A DNA stretch of 64,000 bases from an uncultured Lachnospiraceae bacterium (lineage in GTDB: Bacteria; Bacillota; Clostridia; Lachnospirales; Lachnospiraceae), in assembly GCA_905234245.1 (NCBI GenBank), contig CAJOGN010000001.1, forward strand, positions 62,001 to 126,000, written 5' to 3'. The translations under genes and the position numbers were made by a program. The number at the start of each line of letters is the position of its first letter. The stretch's first letter is position 1. The notes beneath the pieces are model-generated. The model was not told the origin of the DNA, ran no database searches, and saw only the letters and a list, made by a program, of their open reading frames with translations. Below are positions 1-64,000 of the stretch, piece after piece.

Positions 1-179
1 TATTGCCTCTTATTCTTCTAAGACTTATCAGAAGATGACCAATGAATCTGGTAAGGTTCTAAATAAAGTTCTAGCTATGTCTCCTAAGAAGAGTGAAAAA
101 GAAAAAGTTTACTCCGGAGCATAAAAAACTATAAAAAAGTAGAGTGTGAAATTCACACTCTACTTTTATTTTGTAATTT

Positions 180-524
180 TTACAGGCTCTCGATCATTTT
201 CATGAGTTCGCGAACGGACTCGCTGACTTCCTCATCGGAATCATCGTCGTCATCCTTCTCTTCCTCATCATCGCCACACTTGGCTAGTTTCTTAGCCAGC
301 TTCTCGATGTCGTCGGAGCAATCAGGATATTTATCGGATAGCTCATCGAAGAACTCCTTGATTTTATCATCAGTTAGTTCGGAAGCTTCCTTCTGAGCCT
401 CTAGCATAGCAAACAGTTGGTCGCGCTGAGACTCGGTGATTTCACCAGCATCCTGCTTCTCATAGATAGCAAGACGAGCAGTTTTATAAACAGAATCACG
501 CATGATATTATTCATTCCTTTCAT
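180..524 (-). CDS. hypothetical acidic protein
   Basis: ORF with very acidic C-terminus (GDDEEEKDDDDDSDEE). Confidence 0.6.
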   Translation of the reverse strand: MKGMNNIMRDSVYKTARLAIYEKQDAGEITESQRDQLFAMLEAQKEASELTDDKIKEFFDELSDKYPDCSDDIEKLAKKLAKCGDDEEEKDDDDDSDEEVSESVRELMKMIESL

Positions 525-577
525 AAAAATGTAGTTATGTATTAGTTTGGGTATAATTTAATATAATGTAAATTATT

Positions 578-1330
578 TTAGTAATTTAACCACCGATATT
601 CAAAAGAACCAATTAAATCTTTTCTGATATTCTCATAGTATGGGTGGTAGATTATATTTGTTGGAGACAGGCATACATTAGTTTGTCTACTCATCTCTCT
701 CATTCTATTATTATCTTCTGTAATGGTTTTATCCAGACTCCCCCATAATTCTTGGTATGCTGCCGGAATAAAATATAAGTCATCATATTCTAAGTTGTCG
801 TTTAGGATATCCACCACACTATACCATTCTGAATGAGGCTCATAACGGCGGAACGATTTAATTCCTAATGTGGCTCTTCCTACAGCACCTTTATTCTCAT
901 ATACTTTACTCATTATTTTTGCAATCTCTACACAAGAGTATCCATAATAGAGATCATTCAAGCATTTTTGAATCTCAACGAATTCGTCCTGGATAAGATC
1001 TGGAATATGAAAAGAGTCTATATAAATCTCTTCGTCATATTTATCGTCAGGATTCTCACCAAACAAATATATCTGAAGGCTTAACATCTTCTCATTCCAT
1101 GTTTGGAATGCATCATCGTCATCATCGTCCGTGTTATTACATGTCTTAATTAAAGTATTTAGATACTGGACAACCGTATCCTTTATAATCCATGGCTTCA
1201 TTAACTTGTTATAACCGCGCGGAATAGTGCCGGAATGTTTGATGAGATTACTAATAGGATTCTGGTTCATGATAATTCCTCCATTAATCATAAATAATAT
1301 GGATAGTATGAAATTAATCATACTATCCAT
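578..1330 (-). CDS. hypothetical protein
   Basis: 250 aa ORF; start may be internal (MNQNPISNLIKHSG). Confidence 0.6.
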   Translation of the reverse strand: MDSMINFILSILFMINGGIIMNQNPISNLIKHSGTIPRGYNKLMKPWIIKDTVVQYLNTLIKTCNNTDDDDDDAFQTWNEKMLSLQIYLFGENPDDKYDEEIYIDSFHIPDLIQDEFVEIQKCLNDLYYGYSCVEIAKIMSKVYENKGAVGRATLGIKSFRRYEPHSEWYSVVDILNDNLEYDDLYFIPAAYQELWGSLDKTITEDNNRMREMSRQTNVCLSPTNIIYHPYYENIRKDLIGSFEYRWLNY

Positions 1331-1344
1331 AGTTTATTACTTGG

Positions 1345-1428
1345 TACTGGTGACGGGAGTCGAACCCGTATGGTCTACTGACCAGCAGATTTTAAGTCTG
1401 ATGCGTCTACCAGTTTCGCCACACCAGC
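1345..1428 (-). tRNA. tRNA-Leu(TAA)
   Basis: Reverse complement folds as a tRNA with long variable arm; anticodon loop CTTAAAA; T-arm GGGTTCGACTCCC. Confidence 0.92.
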
Positions 1429-1431
1429 AAA

Positions 1432-1707
1432 TTACTTTCTAACATATGTTTTCTTATAAGTCTTTTTTAACTCTTTCTCCGGGAGGTGGATTTTACGAAT
1501 CTTATATTCATACAGATAGTTTTCGAATGTGAGACATAAAAACTTCCAGTCCCGGATATTCCAACTGTTGTAATACTTCTTATACAAGGCTTTCTTACTG
1601 AGTCCGTCATTGATATGCTTTCTGCGTACGATCTTATTGGAATATTTCTTATTGAATTTGTCCACTCTCTGACCGACCATATGGGTATGCTTATATGAGC
1701 GACTCAT
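1432..1707 (-). CDS. hypothetical basic protein
   Basis: 91 aa ORF rich in K/R/Y between tRNAs. Confidence 0.6.
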   Translation of the reverse strand: MSRSYKHTHMVGQRVDKFNKKYSNKIVRRKHINDGLSKKALYKKYYNSWNIRDWKFLCLTFENYLYEYKIRKIHLPEKELKKTYKKTYVRK

Positions 1708-1775
1708 ATTAAAACCTCCATATTATATCTTTATTTATATTTATAATATATCATTTTTATTTTAAAATAAATTGG

Positions 1776-1849
1776 TGGGCCTTCTGGGACTCGAACCCAG
1801 AACCGTCCGGTTATGAGCCGGATTCTCTAACCAATTGAGATAAAGGCCC
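1776..1849 (-). tRNA. tRNA-Met or tRNA-Ile2 (CAT)
   Basis: GGGCCTT...AAGGCCC acceptor; anticodon loop CTCATAA; T-arm GGGTTCGAGTCCC. Confidence 0.9.
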
Positions 1850-1856
1850 TCATTGG

Positions 1857-1931
1857 TACCCCAGAAGGGATTCGAACCCCTGGCCTATCGCTTAGAAGGC
1901 GATTGCTACTATCCAACTGAGCTACTGGGGC
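1857..1931 (-). tRNA. tRNA-Arg(TCT)
   Basis: GCCCCAG...CTGGGGT acceptor; anticodon loop CTTCTAA; GGGTTCGAATCCC. Confidence 0.92.
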
Positions 1932-2068
1932 TAGTGTAAATTTAATTTATTGATAAATAATAGTTGTACTGGTATTACTTTTTAAAGTCATTGGTTTTTC
2001 TCATACTCAACAAATACTTAATAAATCTCTTGTATTTATCAAGAAAATTTTAAGAAAGGATGGTGTAA

Positions 2069-4462
2069 TTGAAAATGCCTAGATTTGACAAAGAGCGAAT
2101 TTTCAATGAATCTCCTAAGAAGGTTTTAATACGGGAGTATGAAAATTTAAAGAATGATTATTCTAAGCTGAATGCAATTAAGTATAAAGCACTATATGAA
2201 AATGCATCTCTTTCTTTTATTCTAGAAAATTCTGATTATATATATTCTGAGCCAATCCGTGGTTGTGAATTTTATAAAAATATTATGGAAACTGCAGTTA
2301 TTCCTTTTGGTGCCTTGGAAAAAGAAATTAACAAGGTTTCCACTTATTTTATTGAAAATTCAAATAAGATGTCAGATACTCAGAGAAATGCATATGAAGC
2401 ACTTCTTGAGAGTATGAATAAACGGTATGACTCTATCAAGAATTCTTCTGAGTTATATGATGTAATGATAGAGAATAAGGACGCTGTTATTCCTTTATAT
2501 GACTCTGTATATGAATATACAAAGAATGGTAATGGTAATATTGTGGAAGAATTCAAGCACGCCACTGAGAATAACTTAATGGATGCTTTTAATATTGCCA
2601 CGGCTATTCCAGAGTTATATTCTGAGATGGTTATGTATTTAGAGAATACCTATGTAGAGAATCCTTCTGAACCTGATGAGTATGCACTTAATGCATATAT
2701 GCAGAATGTCTTTAAGAGAATGATGAGGGATTCTCATTTCTCCGAATCCGTATCCATGAATCCAAATGTGAATCTTCGTCATTTCATCACTGGGATTTCT
2801 GAGCAGTCCTCTAATGATTTAATCGATAATATCTTTATTGAAAAATCCGATAACTATCAGGCTGTATATTCTTCTCCAGAAAATAGTGTAAATAAAGTTT
2901 TCGAAGATGATCTATACAGCGAGATGTTCTCTGAAGAAAATGACAAAGAAAAGCTTCATAGACTACTCTGTGAAAAAGCAGTCGTAGATATGAATCTTGG
3001 CTTTGCTATTCTAGACCAGGGTTATCTCGAAACCAAAACACCTGATAGTGTTGTAGAGAAACTGTGTGTAGAATCTACTACGATTGAAAAGATGCCTCAG
3101 AGAATTGAAGATCAGATTCTGATGCTAGAGAATTTCTCTAATGAACTAGGTGATGAGATTAGAGAAATCTCTGAAAAGTATTTCTCTTCTAATTTTGGTC
3201 CTAGTAACGTAGTTGCTAAATCTGTTGGTGCTCAAGGCGCCGATAAAGCAACTGATAAAAATAAGGATAAAAAGAAGAACGATACAAAGAGCAATGAAGA
3301 ACCTGACTTCTATAGTCCTCCAGAAAAGTATGATGACGACGATGATGAAGAAGCTAATAAACGTGAAGCTGCTAAGAAACGTCGTGACGATAAATACGCT
3401 AATATGGATTTAGATGAATTGGATGATGAAGAAAACGAAGATGATTCCTCTAAAGCTATGCTGAGATTATCAGAAGAAACAGGAACTCGTAAAGCTACTA
3501 AGGACGATCTTACCAAGTTTTTTGTTGATGCATCTATTTCCAACAAAGTTAAGAGTGAATTAAATAAAGCTTCTGATAAGCTCTATAAAGATAAGTACCA
3601 AAAAGAGGAACTTGATAAATTAGTTTTTGATTCATTTGCGGTTCGTGATGGGTATCTACATATTCTATTCAATCTAAAAGGGGATAAATTAGAAAACCCC
3701 AAATATCTTGATTATCAATCAGATATTGAGAAAGAATTAAATGAAGCATTTAAAGATGGTAGATTTAAGTTTACCAGATTTAAAATTGGTACTGAAGAAT
3801 ATGAAGGTATCATGATTTCAAGATCTGCAGAGAAATCTGAAAACAAAAATGAATCTGTAGAGTTAATTCAGGAATTCTTCGGAAAGAAGAAAGAAGCTAA
3901 TAATGTTCCTGGCGAGCGTTATGAGAAGATTGAGAAACCTGAAAAGCGTCCTTTCTTTCAGAGAGTTCAGAATAAAGCATTAGATACAAATGTACAGTTC
4001 AAGAAAAAGGTGGCCAAGGGTGAACGTACTGCTCAGGATGCTAGAAATGCAGGTAAAGCAGTTGCTAAAGTTCCTATGAGTGTTACCAATTCTTTAAAGA
4101 AGACTGTCAGTGACTGGGATGAGATGGATGATAATAGACGTAAGGCTTATATTATCCAGCCCGGTACTAGAAAAAAGTATTTTAAAGCATTAAAGATTGC
4201 TATCATGCATGGAATGGCATTTGCTATTAATCCTCTACTTAATATCGTATTGCTAATTTGCCATAAGTTTTCTGCCTCTAAGGATGTTCGTATCCGTAAT
4301 GAGCTGAGAAAAGAATTAGAAGCTGAGATTAGAGTAACTGAGGAAAAGATAGAGGATGCCAAATCTGCAGGGGATAATCAGCAGAAGTATAAGCTTATGA
4401 GAATTAAAGAAAAGCTAGATGCAGAACTCGTTAGAGTCACTGCAAATGCTAAAACTATTTAA
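2069..4462 (+). CDS. large hypothetical protein, probably virion-associated
   Basis: 797 aa ORF with acidic central region, upstream of the capsid block. Confidence 0.6.
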   Translation: MKMPRFDKERIFNESPKKVLIREYENLKNDYSKLNAIKYKALYENASLSFILENSDYIYSEPIRGCEFYKNIMETAVIPFGALEKEINKVSTYFIENSNKMSDTQRNAYEALLESMNKRYDSIKNSSELYDVMIENKDAVIPLYDSVYEYTKNGNGNIVEEFKHATENNLMDAFNIATAIPELYSEMVMYLENTYVENPSEPDEYALNAYMQNVFKRMMRDSHFSESVSMNPNVNLRHFITGISEQSSNDLIDNIFIEKSDNYQAVYSSPENSVNKVFEDDLYSEMFSEENDKEKLHRLLCEKAVVDMNLGFAILDQGYLETKTPDSVVEKLCVESTTIEKMPQRIEDQILMLENFSNELGDEIREISEKYFSSNFGPSNVVAKSVGAQGADKATDKNKDKKKNDTKSNEEPDFYSPPEKYDDDDDEEANKREAAKKRRDDKYANMDLDELDDEENEDDSSKAMLRLSEETGTRKATKDDLTKFFVDASISNKVKSELNKASDKLYKDKYQKEELDKLVFDSFAVRDGYLHILFNLKGDKLENPKYLDYQSDIEKELNEAFKDGRFKFTRFKIGTEEYEGIMISRSAEKSENKNESVELIQEFFGKKKEANNVPGERYEKIEKPEKRPFFQRVQNKALDTNVQFKKKVAKGERTAQDARNAGKAVAKVPMSVTNSLKKTVSDWDEMDDNRRKAYIIQPGTRKKYFKALKIAIMHGMAFAINPLLNIVLLICHKFSASKDVRIRNELRKELEAEIRVTEEKIEDAKSAGDNQQKYKLMRIKEKLDAELVRVTANAKTI

Positions 4463-4488
4463 AATACTCAAGAAAGGTTGGTATCCCT

Positions 4489-5301
4489 ATGCTTAAGAAA
4501 TTTTCTAATGAAATATCTTCTTTTATGAGATACATTAAAGAAGCAGATGGTGATGATCAGGTATCTGTAACAGTAGCTCCAAGACAGAATAGGGGTACTG
4601 ATTATTCTGACGATTCCAACAATGTCAATGTTCCACCAAGAGCAAATCGTGGAACAGATTATTCGGCTGATACGGCTGATGATGAGCCAGCTGCAGATAC
4701 CGACCAAGGAAATCAGGATGCTGGAGATGACACTCCTGCAGAACCAGACACTGGTGATGACGGCACTGATTATTCTAATGATGATAATGCTGATAATCCT
4801 GATGAAGGTAATGAAGAAAATAATGATGATCCACCTGCACAAGATGAAGGTGGTGAAGATGAGGATCAAGGAGATGCCGCAGCAGAGCCAGATACTGGAG
4901 ATGGTGGTACAGACTATTCATCCGATAGTGGTGGAGATGATGCTGGTGGTGAAGACTCTGGCAATGAAGAAAATTCAGAAGATTCTGGTTCTAATGAATC
5001 TGATGATGAAAAACTTAAAAAATACCATATGTACACTAGATTTGTACATTTATACAATATTTTAAACTCAATGATTGAGAAATGCAAAAATGTTGTAAAA
5101 CCTGATGCAATACAGAATGCTGTCATCAAGACTGTCATTAATAATCTATCCGATGTCTATGACAACATGTTCGATTTTATGACAATCAAGTATAAATCTT
5201 CCACCTATGTCCAAATCCTATTTTACTATGAGACAGTCATATCTGTAGTGCAACTAAATTTTGAGTTATTGAGAAATAACCACATTAATTTAAAACAATA
5301 A
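4489..5301 (+). CDS. hypothetical protein with acidic GTDYS repeats
   Basis: 270 aa ORF with four GTDYS units in an Asp/Glu/Gly-rich region. Confidence 0.65.
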   Translation: MLKKFSNEISSFMRYIKEADGDDQVSVTVAPRQNRGTDYSDDSNNVNVPPRANRGTDYSADTADDEPAADTDQGNQDAGDDTPAEPDTGDDGTDYSNDDNADNPDEGNEENNDDPPAQDEGGEDEDQGDAAAEPDTGDGGTDYSSDSGGDDAGGEDSGNEENSEDSGSNESDDEKLKKYHMYTRFVHLYNILNSMIEKCKNVVKPDAIQNAVIKTVINNLSDVYDNMFDFMTIKYKSSTYVQILFYYETVISVVQLNFELLRNNHINLKQ

Positions 5302-5419
5302 TGTAAAGATTATGCGAATAATCTGTGGTTATGAGGAAATAACTTCCATAAATTTATACAATCCGATAAATACTAAGAGAAAAAGTATTTAAATCTATAG
5401 AATAAGGAGTTGAAAATAA

Positions 5420-7201
5420 ATGCTTAATTTCATGACCGAAAGTTCTAAGAATTTCGAGGAAACTCCGACCATCGGTTCTTTCAATCTCGGTAATTCTAAG
5501 AATAGTTTTGAAGCTATTTATGAGCAGGCTCATGATCTGATGATGAGCTACAATATCGATCCCAAGATTGATATTAATAATATGATTAAGCAGGATGCTA
5601 TTATGGAGCAGTATAAGGATGCTCTACTTGACCAGCTCAAGAATGATGCAGCCGAGTACGATTCCAAGTCTGATAGTGGCCGGTATTCCAGCCTCTATGA
5701 GCAGACTGCTACTATGTTTGATAACTGCCGGGACGACCTGATTGCTGAGTCCACCCGTGTTGGTCAGCTACTTCCTATCAAGGCTGTCGACTTCCCCGTG
5801 CTAATTAAGCAGAATCTGGCTCTAGCTTCCAAGGATATTATCCAGACCGAAGTTACCAAGAGCCCCATCATTAAGAAGCACATTGAGCGTCGTTGGATTG
5901 TTGATAAGAAGACTGGCAAGCGTTGGGAATATCCTCAGTGCTTCTTCAACGACGATTGGAAAGAAGCTTATGCAGCTGGTAAGGGCACTCCTATTGATAA
6001 AAAGCCTGTCACTCTGCCTTGCTTCAACTACAGCATTCCTGAGAAGCTGTGCTCCACTTCTTCTGATCCTACTCGTGAGTTCCTGAACCATAACATTAAG
6101 ATCACCAAGGTAAACACTAAGGCTGTTCCCGCTCATGGTAATCCAGGCGATGCTGATTACACACCTGCTGTCGAAGCTGCTGAGATTCCTGTTGACATGC
6201 GTGTCAATCTGTCCGACGGCACCTGGCTTGGTGGCACCATTCGTGATGCTGAGGGCAACATCATTGATGTCATTACTGGTACTTGTGACTTCATGAACAA
6301 TGTCGTTTCTCTGTCCTCCGCTGCTGGTGTTGTTGCGAGCGTAGTTTTCGATGGGTACATGAGCAACGAGCTGAATGAGCGTACCGTTACTTATGATCGT
6401 ACTCGTGAAGAGTATGAATGGAAGATCGAAGACGGCTTCCGTGCAGATATTGCCTATTCTCTGGAGGAGCTGGAGGATGCAAAGGCTCTGATGGATATGG
6501 ATCTGTACAAGCTGACCTATAACGATCTTGCTGATACTCTGGTTCAGATGGAAGACAATTCCATTCTACAGTTCCTGGATGATATGTATGAGAAGTACAA
6601 GGGTGTTGACCTGGATCCTCTGGGCTTCAATCCCTTCATCCGTGAGCAGACCTTCAGCTGCGACTCTACTACTCAGACCGTAGCACTACAGTCCGAGTAC
6701 ATCCAGAAGATGCTGAAGTTCTATGTTGATCGTTTCGTGATTGACATTCTGGATACTGCCAAGATTGAGAACATGACCTTTGTTCTGTATGGCAATCCTC
6801 GTTATATCTCCCTGCTGGATCCCGAAATCAATTGGGTTGTTAAGTCCGGCGACTCCGTTGGTGGTGTTAAGCTGAACTATAGCTATGGTATCATGAATGC
6901 CGGTGGCGTTAAGATTCAGGTTGTTTCCACCATGAAGTACAATGAGATTTCTAAGAATAAGGGCCGTCACCTGCGGTTCATTCCTTATCCTCTGTCCGAT
7001 GATCAGTTCACCTTCAAGCACTATAAGTATACCACTCATATTCTGACTGCTCAGAACAGTGGCTATCGTGCTTATGACCGTCCAGGCGGATCCATGACTT
7101 ATCTGATGGGTACCACCCGTAATACCACTGCTACTATTCAGGGTATCCAGGGTGCAATCACTCTGACTGACACTCCCTTCATTTTAAGTCCTAATCCCTA
7201 A
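5420..7201 (+). CDS. probable major capsid protein
   Basis: 593 aa; codon usage visibly different (CTG/GGC/CGT-rich) from neighbours, as in the sheath and tube genes; followed by a strong terminator; position before terL. Confidence 0.65.
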   Translation: MLNFMTESSKNFEETPTIGSFNLGNSKNSFEAIYEQAHDLMMSYNIDPKIDINNMIKQDAIMEQYKDALLDQLKNDAAEYDSKSDSGRYSSLYEQTATMFDNCRDDLIAESTRVGQLLPIKAVDFPVLIKQNLALASKDIIQTEVTKSPIIKKHIERRWIVDKKTGKRWEYPQCFFNDDWKEAYAAGKGTPIDKKPVTLPCFNYSIPEKLCSTSSDPTREFLNHNIKITKVNTKAVPAHGNPGDADYTPAVEAAEIPVDMRVNLSDGTWLGGTIRDAEGNIIDVITGTCDFMNNVVSLSSAAGVVASVVFDGYMSNELNERTVTYDRTREEYEWKIEDGFRADIAYSLEELEDAKALMDMDLYKLTYNDLADTLVQMEDNSILQFLDDMYEKYKGVDLDPLGFNPFIREQTFSCDSTTQTVALQSEYIQKMLKFYVDRFVIDILDTAKIENMTFVLYGNPRYISLLDPEINWVVKSGDSVGGVKLNYSYGIMNAGGVKIQVVSTMKYNEISKNKGRHLRFIPYPLSDDQFTFKHYKYTTHILTAQNSGYRAYDRPGGSMTYLMGTTRNTTATIQGIQGAITLTDTPFILSPNP

Positions 7202-7226
7202 TCATTAATCATTAATGGGTGATTCT

Positions 7227-7262
7227 AAGAGAGGTAGTCTTTATGGCTACCTCTCTTTTTTA
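7227..7262 (+). terminator. Rho-independent terminator
   Basis: AGAGAGGTAG...CTACCTCTCTTTTTT hairpin plus T-run downstream of the probable capsid gene. Confidence 0.85.
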
Positions 7263-7362
7263 TACTATAATAAAAAGTGTTCCATCTGTTCCATGTGTTC
7301 CACTAAATAAAAAAAAATAAAATAGGAGGTAAATATCATGCAAGGCTAAAATAAATGATCTA

Positions 7363-7402
7363 AGGAGACCCACTGAATTTCTTCAGGGGTCTCCTTTTTT
7401 AG
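7363..7402. terminator. hairpin terminator
   Basis: GGAGACCC...GGGTCTCCTTTTTT. Confidence 0.75.
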
Positions 7403-7795
7403 TCAGAACTCACGGATGTAGATCAGAGAACGATTCCATCTCCAGTTTCTCCGCTTAGCAACGTAATCGCACGCGTTAGCAATCCTGGCTGCAAACTCAA
7501 ACTTCCGCCCAGCCTTAACTTGCTCGCCCACAAATTGCTGGATGCTGACAGTTTCCAGTTGGCGCTTGCCGGTATAATAGTCACCATTAACGGTGACTAC
7601 CTTACAGGCCGCGAGCATATCAATGAGCTTAAGATACTCGGAAGAGTTGCAGCCGTGGTTGACGAACCTTTCCAGAATGTCTGACGGCATCACTTCATCC
7701 CTGCACTCGAAGATGAGGACAGCGTCCTCCGGGATAGTGATGCCCTTTTCATACAAATATAACAACATGGACGTGCCGAAAATAGGAGTAAACAT
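7403..7795 (-). CDS. hypothetical protein
   Basis: 130 aa ORF. Confidence 0.6.
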   Translation of the reverse strand: MFTPIFGTSMLLYLYEKGITIPEDAVLIFECRDEVMPSDILERFVNHGCNSSEYLKLIDMLAACKVVTVNGDYYTGKRQLETVSIQQFVGEQVKAGRKFEFAARIANACDYVAKRRNWRWNRSLIYIREF

Positions 7796-7937
7796 AATAA
7801 TCCTCCATTCAGTCTTCTTCGTCTATTTCTTCACCAAAGATGCCGACCCCAGTTTCATCGAGGTAATCGTCATCATCATAAAATTCATCATCCAGATCCC
7901 AGAATTCAGTTGCGTCAAACATGTTTATACCTCCTTA

Positions 7938-8834
7938 TTATCCACCAAGGATATTCTTAAATGTTTTAAAGTTTGTACTATTCTCATTAGGAATAGAGAA
8001 TATGATATAATCAAAATACTGACGATATTCAGTCATCAGTTCCTTGAAGATAGTAGCAACAACTCTAGGGTCATTCAGAAATGCTCCGCATCCAAATGCT
8101 CCAAGAATTAAGGTACCGGTATTCTTCTTGATGGCAACTTTCAGAATTCTTTCACATCTTTCCTTCATGATTGCTTTATACCAATCAGAGCGGGCAATTC
8201 TAGAAATGTATGCTTTATCAGTATAATCGAAGAGATAGTTTAAGTCAGGAGCCGCACATGTGATTACATGAACAGGAAGGAGAGTTTCCATGTGGTCTCC
8301 ATAGTTATCTGTTCTTTTGATAATCCGAATATTTGGACTGTAAATGATGGAAGACGTTCCGGCACAAGCATTCAGAGTTCTCATAAATGCGTCCTCTACA
8401 TGGTCGATTGGGCCAATGAGTTCATTGATCTTTTCCATATTCGGATCATAGTATCTTTCATGATTCTCCTTTGTATTGAGAACATGATAGAGATTTGTAC
8501 ATCTACAGATGCTTTCCTCCTGTGCAGAAGATCCCTGCAGTACCCTACCTCCAGGAAACAGGGAACTTGCAAAGTTCAAGATTGTTGTATTATTATCCCC
8601 AGAATAGATAGAGTAGATAGCTGCACTAATGGTATCAGTGGGCTGAACTTCAATGATACCGTGCCTGTTCCGATTGTTAATAATCCAATCAGGGATTTCA
8701 ATTGCTTCATCCTCAGGATAGTAATCGGTCTTCTCGATGGATGCGACAGTCTTATTTAAGAGGTAGTCGCTGTTCTTGACCATCTTGTCGGTTTCTTTGA
8801 AAGACTTAATTCTTTTCGCATGTTTTAGATCCAT
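7938..8834 (-). CDS. microbial-type PARG-like protein (TIGR02452/DUF2263-like), copy 1
   Basis: NFASSLFPGGRVLQGSSAQEESICRCTNLYHVL, VITCAAPDLN, LILGAFGCGAFLNDP; matches the PARG-type GG(G)x6-8QEE signature. Confidence 0.85.
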   Translation of the reverse strand: MDLKHAKRIKSFKETDKMVKNSDYLLNKTVASIEKTDYYPEDEAIEIPDWIINNRNRHGIIEVQPTDTISAAIYSIYSGDNNTTILNFASSLFPGGRVLQGSSAQEESICRCTNLYHVLNTKENHERYYDPNMEKINELIGPIDHVEDAFMRTLNACAGTSSIIYSPNIRIIKRTDNYGDHMETLLPVHVITCAAPDLNYLFDYTDKAYISRIARSDWYKAIMKERCERILKVAIKKNTGTLILGAFGCGAFLNDPRVVATIFKELMTEYRQYFDYIIFSIPNENSTNFKTFKNILGG

Positions 8835-8924
8835 AATAATTCCTCCTGTGTATAGTTTTATTGTTTACAGATCATATGGATAATATATCATTAAAAAATA
8901 AGAAAAAAGAAGGGGTGAAGGGGC

Positions 8925-9143
8925 TCACCGACGGAGCCCCTTCTTGCGAGTCCAGGCATTGAATGCCCGGTCACACACTCGTATACCACTTCTAAAATAC
9001 AGGGTGCTAATAAAGACACCCGCGCAAAAGATTATAGGAAGGAGATTCTCATAATCTTCTGGGAGGGTGTTTATTATGATACAGGTCAGCACCAATACCA
9101 GGATGGACTTAATGAAGTCCTGAATAAGACGAATGATTTCCAT
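8925..9143 (-). CDS. small membrane protein, hypothetical
   Basis: 72 aa with two hydrophobic stretches. Confidence 0.5.
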   Translation of the reverse strand: MEIIRLIQDFIKSILVLVLTCIIINTLPEDYENLLPIIFCAGVFISTLYFRSGIRVCDRAFNAWTRKKGLRR

Positions 9144-9315
9144 ATTTACATACCTCCATAAAATGATACATGTCTATAAGTTATAGAGAGGTAACTACAG
9201 ATCGACTATTGCCGACACTGTGTATTTCCTCTTCATCTTACCTTTATAATACATAATTTTTGTTTATGAAAATACGGTTATAAGACCTATCACTATATTA
9301 GTGATAGGTCTTATT

Positions 9316-10122
9316 TTACATTATAGTGAATGATGGTTTGAATATATATTCAATATCGTGAATACCATATCCAGCCTTTCTATGTCTATTTTTCACATTT
9401 TTTACTGCAGCATTAAATCTTTTTGTACAACGATTCATTTGCTCTCGTGTCATATTACCACGAAGAACTACTGATACATAAAATTCATACTCATGCCCAT
9501 GCTCTAGAAAATATTCATTCTCTATTTCATATGTCCACCATTTGAATATATAATTTAGAAATCTCATTGGCCATAATTGAAGAATACTAAAGATAATAGC
9601 AAATAGAGTATTCTCATGCATTGTACTCTTATCATGATATGAACCAAGAGATCTATTTAGCTCAAGGACATGCTCAGTTGTCTTTTCTCTCAAACTATCT
9701 ACTTTATTATTCATATTATCGATTTGATCATCAGTTTCATCTTTTAATTTATTTACAGATTCAGTTAAGTTTTTGATAGAAGATACAGTAGCCGATGATA
9801 AAGTATTCATTCTATCTGTTAAATCAGATTGAATCTTATTACACTTCTCTTCTAGATCCTCTATATTATCAGTAATAATAGTCGTGGGATCGATATTGGT
9901 AATTTTAAAAGCTGAGTGATCTTGTATTTTTCCTGTTCCATCATATCCTGTATAAGATCCTGATTCTGATGTTGAATCAGATCCAGTGGCAGCATATGTT
10001 GTTCTTTTTTCCGGTGAATAAAATTGGCAAGTTTGCCACATTGGACATCCTTTTCCTCGGTTTCGAACATCTAGTGGGCACGTTACACTAAAACAAACAG
10101 AGGTCTGATTTCCGTAATTCAT
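9316..10122 (-). CDS. hypothetical Cys-rich N-terminus/coiled-coil protein
   Basis: 268 aa; N-terminal CPLDVRNRGKGCPMWQTC, central heptad-like region. Confidence 0.6.
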   Translation of the reverse strand: MNYGNQTSVCFSVTCPLDVRNRGKGCPMWQTCQFYSPEKRTTYAATGSDSTSESGSYTGYDGTGKIQDHSAFKITNIDPTTIITDNIEDLEEKCNKIQSDLTDRMNTLSSATVSSIKNLTESVNKLKDETDDQIDNMNNKVDSLREKTTEHVLELNRSLGSYHDKSTMHENTLFAIIFSILQLWPMRFLNYIFKWWTYEIENEYFLEHGHEYEFYVSVVLRGNMTREQMNRCTKRFNAAVKNVKNRHRKAGYGIHDIEYIFKPSFTIM

Positions 10123-10232
10123 TCAATCAACTCCCTTATATATAAATCCTTTTACTCTTATGTAAAAATATAAATTTAATATAAATCAAGAAAAAAAAGA
10201 ACTACTGAGATTCTACTCAGTAGTTCTTTTTC

Positions 10233-11120
10233 TTATAGTAATTTATCTCTGAATATGCTATAGTTCAGACTATTTTCATCAGGTATTGCGAATATTATAT
10301 TATCAAACTTATCTTTATATTCATCACACGCTTCTTTAAATGCTCTTGCAACTATTCCTACTGGATTTTGAAATACACCACATCCAAAAGCGCCTAGAAT
10401 TAAATTTCTAACACCATTATCTGCTGCTACTTCAAAAATTCTACACACACGTCTTTTCAGTGGAATATAATACTCTTTACTTAAAACAAAATTCTCTGAG
10501 CAAGCGTTCCCACGGCATCCACGAATATGTCTAATATCTGGTGCAGCACATGTTATAACATCAACCAATTTCTGGTCGAGTCTCTGTAATGGTTTAGATA
10601 ATTCAGATTTTTTCACAATTACAATATTTGGTGTATATATAATTGCATCCGTACCAATGGCTGCTTTACAGATGTCTTCAAATCCTAATAGTTGGTCAGT
10701 GTGCTTAAGAAGCTCATTTATCTTACAGTCATTCTTTCTGTAATAACGATTTTTATTTTTCTCTGTATTCAGTACAGGATACAGATTTGTACACCTACAA
10801 ATATCTTCTTCCTGTGCAGATATTCCTCTGGTTACGCCACCACCTGGAGAAGTTGGGGATGCAAAGTTTAAAATTGCAGTTCTCCCGTTTATAGTATTCG
10901 TAACTCTTAATGCCGCAGTGATTGTATCTTCTGCTGTTACAGAAATGATTCCATCTCCAGTTTGTTTAGAATTAAAGATTGGACGGTTCTCAGAATAGAA
11001 ATCAGTTTTTCTGATTGTATCCATAGTTCTTGCCCTTAAGTAATATGACCTTCTGATGCATCTTTGTGTATTATGAAATGCGAGTTTTCTTCTAAAAGTC
11101 TTTATATCAATCACGACCAA
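10233..11120 (-). CDS. microbial-type PARG-like protein (TIGR02452/DUF2263-like), copy 2
   Basis: NFASPTSPGGGVTRGISAQEEDICRCTNLYPVL; VITCAAPDIR; LILGAFGCGVFQNPVG. Confidence 0.88.
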   Translation of the reverse strand: MVVIDIKTFRRKLAFHNTQRCIRRSYYLRARTMDTIRKTDFYSENRPIFNSKQTGDGIISVTAEDTITAALRVTNTINGRTAILNFASPTSPGGGVTRGISAQEEDICRCTNLYPVLNTEKNKNRYYRKNDCKINELLKHTDQLLGFEDICKAAIGTDAIIYTPNIVIVKKSELSKPLQRLDQKLVDVITCAAPDIRHIRGCRGNACSENFVLSKEYYIPLKRRVCRIFEVAADNGVRNLILGAFGCGVFQNPVGIVARAFKEACDEYKDKFDNIIFAIPDENSLNYSIFRDKLL

Positions 11121-11237
11121 TTCCTCCTTCTTTTATAATTATACTAAGATAATATATCATTTTCTCACCTCAATTATTTGCGAATGTATTTATTTATGTG
11201 AGTAGACAATACTTTAAAACCTTATTCCAGAAAGGAA

Positions 11238-12485
11238 GTGTTTGTGATGAATTTAGTAATGAATAAAGAAAGATTTTCTGATATGGAAAATGCTTTCACA
11301 CGGTTAAAAGGAAATGACTCCGATGCATCTGCTCTAGGTGTACTGAGCTCCTCCTTAAGTAAAATAACTGGAAAGGCAATCACTGTTAATACAGTGTCTC
11401 CGCAAAATCAATCTCAAGAGTGTTTTGTAATGTCTGTGTATCCAGAGGAATCTGTTTTAGATAAATTAGTAACTGCTATTCTATCTGAAGAGAAGGATAG
11501 TGCCATCGCTAAAATCTGGAATGATACCACAAAATGGATTATTGAGATTGATACAAGAATCCTGAAAGACAAAGTAAATTTAACAGAGAAAGAATTAACC
11601 GCCCTTATTCTTCATGAGGTTGGTCATATTATCTATTCTAATAGTGTTCCCATGAAAATTGCAAAAATTGCAAGATTGGAGATTGCTAAGACGAATCTTG
11701 TGAATAAGCAGCTACTCAAGGATACTTTCTTTAGTAAGCTTTTGTATGTTCCTCTGTTAAATCTTTGTAATTCCACTAGGCATAAAGACTCTATGAAGAC
11801 TGAAATGAAAGCAGACAAATATGCTATGCAGTCTGGATATGGTAAAGATTTAGCTAGTGGCATTAATAAAATTATTGTATATGCTGGTAGTGAAACAACT
11901 CCAGATGAAGAGTTAAGTCAGCTAATGGGATTCTCTATAGATACTCTACAGTCTCTACAGAAAAGACAGAATAATATTGTAAGAAAGAACTTTGCTACCA
12001 TGATTAGTGCAACTCCTTCTAGATTTGCTAAGGGTGTTCTGAATAATATTCACACCTCTCTGTCTGGTAGTAATGATCCAAGAGCTACTGTTACTGAGGC
12101 TGTCAAGGATGAATTTATTAGTAATAAGATTAAGAAGATTACGGATGAATTCTATGCCTCTGAAGCATTCTTTAATAGAGTTCACAAGATGAAGAGAATT
12201 GATCCTGCTGAACTTGACTATATTGCACTTGAGCTAAATAATATTAAATCCAATGATGATAAGATGATGCTTGTCTCTTACATTTACAGTAAGCTAGACA
12301 TCATTGATTATTATATCGCATTGATTGATTCTAAGAATCCAAAGTATTCAGTACCTCATTCCCGTGAATCATTAGTACAAATGAAACAAAGACTAAATGA
12401 CTATCGTATCCAGGCTATTAATAGAAAGCTACCAGAAGTAAATTATGGTATTTCTATCCAGTGGCCTACCGGATATGAAGGGTAA
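11238..12485 (+). CDS. putative zinc metalloprotease (HExxH)
   Basis: 415 aa with LTALILHEVGHIIYSNS. Confidence 0.65.
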   Translation: MFVMNLVMNKERFSDMENAFTRLKGNDSDASALGVLSSSLSKITGKAITVNTVSPQNQSQECFVMSVYPEESVLDKLVTAILSEEKDSAIAKIWNDTTKWIIEIDTRILKDKVNLTEKELTALILHEVGHIIYSNSVPMKIAKIARLEIAKTNLVNKQLLKDTFFSKLLYVPLLNLCNSTRHKDSMKTEMKADKYAMQSGYGKDLASGINKIIVYAGSETTPDEELSQLMGFSIDTLQSLQKRQNNIVRKNFATMISATPSRFAKGVLNNIHTSLSGSNDPRATVTEAVKDEFISNKIKKITDEFYASEAFFNRVHKMKRIDPAELDYIALELNNIKSNDDKMMLVSYIYSKLDIIDYYIALIDSKNPKYSVPHSRESLVQMKQRLNDYRIQAINRKLPEVNYGISIQWPTGYEG

Positions 12486-12491
12486 TACTTT

Positions 12492-13193
12492 GTGGCTAGA
12501 ATAAAACAAATTCGAGGCAAACTGTATGATTCCGGGACAAAAAATAAATCATTCTTACAAGTAGCAAAAGATTTAAAACAACTCGGTATCAAGAATTACT
12601 ACTTCATGTTAGAGATAAAGGATCCATCTCTTATTAATGTGGACCCATATGCTCCAAATCTTACTATGGATGAAGTTAGTAGAATTCAGACCGAGTGTGT
12701 AAGAAATATATGGTATTACCTAAGAGAAGTTTGCAGAATTCCTTCTCAGGGTGGCGAACCAGTAATGTTTAAAGCTAACCGTGGTAACATAGCTCAAACT
12801 TGGTGCGTTATACACGGTATTGATTCATGGCTATGCCTCCCTCGTCAGCAAGGAAAGACGCAATCTATTCTAGCAGTATTTGCATGGGCATACTCATTTG
12901 GTACAAACGACTCCGTTTTTATCTTTATCAATAAAGATGGTGGAAACGCTAAAGAAAATCTACAGAGATTAAAAGACCAAATAGAATGTCTCCCTAAATA
13001 CTTACAGTTTGAACAGATATTAGAAGAAGATGAGACGACTGGTAAAGTAAGAGTAGTAAAAGCTACTAAGAATGCCACAATCATGAGGCATCCTATTACT
13101 AAAAATAAGATTGTCATAAAATCTAAAGCCACGTCCTATGAGAGCGCATTATCCCTTGCTCGCGGTTTAACTGCTAGCGTGGTCCACTTCGAT
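12492..13193 (+). CDS. terL: terminase large subunit, exon 1
   Basis: Walker A-like LPRQQGKTQS; ends ...ASVVHFD in Walker B; GTG start. Confidence 0.85.
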
Positions 13194-13519
13194 TTACTGT
13201 GACGATTATCCATTTTAGTATAAATGCAACATCCTTACTGTCTGACCAACATATGTAAAAGCATTGAGGAATAGAAAGTATAGAAATGATATAACGTCAC
13301 AATATAAATACTAATCTGGTTTGTCGAAGTAAAACTCCGTGAATTGCTGGGACCTGCTATCATAGCACAATCAGCAGCTAAGACTATTATGAGAATAGTA
13401 AAGTCCAACGACTAACGAAAAGCTACTTAATATAGTAGAACTGAGTAGAGTACACCTTGTGTGGAAGTGCGGAGCAACTATTATAGTTGAAGATATAGTC
13501 TAATCTTTATAGAGATATG
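13194..13519 (+). ncRNA. group I intron, terL intron 1
   Basis: Core AATTGCTGGGA/CAATCAGCAGCTAAG/TCCAACGACTA/GAAGATATAGTCTA; P1: exon CTTCGAT with IGS GTCGAAG (terminal U-G); splicing gives HFD|EPEFT. Confidence 0.85.
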
Positions 13520-13642
13520 GAGCCAGAATTTACTAATCATATAAAAACCATAGTAGAAAACTCTTATTCCACTTATGAAACAGCAGCCAGAAATGCTAAG
13601 AAAAATGGTGCTCTATATTGTAGAGCATTCAGTTGCACCCCT
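13520..13642 (+). CDS. terL: terminase large subunit, exon 2 (41 codons)
   Basis: EPEFTNHIKTIVENSYSTYETAARNAKKNGALYCRAFSCTP joins exon 3 GDLDTSFGQEA. Confidence 0.85.
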
Positions 13643-13918
13643 AAAAATCATTGGGGGTATAATCAGTAATGATTACATTAAAAACTCCTTTAATTGCTGG
13701 AAACTATTATTACAATACAATCAGCAGCCAAGTATATCATTAAGATATAAAGGTTCAACGACTATCAAAAGCCACCTATATGGTGAATCGAGTAGAGTAC
13801 ACTGTAACGTGGAAATGGGGAGCCCCTATTATAGGGTGAAGATATAGTCTAGACCTCATAGAGATATGAGGAAGTTCATAAGAGAACTGCATAGTGTTAT
13901 CTATGTGAAGATTTATTG
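13643..13918 (+). ncRNA. group I intron, terL intron 2
   Basis: P1 exon ACCCCT with IGS GGGGGT; conserved core; ends ..TTG|GGT GAT. Confidence 0.87.
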
Positions 13919-15226
13919 GGTGATTTAGATACCTCTTTTGGACAAGAAGCTCAGCAATTGCTAGCTGCTACTGCTAAGTGGACTGAAAAAATGTATGATA
14001 TGGCCTATGATCCATTTGATGACGAAAAGAACGAAGTTCTTAAGTATGTCAAAGATAATGGTAGTAATGGCATTGTCTACATTGAATATAGTTATAAGCA
14101 AATAGGATTGGACGACGAGTGGCTTCGTAATATGTATAATAAGATTAATAACCCACTCGTTGTTAAACGTGAGATTCTTCTTCAGAGATTGAGAGGTTCT
14201 AGTGAATCTCCATTTGAACAAGAAGACATTGAATATATTACGAGCTGTGTACAAAAACCAGTAGATGAATTATATCTACTAGAGCATTTTAGAATTGATG
14301 TATATGAACCATTAGAGAAGAAGATTCCATACCTGGTGGGGATTGACTGTTCCACAGGTACTAACTCGGATAATAATGCTATCACAATTATTAATCCATA
14401 TACTGAAAGACCTGTAGCAGAATTTAAATGCCCATATATAGGTGAAACTTTATTTGAAAAATTAATTGTAGAATTAGTACAGAAAGTAATCACAAGAGCA
14501 ATTGTAATTATCGAAAGAAACAGTGTAGGTGATTCTATCATAGACCACCTCATGAGTTCTTCCATTGCTCATAGATTATATTTCGATAAAAATAGGGATT
14601 TAGTCCAAGAGAATTTAAATGCCAGTAGTAAAGTCGAAAGCATGCTGAAAAAGCGTGGTGAGATGAAAAAATACTACGGTGTTTATACTGAGGGTGAATC
14701 CAGAAAAGATATGATGGCTATTCTTGTAAGAAGAGTAGCAGAATATAAAGAAGATTTCGTTACTGCAAATATTACAGAAGATATTTCTAGACTTGTCCAA
14801 ACAAGGTCGGGGAAGATCGAAGCCGCTTCGGGTTTTCATGATGACTCTATTATGTCGTATCTAATTGCGATGTATGTGTATTATCACGGAAATAATCTAC
14901 CTGCGTTCGGTTTTGTGAAAGGTAGTAAGGAAATCGAAAACCAGAATGAAGGAACCCGTACTTATGAGGATTTACAATATGCCGGTATTCTATCTCAGCA
15001 TGATGTGAATATCATAAAGAATCAAGAACTAGTTAGAAAAGAAAATGACTATGAAGCTCTTATGAGACAGGCCATTAGAAAATCTCAAGAAGAATCTATT
15101 GAATTGAGAAAGCGTGGTCTTACTCAGAATAAAGTGCTTGATTCTACTCCAGTTGAAATTATCGATGATACTTATGATACTGGAGAAATTGAACTTTCAT
15201 TCTTTGATGAGTTAAATGGATTTTAA
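13919..15226 (+). CDS. terL: terminase large subunit, exon 3 (nuclease domain)
   Basis: GDLDTSFGQEAQQL and VGIDCSTGTNSDNNAITI nuclease-type motif. Confidence 0.87.
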   Translation, partial: GDLDTSFGQEAQQLLAATAKWTEKMYDMAYDPFDDEKNEVLKYVKDNGSNGIVYIEYSYKQIGLDDEWLRNMYNKINNPLVVKREILLQRLRGSSESPFEQEDIEYITSCVQKPVDELYLLEHFRIDVYEPLEKKIPYLVGIDCSTGTNSDNNAITIINPYTERPVAEFKCPYIGETLFEKLIVELVQKVITRAIVIIERNSVGDSIIDHLMSSSIAHRLYFDKNRDLVQENLNASSKVESMLKKRGEMKKYYGVYTEGESRKDMMAILVRRVAEYKEDFVTANITEDISRLVQTRSGKIEAASGFHDDSIMSYLIAMYVYYHGNNLPAFGFVKGSKEIENQNEGTRTYEDLQYAGILSQHDVNIIKNQELVRKENDYEALMRQAIRKSQEESIELRKRGLTQNKVLDSTPVEIIDDTYDTGEIELSFFDELNGF

Positions 15227-15319
15227 ATATTTAAAGATGGGATAACTTCGGGTTATCCCATCTTATATTTTATAATTTTTAGCACAAATATGTAACTTAT
15301 CTTAAAGGAGGAAACACAG

Positions 15320-16996
15320 ATGTCTCTTCACGAAGATTATAAAAATCTAATAGAAATGGACAAAGAAATGGACTCCCATTTGAATATGCTTAATGAATTA
15401 AATGATAAGTCCATTACTGAAGTATATGGTTTAAATTTAATGATTAAGGATGTCTTGTCTAAATATACAAAAGAAGACGTTGATAATTTCACTGAAGAAG
15501 AAATTAATGATATTCTGGAGAAATCCTTCAGTGGATATGGTGAAAATGAAAATATTAAGAATATGAAAGCGAATCATCAGGGTAGTGAAGAATACCGTGA
15601 TAAACCATATTCTGAGTTTGCTAAGTTTGTCTTTAAGGACATTGTGGATTCCAATGAAACCATTAAAGACATGAAAGAAAAGAAAGAGCAGATTGGAGAA
15701 GAACTAAAGAATTTCTCCAATGATTATTTTAATTATGTAAATTCTCCCGAGTATAAAGAGAGAAAGCAAAAGAGGATTCAGGAGTTAAGAGAAAAAGCTG
15801 AGTCTGAAGAAGACCCCTCTGTGAAGAGTGATATTGAGCATATGCTGCATGTCTTAGAGAAATCTGAAGACCTGAGCTTCTTAATGGATCATATTGAAGA
15901 GAGAGGTCCAAAAGAGATTGATAATATTGCGAATGTATTCTTTGATAAAGAGCGTTCCTCTATTGTCATGAAGAAGTTTGCTTCTCGGATTGGAAAGTTT
16001 GGTTATAATCCTGGAGTATATAAGCATTTCTTTAATATTGAAGAGATGTTTTTGCCTGAGGAATATCATAAGTTTAATAACCTATTCTTATTCCATGTGA
16101 TGAGAACCATTTCTTTCATGGATGCTTATAATAAAGATGATAATCTCTATGTAAGCTCTATTCTAGTAAAGATTTATAATCTTATCTATCATAAGTATCC
16201 AACCAAAGAGCAAGAAAATGAATTCATTGATTACATCAAGGCATTTGATGATAAATTTGTTGAGAAGTGGTCTAATGAATTTGTGGAAAAGAATGTAACC
16301 GATCCAAATCATCCTGAGAGAATTAAGAAGGAAGCTGAAATCGATCAGAAGAATCGACTTATGCTAATCGCCCACCTACAGAATAGAGGAGTCAATCCCG
16401 ATACATCTCTGAGTACAGCTGAGCTTCGTCATATGCTAGATGAGGTTCTTGAAAAGGAACAGAAGGAAGAAGAGAAAAAAGAACCAGTACAAAAGGAAGA
16501 ATATAAGTCTTCTGATGTAACTCCTCTTACACCCTCTGAGGTTGTAGACGAACCTGAGGAAACTGATGAGGATGACATTGAAGAAGATGAAGACGATGAT
16601 GGCGAGATTTTCGTTGAAATCGAAGGTGAAGATTCTGAACTGGATGAAGAAGTTATCATCACTCCGACTTTATCTAAAGATGAACAGCGAGAAGCTTTCC
16701 AGAATTCTATTGAGCATAAGAAAGAATTAGATAATGAAATGAATGCTCAAGCTAGAGCAGAAATTACTGAAGAGAAAAAGGAATTTCTCGAAAGTGTGAA
16801 AGATGAGACTCCTGCATTAGTACAGAAAGATGTCTATGTGGATAGATATGGATACTATTACATGCAGGATGAAGAGTCTGATACTTACACTTATTACACA
16901 AGAGAAAACACCATCCATGAATCCGGTGTTTCTGAACTAACTGTACTTCAGTTAATGAACGCTGGTGTTCTAACTAAAGAAACTAGATATGTATAA
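15320..16996 (+). CDS. hypothetical protein, probably structural/morphogenetic
   Basis: 558 aa acidic ORF downstream of terL. Confidence 0.6.
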   Translation: MSLHEDYKNLIEMDKEMDSHLNMLNELNDKSITEVYGLNLMIKDVLSKYTKEDVDNFTEEEINDILEKSFSGYGENENIKNMKANHQGSEEYRDKPYSEFAKFVFKDIVDSNETIKDMKEKKEQIGEELKNFSNDYFNYVNSPEYKERKQKRIQELREKAESEEDPSVKSDIEHMLHVLEKSEDLSFLMDHIEERGPKEIDNIANVFFDKERSSIVMKKFASRIGKFGYNPGVYKHFFNIEEMFLPEEYHKFNNLFLFHVMRTISFMDAYNKDDNLYVSSILVKIYNLIYHKYPTKEQENEFIDYIKAFDDKFVEKWSNEFVEKNVTDPNHPERIKKEAEIDQKNRLMLIAHLQNRGVNPDTSLSTAELRHMLDEVLEKEQKEEEKKEPVQKEEYKSSDVTPLTPSEVVDEPEETDEDDIEEDEDDDGEIFVEIEGEDSELDEEVIITPTLSKDEQREAFQNSIEHKKELDNEMNAQARAEITEEKKEFLESVKDETPALVQKDVYVDRYGYYYMQDEESDTYTYYTRENTIHESGVSELTVLQLMNAGVLTKETRYV

Positions 16997-17071
16997 ATTT
17001 GATTAAAATCCTTAAAATTAACAATTGGATAATGGTAGCAATACCATTATCCAATTTTTTATCTAAATATA

Positions 17072-17818
17072 ATGGAAAGGAGGTTTCAATCTTCCATGTC
17101 AATATTTAGATCTGACGGGAATTTTATTTACTTAAATGCCCCATACTGTGAATTTTATATTCCAATGTATTATTTTGATACATCAAGAAGATTTGCAGAA
17201 GATTTAAGTGATAAAATTAACGTATTAGGTTTATTCAATGTGGGAATTTTTGAAAACGGAAAACTGAAAGAGATGAAAACATTAAATCTTCCCACTAGAA
17301 TAAATATATTTGTATATGATTCTGAATTAAGAGAAGTTGAAATGACGAATCATGAAGTCCTCCAGTGTAAAGTCGTAAAATACCTGAAAGATGCTAAGAT
17401 TATGCAATCTATGATTTTTGAGGATGAAGTAAACTCTAAAGAATATCTAAAGTTTATAACATCAGGAAGCCTCCCAAGAATTATTCCATATTCTAAAGCT
17501 GCTGAGATTTGGAGAAAGAATCAGGAGTTAAATGGAGTAAATTTTGGAGTTAGTTCATTATATCTTGAATTAATTCTTTCTGTTATGTTTAGAAACCCCA
17601 ATGATTTATCTCAGAAATTTGCAAAGATTGCATCTAATGATGGTGTTACTGACTATGATTATGCTGTGGCATCGATTCGTCAGATTTGCCAATATAATTC
17701 CACATTTACTGCATTAACATTTGAGGATATTGACTCAATGATTACTACTTCTCTGAATAAATCCAGAGAAAACGCTCCAGAAAGAGAGTCTCCATTAGAA
17801 CAAATAATTAAATTCTAA
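17072..17818 (+). CDS. hypothetical protein, possible neck/tail completion
   Basis: 248 aa ORF between TerL and tail sheath. Confidence 0.45.
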   Translation: MERRFQSSMSIFRSDGNFIYLNAPYCEFYIPMYYFDTSRRFAEDLSDKINVLGLFNVGIFENGKLKEMKTLNLPTRINIFVYDSELREVEMTNHEVLQCKVVKYLKDAKIMQSMIFEDEVNSKEYLKFITSGSLPRIIPYSKAAEIWRKNQELNGVNFGVSSLYLELILSVMFRNPNDLSQKFAKIASNDGVTDYDYAVASIRQICQYNSTFTALTFEDIDSMITTSLNKSRENAPERESPLEQIIKF

Positions 17819-17897
17819 GGATGAGACTGTATATTCTTTCTCAAGTACAATTAAGTACATTATATTAAAATTTATAGTCTTAAACGATTATGAATGA

Positions 17898-19844
17898 TTG
17901 ATTATTTCCAAAATTATAGAAAAGGAGTTGAGATACATGGCTCAGGAAGTACAAATCGTACCAAAGTATTTGCACTCACATGTTGAGACTTATATTAACG
18001 ATTATACAGAGTTTAACGACGAAGTCGCTCAGCCTGTAGACACAAATAGTAAGTTTATTTGCGTATTTAGTTCTCCTATGGGCATCGATAATACAATTAT
18101 CAAGAAGACCGATATTCGGGACTTCAAGAAAACGTATGGTGAGTCTGACTATAGTAAGTATGGTCAGCCTCTGATGATGCCAATTGCTATGCTATCTTCT
18201 GGTTCCGCAAGCTGCTACTGCATGCGTGTAATGCCTGATGACGCTTATGCTGCCAACTGCATTTTGTTCATGCTGTATAAGTTTGACGACACCACCGGTA
18301 AGATGGTTATTAAATACAGAGCTTCCTACATTGCTAAGGATGTCTTTAGCGATAGTAGCTTCTATAAGAATGCTAAGACTTTCAAGAAGCAGCTCCGTAT
18401 GTATGCTCAGTCTCTACGTACCGACGAACCTGATGCTGATGGTTTCTATCAGATGCCTATCGCTGTGTTCAGAATGGCTGGCCGTGGCGTATATGGTAAC
18501 AAGTATCGTTGGAGAATTGCTCGTAATGTTGATTATGAGCTGGAGTATGGTATTAAGATGTTCTCCTTTGAGGCTCTGAATACCATGAATGGTCTTGAGA
18601 AGGTTGCTACTTATGTTGGTGGTCTAGTCACCTCCCCCAAGTACAATGGCCTGACTCAGATCAATGACATCCTAGAGGATCAGGACACTGGTGCTGTTGT
18701 TATGGATGTCGAGGTTCTCGAGGATTCCGTCGAGGATCTATATGATCAGTTTGTAGAATTTGTCAATGGGCTAGATGAGAGTCTGCAGGATGAAATTCCT
18801 GACCTAGACTGCTTCGATCCCTTATTTGGCCGTAATGTTGGTGTTGACACTCTGTGTGGTAACATCGAGATTATCCCTGAGTCTACTTCTACTGATGATA
18901 TTTCTATCGACCGTGTTCAGGGTACCCAGCTTGCTGGTGGTGATGACGGTGCCTTTGGTTCCGAGAATCCCCAGGAAGTTTATACTGCTACCAACGCAGC
19001 TTACATTGCTGCTTTCGAGGGTAAGCTTGACCGGATGATTCTATCCACTCGTCGTACTCCTTGCGACGCTATGCTGGATGCTAACTATGCCTTCGAGGTT
19101 AAGGAAGTACTGGCTGACCTAGCCAATACTCGTGAGGATTGCCTGCTTTATCTGGATGCTGGTACTGAGACTACTCTGGCTCAGATCGACAACATCATTG
19201 AGCAGTATTCTATCTTCAACACCCGGAACATCTCCAAGGAGTTCCAGCATTATACCGTTAAGGATTATAAGACCAGGAAGCGTTGTGAGGTAACCACCAC
19301 ATTCTTCTTTGCACAGAATCTGTCTCGTCACAATCGTCAGCTCGGTTCTTATGTCCCATTTGTTAAGACCCGCGCTCAGCTGTACGGTCACATTAAGAAC
19401 AGCCTTGAGCCCATCATCGATGATATTGATATGGATATCAAGGAGAAGCTCTATAAGAACCGTATTAACTACTTTGAGTGCATTGAGGAGAATGTTTATC
19501 AGCGTGCATCTCAGAACACTGCACAGATGATTAACTCCGACCTCATGGAAGAGAACAACATGAACACCCTGTTCTTACTCAAGAAGCGTCTTGAGAGAGA
19601 CTGCTGGGATAATCTGTATGACTTTACCTCTGCAGATGATAGAGCTCGGTTCTCTGAGATTGAGGAAGCTAAGTTTGCTGATTGGCGTGGTAGCCGTGTT
19701 GATACTCTCTCCATTCGTTTCGATGTCAATGAATGGGAGATGGAGCGTTCTATCGTCCATTGTTATGTTGCAGTTCAGTTCCGTAATCTGATGAAGCGTG
19801 TTATCATCGAGATCGATGTTAATAAGCGCAACTTCTTAGGTTAA
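17898..19844 (+). CDS. probable contractile tail sheath protein
   Basis: 648 aa (start probably MAQEVQIVPKYLHSHVETYINDYTEF); sheath-like architecture, high-expression codon use, directly before tube-like ORF. Confidence 0.75.
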   Translation: MIISKIIEKELRYMAQEVQIVPKYLHSHVETYINDYTEFNDEVAQPVDTNSKFICVFSSPMGIDNTIIKKTDIRDFKKTYGESDYSKYGQPLMMPIAMLSSGSASCYCMRVMPDDAYAANCILFMLYKFDDTTGKMVIKYRASYIAKDVFSDSSFYKNAKTFKKQLRMYAQSLRTDEPDADGFYQMPIAVFRMAGRGVYGNKYRWRIARNVDYELEYGIKMFSFEALNTMNGLEKVATYVGGLVTSPKYNGLTQINDILEDQDTGAVVMDVEVLEDSVEDLYDQFVEFVNGLDESLQDEIPDLDCFDPLFGRNVGVDTLCGNIEIIPESTSTDDISIDRVQGTQLAGGDDGAFGSENPQEVYTATNAAYIAAFEGKLDRMILSTRRTPCDAMLDANYAFEVKEVLADLANTREDCLLYLDAGTETTLAQIDNIIEQYSIFNTRNISKEFQHYTVKDYKTRKRCEVTTTFFFAQNLSRHNRQLGSYVPFVKTRAQLYGHIKNSLEPIIDDIDMDIKEKLYKNRINYFECIEENVYQRASQNTAQMINSDLMEENNMNTLFLLKKRLERDCWDNLYDFTSADDRARFSEIEEAKFADWRGSRVDTLSIRFDVNEWEMERSIVHCYVAVQFRNLMKRVIIEIDVNKRNFLG

Positions 19845-19874
19845 TAGAATTTTTAGGAAAGGAGTTGAAATACA

Positions 19875-20822
19875 ATGCCAGATAAGATGACGTTCCAAAG
19901 TAATATTAAGACACATGATAAGGCCAACATCGATCAATATGCATTTTTCCTTGGTGGCCTGAACGTAACTAGACAGGCTCTAGAGCAGTATGATCCGCTG
20001 AAGACTGGCTTTGGTCGAATCTTCATGATCAGAAAGCCTCTGTTTGTTGATAAGCAGATTCCAACTAAGCTTGCTAAGTTTAAGCATGTTCTAGAGTATG
20101 CCAATATTGGTGTTGAAGGCCTCCAGAACATTACTCTGGATTCCAACCCTCTGACTGGTGGTTATACCAACCGGCAGATGGATATCCCGAATATTGCTAA
20201 GGATGACCAGACTAGCTTCACCATTAAGACTTATGAATTTAGTGGCTCCCTGATGAGAGAGGTCATTCAGTATTGGATTAACGGCGTTGCCGATATTCAG
20301 TCCGGCCTCAGCCATTACAATGGCGCCCAGATTCCTGTTTGCCAGGCTAATCAGACCGCAGAGTTTATCTATGTGGTAACTGACCAGACTGGTACCAATG
20401 TTGAGTATGCATGTCTGTTCGCAAACTGCATGCCTAGAGAAATTAAGCTAGACCAGTTCAACTACAGTGCTGGTGATCATAACCTGGTTCAGATGGATAT
20501 CGAGTTTACTTGTACTAGATACATGTCTCCTCAGATTAACAATCTGGCCCAGGGTCTGCTGGTTAAGTATGGCATTCTGATGAATAGCCTGAACTTCCAC
20601 TCCGGCATGAACTTCAACACTCTTATGCGTGATGGCACTGGTTCTACTTACAATGTGGAGACTGGTAAACTTACTAGAAGAGGCACTAGTGGTGATGAAG
20701 TCCTGGCTAATGAAGTCCAGCGTATTTCCGATCAGTATAATGCTTCTTATGCTGAGCTCAATAAGTATCCTCTACAGGGTAGAGCTGGCTACGAAAATGC
20801 CGGAGAGGTTGCTACACCTTAA
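19875..20822 (+). CDS. probable tail tube protein
   Basis: 315 aa; follows sheath; KSNIKTHDKANIDQYAFFLGG... Confidence 0.7.
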   Translation: MPDKMTFQSNIKTHDKANIDQYAFFLGGLNVTRQALEQYDPLKTGFGRIFMIRKPLFVDKQIPTKLAKFKHVLEYANIGVEGLQNITLDSNPLTGGYTNRQMDIPNIAKDDQTSFTIKTYEFSGSLMREVIQYWINGVADIQSGLSHYNGAQIPVCQANQTAEFIYVVTDQTGTNVEYACLFANCMPREIKLDQFNYSAGDHNLVQMDIEFTCTRYMSPQINNLAQGLLVKYGILMNSLNFHSGMNFNTLMRDGTGSTYNVETGKLTRRGTSGDEVLANEVQRISDQYNASYAELNKYPLQGRAGYENAGEVATP

Positions 20823-20858
20823 TAGTAACCATTCTTTAATTACTAATACAAAAATAAA

Positions 20859-20896
20859 TAACCCATGTGGATTTTTTCCACATGGGTTATTTTTTA
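20859..20896. terminator. bidirectional terminator between convergent tube and portal genes
   Basis: AATAACCCATGTGGATTTTTTCCACATGGGTTATTTTTT. Confidence 0.85.
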
Positions 20897-23227
20897 TACT
20901 TCTTCTTCGGTATTATTATCAGGATTTAGTGCATCGTGTGTACCATCTATCATAGACTCTTTATAAATTCTTTCGATATTATCAAAGTCTAGCATAGGTA
21001 GTCTTTCTTTTGCTAATGCTTTTTTAAACTTTTGAATCTTTGGGTCTGTATTTTCATCACCATAATAGATATTGGTTAAGAATTCAGACAAAGAATTGTG
21101 GTTATTAATTAAATCATTTGTAATATTTGCATTGGAAGATTTCGGTTGTACAAAGTTAAACTCAAGAGACTCGACCACTTCATCAGGAATCGTTGTGCTA
21201 TATTTAGCAATGATTTTATATAATGCAGTAATCTGAGTATTATAGTCTAACTGGAAGGAAACCACTCTTCCTTGGAATCTGTTATTAGCAAGTTCAAGTG
21301 TCTTAGCAAAGTCAGCTTCATTAAAATAATTCATTAGTACATCAGGAACACCTGTTCCAGAGATGTACGCTTTTTTCAGCATTTCTAATAAATCACTATT
21401 AAGCTGAACATCTTGACCTGCTAGGATTTCAGTTTCAATACCTCTCTCATTACTCTTACCAACAGGTACATACATTTCACTACCCTGGCCAACTTTATTA
21501 ATCAAGGTTGTGTAACTGAACATATCTGCTAGAGTAATCTGTCTTTGTTGTTTCTTTCTTGCAATCTCTTGTATCTTATTACTGACATTCTTTTCAATAC
21601 CAGACTGTCTAATATAATTCACCTTAGTATCATTACTATTTGTGATGATACTCATAATCTTAAAGAGAAGAATCATTAAGTACAGTTTAGCATAGAATAG
21701 AGATTTTTCAATAATAGAGACACCATGACCATCTTCATCTTCATTGATTTTAAATGGGACGATATATTCTTTGGGAATGAATTGGAATTTAACTTTCTTA
21801 TTATTTAGCTTATAATAGTTAAGAGCTTCTACAATAAGATTCTTAAATTTTTCATTCTTCTCTAAGAATTTTTTATCGAATGCATCTACTATAGTTTCAG
21901 CTAGAGAATTTAATACTCTATTCTGGGTACGATTCATATCATTTCTATCATAGTACATAGTAGAAGTTAGAATACCAGCCAGAGGAGTAATATCTTCTTC
22001 CTGAATATAATAGTACCCAATGGTTTCATTCATAATCTCAATGGGAAGTAAATGCATTGGATCCATTAGCTTTATATAGCAATCTTTGATAGAGGAGAAA
22101 TTTTCTCCTTTATCTTTTTTCTTACTCTTAGAATTAGAAACCTGATGGATACCACTATCAATACCTTTCATAACATGATTGAAGGTATACTCAGATTCAT
22201 TATTAGTATCAGTCTCAAATATAAATCTATCTTTGAAATTCTCATAGTATTCAGTAATACTATTAATTCCTTCTTCCAAGAATGGAAGTGGAACAGAATT
22301 GTTATTGATTGAGATAGAATGTAGATACTGATTTAATTCTTCTTGTACTTCTTTATTTAAAGCTTTATCATTCCTATCCCTTTTAGCTTCTTTGAATATT
22401 TCAGTTTCTCCAACAGACTCAGTGACTTGCTCAACTAGGTGAGTCATCTCTGGCTGTTTATTCTCAAGATATTCATATAGTGTAATACCGTTGAGAGCTT
22501 CTTCAGTAAATGGAGAATATTGACTTCTTATACCATTATTTTTCTCTCTGGAGAAATCTTCAAAGATTTTAGAATATGGAATGCAGTATACAAAATACTC
22601 GCCAAATTCCAAAGACCTTGGAATGATAAAGTTTTTAATCTTTTCTTGTAATTTAAACTTCTTTTCCATTCTCTCGATGATTGGAATATAATCTTCCTGG
22701 TCTTCTTCCATATCATCGTTATCGATAGAAATCGTTCTGGTCATATGACCACTTACAACATCTGCAGATATGATAGCATCCCTTGTGATAATAATAGCTT
22801 CTTCAAGCTCAATTAACTGAGAAGATACCTCTCTTAAATCTGCTTGCTTAATTAATCTATTTCTGTATTGCTCATTTATAAATGCTTCGATCTGTTCTTC
22901 ATTTACGTTGAACAGATCTTCTAATTCTTTCATACCAGAAGCAAGACGTTTATTATTCTCTGAGAATAATTTAGTAATGAAACTGGTAGTATCACCATCG
23001 GTAGACTTAGAGATAGATTCTACTTCACCTTTTAGAAGAGTATTAAACTCATCCATTAAGTCGTCGGCTTTATCTGCTCTACTAGTACCATAGGTGATAT
23101 TATTCAAATTATCCATCAAGGAATTAATATTCCCGCTTACTTTTCGGTTTCCTTTATTTATAACACCGGCCTGTCTCCTAGTTAAATTATCCAGGGTAAT
23201 TGGCCGTCTATTGTTTTTATTAGCCAT
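20894..23227 (-). CDS. probable portal protein
   Basis: 777 aa; KAYISGTGVPDVLMNYFNEADFAKTLELANNRFQGRVVSFQ resembles T4 gp20-type portals. Confidence 0.75.
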   Translation of the reverse strand: MANKNNRRPITLDNLTRRQAGVINKGNRKVSGNINSLMDNLNNITYGTSRADKADDLMDEFNTLLKGEVESISKSTDGDTTSFITKLFSENNKRLASGMKELEDLFNVNEEQIEAFINEQYRNRLIKQADLREVSSQLIELEEAIIITRDAIISADVVSGHMTRTISIDNDDMEEDQEDYIPIIERMEKKFKLQEKIKNFIIPRSLEFGEYFVYCIPYSKIFEDFSREKNNGIRSQYSPFTEEALNGITLYEYLENKQPEMTHLVEQVTESVGETEIFKEAKRDRNDKALNKEVQEELNQYLHSISINNNSVPLPFLEEGINSITEYYENFKDRFIFETDTNNESEYTFNHVMKGIDSGIHQVSNSKSKKKDKGENFSSIKDCYIKLMDPMHLLPIEIMNETIGYYYIQEEDITPLAGILTSTMYYDRNDMNRTQNRVLNSLAETIVDAFDKKFLEKNEKFKNLIVEALNYYKLNNKKVKFQFIPKEYIVPFKINEDEDGHGVSIIEKSLFYAKLYLMILLFKIMSIITNSNDTKVNYIRQSGIEKNVSNKIQEIARKKQQRQITLADMFSYTTLINKVGQGSEMYVPVGKSNERGIETEILAGQDVQLNSDLLEMLKKAYISGTGVPDVLMNYFNEADFAKTLELANNRFQGRVVSFQLDYNTQITALYKIIAKYSTTIPDEVVESLEFNFVQPKSSNANITNDLINNHNSLSEFLTNIYYGDENTDPKIQKFKKALAKERLPMLDFDNIERIYKESMIDGTHDALNPDNNTEEEV

Positions 23228-23350
23228 ATAACGACCTCCTTTTCATTTTCTTAGGAAATCCATTATGATATTGTTTTTTAGGTGTTTTTACATATATAGT
23301 GTGGATTTTTATTTATATACTATATTAGTAGCGATTATTAGAAGGTGGTA

Positions 23351-23650
23351 AATGAGAGCTAAGTCGCCACTTAGCTCTCATTCTTCCAGAGGAATTTCCT
23401 TGCATGTAGACTACAAACTCACCCAAATCCATGCAAGAGAACTCAATGAAAGGTTGTGAGACAATGGACTACCGTAAGGTAATACTTGCTGCCGCCCCTG
23501 ATTGCTTTAAGAATCACCGCGGCGAAGAGTTTACTATTCAGCAACTAGCTGACAAGTATAATTCTTCTAAGGACAAGTCTGATGAAAAGAAGTAATCAGA
23601 CTTAACACGAACAGCAACTGTTTAATCCATTCCTCATTAAACAGTTGTTG
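23351..23650 (+). other. sORF cassette copy A: leader hairpins, sORF, 3' hairpin
   Basis: AATGAGAGCTAAG/CTTAGCTCTCATT stem; CTTGCATG/CATGCAAG stem; sORF; AACTGTTTAAT/ATTAAACAGTT stem. Confidence 0.85.
23464..23595 (+). CDS. small ORF of three-copy cassette, copy A (43 aa)
   Basis: MDYRKVILAAAPDCFKNHRGEEFTIQQLADKYNSSKDKSDEKK; conserved with copies at 28107 and 42891. Confidence 0.75.
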   Translation: MDYRKVILAAAPDCFKNHRGEEFTIQQLADKYNSSKDKSDEKK

Positions 23651-23723
23651 TATGATTGATAATTAAATATTCCGTATATCGTTTTTTTTAGATTATGTAT
23701 CATATAGGTAAGAATAAAAAAGA

Positions 23724-23753
23724 ACTGGATGGAGATGATATCAAGAGTCCAGT
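23724..23753 (+). promoter_or_regulatory. leader hairpin with conserved loop TGGAGATGATATCAAGAG
   Basis: ACTGGA-[loop]-TCCAGT; same loop with a different stem at 43191. Confidence 0.6.
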
Positions 23754-23774
23754 ATCTTAATATGGAGGTATACC

Positions 23775-24059
23775 ATGATCACTATTAAGGAAATGATGGA
23801 GAAAAGGTACTATAATATGCCCAAAGACGATTCGTTCCGTGGTCGTCTCTCGCGTATCAAAGACATCACGGATTTCTGTTTTGATAATGGAATCGTGATG
23901 AGTACCGACAAGATCCAGGCTATGATGGTGGCCGCCCCGGTCTCCTATACGGAGTTCATCGTCAGCTATGCAGACTTCTACAACGACGTATACCGTCAGT
24001 GCGAGAAGCTCGGCATAATGGAATCTGAAGCCAAGCTTCCCGACTGGAAAAGGTGGTGA
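23775..24059 (+). CDS. hypothetical protein
   Basis: 94 aa ORF with GGAGGT Shine-Dalgarno. Confidence 0.7.
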   Translation: MITIKEMMEKRYYNMPKDDSFRGRLSRIKDITDFCFDNGIVMSTDKIQAMMVAAPVSYTEFIVSYADFYNDVYRQCEKLGIMESEAKLPDWKRW

Positions 24060-24068
24060 GACACATGA

Positions 24069-24108
24069 AGAAGAGCTCCGGTTTATATCGGAGCTCTTCT
24101 TTTTTGTT
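24069..24108. terminator. hairpin terminator
   Basis: GAAGAGCTCCG..CGGAGCTCTTCTTTTTT. Confidence 0.85.
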
Positions 24109-24760
24109 ATTCTTTAATTGGTATATAGTAATGAAACATGAATAATCTAAACATGGAAAATTGAAAATCAAATACGATAAGATATAGATTTGAATTTTTC
24201 TTTTTTGATGCATAGTACAGCTCTGTATAGTTTTTCTCAGATACCAATGGTAAGAGAGATTTTGTCAATATGATATCAGGGCCATCCATATTATCTTTTG
24301 GCAAGAAATTGATATAGTTATTCTCTTTGAATAAAGAGATTAATAACTTCATATTCTCTTCACGTACATCAGACAATTCAAATCTTTCCCATTTAGTACA
24401 TGCATTCACTTCATTAATTTTTTCTTTTAGTATCTCAGTTATTTTTTCTACTTCACTATTAGATATTACAGAATAAAAATAATTCTCTGTAATAGGCCAA
24501 TCTTTTTCTTTATCTTTTTCAGTTTTAGGATCAGTTAAACTCTTTTTAAAGTTTTTAACATCTGTGACTCGTAGTATCTTAAAATCTCCACATAATTCTG
24601 TAAATAGAGAAATATATCCACTATCCAGTTGAATTAAGAATGGTTTCTCTATATCAGCAGAGATAAAATAACCTTGTTTGAATATGTAGAAATCATTGAA
24701 TATACTACTAACTTTTATAAGAAGATTATATATTGTTTTTTTACCTTTATCGCCAATCAT
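24107..24760 (-). CDS. hypothetical protein overlapping the polymerase ORF (sliding clamp-like possible)
   Basis: 217 aa; start codon overlaps polymerase stop (ATGA). Confidence 0.45.
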   Translation of the reverse strand: MIGDKGKKTIYNLLIKVSSIFNDFYIFKQGYFISADIEKPFLIQLDSGYISLFTELCGDFKILRVTDVKNFKKSLTDPKTEKDKEKDWPITENYFYSVISNSEVEKITEILKEKINEVNACTKWERFELSDVREENMKLLISLFKENNYINFLPKDNMDGPDIILTKSLLPLVSEKNYTELYYASKKKNSNLYLIVFDFQFSMFRLFMFHYYIPIKE

Positions 24761-26589
24761 TTTTCCATTCTCCTCTTTACTTCGTCATATAGTTCTGATA
24801 CATCAGGAAGATTTAACCACTTATATCCAAAGGACATATAATTTCCAGTTTGGAAATTATCCATACATTCTTTACCCATATCATCACCATGGTTAAAATA
24901 CTCAGAGGTAATTCCTTTTAGTTTCAAGTCACCTCCAAGATTATCAAACTGCTCTCCAGTCATAATCATTTTGAATATCAGCGAAGATGGGTCGATATTC
25001 ATAGCCATGATAGAATTTGGGTAGAATGCAGACATATCAAAGTCTACTGCATTTGCAAATACATTATTAGTAGGTCTTCCATAGAGTTCTATTCCAACAT
25101 ATCCGTTATATTTTGGGTCTGCGACAAGAGCTCCTTCGAATTCACTGTCATCATCGTCATCCTCTTCAGATTCAATTAGTGCACTTTCTTTATTATAAAT
25201 ATTTATGTTTTCTCCAGGAACGAGTCCTTGCTTTAAGAAAGATAAATATTGCACGTTCCTGAGTTTTACAGTTTGTTTGAATACTTTATCATAGGATGTA
25301 GCATTCTTATAGGAAGAAATATAAAGAGTATCGAAATCAGTTGTTCTTCTCTCAATTCCCATCTGAAGAAGAACGTCTTTTATATTATATATGATAAATT
25401 TTCTGAAGTTCGTATATGGAAGAGTTTTAATGTCTCCATCCTCAGAATAATCAAGTTTTGTATCTTTAATCTCATGATTCGCGATAAAATTTAGTCTATA
25501 AGAACGGAGTTCAGATGCACCTTTTCTAATTGATGCATATAACTCCATCTGGTCATAGAAAGTTGTATATGATGTAAGAATAAAAGAATCTGATTTATTC
25601 TTAATATCATGATTGATTGTGTCTGCTTTAAAATAACATCTCTTGACTGGAAAATCTGGATGAGTCATAACCATAGTAGGGTCTAATCCAAGAGCTTCCA
25701 GTCTATCCATAATATATGGAATATCGAATGAAATATTCCATATACCAATAAAGTCTAATTTTAATTGGTTAATTAGCTGAAAAAGATGAACCAACATCTT
25801 CGATTCATCTGTATAAAAATACTGTCTGTAATCCAATTCTCCATATGATTCATCAAATAAATCATGCAGTTCTTGATTGAATTCATCTATATTTTCAATC
25901 ATATGATCTTGCTCTGCATGCATATGAGAATACATCTCACGTCTTTTATTCTCAATATCAATTTCTCTCTGAGACATTCCATTTGTATTCTTTGGAATGA
26001 ATGTCCTATGAGTAAGAATAAATGTGTAGACAGTTTTATTCCAATCATCAATTAATGTAATTGCATTGATTGGACAATCTGTGGCTGATGGCATTCCTGG
26101 GACTTCTATACCATCAACCTCGATATCTAAAAATCCTTTATGGAGCTTTTTAGGAATATCATTATCCATGTGTAGTAACCACTGTACTCTATACCAAGTA
26201 GCTGGATCATAATCTGCTCCATATACATACGGGTAGAGAAATAGATTCTGAATAGATTGATAATTTCCAGATTGGTAAGCATTATTTAAATACCGGATTC
26301 CTTGCTCACCCATATCATTTGCTATTTCTCTTACGATATTATTACATTTTACGGTTTTTCTTGTAACTTCTTCAAGTCTTGCATAATTCTTATTATATCT
26401 ATGCGTTCTATATTCAGGTTTTTCAAAATATATATCCATCAATGGCTCTTTTACAGCCTGCATGAATTTCTCTTGTGTATCTAAATTTCTCCAGATCATA
26501 TAGAGATAATCTGGAGTTCCTTTTTTTCTATTCGCTTTAATATACTGAATGTCCCACAACATTGAGTTCGATTTATTAGGAGCTTCCAT
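24757..26589 (-). CDS. family B DNA polymerase, N-terminal part (3'-5' exonuclease and motif A)
   Basis: FLDIEVDG (Exo I), IGIWNISFDIPYI (Exo II), YNIKDVLLQ (Exo III), VDFDMSAFYPNSI (Pol motif A); ORF ends before motifs B/C. Confidence 0.85.
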   Translation of the reverse strand: MEAPNKSNSMLWDIQYIKANRKKGTPDYLYMIWRNLDTQEKFMQAVKEPLMDIYFEKPEYRTHRYNKNYARLEEVTRKTVKCNNIVREIANDMGEQGIRYLNNAYQSGNYQSIQNLFLYPYVYGADYDPATWYRVQWLLHMDNDIPKKLHKGFLDIEVDGIEVPGMPSATDCPINAITLIDDWNKTVYTFILTHRTFIPKNTNGMSQREIDIENKRREMYSHMHAEQDHMIENIDEFNQELHDLFDESYGELDYRQYFYTDESKMLVHLFQLINQLKLDFIGIWNISFDIPYIMDRLEALGLDPTMVMTHPDFPVKRCYFKADTINHDIKNKSDSFILTSYTTFYDQMELYASIRKGASELRSYRLNFIANHEIKDTKLDYSEDGDIKTLPYTNFRKFIIYNIKDVLLQMGIERRTTDFDTLYISSYKNATSYDKVFKQTVKLRNVQYLSFLKQGLVPGENINIYNKESALIESEEDDDDDSEFEGALVADPKYNGYVGIELYGRPTNNVFANAVDFDMSAFYPNSIMAMNIDPSSLIFKMIMTGEQFDNLGGDLKLKGITSEYFNHGDDMGKECMDNFQTGNYMSFGYKWLNLPDVSELYDEVKRRMEK

Positions 26590-26687
26590 TCGTTTTCCTC
26601 CTTTTTTCTGGACTTATATCTTTGTTTTTTGATAGATAGATTATGATACTGAAAACAAATCGTTAATGAAGTCCTTTTATTCGGGAA

Positions 26688-27731
26688 ATGTATGAAAGGA
26701 GTATTTACAATATGGCAAATGAATATTTGGATGAAATCGAATTTAATTCTAAAAGTAAGGTTAAAAAGAAAAAATCTCTAATCTCTGAATTAGATGAATT
26801 AGATAAAGAGCCAGTCTTAGTTTCTGATATCATGGTTAAAAATCATGAAGAGAAGAAACAGAAGAAGGAAGAAAAGAAAGCTAAAAAAGAGAAAAAGATT
26901 ATTGAAGACGATGAAGATGACTGGATGACCACACTGGATAATTTTAAAGCCCCAAAAATTCGTAAGAATAGTAGCAAAAAGTTCTTTGACGACTTTGGAA
27001 ATAAAAAGAAAAAGAAGAAAAAGAAAAAAGGTGAGTTTGTATCTCACAAGAAAGAGTTTGAAACAGAGATGGCTCTTCTTAAGAATTTACAAATTGATCA
27101 AAATAAATTTGTTGACTCATTGCAGAAGAAATATAACCAGATGGAAAATACTAAATCCACAGCCCGTGGTGTTGGTAAGTATACAACAGACCTAATTATG
27201 TCTATTAACGGTGCAAGAGATCTATCGATGAGACTGGTTGATAGAATCATTGCGACTAAGAAGGCAATTGCTGACCTTGATTTCAAAGAGAGGAAAGAAT
27301 TTGGGTCTGCTGCTAATAGTGAGCAACAAAATCTCTCCAATTATGCCTCTACCTATTTGAAGCAGCTAATGAGTGCTGGTAGAAACAATATTGTGGGGAG
27401 TGGTGACTCATATGATAGTTATGATAATATTGACGATAATACTGATGACCTGTTTGATTCAATAAATGAATCTCTTGGTGATACAGATAGAAGTGAAGAT
27501 GTTGAAAAATATTTAAAGTATGAGAATGATAATGTAAAAATTCATGTACTCTATCATGATTCTGTTGATACCTCTGATTTAAATGAGAAATATGACTATA
27601 TTGCTATAAATAAAGATGGAAAAGTTGTAGACGACTATCCATTACCAGAAAAGACCAAACTTCAAATCAATAGAACTACAGGATTCTGTAAAGATATTTA
27701 CGGAAATTCTTATGAGATTGATTTTGATTAA
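26688..27731 (+). CDS. hypothetical Lys-rich protein
   Basis: 347 aa ORF; start probably MANEYLDEIEFN. Confidence 0.6.
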   Translation: MYERSIYNMANEYLDEIEFNSKSKVKKKKSLISELDELDKEPVLVSDIMVKNHEEKKQKKEEKKAKKEKKIIEDDEDDWMTTLDNFKAPKIRKNSSKKFFDDFGNKKKKKKKKKGEFVSHKKEFETEMALLKNLQIDQNKFVDSLQKKYNQMENTKSTARGVGKYTTDLIMSINGARDLSMRLVDRIIATKKAIADLDFKERKEFGSAANSEQQNLSNYASTYLKQLMSAGRNNIVGSGDSYDSYDNIDDNTDDLFDSINESLGDTDRSEDVEKYLKYENDNVKIHVLYHDSVDTSDLNEKYDYIAINKDGKVVDDYPLPEKTKLQINRTTGFCKDIYGNSYEIDFD

Positions 27732-27749
27732 AGAGGGGAGTAGTATCTC

Positions 27750-27902
27750 ATGAATGAAATGAGGTTCAAGATTTATCTGAATGCATATATCATTCGATTA
27801 AATCGAGGAGAGAAACTTGAAGATATAGACAATGATTATCTCAGTTTGAAAAAGCTGACTGAAGAAGATATCCAGAAAATTCATCGAAAGTTAAATGAGT
27901 GA
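27750..27902 (+). CDS. hypothetical 50 aa protein
   Basis: ATGAATGAAATGAGG...AATGAGTGA after GAGGGGAG; MNEMRFKIYLNAYIIRLNRGEKLEDIDNDYLSLKKLTEEDIQKIHRKLNE. Confidence 0.6.
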   Translation: MNEMRFKIYLNAYIIRLNRGEKLEDIDNDYLSLKKLTEEDIQKIHRKLNE

Positions 27903-27977
27903 TAATAAAGAGAAGAATAGTAATTTACTATTCTTCTCTTTATTTTTGTTTATATACTATATTGGTAAGAATACTAG

Positions 27978-28294
27978 AAGGTGGTAAATGAGAGCTAAGC
28001 GGCAACTTAGCTCTCATTCTTCCAGAGGAATTTCCTTGCATGAAGACTAACCAAAATACTCCAAACGGAGACCATGCAAGAGAAATAAAAGAAAGGTCGT
28101 GAGACAATGGATCTGTACAGACTGATTTTAAAGTCTGCCGCTGATGGTTTCTTTAATCATCGTGGTGAGGAGTCTACTCTTCAGCAACTAGCTGATAAGT
28201 ATAACTCAGATAAAAACAAGTCTGATAAAAAGAAATAAACAGACTTAAACAAACAGCAACTGTTTAATCCATTCCTCATTAAACAGTTGTTGTA
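27978..28294 (+). other. sORF cassette copy B
   Basis: Same leader hairpins, sORF and 3' hairpin as copy A. Confidence 0.85.
28107..28238 (+). CDS. small ORF of three-copy cassette, copy B (43 aa)
   Basis: MDLYRLILKSAADGFFNHRGEESTLQQLADKYNSDKNKSDKKK. Confidence 0.75.
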   Translation: MDLYRLILKSAADGFFNHRGEESTLQQLADKYNSDKNKSDKKK

Positions 28295-28391
28295 TGATTA
28301 ATATTTAATTATAAAAGGGAGGGCTAAGCCCTCCCTATAATCCTTTTTTGTCTTAAATGCTGTATTTTTTCCTTCAAAAAACAATCTTTTA

Positions 28392-31300
28392 ATGTTTAAG
28401 GAAGGAGTGGTCAACTTGCCGATTTATATTGATAGCATTCCATACTTAAAAACCCAGTATAAAAAAGTTGCTCTTCCTAGGTCCGGTACGATGGTAAGTT
28501 CAACCGGGAAAGTTTCTGGGGAAAATAAAAACATGTATGGGAATCTTGTGTTTTTATTCACAGATAATATCGATAAAAGCATCAAGATGGTCAATAATAA
28601 CATAAATTGCTACCATGATAATAAATATAGGTATTTTTATTATAACCTATTATATCGTGGTATGATTGGAGCTAAGAGATATAATATTAGAGATGCTGAG
28701 GAGAGGAAAGCTATCTATAAAAAGATTTCAGAGCAAACCTCTATTACCCCACATCCACCAACCTTATTAAATAAAACTACTAACTATAACTGCTATTATG
28801 ATATGAGCAAATATTGCCAAATTTATTCTAGGATAGCAGATAATTTTGCTCCAGTGAAAAAGATGAATGTATTCTGGAATTATTTCAGATCTATCTGGTT
28901 CTCTGAGCAGTGTGAAAATTATCCAAGAAAGATTGTACTGATTGATGCAAATCTGTATGATAAATTTGGTATGAATCTAAGAGAGAACATGTCAAATCCC
29001 CTATTTGTTCTCTACTATACTTTTTATAGAGCTTTTGATAAAATCAGTGATTTGAATATTGACTTTGTAATCTATTGTAACAGAGCAGTATTACGAGTAA
29101 ATCCAAGTCAATGTGACCAAAAGAGTTACCAGATTTTTAAGCGTGAGCTCTTTAAAGTATTTAGTAGAAAAGTAAATGAGGATGCTCTCAATGAAAAGCA
29201 TATCGATGAGCAGGACCAGAAAGAAACGATTAAAGAAGCAATTCAGCAAAAGTATAATTTCACTGGAAGTAAAAATGATGAGGAAGAAATCACTTCATTA
29301 AATGATACCAATACTACCAGCAATAGTGATGCTAAAAAAGAAGCTGCTTCTAAAAAGATTGAAGAAAAGATTGATAAGAAAGTAGAGCAGAAAGTTGCTG
29401 AAGCTAAGAAAGAATTAAAAGAAGTAGGAGCTTCTGATAATTCTAAAGAAGCTACTGAATATATTAAAGCTAAAACTGAGATGGAACTGGATGACGATAA
29501 AGACCTCATTGAAGATATGTATAACTTCATGAAGACTGAAAAAGTTCCATCTAAACCAGTTAGTACAGCAAGAGATGCTCAACTAAGAAAACGCCAGGAA
29601 TCTCTGAGTGTTAAAGATATCTCATTACTAAAAATTAATGAGATGAATAACTCCAAGAGAAAGATTCCTGAGAAAGATGTATCAAAGAATATTCATAGTA
29701 TCAACAAGAATGTCCAGAAGGTAAAGTTTAATAACTTAAATAAAGACTACATTGAGAATGTCATGCCTGAAGATATTGCAAAAGTATTTACTTCTCTTAA
29801 TGATAAATCAATGAAGTTCTATGTTAAGAATATAAAAGTCGAGGAAACCTCGAATGAGTTAAACTATAAAGAAACCTGGCGTATTCAGTTGGAAGATGAA
29901 TTAAAACAACAACACAGTATTACTGTAGATATTCCTAAATTCCTAGATGATAAATTCCTGTATCTTGGTGGTAATAAGAAGATTATCAATAAACAGAATT
30001 TCCTGTATCCTGTTGTTAAGACTGCACCCGATACAGTTCAGATTGTAACCAACTACAATAAGATGTTTATTCGTCGTGTTGGTACAAAGTCTATTAGTTC
30101 GGTTGAAAGAATGATGAAGCTCATTTCTTCCAATGATGAGTGCCAGAAATTCTTCACTGTTGGTAATAATAGTTCTATCAATAGAGCATATTTAACAACG
30201 ATTGAGTATGATGAATTTGGTAAGGTTCTCACTCAGTTTGAAACTCCAAAATGCATCATATTCTTTAATCAGAAAAATGCTAAAGAATATGCAGATAAGA
30301 ATCAAATTGATATTCCGGAACATAGAATTTTCATCGGAATTAAGGATAAAAATCCAGTCTTTATTGATTCTGAAACACAGACTACTGATAATGGAGAAAG
30401 TATCTGTGATTTAATTATTACAGAACTTCCAGAGTCTATGCAAAAAGAATTCAACAAGACTAGATCTACTAAAAAGTTAATGTATTCCAATGTCACTATC
30501 ATGACACAGCCAATTCCATTTATCATTCTATTAATTTATTGGGAAGGTATTACTTCAGTATTCAAGAAAATGGATATTAAGTATTATTTCTCTCAGAAAT
30601 ATCCATCCTCCATTAAATCGAATGAAAATGTTATTCGTTTTAAGGATTGCTATTTTGTCTATGAGAGTGATTTAGCTATTGACTTACTTATGAATGGTTT
30701 AAGAGTTCTTGATACTGAAAATTATGACTTTAAAGAATACAACACAGAAGAACCATTCGTAGAGTATTTCAAAAAAGTATATGGTAAAGCAGCTATCATG
30801 AGTGCTATTAGTAACTACTATGATTTTGAGATTGACCCAATCACAAAAGAAATCTTGGAGGACATTAATCTTCCTACAGATTTAATTGAACTGTGTATTT
30901 ATGCTAATAGCTTGCTAGCTGATGAATCTTATACAGCAGAGAACTCTCAGGTACTATCTAGAGTTCGCTCTAGTGAGGTTATCCCAGCTATTCTCTATTA
31001 TGAATTAAGTAAGACTTATTTAAATTATAAGAATAGCATGGGAAAAAAGAAACTGTCCATTCCGAAAGATGCTGTAATTAAACAACTTCTTTCTCTACAG
31101 ACAGTTGAAGATTATTCTACTCTTAATCCAGTAGTAGAATTAGATAAAGATAGAGCTATCACTTCCAAGGGTTATCGTGGTATCAATGTGGATAGAGCCT
31201 ATACAGAAGAAAAGCGTTCTTATGATGACTCTATGATTGGTGTCATGGCAATGTCTACTACACTGGGTGCAAACTGTGGTATTGGTAGATTCTTAACTCT

Positions 31301-32414
31301 TGAACCAGAATTAACTTCTGTAAGAGGATATGCAAATATTAAGAAAGATAATAGAGAAGAATTGACTGATGTTAATCTTTTTTCTCCTTCTGAATTATTA
31401 TATCCTCTTGGTAATACACGAGATGACTCTATCCGTACTGCTATGGCTACCAAACAGTCTAAGCATGTAGTACCGGTAAAAAATGCAACACCTGCTCTTA
31501 TCTCCAATGGTGTTGATGAAGTTATTAAGTATAATCTTTCTTCTGATTTTGTTATTAATGCAGACGAAGATGGTACTGTAATAGACTATGATGAGAAATC
31601 CAAAATCCTCATGGTAGAATATAAATCTGGTAAGCATAGAGCTATTAACCTCGCACCTAATATTGTAAAGAATGGTGGTGGTGGCTTCTATATCTCCAAT
31701 GAACTTATTACAAAATATAAAGTTGGTGATAAGTTTAAGAAGGATGATACATTAGCATACCATAAAGATTTCTTCCGTGATGATAAATTTAATGGTATTC
31801 GTATGAATGTTGGTGTTCTTGAAAAAGTGGCCATCATGTCTTCTTATGATACCTATAATGATAGTGCTATGATTACTGAGAAGCTAGCTAGAGATGCAGA
31901 AACTGAGTTAGTATTCTGTAAGCCAGTTGTTCTTGGTAAGAATTCTAATATTTATGATATTAGAAAGATTGGAGACCATGTTGAAATTGGTGATAGCTTA
32001 ATTAATTTTGACACATCTTTTGATGATACAGATTTAAATAAGCTATTAGCAAATCTCTCTGATGAAAATAAAGAAGTCTTACAAGAAGGTAGTATAAACC
32101 AGGTTAAATCTAAATATGCTGGTACTATCGTAGATATTAAAATCTATAGTACAGTTGATATTCCAGAATTATCTGAATCTCTACAGAAGATTGTAAAGAC
32201 TTACTATAATAGAGTAAATAATAAAAAGAAGTTCGTCTCTAAGTATGATAATTCTAATTCTATTGTGAAATGTGGATTACTATTAAATGAGACTACTGGT
32301 AAAATCGAACCGAACATCTATGGTGTTATCAAAGGACAAAAGGTACAAGATTCTGTACTGATTGAATTCTACATCCAACACGGTGATATTATGGGTGTCG
32401 GCGACAAGATGACT
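28392..32414 (+). CDS. multisubunit RNA polymerase beta subunit-like, exon 1
   Basis: Large ORF ending ...YIQHGDIMGVGDKMT, the RpoB GDK catalytic loop; RpoB-like TLEPELTSVRGYANIKKDN. Confidence 0.8.
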
Positions 32415-32698
32415 TGAAATAAGGGTCATTAAAAACCTCTTGAATTGTCGGGAACGAATTCATAATTCATAACTACTAAACTTTATAAAAGTGGCCAATA
32501 CTAACCATATTGGGTATAGTAAAAATGTTATGAATGAATCAATCCGCAACCAAGCTTCTTATTATAAGAAGAAGGTTCAACGACTATCGAAAGACACTGA
32601 TTATAGTGAATCGAGTAGAGTACGACTTAATATAAGTCGGAAGTGAGAGGCAGCTATCATAGCTGAAGATATAGTCTAATTTCTAAAAAAAGAAATTG
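32415..32698 (+). ncRNA. group I intron in RNAP beta-like gene
   Basis: P1 exon ATGACT with IGS GGTCAT; core elements present (P variant AATTGTCGGGAA); splicing gives GDKMT|YFTALKSVICEV. Confidence 0.82.
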
Positions 32699-32908
32699 TA
32701 TTTCACTGCATTGAAGTCAGTAATATGTGAAGTAATACCTGAAGGATATGAACCATATTCTGAATTCCGTCCTAACGAAGAGATTTCATCGTGTTTAGGC
32801 GGGAGTGCCGTACTCAAGCGTCAGACTCCATCGATTGTTCTCACGTTATTAGGAAACAAAGTTATTGTCGAATTAAAACGTAAACTTAAGGAAATATATG
32901 ACGAATAA
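32699..32908 (+). CDS. RNA polymerase beta subunit-like, exon 2
   Basis: YFTALKSVICEVIPEGYEPYSEFRPNEEIS... continues the GDK loop (LKSVI vs GNKGVI). Confidence 0.8.
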   Translation, partial: YFTALKSVICEVIPEGYEPYSEFRPNEEISSCLGGSAVLKRQTPSIVLTLLGNKVIVELKRKLKEIYDE

Positions 32909-33022
32909 ACAATAAATATTAAGAATGTGTTAATAGTTTTTTATGCTATTAACACATTCTTAAATATCATTATAAGAATAAGCAATTTTATAATGGCAAA
33001 TAGAATAAAAGGAGTGATATGT

Positions 33023-34177
33023 ATGGGGGCACCATACGACTTAACTGGAAAGAGGTTTGGCGACCTTGAGGTAATCTGTTTGGATACAGAAGAAATGGAA
33101 AGAAGAAAAAAGATAGGTAAGTGTTTTGGATTATATTGGAAATGTAAATGTCATGCATGTGGTGGATACAAAACGACCACATCTGGCAAACTTGTGTCAG
33201 GATCTACTAAGAATTGCGGATGTAAAAGAGGCAGTAATTTGATAACGCATAATAAATCCAAAACAAGAGAATACCAGATGTGGGAGGATATAAAACAAAA
33301 ATGCTATAACCCAAAAAATAAATCATATAAATCATTTGGTGCACAAGGTATCACAGTATGTGATGAATGGAAAAATGATTTTGAAAAGTTTTTTGTATGG
33401 TATAAAGAAGAATGTAAACGTAACAAGCGTGGTGATAGCATCATTGTTTTAAAACGTAATAGGTATGTTTTTTCTCCAGATAATTGTTACTTGGAACCAT
33501 TGAGAAAAGCATCTCGTGAAGCGGAATATGTTTTACTCAATAAACGGTTTGGAAAACTCACCGTTACCAATTTCCACAAAAGAATTATGTTTTTTGGTAA
33601 AGAAATGCTTGTATGGAATTGCCACTGTGATTGTGGAAATGATATTAAAGTTCTTGAACCAAATCTGATTAAGCATCATGTCACAAGTTGTGGCTGTAAT
33701 TTTGATAAATATAAAGATGATAAATTTCTTGAAATTAAGAAGAAAAGGTTATCGTCTATATTTCGAGGTATGTACAGCAGGTGCTATGATCAGAGTAGTG
33801 ACCATTATATCTATTATGGCTCTGCGGGTATAACCATTTGTGATGAATGGTTATATGACGGAGAAAAATTCATTACCTGGGCATTAGATAATGGTTATGA
33901 AATTGGATTATCAATCGAACGGAAAGATATTACCAAAGGTTACTCACCAGAGAATTGTGAGTGGATTGCAAAAGAAGCACAAGCTAGAAATAAGTCCAGC
34001 AATGTTTTTATTAAGTTCAAAAACGAAGTTCATTATTTGGCAGAATGGGGAGAGAAACTTAATATGGATGGACAAGCTGCAAAAAAGTATTTACTTGAGC
34101 ATGGTGGAAGGATTGTAGACAATCCTAATATTGATAATAGAGAGATGATTGAATTTAATGTGAAAGGTAAGAAATAA
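33023..34177 (+). CDS. free-standing HNH/AP2-like homing endonuclease with duplicated modules
   Basis: Two repeats of (GKRFG.L.V..C......CKCxxCG...L..G.T..CGC ... GITVCDEW ... SP(D/E)NC); Shine-Dalgarno GGAGTGATATGTATG. Confidence 0.72.
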   Translation: MGAPYDLTGKRFGDLEVICLDTEEMERRKKIGKCFGLYWKCKCHACGGYKTTTSGKLVSGSTKNCGCKRGSNLITHNKSKTREYQMWEDIKQKCYNPKNKSYKSFGAQGITVCDEWKNDFEKFFVWYKEECKRNKRGDSIIVLKRNRYVFSPDNCYLEPLRKASREAEYVLLNKRFGKLTVTNFHKRIMFFGKEMLVWNCHCDCGNDIKVLEPNLIKHHVTSCGCNFDKYKDDKFLEIKKKRLSSIFRGMYSRCYDQSSDHYIYYGSAGITICDEWLYDGEKFITWALDNGYEIGLSIERKDITKGYSPENCEWIAKEAQARNKSSNVFIKFKNEVHYLAEWGEKLNMDGQAAKKYLLEHGGRIVDNPNIDNREMIEFNVKGKK

Positions 34178-34228
34178 TACAAAAAAAAGAAGATATGAGA
34201 TAAACTCTCATATCTTCTTTTATATGTC

Positions 34229-34642
34229 TTAGGTTATTAATAATACCTCTACTGTGTCAATACCTTCAGACACCAACTCATCAATTCTGTCAGATAATCT
34301 ATTAAGTAAATCATTTTTACTCATAGTAAGAATACTAGAGGAGTTTTCTTCACTCATATAGAATTCAACATTTGATTCGTGTGCCACTGTTCCAACTACT
34401 TCAGCAGAGATATCAAATGCTGCTGTATTATCGTCACCTAAGCTGATACACAGAACTCCATTTTTATCTGGATTTGTTACAATGATGTCGTCTTCTTCAA
34501 ATCCTCTGTTTCCTTTTAGGTATTCGCATATTTTGTATGCTAGATTAATAGGGTCTTCCACATTTTCGGATTTTAAATATAAATTTACCATATGTTCTCC
34601 TTTCTTTATTGCCACGTTGTTGCTAAATCTAGATGAGACCAT
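34229..34642 (-). CDS. hypothetical protein
   Basis: Probable start MVNLYLKSENVEDPI. Confidence 0.55.
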   Translation of the reverse strand: MVSSRFSNNVAIKKGEHMVNLYLKSENVEDPINLAYKICEYLKGNRGFEEDDIIVTNPDKNGVLCISLGDDNTAAFDISAEVVGTVAHESNVEFYMSEENSSSILTMSKNDLLNRLSDRIDELVSEGIDTVEVLLIT

Positions 34643-35220
34643 CCTAAGTGACCTGTGTCACAGACGATTCCATATCCGCGAGATGTTGCAACTATTGTAC
34701 CTCTGGGGAAATGACTAAGATTTGCTGCCACTATAATATATGGGCCAAGCATTTTGCATCCATCATTTCTTACCCAGTAAGGATAGTTTGTGGAGTCATA
34801 TCCACGATTTCTCATTATGGATACTACACCACTCATATTTAGATTATAATAGGTCTCTTTTCCGGTTGGACCATAGTTTACTCCTTTACCTCTAGTAAGA
34901 ATTGGCCCATCCCAGTAAAAGGTTTGTGATGTTGGAGTGCTAGCATTGATTTCATCCAACTCTTTCTGTAACTCAATATGTCTATTGTTTTCGTACGTCC
35001 AATCGTTCTTTAAGGCTTGAATGGCTACACTATCATCAGTATAACCGGCCGTTCTCAGAAGCTCTGCTGCTTCATGAATCTTATTTTTCATATTAATGTG
35101 ATACTGAATTTGGGATTCAATATCAGCTTTGCTTGCTGCGTTTGCTGGGACTAATAAGACCACAAACAAACTGATGGTCATGATTAAACTGATAAGCTTT
35201 TTCATAATTTCATCCTCCAA
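34606..35220 (-). CDS. secreted protein, possible 3D-domain/cell-wall-active
   Basis: Signal peptide MKKLISLIMTISLFVVLLVPANA; C-term FPRGTIVATSRGYGIVCDTGHLGWSHLDLATTW. Confidence 0.55.
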   Translation of the reverse strand: MEDEIMKKLISLIMTISLFVVLLVPANAASKADIESQIQYHINMKNKIHEAAELLRTAGYTDDSVAIQALKNDWTYENNRHIELQKELDEINASTPTSQTFYWDGPILTRGKGVNYGPTGKETYYNLNMSGVVSIMRNRGYDSTNYPYWVRNDGCKMLGPYIIVAANLSHFPRGTIVATSRGYGIVCDTGHLGWSHLDLATTWQ

Positions 35221-35317
35221 AAAGAATAATTAATATATAAAGGATGAAGTCTCTGAAACTGGAGACCTCATCCTAAATATTGATACGTACTTATATTAAA
35301 GTTTCTTAAATTACATA

Positions 35318-35393
35318 TGGAGCTGATATTCGGACTCGAACCGAAGACCTAGTGATTACAAATCACTTGCTCTACCAACTGAGCTATATCAGC
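35318..35393 (-). tRNA. tRNA-Thr(TGT), CCA encoded
   Basis: GCTGATA...TATCAGC+T+CCA; anticodon loop TTTGTAA. Confidence 0.93.
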
Positions 35394-35404
35394 ATTATAG
35401 ATAC

Positions 35405-35960
35405 CGGCTATAACGGTTACTGCCCGCCAACTTTCGTCCGCGTACCCCAGTAGCTTGAATTCCACAATCTACATTGAAAGGACAACCATGAATCCGAGGG
35501 TACACCATCACAAAACCCTCCATCATGATCGAGTCTATGATAAACTCATAGACTCAGTAAACCATAGAATCTATTCTACGGATTCACTCAATCTATGAAA
35601 TTGATTTTTAGGGTGCCCATGACTTAAGCATGCAATCAATGGGCGTGAGCAGTTCCTCATCATGAGCGGCCAATACGTTCTGAGCTTTGATTTCCAAAGC
35701 ATATATTGGCGGCCTAAACCCCGTTAGTTGGAACAACACCAGCTTGCACTTATCGTTTGTTAGTGCCATACAATCTCAGATATCGTTCTGAGCTACGCCT
35801 CAATCATGGAACTACTATACTTGGTGTGCACCCCTCAAGCGCCGCCATGTGAGGACTAAGCGTTAGGTATTAAGTAGTCTTAATACCCTCCGGAATTGTA
35901 CCGGACCATTATCATCTTAGTGTCAGATGATAAATCGAACCTCGCTTTTTTATAAATAAA
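35405..35960 (-). ncRNA. candidate large structured noncoding RNA, copy 1
   Basis: Serial hairpins (e.g. GAGTCTATGA/TCATAGACTC, GCCAATA/TATTGGC, GGTATTAAG/CTTAATACC, TTATCATCT/AGATGATAA); no convincing ORF; next to tRNA-Thr; orientation inferred. Confidence 0.6.
35853..35960. repeat. 108-bp near-identical repeat, copy 1
   Basis: GGACTAAGCGTTAGG...TTTTTTATAAATAAA; one mismatch to 37737-37844. Confidence 0.95.
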
Positions 35961-36321
35961 CAGGCAGAGATATGTTAAACCGATAACCCAGCACAAACTC
36001 TATTGCCAGCGGTTATGGCGTTCTCACTTATTGCCTACCATCATCTGGTAAAAAGTAATGTTGCTAGCATACCAATTTTAGGGTTCACCCATGGCACATT
36101 AAAGTCAACGAAAACTGCACCTGTTATTTTAATCGGGAATATCGGAGACTTAATAAGAAGCTACAACAATACCCTTGAGTTAGACTTTCATGTTATTGGC
36201 CACCAATCAACACTAGCTGTGCCGATACAGGTTCTAAACTGCTCGACGGGCTTTATAATCAATTTCAGCTTTTACAATTTACCAGATAGCACCTGACTTT
36301 CAGACGCCTGATTATTTAAGA

Positions 36322-36867
36322 TTACATTTCGTCCTTGGGGAACTTCACCTTACGAGCAGGCTCTTCCTTCTTAGCAGTAGGAAGCTGATAAGTGGTAAAG
36401 AAGAGACCGGGGTGAGGAATGAAGATATCGTCTGCCAGATTCTCATAGAGAGTGGAGACCAGACCCCAAGGATTCTTCATGCTATCGTTCTCCAGTTGGA
36501 CAACAGCAGGCTTGCACATAATGTAGTCGAATGCCCAGCCGAATGCTTCAACATGTTGGAAATCGACGACAGCGTTATTGCCCTTGAAAGCGCGACGATA
36601 AGCATCAAGGTCATAACCAAAGTTACCCTTCAGGTTACCATTGGTGGGAATGACCTCAATCTTAACATGAATGTTACCGAGGATTTTCTCCTCAGGAAGG
36701 ATGACAGCCAGGGCTTCTGCCTTTTCGCTATCATCAACGTATAGCTTTAAAACATAAGGATGCTCAACGAGTTCAACGTGGACATCTTTGTCCTCCCTAA
36801 AGAAGGCATTGACTTCATTGAAAAACTCGTACCATGGGGTACATAGAGTCATTTTTTCCTTACTCAT
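36322..36867 (-). CDS. hypothetical protein
   Basis: 181 aa ORF with good Shine-Dalgarno region. Confidence 0.65.
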   Translation of the reverse strand: MSKEKMTLCTPWYEFFNEVNAFFREDKDVHVELVEHPYVLKLYVDDSEKAEALAVILPEEKILGNIHVKIEVIPTNGNLKGNFGYDLDAYRRAFKGNNAVVDFQHVEAFGWAFDYIMCKPAVVQLENDSMKNPWGLVSTLYENLADDIFIPHPGLFFTTYQLPTAKKEEPARKVKFPKDEM

Positions 36868-36924
36868 TTTTTATTCCTCCTTAGGAATTTTTGGTTTTTG
36901 GTTATATAATGGTTATAACTAATC

Positions 36925-37000
36925 TGGTCCGAGTGGCGCGACTTGAACGCGCGGCCTCGTGATCCCAAATCACGCGCCCTACCAACTGGGCTACACCCGG
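36925..37000 (-). tRNA. tRNA-Pro(TGG), CCA encoded
   Basis: CCGGGTG...CACTCGG+A+CCA; anticodon loop TTTGGGA. Confidence 0.9.
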
Positions 37001-37200
37001 AAATATAATAGCCATTTTTTCAAAAAATATACTACACCGAAATCTCCTTAACGCATATGAGATTTGCTGCCTTTCAACTGTGGCCATCAGTTGATGCCAG
37101 AGTTTCGGTGTAGGTATGTGATTTTTGGCGGGACACATACAAACCACGTTATCATATACGGAAACCCATATTTTTTATCTACCTTTCATTATTAATAAGT

Positions 37201-37276
37201 TGGTGACACTGCTGGGATTTGAACCCAGGACCCACGCATTAAAAGTGCGTTGCTCTGCCAACTGAGCTACAGTGCC
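37201..37276 (-). tRNA. tRNA-Lys(TTT), CCA encoded
   Basis: GGCACTG...CAGTGTC+A+CCA; anticodon loop CTTTTAA. Confidence 0.93.
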
Positions 37277-37282
37277 ATATGG

Positions 37283-37354
37283 CAGCGGCAGTTAGATTCG
37301 AACTAACGCATACGGGAGTCAAAGTCCTGTGCCTTCACCGCTTGGCTATGCCGC
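37283..37354 (-). tRNA. tRNA-Gln(TTG)
   Basis: GCGGCATAGCC...CTGCCGC; anticodon loop CTTTGAC. Confidence 0.85.
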
Positions 37355-37481
37355 TTTATAAAATGTGGGCGCAGTTTAAGCATGCCACTGACGCCCATAA
37401 GCAGTACCTTTTAAAGAGCTCAATGAAATTACTATAGAGTCGAATACAGTAATACATTGAACACGAACGGAGGAAGGTACA

Positions 37482-37757
37482 ATGAAAAACGCTTCGTCGT
37501 CTATCATAGACGACTTCCTAGTTATCGTACTAGGCAACGCCAATAATAGAGACCAAGTTATGTCGGGGGATATAGAAAAGTACAAAACTCAGGAGACGGT
37601 CGAGTTCCGATATAAGTCGATCCCTGGTCGTACAGACATTACCGAGCTAAAGCAGATGGTTGCTGGTACAGAGGACGAAGCTTTCTATCGACGATTGATC
37701 GTACTTTCATCGGCATACTTGGTTGACTCTATCATTGGACTAAGCGTTAGGTATTAA
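37482..37757 (+). CDS. possible 91 aa protein, overlapping candidate RNA copy 2
   Basis: ORF preceded by GGAGGAAGGTACAATG; coding status conflicts with the ncRNA interpretation. Confidence 0.4.
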   Translation: MKNASSSIIDDFLVIVLGNANNRDQVMSGDIEKYKTQETVEFRYKSIPGRTDITELKQMVAGTEDEAFYRRLIVLSSAYLVDSIIGLSVRY

Positions 37758-37844
37758 GTAGTCTTAATACCCTCCGGAATTGTACCGGACCATTATCATC
37801 TTAGTATCAGATGATAAATCGAACCTCGCTTTTTTATAAATAAA
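37737..37844. repeat. 108-bp near-identical repeat, copy 2
   Basis: See 35853-35960. Confidence 0.95.
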
Positions 37845-37857
37845 GTATGTGCGGAAA

Positions 37858-38073
37858 TTAATTCTTATCAGGATATAACTCAGAATCTATGAGTACATAT
37901 CCTATTGCTTGAAGCACTGTGCTTGCTTCATCTTCGGGAATCCCATTGTCAATAAGAACTCCTTCAGCTTTTTCTATATCATTGACAGATATAGATGTAT
38001 TCACAAATGTAATAATTTTTTCTGAATCCATGACATCTCTCCTTATGTTTATTATACATAGATAATATATCAT
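37858..38073 (-). CDS. hypothetical protein
   Basis: Probable start MDSEKIITFVNTSISV. Confidence 0.55.
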   Translation of the reverse strand: MIYYLCIINIRRDVMDSEKIITFVNTSISVNDIEKAEGVLIDNGIPEDEASTVLQAIGYVLIDSELYPDKN

Positions 38074-38089
38074 TAAAATTTTTATCTAG

Positions 38090-38470
38090 TTAATAAACTA
38101 AATCAGCTGCAATCAGATCATAGATCTTTCTAATTGCTTTTCGGAATCCTTTCTTACAGAATACTGGAGGAACGCCTTTATCATCGATGTATATATCTGC
38201 ATATATTTTCTTTCCAGTATCACCATGTTTTTCTTTGATAATATCCAGATCATCATTGATTGCATCGAATATGATTCCGTGTTCTCTACACCAGTCTACG
38301 GCATTTGCTAGGTTTACTCCAGTTCTACATGTCCATAAAATAATTTTTGAGCCTTTCGATTGCTCTTCGAGAATATATTCGATTACAGAATTTTTAGGTT
38401 CTCCTATATCTGGATACATGTTTTCACACAGAGTGTCATCAAAATCTACGGCAATGATTTTCGGATCCAT
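38090..38470 (-). CDS. HAD-superfamily hydrolase/phosphatase-like
   Basis: IIAVDFDDTLCENMYPDIGEP...KIILWTCRTG. Confidence 0.82.
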   Translation of the reverse strand: MDPKIIAVDFDDTLCENMYPDIGEPKNSVIEYILEEQSKGSKIILWTCRTGVNLANAVDWCREHGIIFDAINDDLDIIKEKHGDTGKKIYADIYIDDKGVPPVFCKKGFRKAIRKIYDLIAADLVY

Positions 38471-38507
38471 AGTTTCAAGCCTCCTAATCAGATATTATAA
38501 ATCTGTT

Positions 38508-39206
38508 TTAGGAAGCTTTTAACCATATTTTATCTCTAAACCCATTTATTGTACTAGGGTGTTCTGAAGTTTCGTCGGTATCATATACCTCATCATATTC
38601 ATCTTCTTCGTAGTATTCTTCTTCATAGGCTTCCTCATCTCGTTTCTGTTCTTCTTCAATTTCTCTCTTAATAGAAATCAGTTGCTTCTGCAAGGCAACC
38701 ACATAATTTCTACTATCATTGTAATCCTTTCTTCCCAGAACAGACAGATGAGTCTTCCCCTCTCTTACATCCAGAATACTACATAACCAGCACATGATAG
38801 TATTTAAGCTTCTGTCTTTCTTGACATTCACCATACTGTACGCTTTACGTACATAATCGGAATTGGATGTATTCATGTGCATAGTCTTATATCTCAATTC
38901 AATCAATCTACAGATTGCTTCTCCCTCATCTTCCTCTCCAATCAAATCCATCAGTATTTCGAAGAGCATTTTGTTTGCTCGATTCCCCTGCCAAATCCTT
39001 CTCTGCATATACTTTATAGTTAAAGCATTCATGTCAGGATCGTAGTCATTCTGAGGCTCTTCCAGCCTGTCCAATGCGTCTTCGTACTTTTTGTTCAGGT
39101 TGTAATACATCTTGCACAGAATAGCTATTGCACATATGCATACTGCAATAGCAGCAAAACACAAAATCATAGTAGCCATAATAAATACCTCCATAAAATA
39201 ATACAA
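38508..39206 (-). CDS. hypothetical membrane-anchored protein
   Basis: N-terminal hydrophobic segment, acidic C-terminus. Confidence 0.55.
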   Translation of the reverse strand: MYYFMEVFIMATMILCFAAIAVCICAIAILCKMYYNLNKKYEDALDRLEEPQNDYDPDMNALTIKYMQRRIWQGNRANKMLFEILMDLIGEEDEGEAICRLIELRYKTMHMNTSNSDYVRKAYSMVNVKKDRSLNTIMCWLCSILDVREGKTHLSVLGRKDYNDSRNYVVALQKQLISIKREIEEEQKRDEEAYEEEYYEEDEYDEVYDTDETSEHPSTINGFRDKIWLKAS

Positions 39207-39277
39207 AATTTTAAATCACAATCACATATATTATTTATATGATTGCATTAAAATAATATATAATCAAAACATGAAGC

Positions 39278-39595
39278 TTATAATATCGTAGTAGAAGCCA
39301 AGGTAAACCCATTTTTAACAATGCTATCCTTTGACTTGTCATAGATTTCTTTGATAACTTCATTGATTTTATCATCCAGATCAGTAAGTCTTCTGTCCAA
39401 ATACTGGTGAACACTCTCAGCTAGTTCAGCATCTTTTACCACCCACATCATAGCAGTTTCTTCCGGTTCATCTGTCTTAGCTTTCATGAAAAGAGAAGCC
39501 TCCGGGTTTTCCATCACTGTTTTAAATTTCACTAAATCAGAATAGGTTACCAGAAGATTATGAATCTTGAGAAGATTTTCATATTTGTTATCCAT
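39278..39595 (-). CDS. hypothetical protein
   Basis: 105 aa ORF with GGAGG upstream. Confidence 0.6.
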   Translation of the reverse strand: MDNKYENLLKIHNLLVTYSDLVKFKTVMENPEASLFMKAKTDEPEETAMMWVVKDAELAESVHQYLDRRLTDLDDKINEVIKEIYDKSKDSIVKNGFTLASTTIL

Positions 39596-39675
39596 ATTAG
39601 TTTCCTCCTTTTAATTAAATAAATAGTGTAGAGAAGCATCATCTTTGCTCTCTACACTATTTATTTATCATTGGT

Positions 39676-39843
39676 TTAAATTGTACAAAAGTAATACAGG
39701 TCAATCAACTGACCTTTTGTGATTGTGAAGTAATCATTCAGTAATCCAGAGTCTCTTGAAATAATCATTCTAGTCACTGGATCAAATTTTCTGAATGCAT
39801 AGACTAATTCATCTGTCATGATTCCAATTAGATTCAGTACGTC
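39676..39843 (-). CDS. RNA polymerase beta' N-terminal subunit, exon 4
   Basis: D|VLNLIGIMTDELVYAFRKFDPVTRMIISRDSGLLNDYF; completes NADFDGD. Confidence 0.8.
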   Translation of the reverse strand, partial: DVLNLIGIMTDELVYAFRKFDPVTRMIISRDSGLLNDYFTITKGQLIDLYYFCTI

Positions 39844-40111
39844 CATTTATATTAAACTCTATATCACTATAGAGATTAGACTATATCTTCAATCATAATG
39901 ATTGCTCCTCACTTCCATCTATATAATATAGATGTACTCTACTAGTTAATGCATCTAACAGATACATCCGTTGGATAGTCGTTGAACCTTTTCATTCTTA
40001 TAATGAACTTGGCTGCTGATTAATTCATTTATATCATTATCACTATAAATATAGTAGATATAAATTGCGAATCCTTCCAGCAATTCAAGGAGTTATATGG
40101 TTTCGTTAGAG
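39844..40111 (-). ncRNA. group I intron, beta'N intron 3
   Basis: Core present on minus strand; P1 exon ATGGC with IGS ACCAT implies C-A at the 5' splice site. Confidence 0.78.
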
Positions 40112-40463
40112 GCCATCAAAGTCTGCATTCAAGCCCGGGAGAATGCTTAAAGGAACCGACAGAGAAAAATCTGATATATCAATTTTCACTTTTCTAACAC
40201 TCATCAGTAACATGGAATAATAGTTGAGTGTGGGATTTCTGTTGATGAGTATTTTAGGTTTTTCTTTCTTTACTATAAATTGCATTATCTCATATACTCT
40301 ATTGTCAAATTTATAAGCTCGACTCCAGATGTAGTATGCTTTAGACAGATTAATATCATCCATCTTCATGAGATAATAGATAATCTTAAATTTATATAGT
40401 TCTAGGAATGTATTATATGATAGATCAATTTCGTCGTCTCTCAGTGTTGGGTCTGGAACAATT
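40112..40463 (-). CDS. RNA polymerase beta' N-terminal subunit, exon 3
   Basis: (V)IVPDPTLRDDEIDLSY...INRNPTLNYYSMLL...PGLNADFDG. Confidence 0.85.
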
Positions 40464-40676
40464 CATAGTTAGACTATATCTTCGTCTCTTAATGAGATGC
40501 CCCCCATTTCCATCATATGGATGTACTCTACTCAGTTCTACCATCAGGTACCTTTTCGTTAGTCGTTGAACTTTATTCTTTTCATAAGAATCTTAGCTGC
40601 TGATTGTATTCTAATAATAGTTTCCAGCAATTAAAGGGGTAGAATAATAGGTCACCCTATTACCACGCAATTGTTT
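40464..40676 (-). ncRNA. group I intron, beta'N intron 2
   Basis: P1 ACGT with GCGT; core present; splicing gives NFSSRNV|IVPDPTLRDDEIDL. Confidence 0.83.
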
Positions 40677-40748
40677 ACGTTTCTACTGGAGAAGTTGATA
40701 GACCCGCCTAAGATTTGCCCTCTAATCAATCCCTCTTTACCATTTAAC
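40677..40748 (-). CDS. RNA polymerase beta' N-terminal subunit, exon 2 (72 nt)
   Basis: LNGKEGLIRGQILGGSINFSSRNV matches RpoC [24 protein letters not shown]. Confidence 0.82.
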
Positions 40749-40981
40749 CATAAATACTTCATATCACTGTGAAGATTAGACTATATCTCCATCTTAATAT
40801 AAGATGCCTCCCGTTTCCACCGTAGTGTACTCTACTCGATTTACCATATAGGTATCTTTCCCTAGTCGTTGAACCTTTATACTTTAATAGTATACTTGGC
40901 TGCTGATTGTATCATGATGATAGTTTCCAGCAATTAGAGAGGTTTGCGCTATATATCACTATATAGTCGCCCATTAAATTT
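40749..40981 (-). ncRNA. group I intron, beta'N intron 1
   Basis: Core present; 5' boundary approximate (candidate P1 GCCT with GGGC). Confidence 0.72.
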
Positions 40982-41793
40982 AGGCTGAAATTTTCGTCCC
41001 AGAGAGTATTTAATCTATACTGAATTCTTGACAGAATAAGATGCTTGTCAATTTCTTCAGCATTCTTTACTTTCTCACTGAGACTAAAGAGAGGATTGAT
41101 ATTCTTATCAATCGTATTGAAATAATACGTATCACTTGTAGAGGATTGTGGACGAAGTAAGGTTGAATAAATAGGAATATGACTGCAAAAGACAGAGGAA
41201 GATTCTGTAAGAATTCTATCCAGTTCATCGACTTTCTTTTTCTTCTTTTCTTTGAAGTAATTGATTACCTCTTCGAATCTTTCTCTGAATTCAATCAGTC
41301 CAATTCCTACAAATGGATGTTTAGGTTTCTCATCCATTTCTGTTGCTGTTGCAAGATGCATATTACCATCTACATCAACGATATTTCTTCTATTGATGAT
41401 TTCAGGTACTGTACTCTTACCAAGACAGTCACAGAGTTTATTGTAATAGAATGGATTGATTACATAGTTATCTCCTAAAGTTATCCAACCAGTAAATTCA
41501 ATGTTTGCATCCTTAAATTCCACTTTAGTGTGACAAATCGGACACTCTTCTCCTTCGAAGAGCTTTCCTTTAAATGCCCCACATTTACAACGATATCTTT
41601 CAATGAAAGCAGTTTCGTCTTCATAGCTCGTTCCATATAGAATAGAACGAGCGCCATATAACGATTTCTGTTTTGTTTCATCTACTTGAAACGTCGCGGG
41701 TTCACTAATAATGAATCCATTATTTGTGACAATATCAATGTAAAAATCTACGTCCCAATTCCTCCTTGTAATTCTTACCTTTTGTTTCTTCAT
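40982..41793 (-). CDS. RNA polymerase beta' N-terminal subunit, exon 1
   Basis: Zinc-binding CKCGAFKGKLFEGEECPICHTKVEF as in the RpoC N-terminus. Confidence 0.85.
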
Positions 41794-41845
41794 ATAATTA
41801 CCTCCTATCGGTAAATTAATATTAAGTATTCCTTAATATTAATAT

Positions 41846-42670
41846 TCATTGGAAGAATTTCCAGATATCGGGGTCATTAAATAAAAGAGAGGATAGAGAG
41901 CTAGAACCAAATTCTTTCATGACTGATACTAGTTCATCATACATCTCTTTACACTTCTTTGGATCTTCATCAGGATGTGGTCCAATGTTTCCATCTTCAT
42001 CCTGGATGAATTTCACCCCATTGATTCTGATTACATTGTCATCCAATACAATGATAGAGGATTTTGGTTTATCTGTATCAAATGTAATTTCTGTCTTATT
42101 TTCATCTGGATTATAATTCTCATCATCTTTTAGATAGGATAGTGGTTCAAGAATACCATCTTCATTTCTCTTAAACACAGTACCCTCTGCAGATGATTGA
42201 GCTAGAAAATCACATCTTTCATTCTCTGTATGTCCATCGTGACCTTTTACCCAAGTAAAAGTACATTTATGAGGTTTCTTTGCATCCAGGAGTCTTTTCC
42301 ATAAATCAATATTCTTTACTGGTTTATTTAAAGATGTCTTCCATCCGTTTGACTCCCAGTTATTAATCCATTTTTGATTAAAAGCATTCACAACATATTT
42401 AGAGTCAGTGAATACTTCAATCTTACAAGGCTCCATTAATGATTCAAGTCCAGTAATCACTCCCATTAATTCCATTCTATTATTGGTTGTGATTTTAAAT
42501 CCCTCTGTATATTCCACCACACTTTCTACTGTATCATCTTTATTAAGATATTGAACGATTGTACCATATCCTCCCGGGCCATCGCCACTTCCCTTAGCAG
42601 ACCCATCTGAGTAAATTCTCACCTTTCTTAAAGTAGCCATTATAATACCTCCTAATCTAATTATAATCAA
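41846..42670 (-). CDS. rnhA: ribonuclease HI
   Basis: IYSDGSAKGSGDGPGGYG, TNNRMELMGVI, VFTDSKYVVN, WVKGHDGHTENERCD. Confidence 0.93.
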   Translation of the reverse strand: MIIIRLGGIIMATLRKVRIYSDGSAKGSGDGPGGYGTIVQYLNKDDTVESVVEYTEGFKITTNNRMELMGVITGLESLMEPCKIEVFTDSKYVVNAFNQKWINNWESNGWKTSLNKPVKNIDLWKRLLDAKKPHKCTFTWVKGHDGHTENERCDFLAQSSAEGTVFKRNEDGILEPLSYLKDDENYNPDENKTEITFDTDKPKSSIIVLDDNVIRINGVKFIQDEDGNIGPHPDEDPKKCKEMYDELVSVMKEFGSSSLSSLLFNDPDIWKFFQ

Positions 42671-42767
42671 TTTGGCTATCCAAATTTATAATATATAATT
42701 TACAAATATTTTCTATGATCCGGAAAAATAATCATATATTATACCAATAAGATATAAGAAGGTAGTA

Positions 42768-43086
42768 AATGAGAACCAAGAATCACGGTCTTGGTTCTCA
42801 TTCTACTAGAGGAATCTCCTTGCATGAGGATACATGTAAACCTACTCTGAAAAGAGCCATGCAAGAGATCATAAGAGAGGAAGTGGGATCATGAATTATT
42901 GGACAGTAATGCTCATGGCCGCTGCAGATTGTTTCAACAATCACCGTGGCGAGGAGTTTACTCTTCGGCAACTAGGTGAGAAATATTCTCCAAAAGCCAA
43001 GTCTGGTGAAAAGACCCAAAAGTCAAAGTAACTAGACTCAAAACAAACAACAGCTGTTTAATCCATTCCTCATTAAACAGTTGTTG
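42768..43086 (+). other. sORF cassette copy C
   Basis: Leader stem AATGAGAACCAAG/CTTGGTTCTCATT covaries relative to copies A/B; CTTGCATG/CATGCAAG; sORF; 3' hairpin. Confidence 0.85.
42891..43031 (+). CDS. small ORF of three-copy cassette, copy C (46 aa)
   Basis: MNYWTVMLMAAADCFNNHRGEEFTLRQLGEKYSPKAKSGEKTQKSK. Confidence 0.75.
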   Translation: MNYWTVMLMAAADCFNNHRGEEFTLRQLGEKYSPKAKSGEKTQKSK

Positions 43087-43190
43087 TATTATTAATAATA
43101 AATAAAGCTCCTATAAAATCTGGGAGCTTTATTTTTTCCGTATATTTATATATAAAAGTGATATATTATAATGGTGAAATTAAATATAAA

Positions 43191-43226
43191 GAGCCGAGTG
43201 GAGATAATATCAAGAGCTCGAGCTTC
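43191..43226 (+). promoter_or_regulatory. leader hairpin with conserved loop TGGAGATAATATCAAGAG
   Basis: GAGCCGAG-[loop]-CTCGAGCTTC; counterpart at 23724. Confidence 0.6.
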
Positions 43227-43244
43227 TGTTAATGAGGTGTTACT

Positions 43245-43631
43245 ATGAAGAAGATCAATATCAACTGGGAGAACGTGGAGAACTCTACCTGGTATCGTGC
43301 CCTACAGAAGTACGGGTACGCGTTCTGTGTGTTGGGTGCATCCAACATCGGCGCTAGCATCACTAAGCGCCTCGGGGGCGGTAAGAACGCCCAGGCTGCC
43401 GGCGCGGTTGCTGGCGGCCTGGGGTATTGCCTCCTCCAGGTCAAGCTGGATGATATCCAGCAGAGGCTGGAGGCGAAGGCATCCGACGCCCTTCAGGCCT
43501 GGTTAAAGGGGATGGAGAATTCTGAGGATGATGTCGAGGACTGGGGTTTCCTCAAAGACGCGGCCGCCACCGCTGTGGCATACGGCACGGTCGAGAATAT
43601 CAAGGCTCAGTCCAAGGCTGAGGAAGCCTAA
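43245..43631 (+). CDS. hypothetical protein
   Basis: 128 aa, GC-richer than surroundings. Confidence 0.7.
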   Translation: MKKININWENVENSTWYRALQKYGYAFCVLGASNIGASITKRLGGGKNAQAAGAVAGGLGYCLLQVKLDDIQQRLEAKASDALQAWLKGMENSEDDVEDWGFLKDAAATAVAYGTVENIKAQSKAEEA

Positions 43632-43725
43632 CAAAAAAGAGGTCCGGTGTTTATCGCTGGGCCTTCTTTTTTCCTCAAAAAACAATGATATAAGATAATT
43701 CCGTTATACAAAAGGAGTTGAGATT

Positions 43726-44931
43726 ATGGCAATATTAATTAATGAGCAAAAACTCGTTGACGATAATGTGTTCCAATATGAGAATAGATTGAATAGTTCT
43801 ATCTCCAGATTTTTAGATAAATCCCCAACCTTTGTAACTTACTATCATGTGAATTATCAAGAGACTACTATGGATGGTGGATTTAGAGATATTGAAGAAA
43901 TCTTAGGAAATAGATCCCCATTAAAATTTCAAAAGATTGAAAACTTCCCTCTATATGGAATTGACCCAGTTGTACTGAATATTACAGATAGTGAACAAGG
44001 ATTGGATACAGACTATTCTGGAGAAGCTGTAGTATTACCAAATACAATCAAGCCTCTCCAAAATGATTTTTTTATGATTAATACCATAAAAGGATCTTTT
44101 ATTTTTAGAGTCGTAGCAATCCAATATGATAATATTCGTCCAGATAATTTCTATAAGCTAGAATTCAGATTTGAATATCTGGATGAAGAAAAAGTTGATA
44201 ATCTGAATAATCAGGTACATGAGAGGTTTACATGTCTTCTTGAGAATATTGGGACAGAAAACACTTGTCTCATACAAGAAGAATACATGGATATTGTAAA
44301 TAAAGTAGACTCTATGTATCATGATATGGTTCAAACCTACAAGGTTATTTTTTATAATGAAAGATATAATTGCTTCCTGGGAGAAATCGAAGGAGGTAAA
44401 AAAATCTATGATCCGCTGCAAACAGTATTCTTTAATAAGCATAAACTCTTAAATAGAAAGAATGATTTAAAGACTATTGTATTGACAGAGGGATTTGTAG
44501 ATCCTAAAAGAGAACTTAAGTATGAGAAATCTATCTATCGTTTATTTGAGAGAAGAGATACTAAGCTAATAAGACCATTATATTATAATACGTTTCCTGC
44601 CATGTATAAGAAGGATTCTCAATTCTATCGTTGGCATGACCAATCTATTTATGTCGCAGACATCCCGGTTCTTCCAAATCTGGAGGGAGATATTAATCTT
44701 CTCCCACTAGAGATTGCAAATTCTTTTAAGATGAATGGCCCTACAGAATCTAAGTATATAGAATTAATGCAGAAATTCATCAGAAGAGAAGAGATTAGTC
44801 TATATGATATTCCATTAGACTTAAATGAAGAACTATTATTACTGGATGCAAATGAAGAAGTATTCTTCTTTACACCAATTCTTCTCTATATTATAAAGAC
44901 TACTATGACAAACTTTTTATCTTCAAAATAA
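43726..44931 (+). CDS. hypothetical protein, possibly virion component
   Basis: 401 aa ORF with GGAG Shine-Dalgarno. Confidence 0.6.
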   Translation: MAILINEQKLVDDNVFQYENRLNSSISRFLDKSPTFVTYYHVNYQETTMDGGFRDIEEILGNRSPLKFQKIENFPLYGIDPVVLNITDSEQGLDTDYSGEAVVLPNTIKPLQNDFFMINTIKGSFIFRVVAIQYDNIRPDNFYKLEFRFEYLDEEKVDNLNNQVHERFTCLLENIGTENTCLIQEEYMDIVNKVDSMYHDMVQTYKVIFYNERYNCFLGEIEGGKKIYDPLQTVFFNKHKLLNRKNDLKTIVLTEGFVDPKRELKYEKSIYRLFERRDTKLIRPLYYNTFPAMYKKDSQFYRWHDQSIYVADIPVLPNLEGDINLLPLEIANSFKMNGPTESKYIELMQKFIRREEISLYDIPLDLNEELLLLDANEEVFFFTPILLYIIKTTMTNFLSSK

Positions 44932-44971
44932 AAAAAGAGCACATGGAGAATTTCCATGTGCTCTTTTATCG

Positions 44972-45446
44972 TCAGTTTGCAGTATCAGGTTTATAAGCCT
45001 CGGTACTATTAATCTCATCTTTAGCAGGACCAATTACAAAGTTTCTATTCATTAATTCAATCATTACAAGTTTTTCGAGTTCATCTGCATCGATGACTCC
45101 ATATTTCTGTAGTAATTCTTTTTCTATATTATGCTTTCTTTCTACCAACATAAACTGGTAGTCTGTACAAAGATATTCTTTTCCATCCAGAGTATGAAGA
45201 CTAAGCATAGAATCATCATATTCTTTTACTTCTTCATCCTCATCAATGAATTCCAATTTTAACCCAAGTGATTTTAAAATAACTGAGAAGATTTCTGCAA
45301 CTCTTGAAGTATAGGTAGGACTAATCTTAAATTCATCCTTATCCAAGAGTAACTGCTCAGCTAAATCTCTTCTGCCTTGAGCAGATGTTCTATACATCAA
45401 ATGGAATAACTGAATATCTTCCGGTATGATACCGATTGAGAAATTC
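44972..45446 (-). CDS. RNA polymerase beta C-terminal subunit, exon 3
   Basis: NFSIGIIPEDIQLFHLMYRTSAQGRRDLAEQLL... Confidence 0.75.
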
Positions 45447-45673
45447 CATAGGAATATTATACTCTATATCACTATAGAGATTAGACTATATCTTCAGTTG
45501 TATTAACTGCCCCCTGTTTCCACCGTAGTGTACTCTACTCGATTCACTAATATATTTAGTGTCTTTTGATAGTCGTTGGACTTTATTCTTTTCATAAGAA
45601 TCTTAGCTGCTGATTGTATCATGATGATAGTTTCCAGCAATTAAAGGGGTTTATTAAGAGACCCCAAATCTCT
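45447..45673 (-). ncRNA. group I intron, betaC intron 2
   Basis: 8-bp P1 GAGACCCT with GGGGTCTC; core present; splicing gives RFGEFETL|NFSIG. Confidence 0.87.
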
Positions 45674-46335
45674 AGGGTCTCGAACTCACCGAATCTGATA
45701 GGTGTAGATGACCTCAACTCAGTGAAATTCTTATTTTTATAACTTCTTTCAGGAAGTCCTTTACTGTTGATTGAACCAGTCCCTCTAACGGAGAATCCTT
45801 TCCTCGAGGTCTGTTTTAATTTCAGAATATACATCTCTCCGATAAAAGAAGGATTTAAGAGTTTAATAGTCCTCCCCCATTTATTGATATACATATCATA
45901 TGGGGTGAGGAAATCATACTTATTGTAAATATCTAAAAGTCTAAAGAATATAGGTTTTGTTTCCCACAGAGGATTCTGATGAATAAAGATTCTATCATCA
46001 ATACAACTCTGTATATATTCTTTTTTCTCTGAAGTAGAAAGTTTATCATATACTTCCTTCATTCTGGTTGCTTGAACTTCATTAAAGTCTCTAATTATAT
46101 CAAATAGCAATTTCTCTCTTGCTTTCATAGATTTCATTTTACTCATCTGTGCTCTTACTTTATTACAGATGAAATTAATTGTAATCTCATACATAGGAAA
46201 TGCTGTTGTTCTATTAATGATTGCTAATACATTAAATAATAAATCCACTGTATGTTTTTTCCCATTATCATCATAAAAGAATGGCATCTCTTCATCAGGT
46301 CTTATTTGAGAAATTACTGACTTGTTGCCATATCT
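45674..46335 (-). CDS. RNA polymerase beta C-terminal subunit, exon 2
   Basis: RYGNKSVISQIRPDEEMPFFYDDNGKKHTVDLLFN matches RpoB GRHGNKGVISKI.P.EDMP. Confidence 0.87.
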
Positions 46336-46619
46336 CGTAAGGTATTTTCTTGAGTTTAGGATTTCATTTTTTATTAATTTGTTATAAATTTTATAACATG
46401 ATACCGGACTCATTAGATACCCTATTAGACTATATCTTCACTTATAATAAGTGCTCCGCACTCCCATCATAAAGATGTACTCTACTCGATTCACTAATAT
46501 AATTAGTGTCTTTTGATAGTCGTTGGACTTTATTCTTATAATAAGAATCTTAGCTGCTGATTGTGCTACTATAGCAGGTTCCAGCAATTCACGGAGTTTT
46601 ACACGAGCCGATATTCTTG
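46336..46619 (-). ncRNA. group I intron, betaC intron 1
   Basis: Exon ends ..ACGGGT, intron ends ..CTTACG, exon resumes AGATATGGC; yields GQKLTG|RYGNKSVI; core present. Confidence 0.87.
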
Positions 46620-47747
46620 ACCCGTGAGTTTCTGACCAATCTGAAGAGGAATTGTATTCTTGATTGTAATCTCAACTAAGAGATTTCCGAATACAGTATC
46701 ATCTTTCCATTTTGCATCTGTATTGAGAAAATCGCATGATCTCTTATATAGATAATCGACATTATGTGTATACTTCTTACCAGATTTCATAATCTCTTGG
46801 CAAGTTTCTTTAATTTCTTCATAGTATTTATTTTGACTATGAAGATATTTTAGAACCTGTGCATTGAATGGGTTGTCTTCAACATTTGGATTGTTACAGT
46901 AAACTGTAATGTCTATCACTTTACCTGTCTTATAAAAGGAAATGTCAGAATCTTGAATCTTATTCAAGGAGTTATCTTTAAAATCTGTTAAGAGCTGGTT
47001 TGTGAATAGAGTTCTTTTTACTGCAACTTCTCCATATGAAAACTCTCCGATATCTGGAAAGGGTTTATAAGTATCTTTTGTACCATAGAGATTCAGAAGA
47101 AAGTCATTCTGGTTTATACCTATAGATACTGTGTTGATTTCAATAGAATCCATAGATTTCGCCAATGATTCAGAAACTACACAAGCATCCTCAGATGTAT
47201 AGGGTTCAGTTGTATACATCATGGTAACATTTTTACCATATCCATAATTCATACTATCATCATATGATTTGGATTTGTATACAACGGTTCCTTTTGGAAT
47301 AAAGTCCCCTTCATTTAATTCATCGATTACATCGTTATTATATTCAAAACCAAATACTTCTGTTAAGTTCTCTGTATCTTTTCTTTCCCATACATCATAC
47401 TCTTGTTTTTTCTCATCATATACAAACATCATGTAATAAAATGGTGTATCAATAATATCTCCAAATTTTGCGACCTTTCTATATACAGTTGTATCATGTT
47501 TCGTTCTCCTATAACCGGAGCTGTGTTCTCCGACAACATTTTCTCCATTCGTGAAAAATCCAGGAAAATCAGGCTTTGTCAAATTTGTGTACTGTTTAAG
47601 ATGCGAAGTGAACATAACACTTCTCATGGAGTTATTGTATGCTGGCTGAGTCAACATGGTCATTCCTAAAAGAGATAACGAACCAGTCAGATTCTTGTCA
47701 GCCTCCAATAGCTCATCTTTTAAGTTGTACTTCAAGTTTTCTGCCAT
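46620..47747 (-). CDS. RNA polymerase beta C-terminal subunit, exon 1
   Basis: QPAYNNSMRSVMFTSHLKQY...; ends IPLQIGQKLTG. Confidence 0.87.
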
Positions 47748-47956
47748 AGATAATACCTCCTTGTAAGTGCTACCAATATATAATATATCAATGGTAATTA
47801 AAATAAAGAAAATGCTTATTATTATCGTTAAATAGAATATAAAAAGTGAGGCTAAAAGAAAATAATAGAGATACACACGAAGTGTATCTCTATTATCTGA
47901 AACGAAGTATATCATTGGAAAATAGATGCGATAAATATCTATGATTTAATTATATG

Positions 47957-48392
47957 TTAGTAATTCATCTCATCCTCAATGACATTTAACTCTTCTGGTT
48001 TAACAGAAGACAGCGACTGTTCCAATACAGGAACAATGTGGTCATACATGATCTTATATAGTTCTCTATTCTGAGAGAACTCTTCATAGATATTACTAAA
48101 TTTAAATTTAGAATCTTTATTATTAATGAAATAGTAACCATTCCGGTTACCACCAAGTAAACCAGCACTCTTTGCAAACATAACAGAAGATCTTACACTG
48201 TCGTATCCATGTACTTTATCAAATACGAGAGGAACGATACTTCCGTTTGTATTACTACGGTTTTTAACAAATTGAGCCGTAGCACCAAATCCATCGAAAC
48301 CGTGTTCTTCAGGAGTATATTTTTCAGCGCCTACACTGGTTAAACGAATCATTGTATTTGTATAATACTGTAATGCTTTACCCGCTGGCCAA
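47957..48392 (-). CDS. RecA-like recombinase, exon 2
   Basis: WPAGKALQYYTNTMIRLTSVGAEKYTPEEHGFDGFGATAQFVKNRSNTNG. Confidence 0.82.
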
Positions 48393-48600
48393 CGGGATAA
48401 TTTAGACTATATCTTCAGTTATAATAACTGCCTCTCGCTTCCACTATAGCTAGTGTACTCTACTCGATTTACCATATAGGTATCTTTCGTTAGTCGTTGA
48501 ACCTTGTTATTATAATAATAACCTTGGCTGCTGATTGTATTGTAATAATAGTTTCCAGCAATTCAAGAGGTTTATAGACACCACATGTTAAGCTACGTTT
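48393..48600 (-). ncRNA. group I intron in recA-like gene
   Basis: P1 GACGCT with GGTGTC; core present; splicing gives RQNETL|WPAGKALQYYTN. Confidence 0.82.
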
Positions 48601-50438
48601 AGCGTCTCATTCTGTCTCAAATATCTAAGTTCCGGTGCTTGTGGAACACCCATACCAGGTTTTTCTTTAATGTGATTAATTAGGAATAGAATGATATTAG
48701 CTGCTTTCAGCATTTGCATAGATTCTACAAGGAATCTACCAATCTCTGCAGTCAGTCTCATTTTATCTGTCTGGGTAGAAATTTCCTCTAGAGACTTCAT
48801 ACCATCTTTTGTATTCTCATTGATATATGTAGACATTGATGCTACTGAGTCAATAATCATACATGTTGGCTCGTAAGCATAAATCTCTTTTCCAAACTCA
48901 TCTAGTTTACCAGTATCATATTTATATAAATCCGGATTAGATGTTTTTTCTTTATATAGTTTGGCAATAGATAATTTGATTTCTTCTATAGATGCACCAG
49001 ATTGTCTTAAAATATATTTGTCAGAAAGTTCCGAGGGATTAAATCTGCTTAGTGCACTAACACGAGTCATGTTAGTACCACCCTCGAGGTCATAATGTAT
49101 AACTACACCTGTTTTAAATGGTCTCACAATATTTGACGCAATTTGTATAGCCATACTTGTATTATGTGTAGTAATATAATCGTTCGTTAAATATAGATGC
49201 TCAGGATCGTCTACGTAAATACAGTTCATTTCTTTTTGTACGTTCAATTTTTCTACTTTATAAATGAAATGCTTTTTCAGATTATAGTGGTTCGAGTTAT
49301 TAAATACATCCAGAGCTCTTTCACGCTTCCGTCTTAATCTGAAAAACTTGTATTTTTCATTATTCATTGCATTTATGGTTAAATTAAAACACTCAGACGT
49401 TTTATATTTCTCAGTTCTTTTGTCCTTTGAGATAGTCACTTTGAATCCAAGCCCATTCAGTAAGAATCTGATATTATTAGCAAGCTCGGCACTAGTTGTG
49501 GTATATCCTATACAACCGTTTATATCAATAGAGCCATCAGTATCGAACAATCCTTGAACAAGAGACCACCTCTGATTTAAATCCCCAAATAAATATTCGG
49601 TTGGGATTTTTTTATACCCAGATGTAGTCAGAAGCTCTTGGTATTTTTGAAAAAATATTCTACTTCTATAATATTTCAGTCCGGGCTTTGTGATTTTCTC
49701 ATCTTTTAAAATAAAATTGTAATTGTAATTATGCGGATTCTTCTTGTATCCTTTAGCATCGATTAATCTAGCAATTTCTGCAACGGTTTCTTCATCGTTA
49801 GATGAAAATGTCAGTGCCGGGCACGTATTACAACCGTTTCCAATAAAAGCACCGATTACATATGGGTCGATATCGTATTTTTTTGTTGGATATTCAACCG
49901 CTTCGCATACGTCTATGCATTTATGAGCGTTCGGCCTTGCAGTTTGATACCATTCATATAAATCTTCTGTATTTATCACTTTTCTTTTATCATGCTTTGT
50001 GAAAACTGTCCACAAATGTTTATCACCGCAAACACAAACTCTCCCATCATCAAAAGTTAATTTATACATATCGCGTTTTCCTTGAGGGAATACTTCAAGG
50101 ATCTTTACAGGTTTTCCATGCTTATTAAATACATAATCACCTTTTTTCAAATCACCATATCTTCTCATTCCATCTGGTGTCGGAATGACTTTATCAACCG
50201 GTTCAGCTTTTCCAGTATGACTGCCACCAATAATTGTAACAATTGAGCCAGTGGTAATACCAATAGCTGGATATGTTTGAATTAATTCCCCTTCTTTATT
50301 AAATACATTTACAACGAACCCCATGTTATAATCTAATACAGGGAATCCAGTTTTATATGCAACGAATGTACTATTTGTTTCAAATAAATAACCTGTCTTG
50401 TCATTTGCTCTAAGAGCTTCCAATAAGTAATTTTTCAT
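48601..50438 (-). CDS. RecA-like recombinase, exon 1 with in-frame intein
   Basis: GSIVTIIGGSHTGK-[intein]-TSMAIQIASNIV; MIIDSVASMS (Walker B); LFLINHIKEKPG. Confidence 0.9.
49161..50207 (-). mobile_element. class 3-type intein (349 aa) in RecA-like Walker A
   Basis: AEPVDKVIPTPDG...KHLW...NCIYVDDPEHLYLTNDYITTHN|T; LAGLIDADG-like YVIGAFIGNGC and LVQGLFDTDGSID. Confidence 0.92.
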
Positions 50439-50566
50439 AGTATAATATTCCTCCTATAAAGTGGATTAAGTGATTGTCTACCGTTCAATTACTTTACATA
50501 TCCATTCGTATATCGTTTTTTTTGTTTATGTATTATATATGTGAACATTTAAGGAGGTGAAAAAGA

Positions 50567-51046
50567 ATGTTCATGAATAATAAAGAAATTAAACGCACAC
50601 TGAGAGAGCTTGAGAACGAGCTTTCTCAAGAAATGGAATCCGGCGCGATTCCTGAAGAAGAAGTAGACAAAATCCTATCCAAATATGGAAATATTGGATA
50701 CGCAGTATCCAATTCCAATACGGTGGATTTCTGCTTCAGGCAGGACGACGATGATGACGATTTTATCATCGGAGTTGATTTTTATGATAATACGGTTCTC
50801 ATCGAGGAAATACACGAATTGATGGATTTCGTGGATAGCATCCACGAATGGTCTATTATAGAGACCAGTACGAATGCGGCTATTCGCATTCGTGCCAATA
50901 TTAACGGAGCGAGGCAATTCGCTCTGAAAATATTTGGCGAAAGCTATTATATGAGAACTGTAGATGCTGGTCCTCAGGTGTATGTAGAAACTAATTTTAC
51001 TATTGTAAAATTAGTTTCTACTGACGCGTACAAGTGTCTGTATTAA
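50567..51046 (+). CDS. hypothetical protein
   Basis: 159 aa ORF with AGGAGGTG Shine-Dalgarno. Confidence 0.7.
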   Translation: MFMNNKEIKRTLRELENELSQEMESGAIPEEEVDKILSKYGNIGYAVSNSNTVDFCFRQDDDDDDFIIGVDFYDNTVLIEEIHELMDFVDSIHEWSIIETSTNAAIRIRANINGARQFALKIFGESYYMRTVDAGPQVYVETNFTIVKLVSTDAYKCLY

Positions 51047-51150
51047 AAAATGAAGGTGCTGAAATATGCACCTTCTTTTTTTATTCGAATATTGTTTTTT
51101 TTTGATTATGTATTATAATGATGGAATAAAAAACCTAGGAGGTTAATAAT

Positions 51151-51876
51151 ATGAATAACGCTATGGAAAGAAACATTAAGGAACGCTTTGAACGTCTGTG
51201 CAATGACAGTGGTTTGCACAATTTCCTTGAAGACTATGAAAACCACAGAATCCCTGATACTGTAGATCCTAGACAAATCGGGGAATTCTGTTGTGGCTGT
51301 AAAGAACGCTTCTATATGATGTGTGAGGGATTCTCTCCATATATTCTCAGAAGCTACCTGTTACGCATTTCAAGCTTTTCACTTGTTACCCGTGATTGGG
51401 TCAGTGAATTGGTCACCGCTATGAAGAAATACAGTAAGAAGGATCATCCTAAGGTACTTGAAGTTTGTGCCGGTCTGGGCGTCTTATCATTCGCACTCAA
51501 TGAATGTGGATGTGATTGTATTCCAACCGATTCAAAGACTGAAGTTGGAACCTTCGATTGGGGAGACCAATGGATGGATGTTGAGAAACTCGACTGGATA
51601 GAGGCAGTAAAGAAATATGGTTCTGGTGTCGATTTTGTTGTATGCTCATGGCCTAGGGATGGTGTCTCTCAAGTCATTAAAGAATTCTCTATAGTAAATC
51701 CTGGAGCACCCTTCATTTATATTGGTGAAGGCTGGGGTGGATGTACCGCAGATGATGAATTCTTTGAACACAGCGAAAAACATCATTTCCAAAGTTTTCT
51801 CAGTGAAGTAAACCGTAAATATCAGAGATGGGAGGGGATTCATGATTCTGTATATGCTATGCAGTACATAGACTGA
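51151..51876 (+). CDS. putative SAM-dependent methyltransferase-like protein
   Basis: VLEVCAGLGVLSFALNECG glycine-rich motif, VDFVVCSWPRDGV. Confidence 0.55.
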   Translation: MNNAMERNIKERFERLCNDSGLHNFLEDYENHRIPDTVDPRQIGEFCCGCKERFYMMCEGFSPYILRSYLLRISSFSLVTRDWVSELVTAMKKYSKKDHPKVLEVCAGLGVLSFALNECGCDCIPTDSKTEVGTFDWGDQWMDVEKLDWIEAVKKYGSGVDFVVCSWPRDGVSQVIKEFSIVNPGAPFIYIGEGWGGCTADDEFFEHSEKHHFQSFLSEVNRKYQRWEGIHDSVYAMQYID

Positions 51877-51913
51877 TAAAAAGAAGGCGCATCTTACAGC
51901 GCCTTCTTTTTTG

Positions 51914-53947
51914 TTATCTTACTATAATAATCGACTCCTGTGCTCTTGTGATAGCTGTATATTGTAATCTCTTATAGGTATCTTTATCCCAACCAGATCT
52001 TTCATCCAGATATACAACTTTCCCAGCTTGACTTCCTTGCATTAAATGTACGGTAAGAGCGTATGCAAACTCAAACTGTTCATGTCTAGCAAATGTACTA
52101 TTTTCAGAATCTTGTCCTAGTGGAGCAAAGAGTCTTTTGTAATCTATGACAAGATTTTTAAATTTTTTATTGAGAAAGTCTGGTCTAAAATCTATCTTTA
52201 AATCCTTTCCATTAAAAGACTCAATATCTACATAATCAATAAAACCATAAAGTCCATTTGTTAAATAGATATAATCTTGAATAGATCGATTCCAATTATT
52301 CTTTCTACAGATTATTTTTTCTCCAATCTGAGGCGTATCCAAATTTCTAATATTATAGAGTGTCTCTCTAAATAAATCATTAATACGTGCACGAAGTTTA
52401 TTTGTGCCTGTTAGCACAACATCTGCACTTTTTAGAAAATAATCATTTAATTCAGATTTTTTAATGACACATGATTTACCATAGACACCATAATCCAATG
52501 GTTCATCATTTAATACTCTATTTGCTAACCAGACAATTGGATCATTCTCAGCTTGTCTCATAATTTCTGTTAAGATGAAATTTGGATTTCTTAAAAAGAA
52601 TGGAGAACCAATTACTGGTGGTAACTGATTTAAGTCCCCCAATGCTATTACAGGAATTCCAAAACTTAATAAATCTTTGGCCACATCTGCATTTACCATA
52701 GATGCTTCATCCACGACAATTAATTGGATTTCTTTAGGTAGTCTCCTCTTTAACGTAAATTGCCATTTTAATTTTACATTTCCTCTAGAGTCATATTGAA
52801 CATGGCCGTCTTCATCCAAATCTTTGACTTTTTCATGATCATAAATTAAGCTGTGAATAGTTCTGGCAGGAAGACCGCTTCTTGCTAATTGCATAGCAGC
52901 TTTTCCCGAGAATGCCACATATGCAGCTTCATTTTTATCTAGTCCAATTCTCTCTATGAAATATTTAACTAGAGTTGTATTATGAGTCACAATAAAATCA
53001 TTTGTTAAGTATAGGTGCTCTGGATTATCCACATAGAGACATCTCATCTCTTCCTGATAACCCATTTTGACAATGGCCTGTATTGCAATCTTAGTATTAT
53101 CTACTGTATCAGGTGCAGTACATAAAGATAGAGCGGTTAGCTTCTTTCTCTCTAGCTTAAAGAATTTATGCTTTTCTGAATTTTTACATTCCACATGAAG
53201 TGTATAGCACGGATCATTGCCGTGGTTAAGATAAATGGTAATTGATGCTTTATAACCTAGGCTAAATAGAATTTCTCTTATATCTGCAGCAAGCTCAAAA
53301 TTCCTTGTGATATATGTCAATTTCCCGTCTTTAATCTGGCCCCTCACATCAAACAGACCTTGAATTAAAGATCTTCTCTGTGAAGAATCTCCATATAGAT
53401 ATTCTTCTTGAATCTTCATATCATAAGGAACTCCAGTGCACACACCAACTAAGTATGGGTCAATTTTATATTTTTTCGTTGGATATTCTACTGCAGAGCA
53501 AATTGGAATATCTATATATTTATAAGCTTTTAATTTATCGATTAACTCTTCAGTTGTCTTTGTATCTATATCACCATCTTTTGTGTAATAGTTCCATAGG
53601 TGCTCTTTTGATGCAAAGGTTTCTCTTCCGTCTTCAAACGTGATTCTATATACATCACGTTTTCCCTGATCGTATATACCTAGTATCTTAGTTTCTTTCC
53701 CATTCTTATCAAATATATACTCTCCGACTTTTAAATCTCCTAGTTTCTTTGGACCAGTTGGTGTTGGAATCATAGTAGAAATAGGTTGTGCTTTTCCAGT
53801 ACCAGCAGCTCCGGATATTTCGTATACTTGGTTTTTCTCTTTCTCCCACCAGTTCTCAATATCATATAGTGCATAAATTTGCTGGTTATTTAATTCTATG
53901 CTCATCATAATTCCCCTTTCGGAACCTATTAAAAAAATTGTTTTCAT
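51914..53947 (-). CDS. Dda/RecD-like SF1 helicase with in-frame intein
   Basis: EISGAAGTGK-[intein]-TTLVKYFIE; IVVDEASMVN; ALGDLNQLPPV; ALTVHLMQGSQ; YTAITRAQE. Confidence 0.9.
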   Translation of the reverse strand: MKTIFLIGSERGIMMSIELNNQQIYALYDIENWWEKEKNQVYEISGAAGTGKAQPISTMIPTPTGPKKLGDLKVGEYIFDKNGKETKILGIYDQGKRDVYRITFEDGRETFASKEHLWNYYTKDGDIDTKTTEELIDKLKAYKYIDIPICSAVEYPTKKYKIDPYLVGVCTGVPYDMKIQEEYLYGDSSQRRSLIQGLFDVRGQIKDGKLTYITRNFELAADIREILFSLGYKASITIYLNHGNDPCYTLHVECKNSEKHKFFKLERKKLTALSLCTAPDTVDNTKIAIQAIVKMGYQEEMRCLYVDNPEHLYLTNDFIVTHNTTLVKYFIERIGLDKNEAAYVAFSGKAAMQLARSGLPARTIHSLIYDHEKVKDLDEDGHVQYDSRGNVKLKWQFTLKRRLPKEIQLIVVDEASMVNADVAKDLLSFGIPVIALGDLNQLPPVIGSPFFLRNPNFILTEIMRQAENDPIVWLANRVLNDEPLDYGVYGKSCVIKKSELNDYFLKSADVVLTGTNKLRARINDLFRETLYNIRNLDTPQIGEKIICRKNNWNRSIQDYIYLTNGLYGFIDYVDIESFNGKDLKIDFRPDFLNKKFKNLVIDYKRLFAPLGQDSENSTFARHEQFEFAYALTVHLMQGSQAGKVVYLDERSGWDKDTYKRLQYTAITRAQESIIIVR
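52979..53791 (-). mobile_element. class 3-type intein (271 aa), endonuclease reduced, in helicase Walker A
   Basis: AQPISTMIPTPTG...EHLW...RCLYVDNPEHLYLTNDFIVTHN|T. Confidence 0.92.
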
Positions 53948-54001
53948 AGTGATAAGCTTTCATTAGGAAAACAAACTATTAATGTGTGAGGAGGAATTAA
54001 C

Positions 54002-54376
54002 ATGTCTATCACAACCACAGATAAAATTTTCATCGTAGATGACGAGGAATATGGGTTTTCTTATGAAACTCAATTATTCAATGCAGAAACCCTGAAAATG
54101 GTAATTCCAAAAACTACTGGTAGTTTAAGTGGTACAAAACTTGATTCTATTTCAGCTGATAGAATTTTTGATAATGACAAAGCTTGTAAACCCACATATT
54201 CAAAAAAAGTAAACAGAGGAGATTATGTAACAGTCCATATTGATAGGAGTGGTAATTGGATTACCCGTCTTATTGCGGATCGGAAAATTCCAAAAGGTGC
54301 AAAATTCTCTGTTCATTTTGTAAATGGAGATCTTCAAAGACAATTTGTAACTCCAACAGATCCAACAAAGAGGTGA
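54002..54376 (+). CDS. hypothetical protein
   Basis: 124 aa ORF. Confidence 0.6.
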   Translation: MSITTTDKIFIVDDEEYGFSYETQLFNAETLKMVIPKTTGSLSGTKLDSISADRIFDNDKACKPTYSKKVNRGDYVTVHIDRSGNWITRLIADRKIPKGAKFSVHFVNGDLQRQFVTPTDPTKR

Positions 54377-54377
54377 T

Positions 54378-54818
54378 ATGATGACCATTTTTGATAATGA
54401 AAGAAAAACTATCGGAGAGATATATCATGTCAACGGTCACGTTGGTGATACCGATGAAAAATATGATGCCGAGAGAAAAGAGGAGAGTTGGCTGATTGGT
54501 CAATTCTATAATGGGACTGAAGTAAAAATGCTACAGTTCAGAAAGCCATTAACTGTCCCAGAGAAAAATTCCCCAATGAATAGAATATATAATCTGGAAG
54601 ATAGCCATCTCATCAATTCACAGGTCATCTTAAATATATGCCAATTTATATCAGCAAAATATGGAGTAGACCTAGGGATTGGCCAGATGAGTCAAGAAAT
54701 TTCTAAATATGGTTCGTTTGTCAACATTAGAGATTCTTTACTTGAGACAGACTCTCCATATATGATAACGAACGCTGAACTATTAAGAGCTCAACGTGGA
54801 TGGAAAAAAGGAGGATAA
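54378..54818 (+). CDS. hypothetical protein
   Basis: 146 aa ORF. Confidence 0.6.
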   Translation: MMTIFDNERKTIGEIYHVNGHVGDTDEKYDAERKEESWLIGQFYNGTEVKMLQFRKPLTVPEKNSPMNRIYNLEDSHLINSQVILNICQFISAKYGVDLGIGQMSQEISKYGSFVNIRDSLLETDSPYMITNAELLRAQRGWKKGG

Positions 54819-55216
54819 TTATGAAGTATTATTCTTCTATCGGAGAACTCATACATTCTGTCGATACCATGGAAGCTAGTTATCGAAATCTTCACACAAA
54901 TGTTTTTATTAAAACCGGAGATGATACAATTAAGATTCCTTATAAATCTATTGTAGCAGAGTATCTACCATACTTAAAAGAAACTGCAGTCCAGACAGCA
55001 TTTAGTCCTCTGGAACTTACAAGATATAAGTATAAACCAAAGATGCTTTCGAATGATTTATATGGAACGACAGAATATTGGAGTGCACTACTTGAACTAA
55101 ATGGGTTTATATCTCTTCTAGATTTAACCCTAGAAGAACCCATATTAGTATTTGAGCCAAGACGCTTTAAGAAACTAATAAATGAAATATTGATTCTTGA
55201 AGAAATCATTAAATAA
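54800..55216 (+). CDS. hypothetical protein
   Basis: Probable start MKYYSSIGELIHSV. Confidence 0.6.
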   Translation: MEKRRIIMKYYSSIGELIHSVDTMEASYRNLHTNVFIKTGDDTIKIPYKSIVAEYLPYLKETAVQTAFSPLELTRYKYKPKMLSNDLYGTTEYWSALLELNGFISLLDLTLEEPILVFEPRRFKKLINEILILEEIIK

Positions 55217-55325
55217 AATGAAAGAGCTAGTTTTTGTAACTAGCTCTTTCATTTATATGTTATAATTTTAGTAGTTGTAATAAGGAGTGCAAAAAAATGA
55301 AAGTATTGAAAGGAGTCATTAAAAA

Positions 55326-55784
55326 ATGAAATCATTAAATGAACTGTTTGGAGAAATTATGGAAGAAGCACAAGACGGTATGATTACTATATGCTCGTTT
55401 GATTCAGAATCGAGCGATGTATATAATGAAGACACTGCAATTAATGACTTGAGCCTCAAAAAATTTAAGAAAACACGTGTCGTTGTTCGTACAAGAGATG
55501 AAGGAGATAATAAACCCCATTTTCACGTTATAGGTGATAAGGGAAAATATGAATCATGTATTAGAATAGACGTTGATGAATACTTCCTACATAAACCACA
55601 CCACATTAAAATGATCAATAAAGACCTGAAGATTTTAGATGAGCATTTAAGAATGGTGAGAGATGATGGATTAACAAATTGGGAATATGGTAAACATGTA
55701 TGGAATGACGTTCACTGGAAGTTTCCAATCGCTGATAGTGTAACTCAACCAGATTACACAAGATTGAATGAGGTGAAAAAATGA
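55326..55784 (+). CDS. hypothetical protein with PHFHV motif
   Basis: RDEGDNKPHFHVIGDKGKY. Confidence 0.6.
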   Translation: MKSLNELFGEIMEEAQDGMITICSFDSESSDVYNEDTAINDLSLKKFKKTRVVVRTRDEGDNKPHFHVIGDKGKYESCIRIDVDEYFLHKPHHIKMINKDLKILDEHLRMVRDDGLTNWEYGKHVWNDVHWKFPIADSVTQPDYTRLNEVKK

Positions 55785-56350
55785 TTAAAACGAGAGAGGA
55801 TTTGCGGAGTTATCTTACAAAGAATAACTGTGAAATGGGAACAAAGCTAGAAGGTTATTCTTGTATACATCTTATAGATCTTTGTGGAGAAGAATTTGTA
55901 TTGAACATTAGAGATTTCGAAGGGAATAATATTCCACATTTTCATCTTACAAATGAATCTAGAGATATTGGTATTTGTACAGTAAGACCTTGGTACTTTA
56001 CTCACGATAACGAAGTTCATATTTTAACAAAGGGGCAATCAAACGAACTTGCTGCTGATTTAAAGCCAGAAAGTCTGTGGAGACAGATATACTATTATTG
56101 GGATGGGAAAACCGATAATAGATCTCTGACTGGAAGACATTTGATAAAACCAAATTATAAAAAGATGCCTGCAGTCGTGTTCGGAAAACCAATGACATTT
56201 TCAGAAACATGGAATGAAACTCTTATTGAAGATAGGAAACTGAGAATGCCAGAAATAAAAGTAAAATGGAAATATTTCTTGAAGCATGATATAAATTATG
56301 TATTATACTTTAAAAGAGATAGTGATGGTGACATTCGATTAACATGGTAA
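55781..56350 (+). CDS. hypothetical protein with PHFHL motif, likely paralogue of the preceding ORF
   Basis: RDFEGNNIPHFHLTNESRD. Confidence 0.6.
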   Translation: MIKTREDLRSYLTKNNCEMGTKLEGYSCIHLIDLCGEEFVLNIRDFEGNNIPHFHLTNESRDIGICTVRPWYFTHDNEVHILTKGQSNELAADLKPESLWRQIYYYWDGKTDNRSLTGRHLIKPNYKKMPAVVFGKPMTFSETWNETLIEDRKLRMPEIKVKWKYFLKHDINYVLYFKRDSDGDIRLTW

Positions 56351-56362
56351 AGGAGATGCATA

Positions 56363-58480
56363 ATGTATAACTTAAGTAAAGTATATGAAGACTTGTTGAA
56401 AGGAAATCTCACTTGTGAAGAAGCAAGTGAGATTATAAAATCCCCAGAAATTCAGAGAAGTGTGAATTATCTGGTTAATATGGGTAATGTAAATAAATTA
56501 GTCCCATATACAGAAGAAGATTTACAGTTTATCTATATGATAATTAATATAACTCAATTCATTTATAATAACTCTGGGGTGAGTACTGGATTGAGTGATT
56601 ATACATATGATATTCTGTATGCAATCATGTTAGCAAATAGTGGGAAGGATGTTGTATCAGTCCCACTATCAACTAGTAGGAATTCTGTGGTTCATCATAA
56701 GTATCCAGCACTGAGAGGAACTTTAAAGAAAGTATTCTATCTGTCTAAAGATGAAAGAAGAACGAATCCAAGTAGAAGATATTTAGATGAATGGATATCT
56801 TCTATGGAAGAAAAAATATATTCCACAACTGGAAGACGTATATCTTTGAATGATGAAGAAGTGTATGTATTTCCAAAATATGATGGGGTTTCTGTAATCT
56901 TTGAGATGGATGAGAATAATAATGTAGAATCTGCACTCACAAGAGGTTTTACAGAAAAGAATGAAGCACAGAATATAACACATGTGTTTAATCATTTTAA
57001 GAAAAGAGAATCTTGTGAATTTAAAAATCAACCATATGGGTTGAAAACAGAAGTGATGATGTCATATGATGACCTTGCTTATTATAATAAGAAATATCAT
57101 ACTGATTATAAGAACACAAGGTCGATTGTATCGGCAATTTTGAACTCTGATGAATATGATAGAGACAAAAGTTCATTACTTCAAATTGTACCATTGAGAG
57201 TTGGAACTGCAGATGGAACTCAACTTTTAGCAGAAGAAGCACTCAATGAATATCCTCATATCAGATGTAGATTAAAAGATAGAGAGGTAATTAGAAAATT
57301 TGCAAATTCTCATTTTACTGTAGGTGATGGATTAAGATGTGATGGTGCAGTCATATATATTATAAATCCTGAAATACAAAAGATTTTAGGAAGAGAAAAT
57401 GATATCAATAATTTTGAAGTTGCATACAAGTTTACAGAAGAAGTTTCATTTAGTAAACTTATGGATGTGGCATTCAATGTTGGTTTGTTTGGAAGATTAG
57501 CACCGGTAGCAAAAGTAAAACCTGTTAAACTAAAAGGGAATACAATTGAGAATATCTCTCTTGGATCTGTAGGAAGATTTAGAAATCTTCATTTGAGAAA
57601 AGGAGATATTGTGAAGGTACTGTATGATATTATACCGTATCTTTCTTTTGATGATGAGTGTACTCATAATTATGATGGAATAGAATTTGAAGTACCAGAG
57701 TTTTGTCCAGAGTGTGGTGATAGATTAAATTCTACAGATTCTGGAGATATTTTATTCTGTGATAATCCAAAGTGTCCATGCAGAATCAAAGGAAAGATTC
57801 TCAATTATCTGGATAAGATGGATATTGAGAATATCTCGTATGGTGTAATTAATAGACTTTATGATGAAGGATATGTCAAATCCATAAAAGATTTGTATAA
57901 GTTGAAAAAGTATAAAAAAGAAATTTCTCATATGGATGGATTTGGCACTAAGATAGTTCAGTTATGGTTAGACTCCATTGAAGAACAGAGAACTGTACCA
58001 GATTATATTCTGATGGGTTCTTTAGGGATAGAAGGAATCAGTAAGAAATCTTTTGCAAAGATTCTTTCCATATACAATATCGAAGAACTAATCACAATCG
58101 TAGAAGGAAACTCGATATCTCAGCTTATAAAAATTCCAGGAGTAAAAGAGAAAACAGCACAGAAGATCATTGAGGGTGTAAGAGAGAATAAGAAACTCAT
58201 CACTTTCTTAACGGAAGAACTGAATGTAATTGAAACGAAGGGAGTTTCAAATAAAGCAAGATTCTCAGTTTGCTTCACAAAGATAAGAGATGCAAGCAAA
58301 GAGAAATTCATTAGAGAGTGTGGAGGAGAAGTCGTAGACTCTATTTCGAAGTCTACAACTTTCTTAGTTGTTCCAAGTCTTGATACATCTTCTTCTAAGA
58401 TTGATAAGGCCAAAAAATATGGAATTAAAATCGTTCCTATTGATGATCTGGAAGCAACAGTCTCTGAGTATATAAAATGA
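56363..58480 (+). CDS. ligA: NAD-dependent DNA ligase
   Basis: VFPKYDGVSVIF (KxDG), zinc finger CPECGDRLN...CDNPKCPC, HhH repeats, C-terminal BRCT-like region. Confidence 0.9.
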   Translation: MYNLSKVYEDLLKGNLTCEEASEIIKSPEIQRSVNYLVNMGNVNKLVPYTEEDLQFIYMIINITQFIYNNSGVSTGLSDYTYDILYAIMLANSGKDVVSVPLSTSRNSVVHHKYPALRGTLKKVFYLSKDERRTNPSRRYLDEWISSMEEKIYSTTGRRISLNDEEVYVFPKYDGVSVIFEMDENNNVESALTRGFTEKNEAQNITHVFNHFKKRESCEFKNQPYGLKTEVMMSYDDLAYYNKKYHTDYKNTRSIVSAILNSDEYDRDKSSLLQIVPLRVGTADGTQLLAEEALNEYPHIRCRLKDREVIRKFANSHFTVGDGLRCDGAVIYIINPEIQKILGRENDINNFEVAYKFTEEVSFSKLMDVAFNVGLFGRLAPVAKVKPVKLKGNTIENISLGSVGRFRNLHLRKGDIVKVLYDIIPYLSFDDECTHNYDGIEFEVPEFCPECGDRLNSTDSGDILFCDNPKCPCRIKGKILNYLDKMDIENISYGVINRLYDEGYVKSIKDLYKLKKYKKEISHMDGFGTKIVQLWLDSIEEQRTVPDYILMGSLGIEGISKKSFAKILSIYNIEELITIVEGNSISQLIKIPGVKEKTAQKIIEGVRENKKLITFLTEELNVIETKGVSNKARFSVCFTKIRDASKEKFIRECGGEVVDSISKSTTFLVVPSLDTSSSKIDKAKKYGIKIVPIDDLEATVSEYIK

Positions 58481-58561
58481 TTTTAATTTATCAAACCCCT
58501 TACAATATAATTAATAATCCTTGGGGTTATTAATTATACTATTATAAGGAGTTTGATTATA

Positions 58562-58984
58562 ATGCGTACCAATCTTAAAGATCTAAGACAGGATTATGAG
58601 AATCTTCTGAAGGACTCCTTCTACGAGGATTGTACAACCAAGATTTATCTGAACGATCGTGGCGCTGATAAGGGCAATGCCTCTTTAACCATTGATGTAC
58701 AGTATGGAGATAACGCTCTGTCCACGTCCATTTATATGGTCGAAAAGACCCTTCCGAATGGCCGTGACAGTATTTCTGTTATGTATGTAAATAACAAGAA
58801 TCATTCCATCATCTGGAATAAGATTGGGCCCAATCCTCTGGAAAAGATTCGTGACTATGTTGAGACCTATCTGAAGCGCAGCACTATGCGTATGAAGGGC
58901 ATGGACATTGACGCACGTGTCGCCAAGAGCGGCCCCTCTGCTGAGGAAGCAGCAAAGAATACTGAGGAGCCCGCTGCCCAGTAA
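58562..58984 (+). CDS. hypothetical protein
   Basis: ATGCGTACCAATCTTAAAG after AAGGAG. Confidence 0.65.
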   Translation: MRTNLKDLRQDYENLLKDSFYEDCTTKIYLNDRGADKGNASLTIDVQYGDNALSTSIYMVEKTLPNGRDSISVMYVNNKNHSIIWNKIGPNPLEKIRDYVETYLKRSTMRMKGMDIDARVAKSGPSAEEAAKNTEEPAAQ

Positions 58985-59124
58985 GTAACAATAAAAAAAT
59001 GAGAAGATATCGTTTGATATCTTCTCATTTACTCAACAACTTACATCTTAACAGAAAGAAATTATATATTATAATTATGGACTATTTAGTTCATATTATA
59101 AATAAATTATTTGGAGGAATTGAT

Positions 59125-59835
59125 ATGCCTGAGAGTAAGTCTAAGAAGTGGTTCAAGGATAATGTTTCCGAGAACGAAGCAGAGCTAATTACGATTGGTG
59201 GTATGGCAGATGAAATGCTCCACAAAACAATCAGTCTGGGTTTAACAGAACCTATGACGACAATCACACTTTATGCAAGTATTTTTGAAACACTGTGTGA
59301 TGTTGTGGTTGATAGAGAAAAAGAATATGATGATTTTAATCTGAATGTGGCTGATAGAATGGAAATTGGTTATTCAACTACAGCCAACGATGATGATGAG
59401 AAAACTGGAAATTATATGGTATATATTAGACATCTAGAATCTAAAGCTTCTGACACATCTTTGGATGAAGACGAAGATGACACAATTGAACTGTGCACAC
59501 AATGGAATGCAGCAAATATTAGAGTTCAGGCTGATATAATTAAAGAAGCAGCAGCCAGGGCAATGAAGGATCTCTCTGATATTATCAATATCAAGGTTCA
59601 GAGTCCTGAATTTGTAATCCCAATGTTCTGTATTATTCATTCTCAGATTCTGAGATTTATCAGAACGAGAAGAGAAGAAACGAAGAGAACTGAGTATGAA
59701 CTCAATGTTGCTGGTCTGTTCACGATTGGTGTACAGATTACAGAAGACGGTGACGAAGAGATTTATTACGTACCAAGCATTGCTCTGAAACTGAAGTTTA
59801 AGAATGATGCAATTGCTTCTGGGCGTGATGAATAA
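59125..59835 (+). CDS. hypothetical protein
   Basis: Start MPESKSKKWFKDN after GGAGG. Confidence 0.6.
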   Translation: MPESKSKKWFKDNVSENEAELITIGGMADEMLHKTISLGLTEPMTTITLYASIFETLCDVVVDREKEYDDFNLNVADRMEIGYSTTANDDDEKTGNYMVYIRHLESKASDTSLDEDEDDTIELCTQWNAANIRVQADIIKEAAARAMKDLSDIINIKVQSPEFVIPMFCIIHSQILRFIRTRREETKRTEYELNVAGLFTIGVQITEDGDEEIYYVPSIALKLKFKNDAIASGRDE

Positions 59836-59934
59836 GAAATAAATTCTAATGCCATTTAAATAGTCATATAAAATATGGCATGATAGATATCTATCATGCC
59901 ATATTTTTTTATAATCTTTGGAAATGGTGATATT

Positions 59935-60621
59935 ATGAAATGGAGCAACTTAATCCCAAAAGAATCTACTCAATTAGCACTATCCATAGCAAAACAAGTA
60001 CAGAAGGAACGGGATGAAGGGAAGAATATATTCCCTCCACAAAATCAGATTTTTAGAGCATTAGAATTAACTCCACCTGAAAATGTAAAAGTATGTATTA
60101 TAGGTCAAGATCCTTATCACACACAAGGACAAGCAAATGGACTAGCATTTTCTATTGCAAATGGAAATCCAGTTCAGCCTAGTCTACACAACATTTTCAA
60201 AGAACTTGTAGGAGATATTGGTTGTAATACTCCGACTACATCAGATTTAACACCATGGGCTGAAAGAGGAGTGTTACTATTAAATGTAACACTCACTGTG
60301 GAAGAAGGAAAACCCAATAGTCATTACAATTTAGGATGGCATAAATTCACTACAAGTGTATTTCAGGCATGTACAAATTTAAACCAGCCAGTTGTATTTT
60401 TAGTATGGGGAAATTTTGCAAAGAATATGATGTATAGAATTTTCCCTCTAGGAACAAACTACAAGACTCTTCCATCCACGAAAAGAAAAGCATGTTTGTT
60501 CTCACCGCATCCAAGTCCATTAAGTGCTAATCGGGGATTCTTTGGTTCTAAACCTTTCTCATATGCAAATACTATGCTAGAGAAAATGGGATCACAGAAA
60601 ATTGACTGGAGCCTTCCATGA
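59935..60621 (+). CDS. ung: uracil-DNA glycosylase
   Basis: VCIIGQDPYHTQGQANGLAFS; HPSPLSANRGFFGSKPFS. Confidence 0.95.
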   Translation: MKWSNLIPKESTQLALSIAKQVQKERDEGKNIFPPQNQIFRALELTPPENVKVCIIGQDPYHTQGQANGLAFSIANGNPVQPSLHNIFKELVGDIGCNTPTTSDLTPWAERGVLLLNVTLTVEEGKPNSHYNLGWHKFTTSVFQACTNLNQPVVFLVWGNFAKNMMYRIFPLGTNYKTLPSTKRKACLFSPHPSPLSANRGFFGSKPFSYANTMLEKMGSQKIDWSLP

Positions 60622-60686
60622 TAAATCAGTATATTTTTTTATAATTTATATATTATAAATTTGAGTTCAACAAAGGAGGCTAGATT

Positions 60687-61099
60687 ATGCAAAAATACAT
60701 TAGGGAGTATGTAAGCGATTTTGAAAAAGAACTCAATATTCCCCTATTGTACAAACAGTCAGACCGTCCATTAGTAGAATACATAATGGATGCATGGAAG
60801 TCATTGGAAATTGTAAAAAATATTAAAATTTTAAAATTCGAGTATAATGATAATGAATCAGAGATAAACATTAATAAATTCATCTTTAAACGTGAAAAGA
60901 AGAAAAAGAAGAAAGACCGTTATGACTACAAATTTGTCAATGATGACAGATATGGTTGCCTGACAGTCTGGATTCAAATTACAGTAGAGGAAAATGAGAC
61001 TGGTAAAGAACCAGTCATCCATCAGAAAATCATTAAGAAGCAGATGCTTATCCCCCTTCAAGATGATGATGGATATTATTTCATTAAGGGTAAAAAACT
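60687..61099 (+). CDS. RNA polymerase beta N-terminal subunit, exon 1
   Basis: VIHQKIIKKQMLIPLQDDDGYYFIKGKK leading into YYMIYQLV; 3' boundary approximate. Confidence 0.72.
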
Positions 61100-61360
61100 T
61101 TGCTCTTGATTCCTTAATTGCTGGAAACTGCTATAGTAGCACAATCAGCAGCTAAGATTCTTATGAAAAGAATAAAGTCCAACGACTATCGAAAAGGTAT
61201 CTATTACAGATATAACTGAGTAGAGTACATCTATATTATATAGGTGGAAATGGGAGTCCTTGGAATATATTCCAAGAAGATATAGTCTAGACCTCATAGA
61301 GATATGAGGAAGTTCATAAGAGAACTGCATAGTAAGTAAACTATGTGAATACACGAAAAG
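61100..61360 (+). ncRNA. group I intron, betaN intron 1
   Basis: Core AATTGCTGGAAA/CAATCAGCAGCTAAG/TCCAACGACTA/GAAGATATAGTCTA; P1 unresolved. Confidence 0.75.
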
Positions 61361-61432
61361 ATATTATATGATTTATCAATTGGTAGATAAATCTACGTAT
61401 ACAAGTAGTAGCTCAGTGACATTAAAATCCCT
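61361..61432 (+). CDS. RNA polymerase beta N-terminal subunit, exon 2 (72 nt)
   Basis: YYMIYQLVDKSTYTSSSSVTLKSL. Confidence 0.75.
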
Positions 61433-61627
61433 AAGTGGCATTGGGGATTAAAAAACTCCGTGAATTGCTGGAAACTGCTATAGTGGCACAATCAGCAGCC
61501 AAGTATACTATTATAGTATAAAGGTTCAACGACTAACGAAAGATAGTGAATACTAAATCGAGTAGAGTACATATGTATGGAAGTGCGGAGCAGTTATTAT
61601 AACTGAAGATATAGTCTAACATATTTG
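61433..61627 (+). ncRNA. group I intron, betaN intron 2 (195 nt)
   Basis: P1 AATCCCT with GGGGATT; core present; gives LKSL|MPIAVKRNS. Confidence 0.87.
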
Positions 61628-62093
61628 GATGCCAATCGCTGTAAAGCGGAATTCTATTAAGGTTGAGGATTTTGTAAAGTCCTCTACTAATAAAACTGAT
61701 GTACATGGGACCGAGTACTTACTGCCTGTATACAATGTGTTTGTATTTAAGAAAGAAATTCCTATTATATTATTCTATGCAGCCAATGGTATGACATGGG
61801 CTTTAACCTACCTGGGCGTGAATAATATAATGGAATTCGTGGAAGAATATGTGTATGATGAAAAGTCTTTATACTTCCAGATTTCCTCTAAGTGTTATCT
61901 GAAAGTAAATAAAGAGCTATTCTTGAAATATCCATATGTACAATCTATAGTGGGCGGTTTACTTCATGTATCAACCAATAGACTTACTATAGATGATTTG
62001 AATAATAAGAATATATGGATTAAGAAATTAAGTAATAACAACACGATAGAAAAAGGTAGAGATATTCTTATCTTTTTCAACCGTTTACTTGAT
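61628..62093 (+). CDS. RNA polymerase beta N-terminal subunit, exon 3
   Basis: MPIAVKRNSIKVEDFVKSS...FFNRLLD. Confidence 0.8.
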
Positions 62094-62321
62094 TAGCTGA
62101 TCGCATAATGACAAATTTGCCAAATTGTCAAGTATAAACTCCGTGAATTGCTGGAAACTCTTATCAAAAAGACAATCAGCAGCTAAGACTATTATGAAAA
62201 TAGTAAAGTTCAACGACTATCCAACGGATGTATTTAATAAATACATTAACTAGTAGAGTACGACTCATTAAGAGTTGGAAGTGCGGAGCACTTATAATAA
62301 GTGAAGATATAGTCTAAAATG
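62094..62321 (+). ncRNA. group I intron, betaN intron 3
   Basis: P1 CTTGAT with GTCAAG; core present; gives FFNRLLD|ETTKKVLMLED. Confidence 0.87.
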
Positions 62322-62576
62322 GAGACGACAAAGAAAGTTCTTATGCTAGAAGACCATAATAAGAGTGATGTATATGCAATTCTTAGATGGCTTATGCAGA
62401 ACTTTAATGAGTTAAGAATGAAAGATAATTTATCTCTGGATAATAAACGCTTAAGATGTAATGAATACATCGCTGCTCTTTTAACACAAGAGTTTAGTAA
62501 AAGACTCAACCGTGTTATCACGTTAGGAGCTAAAGCGACTATACCAGATTTTCTAGATTTGTTTAGATTCAGTGGT
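62322..62576 (+). CDS. RNA polymerase beta N-terminal subunit, exon 4
   Basis: DNKRLRCNEYIAALLTQEFSKRLNRV resembles RpoB [22 protein letters not shown]; 3' boundary approximate. Confidence 0.75.
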
Positions 62577-62766
62577 AAACAATTTGCCACTTAACTCCGT
62601 GAATTGCTGGAAACTATTATTACAATACAATCAGCAGCCAAGTTCATTATAAGAATGAAAAGGTTCAACGACTATCAAAAGACACATTAGTGAATCGAGT
62701 AGAGTACACTGCAGTGGAAGCACGGAGCAATCATGATGATTGAAGATATAGTCTAAATATATTAGG
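62577..62766 (+). ncRNA. group I intron, betaN intron 4
   Basis: Core present; candidate P1 AGTGGT with GCCACT; boundaries approximate. Confidence 0.72.
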
Positions 62767-62812
62767 AATTGTTAATTCAGCGCATGCACGCAAGTGGGAT
62801 AAACGTAGTGTT
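62767..62812 (+). CDS. RNA polymerase beta N-terminal subunit, micro-exon 5
   Basis: IVNSAHARKWDKRSV reading into LRFDDTINDMDFF; boundaries approximate. Confidence 0.55.
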
Positions 62813-63027
62813 CCACTATAAAACCTCTTGAATTGCTGGAAACTGTTATCATGACACAATCAGCAGCTAAGCTAATTATTATAATTAGAAAGTTCAACGA
62901 CTATCCAACGGATGTATCTATTAGATACATTAACTAGTAGAGTACGACTTAATATAAGTCGGAAGTGAGAGGCAGTCATAAAGACTGAAGATATAGTCTA
63001 ACCCTTATAGAGATATAAGGTATTAAG
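62813..63027 (+). ncRNA. group I intron, betaN intron 5
   Basis: Core AATTGCTGGAAA/CAATCAGCAGCTAAG/TTCAACGACTA/GAAGATATAGTCTA; 5' boundary approximate. Confidence 0.75.
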
Positions 63028-63105
63028 ATTGCGTTTCGATGATACTATCAACGATATGGATTTCTTTAGTAGATGTAAGTATACAACCAAAGGGCCACAT
63101 TCTCT
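63028..63105 (+). CDS. RNA polymerase beta N-terminal subunit, exon 6
   Basis: LRFDDTINDMDFFSRCKYTTKGPHSL. Confidence 0.8.
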
Positions 63106-64000
63106 CCGATCTCCGGACGATAAATTTATTGAGTTTATGAAAAAATAATACAAAAACATCTTATTAAAATTATTTGTAAAGGACCGATTTTATGAAAAAT
63201 AATTTTGATAAGATTGATATCAACGCAACTATGGCTTTTGATGATAAGCTAATGGAGAAATTGGGTATACCAAAAATTGAGCCTATAAACAATCAGAAAG
63301 AATTGTGGAGATTTGCTTATTTCGACAGACATCGAGAGTGTATAGAGCTACGAAGATACCTGGTGAGTAACTATGGACGTATTTATGACTTATATAATAG
63401 GGAAATGTTCAAGATACAAGATCACACACTTTATAAAACGTCTGTTGGTCCATACAAGTTTGGAACTTTCCATGTTGGTGATACGAAGACCTCACCATAC
63501 CTAATTCATCGAGTAGTTGCTTTTACGTTCATACCTCAAGTACAAGGAAAACCATTTGTGAATCATATAGATGGAAATCCAGCGCATAATTACACCTGGA
63601 ATTTAGAATGGTGTAATAATTCTGAAAACTATATACACGCTCTAAAAACTGGTCTGAAAAAAGAAAAGTATGGTGAAGAGCGTAGCAATGCAAAGTGGAC
63701 GGATGCTGAGATTCATCTAGTATGTTCAATGATGGAAAAAGGTCATAAAGCTACGTATATCTTTCAGACATTGGGCGATATACTAAAAGACCCAAAGGTT
63801 CAATATGAACGTGTTCGTACTTTATACAAGCACATACGAAAACAAACTCACTGGAAGCATATATCTTCTCAGTATAACATCGATTTTTCTCCATATAATT
63901 ATGCGAAAGAAAAAAGCAGCGTTGAAAATGCAAAAAAGAAACTCAATAAAGTTATTATGAAATCCACTGGGAGAATAAAAACCTCTTGAATTGCGGGGAC
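63106..64000 (+). ncRNA. group I intron (incomplete, runs off window), betaN intron 6
   Basis: P1 exon ATTCTCT with IGS GGAGAAT at about 63968; P element starts at window end (CCTCTTGAATTGCGGGGAC). Confidence 0.8.
63192..63989 (+). CDS. NUMOD4/HNH homing endonuclease inside intron 6
   Basis: LVSNYGRIYDLYNREMF; HRVVAFTFIPQVQGKPFVNHIDGNPAHNYTWNLEWCNNSEN. Confidence 0.88.
   Translation: MKNNFDKIDINATMAFDDKLMEKLGIPKIEPINNQKELWRFAYFDRHRECIELRRYLVSNYGRIYDLYNREMFKIQDHTLYKTSVGPYKFGTFHVGDTKTSPYLIHRVVAFTFIPQVQGKPFVNHIDGNPAHNYTWNLEWCNNSENYIHALKTGLKKEKYGEERSNAKWTDAEIHLVCSMMEKGHKATYIFQTLGDILKDPKVQYERVRTLYKHIRKQTHWKHISSQYNIDFSPYNYAKEKSSVENAKKKLNKVIMKSTGRIKTS

Follow-up and report, generated by a model that had tools for sequence, protein, structure and literature searches.

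Seven copies of the cassette in a jumbo phage contig

The window, namely the whole stretch of 64,000 nt analyzed here, belongs to a jumbo phage, a distant relative of the Bacillus phages AR9 and PBS1, whose contig measures 258 kb. By tblastn against this contig, AR9-like split RNA polymerase subunits, a sheath protein, a terminase and a major head protein were found to be encoded there; the multisubunit split RNA polymerase, the terminase and the head genes characteristic of an AR9/PBS1-related jumbo phage are all present. The AR9-related proteins are mostly 23–44% identical to their counterparts (E down to 1e-68), and the terminase has relatives of up to 68% among the viral contigs.

On this contig, a cassette with one and the same architecture occurs seven times, always on the + strand and scattered in the intergenic gaps: an AT-rich early-type promoter is followed by a hairpin (P1), a linker, a second hairpin (P2), a small open reading frame (sORF) of 43–47 codons and a 3′ hairpin. 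The original prediction had described three copies with this order of hairpins and sORF. The order holds in all seven copies and every part of the three was found at its place; the number, however, needs correction, as these three (copies A, B and C) are only those inside the window. The modules are mosaic among the seven copies: copy 1 has a leader most like that of copy 6 and an sORF most like that of copy 2. In addition, copies 4 and 7 have a terminator in common, copies 2 and 3 have the next promoter in common, and the similarity between copies fades into the promoter or terminator sequence at points that differ from copy to copy.

Early promoter

A TATAYTATA core lies about 22 nt upstream of the leader in all seven copies and resembles the AR9 early promoter consensus, AAATATATATTAT-(6N)-G (PMC5312081), except that the G at + 1 is not conserved, being A or G in the cassettes. 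The AT-rich upstream consensus of AR9/phiKZ-type early genes (those read by the virion RNA polymerase) is thus found ahead of the cassettes. In the window, the core is TATACTATA in copy A (23316–23324, +; predicted start about 6–8 nt downstream) and in copy B (27953–27961, +), and TATATTATA in copy C (42735–42743, +). Between the genes of the contig, the same core was found about 35 times, many other genes having it ahead of them, and the early promoters on the contig favor the + strand by about 3:1. Judging from these promoters, the cassette transcripts would be early ones. A scan for sigma-70 promoters gave a signal at or near the shuffled background, and such promoters were rejected for the cassettes because the signal was not usefully above the shuffles.

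Structure of the leader

P1 of copy A occupies 23351–23382 (+), with 14-bp arms (23351–23364 and 23369–23382) and weak basal pairs from 23344; that of copy B occupies 27987–28018 (+; arms 27987–27999 and 28006–28018), and that of copy C, which is of the AACCAAG/CTTGGTT type, occupies 42768–42802 (+; arms 42768–42781 and 42789–42802). P1 is a stable helix near the predicted 5′ end, from which it is separated by about 10–14 nt plus a short unpaired stretch. The linker AGAGGAAT between P1 and P2, which is complementary to the loop of the 3′ hairpin, follows at 23388–23395, 28024–28031 and 42808–42815 (all +) in copies A, B and C, respectively. In copy A, P2 (23400–23436, +) is formed by TTGCATG (23400–23406) and CATGCAA (23430–23436) and is devoid of the inner CTC/GAG hairpin. 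In the other two copies, the outer arms enclose such a hairpin: in copy B (28036–28079, +), 28036–28042 pairs with 28073–28079 around a CTCC/GGAG hairpin, and in copy C (42820–42864, +), 42820–42826 pairs with 42858–42864 around a CTCT/AGAG hairpin.

P1 and the outer part of P2 covary across the seven copies. Six leader pairs have changes on both sides, and 11 cells are changed on both sides. Of the cells, 97.5% are paired, against 39–44% in the slid controls; the covariation measures were matched by 0–1 of 500 shuffles, and the number of both-side-changed cells by none of 500. The folding z-scores of the leaders range from − 2.8 to − 6.2. The short stem of P1 is rebuilt from a different sequence in copy 2, and AACAAG/CTTGTT takes the place of AATGAG/CTCATT in copy 7. 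The predicted covarying leader hairpin and the second hairpin behind it are therefore both borne out.

The small protein

The sORFs of copies A (23464–23595, +; 43 aa, MDYRKVILAAAPDCFKNHRGEEFTIQQLADKYNSSKDKSDEKK), B (28107–28238, +; 43 aa, MDLYRLILKSAADGFFNHRGEESTLQQLADKYNSDKNKSDKKK) and C (42891–43031, +; 46 aa, MNYWTVMLMAAADCFNNHRGEEFTLRQLGEKYSPKAKSGEKTQKSK) belong to a family that is invisible to annotation using a length cut-off. Purifying selection acts on this sORF at the protein level: the summed pS is 0.66 and the summed pN is 0.19 (pN/pS about 0.28), with pN as low as 0.12 in residues 11–34. The small-protein family proposed earlier is thus real. Rather than hydrophobic, these proteins are charged, and their tails are rich in K, S and D. 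Their AlphaFold model is a single long helix (pLDDT 73, pTM 0.33), too poor for a fold search, and no match was found among solved structures. In Pfam, no match rose above the curated cut-off (best E 0.018), and in PHROGs the best match was phrog_10060, a family of unknown function (0.0083); both matches were partial and concerned two or three of the seven members.

The 3′ hairpin and its loop

Past the stop codon, all seven copies carry a 3′ hairpin, as had been predicted for three of them: at 23613–23649 (+) in copy A (14 bp; invariant loop CCATTCCTC at 23627–23635), at 28255–28291 (+) in copy B (loop 28269–28277) and at 43049–43085 (+) in copy C (loop 43063–43071). The stem of copy C is not shortened, contrary to the original prediction: where an A has become a G, a G-U pair forms, and the fold retains its 14 bp; the weaker stem is that of copy 1, outside the window. 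The statement that the loops vary while the stems are preserved fits P1 and fails for the 3′ hairpin, whose 9-nt loop (CCAUUCCUC) is identical in all seven copies. Indeed, a 29-nt core of this hairpin is identical in all copies despite near-saturated synonymous sites. Since the copies are all paralogues from a single contig, with mosaic modules, this invariance could be due in part to recombination or gene conversion.

The reading of the 3′ hairpin itself as an intrinsic terminator found no support: its stem is AT-rich, no T run stands behind it, and the terminator scan made no call for it in three copies. Terminator-like repeats with T-rich tails were found downstream in copies 1, 4, 5, 6 and 7. 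In copy B, the likely terminator past the 3′ hairpin is GGGAGGGCTAAGCCCTCCC (28316–28336, +), a GC-rich inverted repeat with T-rich DNA behind it; it recurs almost letter for letter in copy 7, and the scan lists it on the opposite strand only.

In all seven copies, the linker AGAGGRAU of the leader offers the loop a complement of seven potential base pairs. Because such a complementarity is expected by chance for 1–2% of loops over the leader (0.1–0.6% for the linker alone), it is only suggestive of pairing. Among the copies, one G-U-compatible change (copy 2) and no true double-sided change were found in the two segments.

Searches for relatives

Nothing similar to the cassette was found in Rfam, Pfam, PHROGs, phage records, viral contigs or species genomes. 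The Rfam 15 scan of the window returned only introns and tRNAs above the gathering thresholds and no family for the cassette; for copy A at E ≤ 1, a single chance-level match was obtained. No sORF relative was found in phages by tblastn, in viral and genome contigs by profile-derived patterns, or by the profile in 40 jumbo phage records and 397 genomes from the family of the host; the weak matches were rejected as segments of integrase-like and two-component-regulator-like proteins. The exact patterns of the leader and the 3′ hairpin also detected no relatives. Seven matches to a shortened 3′ hairpin have no full complementary stem and look like chance. All non-self matches of the leader covariance model scored about 29 bits or less, which is the level of the antisense background, and blastn in 392 genomes and the phages gave short matches only. 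Homologues in related phages, which the original prediction had looked to for confirmation, are thus represented by no convincing match of either the sORF profile or the leader model among the relatives searched, and the covariation accordingly rests on the seven paralogues. The arrangement of a tiny gene with hairpins at both ends was found in no other sequence searched.

Possible role of the cassette

Jumbo phages of the AR9/PBS1 group inject an RNA polymerase and take over the host by means of genes that this enzyme transcribes within the first minutes, the majority of them small ORFs of unknown function. We consider it rather probable that the cassettes are a seven-member family of such tiny early genes in an AR9/PBS1-related jumbo phage, whose untranslated regions stabilize or regulate the mRNA. 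What supports an RNA-regulatory role is the conservation of the hairpins; how they act, including stabilization and end-to-end pairing, we infer. Each gene would be transcribed alone or with a neighbor from the phage early promoter, with the mRNA starting about 10–14 nt ahead of P1 and then containing P1, P2, a Shine-Dalgarno site, the 43–47-codon gene and the constant-loop hairpin. How long the early messages last and how they are translated would most likely depend on the structured 5′ and 3′ regions: decay from the 5′ end may be hindered by P1 together with the purine-rich 5′ sequences, P2 may influence how accessible the start site is, and the 3′ hairpin may either stop decay from the 3′ end or serve as a binding site for a partner. 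By pairing with the linker, the constant loop may couple the two mRNA ends in cis or between copies. A fuller RNA circuit, in which the identical loops kiss the linkers in cis (circularizing the mRNA) or in trans for coordinated dosage control of early host-takeover peptides, is a tentative and less probable extension. The protein itself would probably be a host-takeover or counter-defence peptide; on the anti-defence or effector role suggested in the original prediction, the family, solved-structure and fold comparisons speak neither for nor against.

The exposed, invariant loop also suits a dual-function or noncoding RNA, in which the 3′ hairpin would be a C/U-rich seed for GAGGAAU-type purine sites, either in the seven leaders or in the Shine-Dalgarno regions of other mRNAs. 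The leader linker provides a complement in every copy, and GAGGAA also occurs in the sORF ribosome-binding site of four of them; however, copies 2, 3 and 4 have no complement at that site, the only places in the contig with the full 9-nt complement GAGGAATGG are the opposite strands of the hairpins themselves, and the sORF is clearly under protein-level selection. We therefore regard this reading as unlikely. That selection fits resident genes rather than a MITE-like small mobile element or homing cassette copying itself through the phage genome, which we hold to be improbable, although the seven dispersed intergenic copies and the terminator and promoter held in common by some of them are in its favor. 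The cassette edges, where the similarity ends at varying points, showed no terminal inverted repeats, and no mobility function was recognized in or near the cassettes. The single orientation of all copies is a weak argument against mobility, since the early promoters favor the + strand.

Control by a leader peptide, with an upstream ORF from an ATG in P1 (SD AGAAGG, spacing 4–5) or a TTG in P2 governing the sORF, appears very improbable. The P1 ATG opens an ORF of 20–45 codons with a shared S(T/S)RGISLH in five copies, but its end varies between copies, and it was rejected because copies 2 and 7 have no ATG, GTG or TTG at this position. Where the ATG has been lost, the substitutions responsible have compensating partners in the stem, indicating that the stem, not a peptide, is kept. 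Least probable of all is a module resembling type I toxin-antitoxin systems, in which an antisense RNA would cover the structured mRNA of a small protein. The small ORF, the long structured untranslated regions and the several copies recall such modules, but the charged, non-hydrophobic proteins do not, and no antisense promoter was identified; the covariance model matches P1 on both strands only because P1 is palindromic.

For the early gene family that we prefer, the seven kept copies and the conserved RNA structures at both ends mark a gene whose dose or timing matters. If the contact between loop and leader is true, the cassette would be a compact example of 5′–3′ RNA communication in a phage mRNA.

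Comparison with known systems

Like the cassette, the early units of AR9 (PBS1 group) have an AT-rich virion RNA polymerase promoter before small genes of unknown function. However, the annotated early promoters of AR9 mostly lie about 30–60 nt before the gene, whereas a leader of about 135 nt with two helices intervenes in the cassette, and AR9 has no credible match to the leader model or the sORF profile. Titles cited in PMC3997798 describe stabilization of B. subtilis mRNAs by stem-loops at the 5′ end and by purine-rich sequences close to it; these stabilizers (the aprE leader and the polypurine 5′ stabilizer) share with the cassette a helix and a purine-rich, SD-like sequence near the mRNA 5′ end. 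To these, the cassette, whose stabilizing effect is putative, adds the second helix, the 3′ hairpin with its constant, leader-complementary loop, and the sevenfold occurrence. The group I introns (RF00028) are likewise structured, repeated RNAs of the same phage; Rfam found 14 of them in the window, none overlapping a cassette. Finally, a second structured-leader motif, UGGAGAUAAUAUCAAGAG, adjoins several cassette copies and recurs in other jumbo phage contigs with covarying stems. Like the cassette leader, it is a covarying hairpin directly behind an early promoter and ahead of a small gene; it differs in that its sequence is unrelated, it heads different genes and it is present in other phages. 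This neighboring motif shows that such phages make wider use of structured early leaders.

Results

Copies of the cassette and the contig that carries them

The three copies of the cassette (a putative early promoter, a leader with helices P1 and P2, a 43–47-codon sORF and a 3′ hairpin) that the original prediction had placed in the window were all present: copies A, B and C lie on the + strand at window positions 23340–23649, 27976–28291 and 42757–43085, respectively (leader start to 3′ hairpin end). The family was, in addition, widened to seven. Protein and hairpin-pattern searches of the whole 2.66-Mb assembly concordantly gave seven copies, all on the + strand of C1, the contig containing the window, and none elsewhere in the assembly; the cassette is confirmed as a real family. 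Numbered along C1, the sORFs start at 47811 and 59285 (copies 1 and 2), 85464 and 90107 (A and B, copies 3 and 4), 104891 (C, copy 5; 104894 in the first search), and 188961 and 202208 (copies 6 and 7).

C1 (258,041 bases, with bases 62001–126000 as the window) is a whole jumbo phage genome or the greater part of one. Relatives of proteins of AR9, a Bacillus jumbo phage of the PBS1 group, were found on it by tblastn, mostly at 23–44% identity: the major head protein, sheath, terminase, tape measure protein, family-B DNA polymerase pieces, DnaB, ligase, a GroEL-like protein, and the split RNA polymerase subunits of AR9 type. The C1 terminase has relatives in uncultured viral contigs at up to 68% identity. 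The window holds seven tRNA genes and 14 group I introns, very dense for 64 kb (13294–13871, 32378–32696, 39857–40991, 45462–48610 and 61082–63020), several of them near RNA polymerase, UvsX-like and terminase gene pieces. A 108-nt direct repeat (35853–35960 and 37737–37844, 99% identical, 1.9 kb apart) flanks part of the tRNA cluster. The Dda/PIF1-like helicase ORF at 51914–53947 (− strand) gave a weak intein-splicing match in residues 84–323, just ahead of the ATPase domain, and possibly contains an intein.

Structure of the leader

P1 consists of 13–14 bp plus weaker basal pairs, with a short 7-bp form of different sequence in copy 2; the linker AGAGGRA(U) is unpaired in the consensus fold, and P2 is formed by UUGCAUG/CAUGCAA plus outer pairs; a small CUC/GAG hairpin usually sits inside P2 but is missing from copy A. 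An SD-like sequence and then the sORF follow P2. The leaders fold well below their dinucleotide shuffles (z −2.8 to −6.2), and unaided RNAalifold returns the same structure. Over the seven rows, 97.5% of cells are paired, as compared with 39–44% when the partner strand is slid by 1–3 columns, and six pairs (11 cells) changed on both sides; these values were attained by 0–1 of 500 shuffles. The covarying leader hairpin with compensated pairs proposed originally is borne out. Because the rows are only seven and related, the strength of the covariation rests on its pattern, namely the helix rebuilt in copy 2 and the swap of AATGAG/CTCATT for AACAAG/CTTGTT in copy 7. An ATG within P1 starts an upstream ORF in five of the seven copies; a leader peptide is unlikely, since copies 2 and 7 lack a start codon at that position.

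The sORF and the 3′ hairpin

Summed over all pairs of copies, the sORF has a pS of 0.66 and a pN of 0.19 (0.12 in residues 11–34), which is strong evidence that the sORF is translated and is under selection as a protein. AlphaFold predicted for the seven rows a single helix at low confidence. For a product of this class, a natural guess would be an early peptide that acts on the host.

The 3′ hairpin starts 15–20 nt after the sORF and carries the 9-nt loop CCAUUCCUC. Varying loops on preserved stems had been described originally for the cassette as a whole; this holds for P1, where the stem covaries, and fails for the 3′ hairpin, whose loop is the invariant part. Nor is the hairpin shortened in copy C, where an A-to-G change turns one pair into G-U and leaves the stem at 14 bp. 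With synonymous sites near saturation, its 29 consecutive bases identical among the copies indicate either selection or homogenisation by recombination. Recombination has to be taken seriously here, since the modules form a mosaic: copy 1 has a leader nearest to that of copy 6 (91%) and an sORF nearest to that of copy 2 (85%). The hairpin itself is not terminator-like. In copies 1, 4, 5, 6 and 7 it is followed by a terminator-like repeat whose tail is T-rich; copies 2 and 3 run straight into the next early promoter.

In all seven copies, 7 bp can form between AUUCCUC in the loop and GAGG(A/G)AU in the leader, and the GAGGRA part lies inside the unpaired linker. In copy 2, an A-to-G change in the linker retains a G-U pair with the loop. 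Such a match in all seven leaders arose for 1.9% of permuted loops and 1.2% of random contig 9-mers (0.6% and 0.1% for the linker alone). Since none of the seven copies has a double-sided change, this is suggestive, not proof, of a contact between the mRNA ends. GAGGAA also occurs at the sORF ribosome-binding site in four copies; three are without it.

Relatives of the cassette and a second leader motif

The cassette family has no relative within the collections searched. No credible match was found in annotated phages, by pattern searches of viral contigs and about 85,000 species genomes, with the sORF profile in 397 host-family genomes, by blastn in 392 genomes of the order, in 40 jumbo-phage records (among them AR9, MarsHill, Machias, LPJP1, BpSp and phiR1-37), or in Rfam, Pfam, PHROG and PDB; the sORF family was not recovered from the related phages searched. 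The leader covariance model scored the seven copies at 85–128 bits and no other sequence above about 29 bits, which is where the antisense background lies. Since some viral contigs are fragments, absence elsewhere is not proven.

A separate hairpin with the core UGGAGAURAUAUCAAGAG occurs after early promoters immediately 3′ of copies 2, 3, 5 and 6 and at three further places on C1, all on the + strand (window 23730–23747 and 43199–43216; C1 46633, 59562, 127669, 189265 and 190029), and the ORFs that follow it are small and mostly unrelated. The exact core was also found in other jumbo-phage contigs (L188, L195, L196, L199, L202, L205 and others); in viral contigs it lies mostly within a stem of different sequence just 5′ of a gene. 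Among 397 host-family genomes, only C1 has it. In 19 sequences, 92% of stem cells are paired versus 23–42% when slid, with 31 double-sided cells versus 10.6 in shuffles. At E ≤ 0.01, its model gave 17 matches in 7 of 32 phage records and none in AR9; Rfam at gathering scores gave no match to it in the window. This motif may be the more general feature of the two.

Discussion

The most economical account is that the cassette is a multicopy early jumbo phage gene whose message has conserved structures at both ends, and it is best described as a structured early phage gene. A plausible mechanism for its UTRs would be stabilisation and control of the message. Titles cited in PMC3997798 describe 5′ stem-loops, and purine-rich stretches close to the 5′ end, as able to stabilise mRNA in Gram-positive hosts; the position of P1 would fit such a stabiliser. 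P2, directly ahead of the ribosome-binding site, could tune initiation, and the fixed loop of the 3′ hairpin suggests a partner, RNA or protein.

A TATAYTATA core lies about 22 nt ahead of the leader in all seven copies. By one reading of its matches, the motif stands in about 35 intergenic positions along C1, roughly three to one in favour of the + strand, often with a ribosome-binding site and a gene within the next 30–60 nt; these sites would permit an early-gene map for an uncultured jumbo phage. The core resembles the early promoter consensus of AR9, AAATATATATTAT-(6N)-G, which is that of the virion RNA polymerase (PMC5312081).
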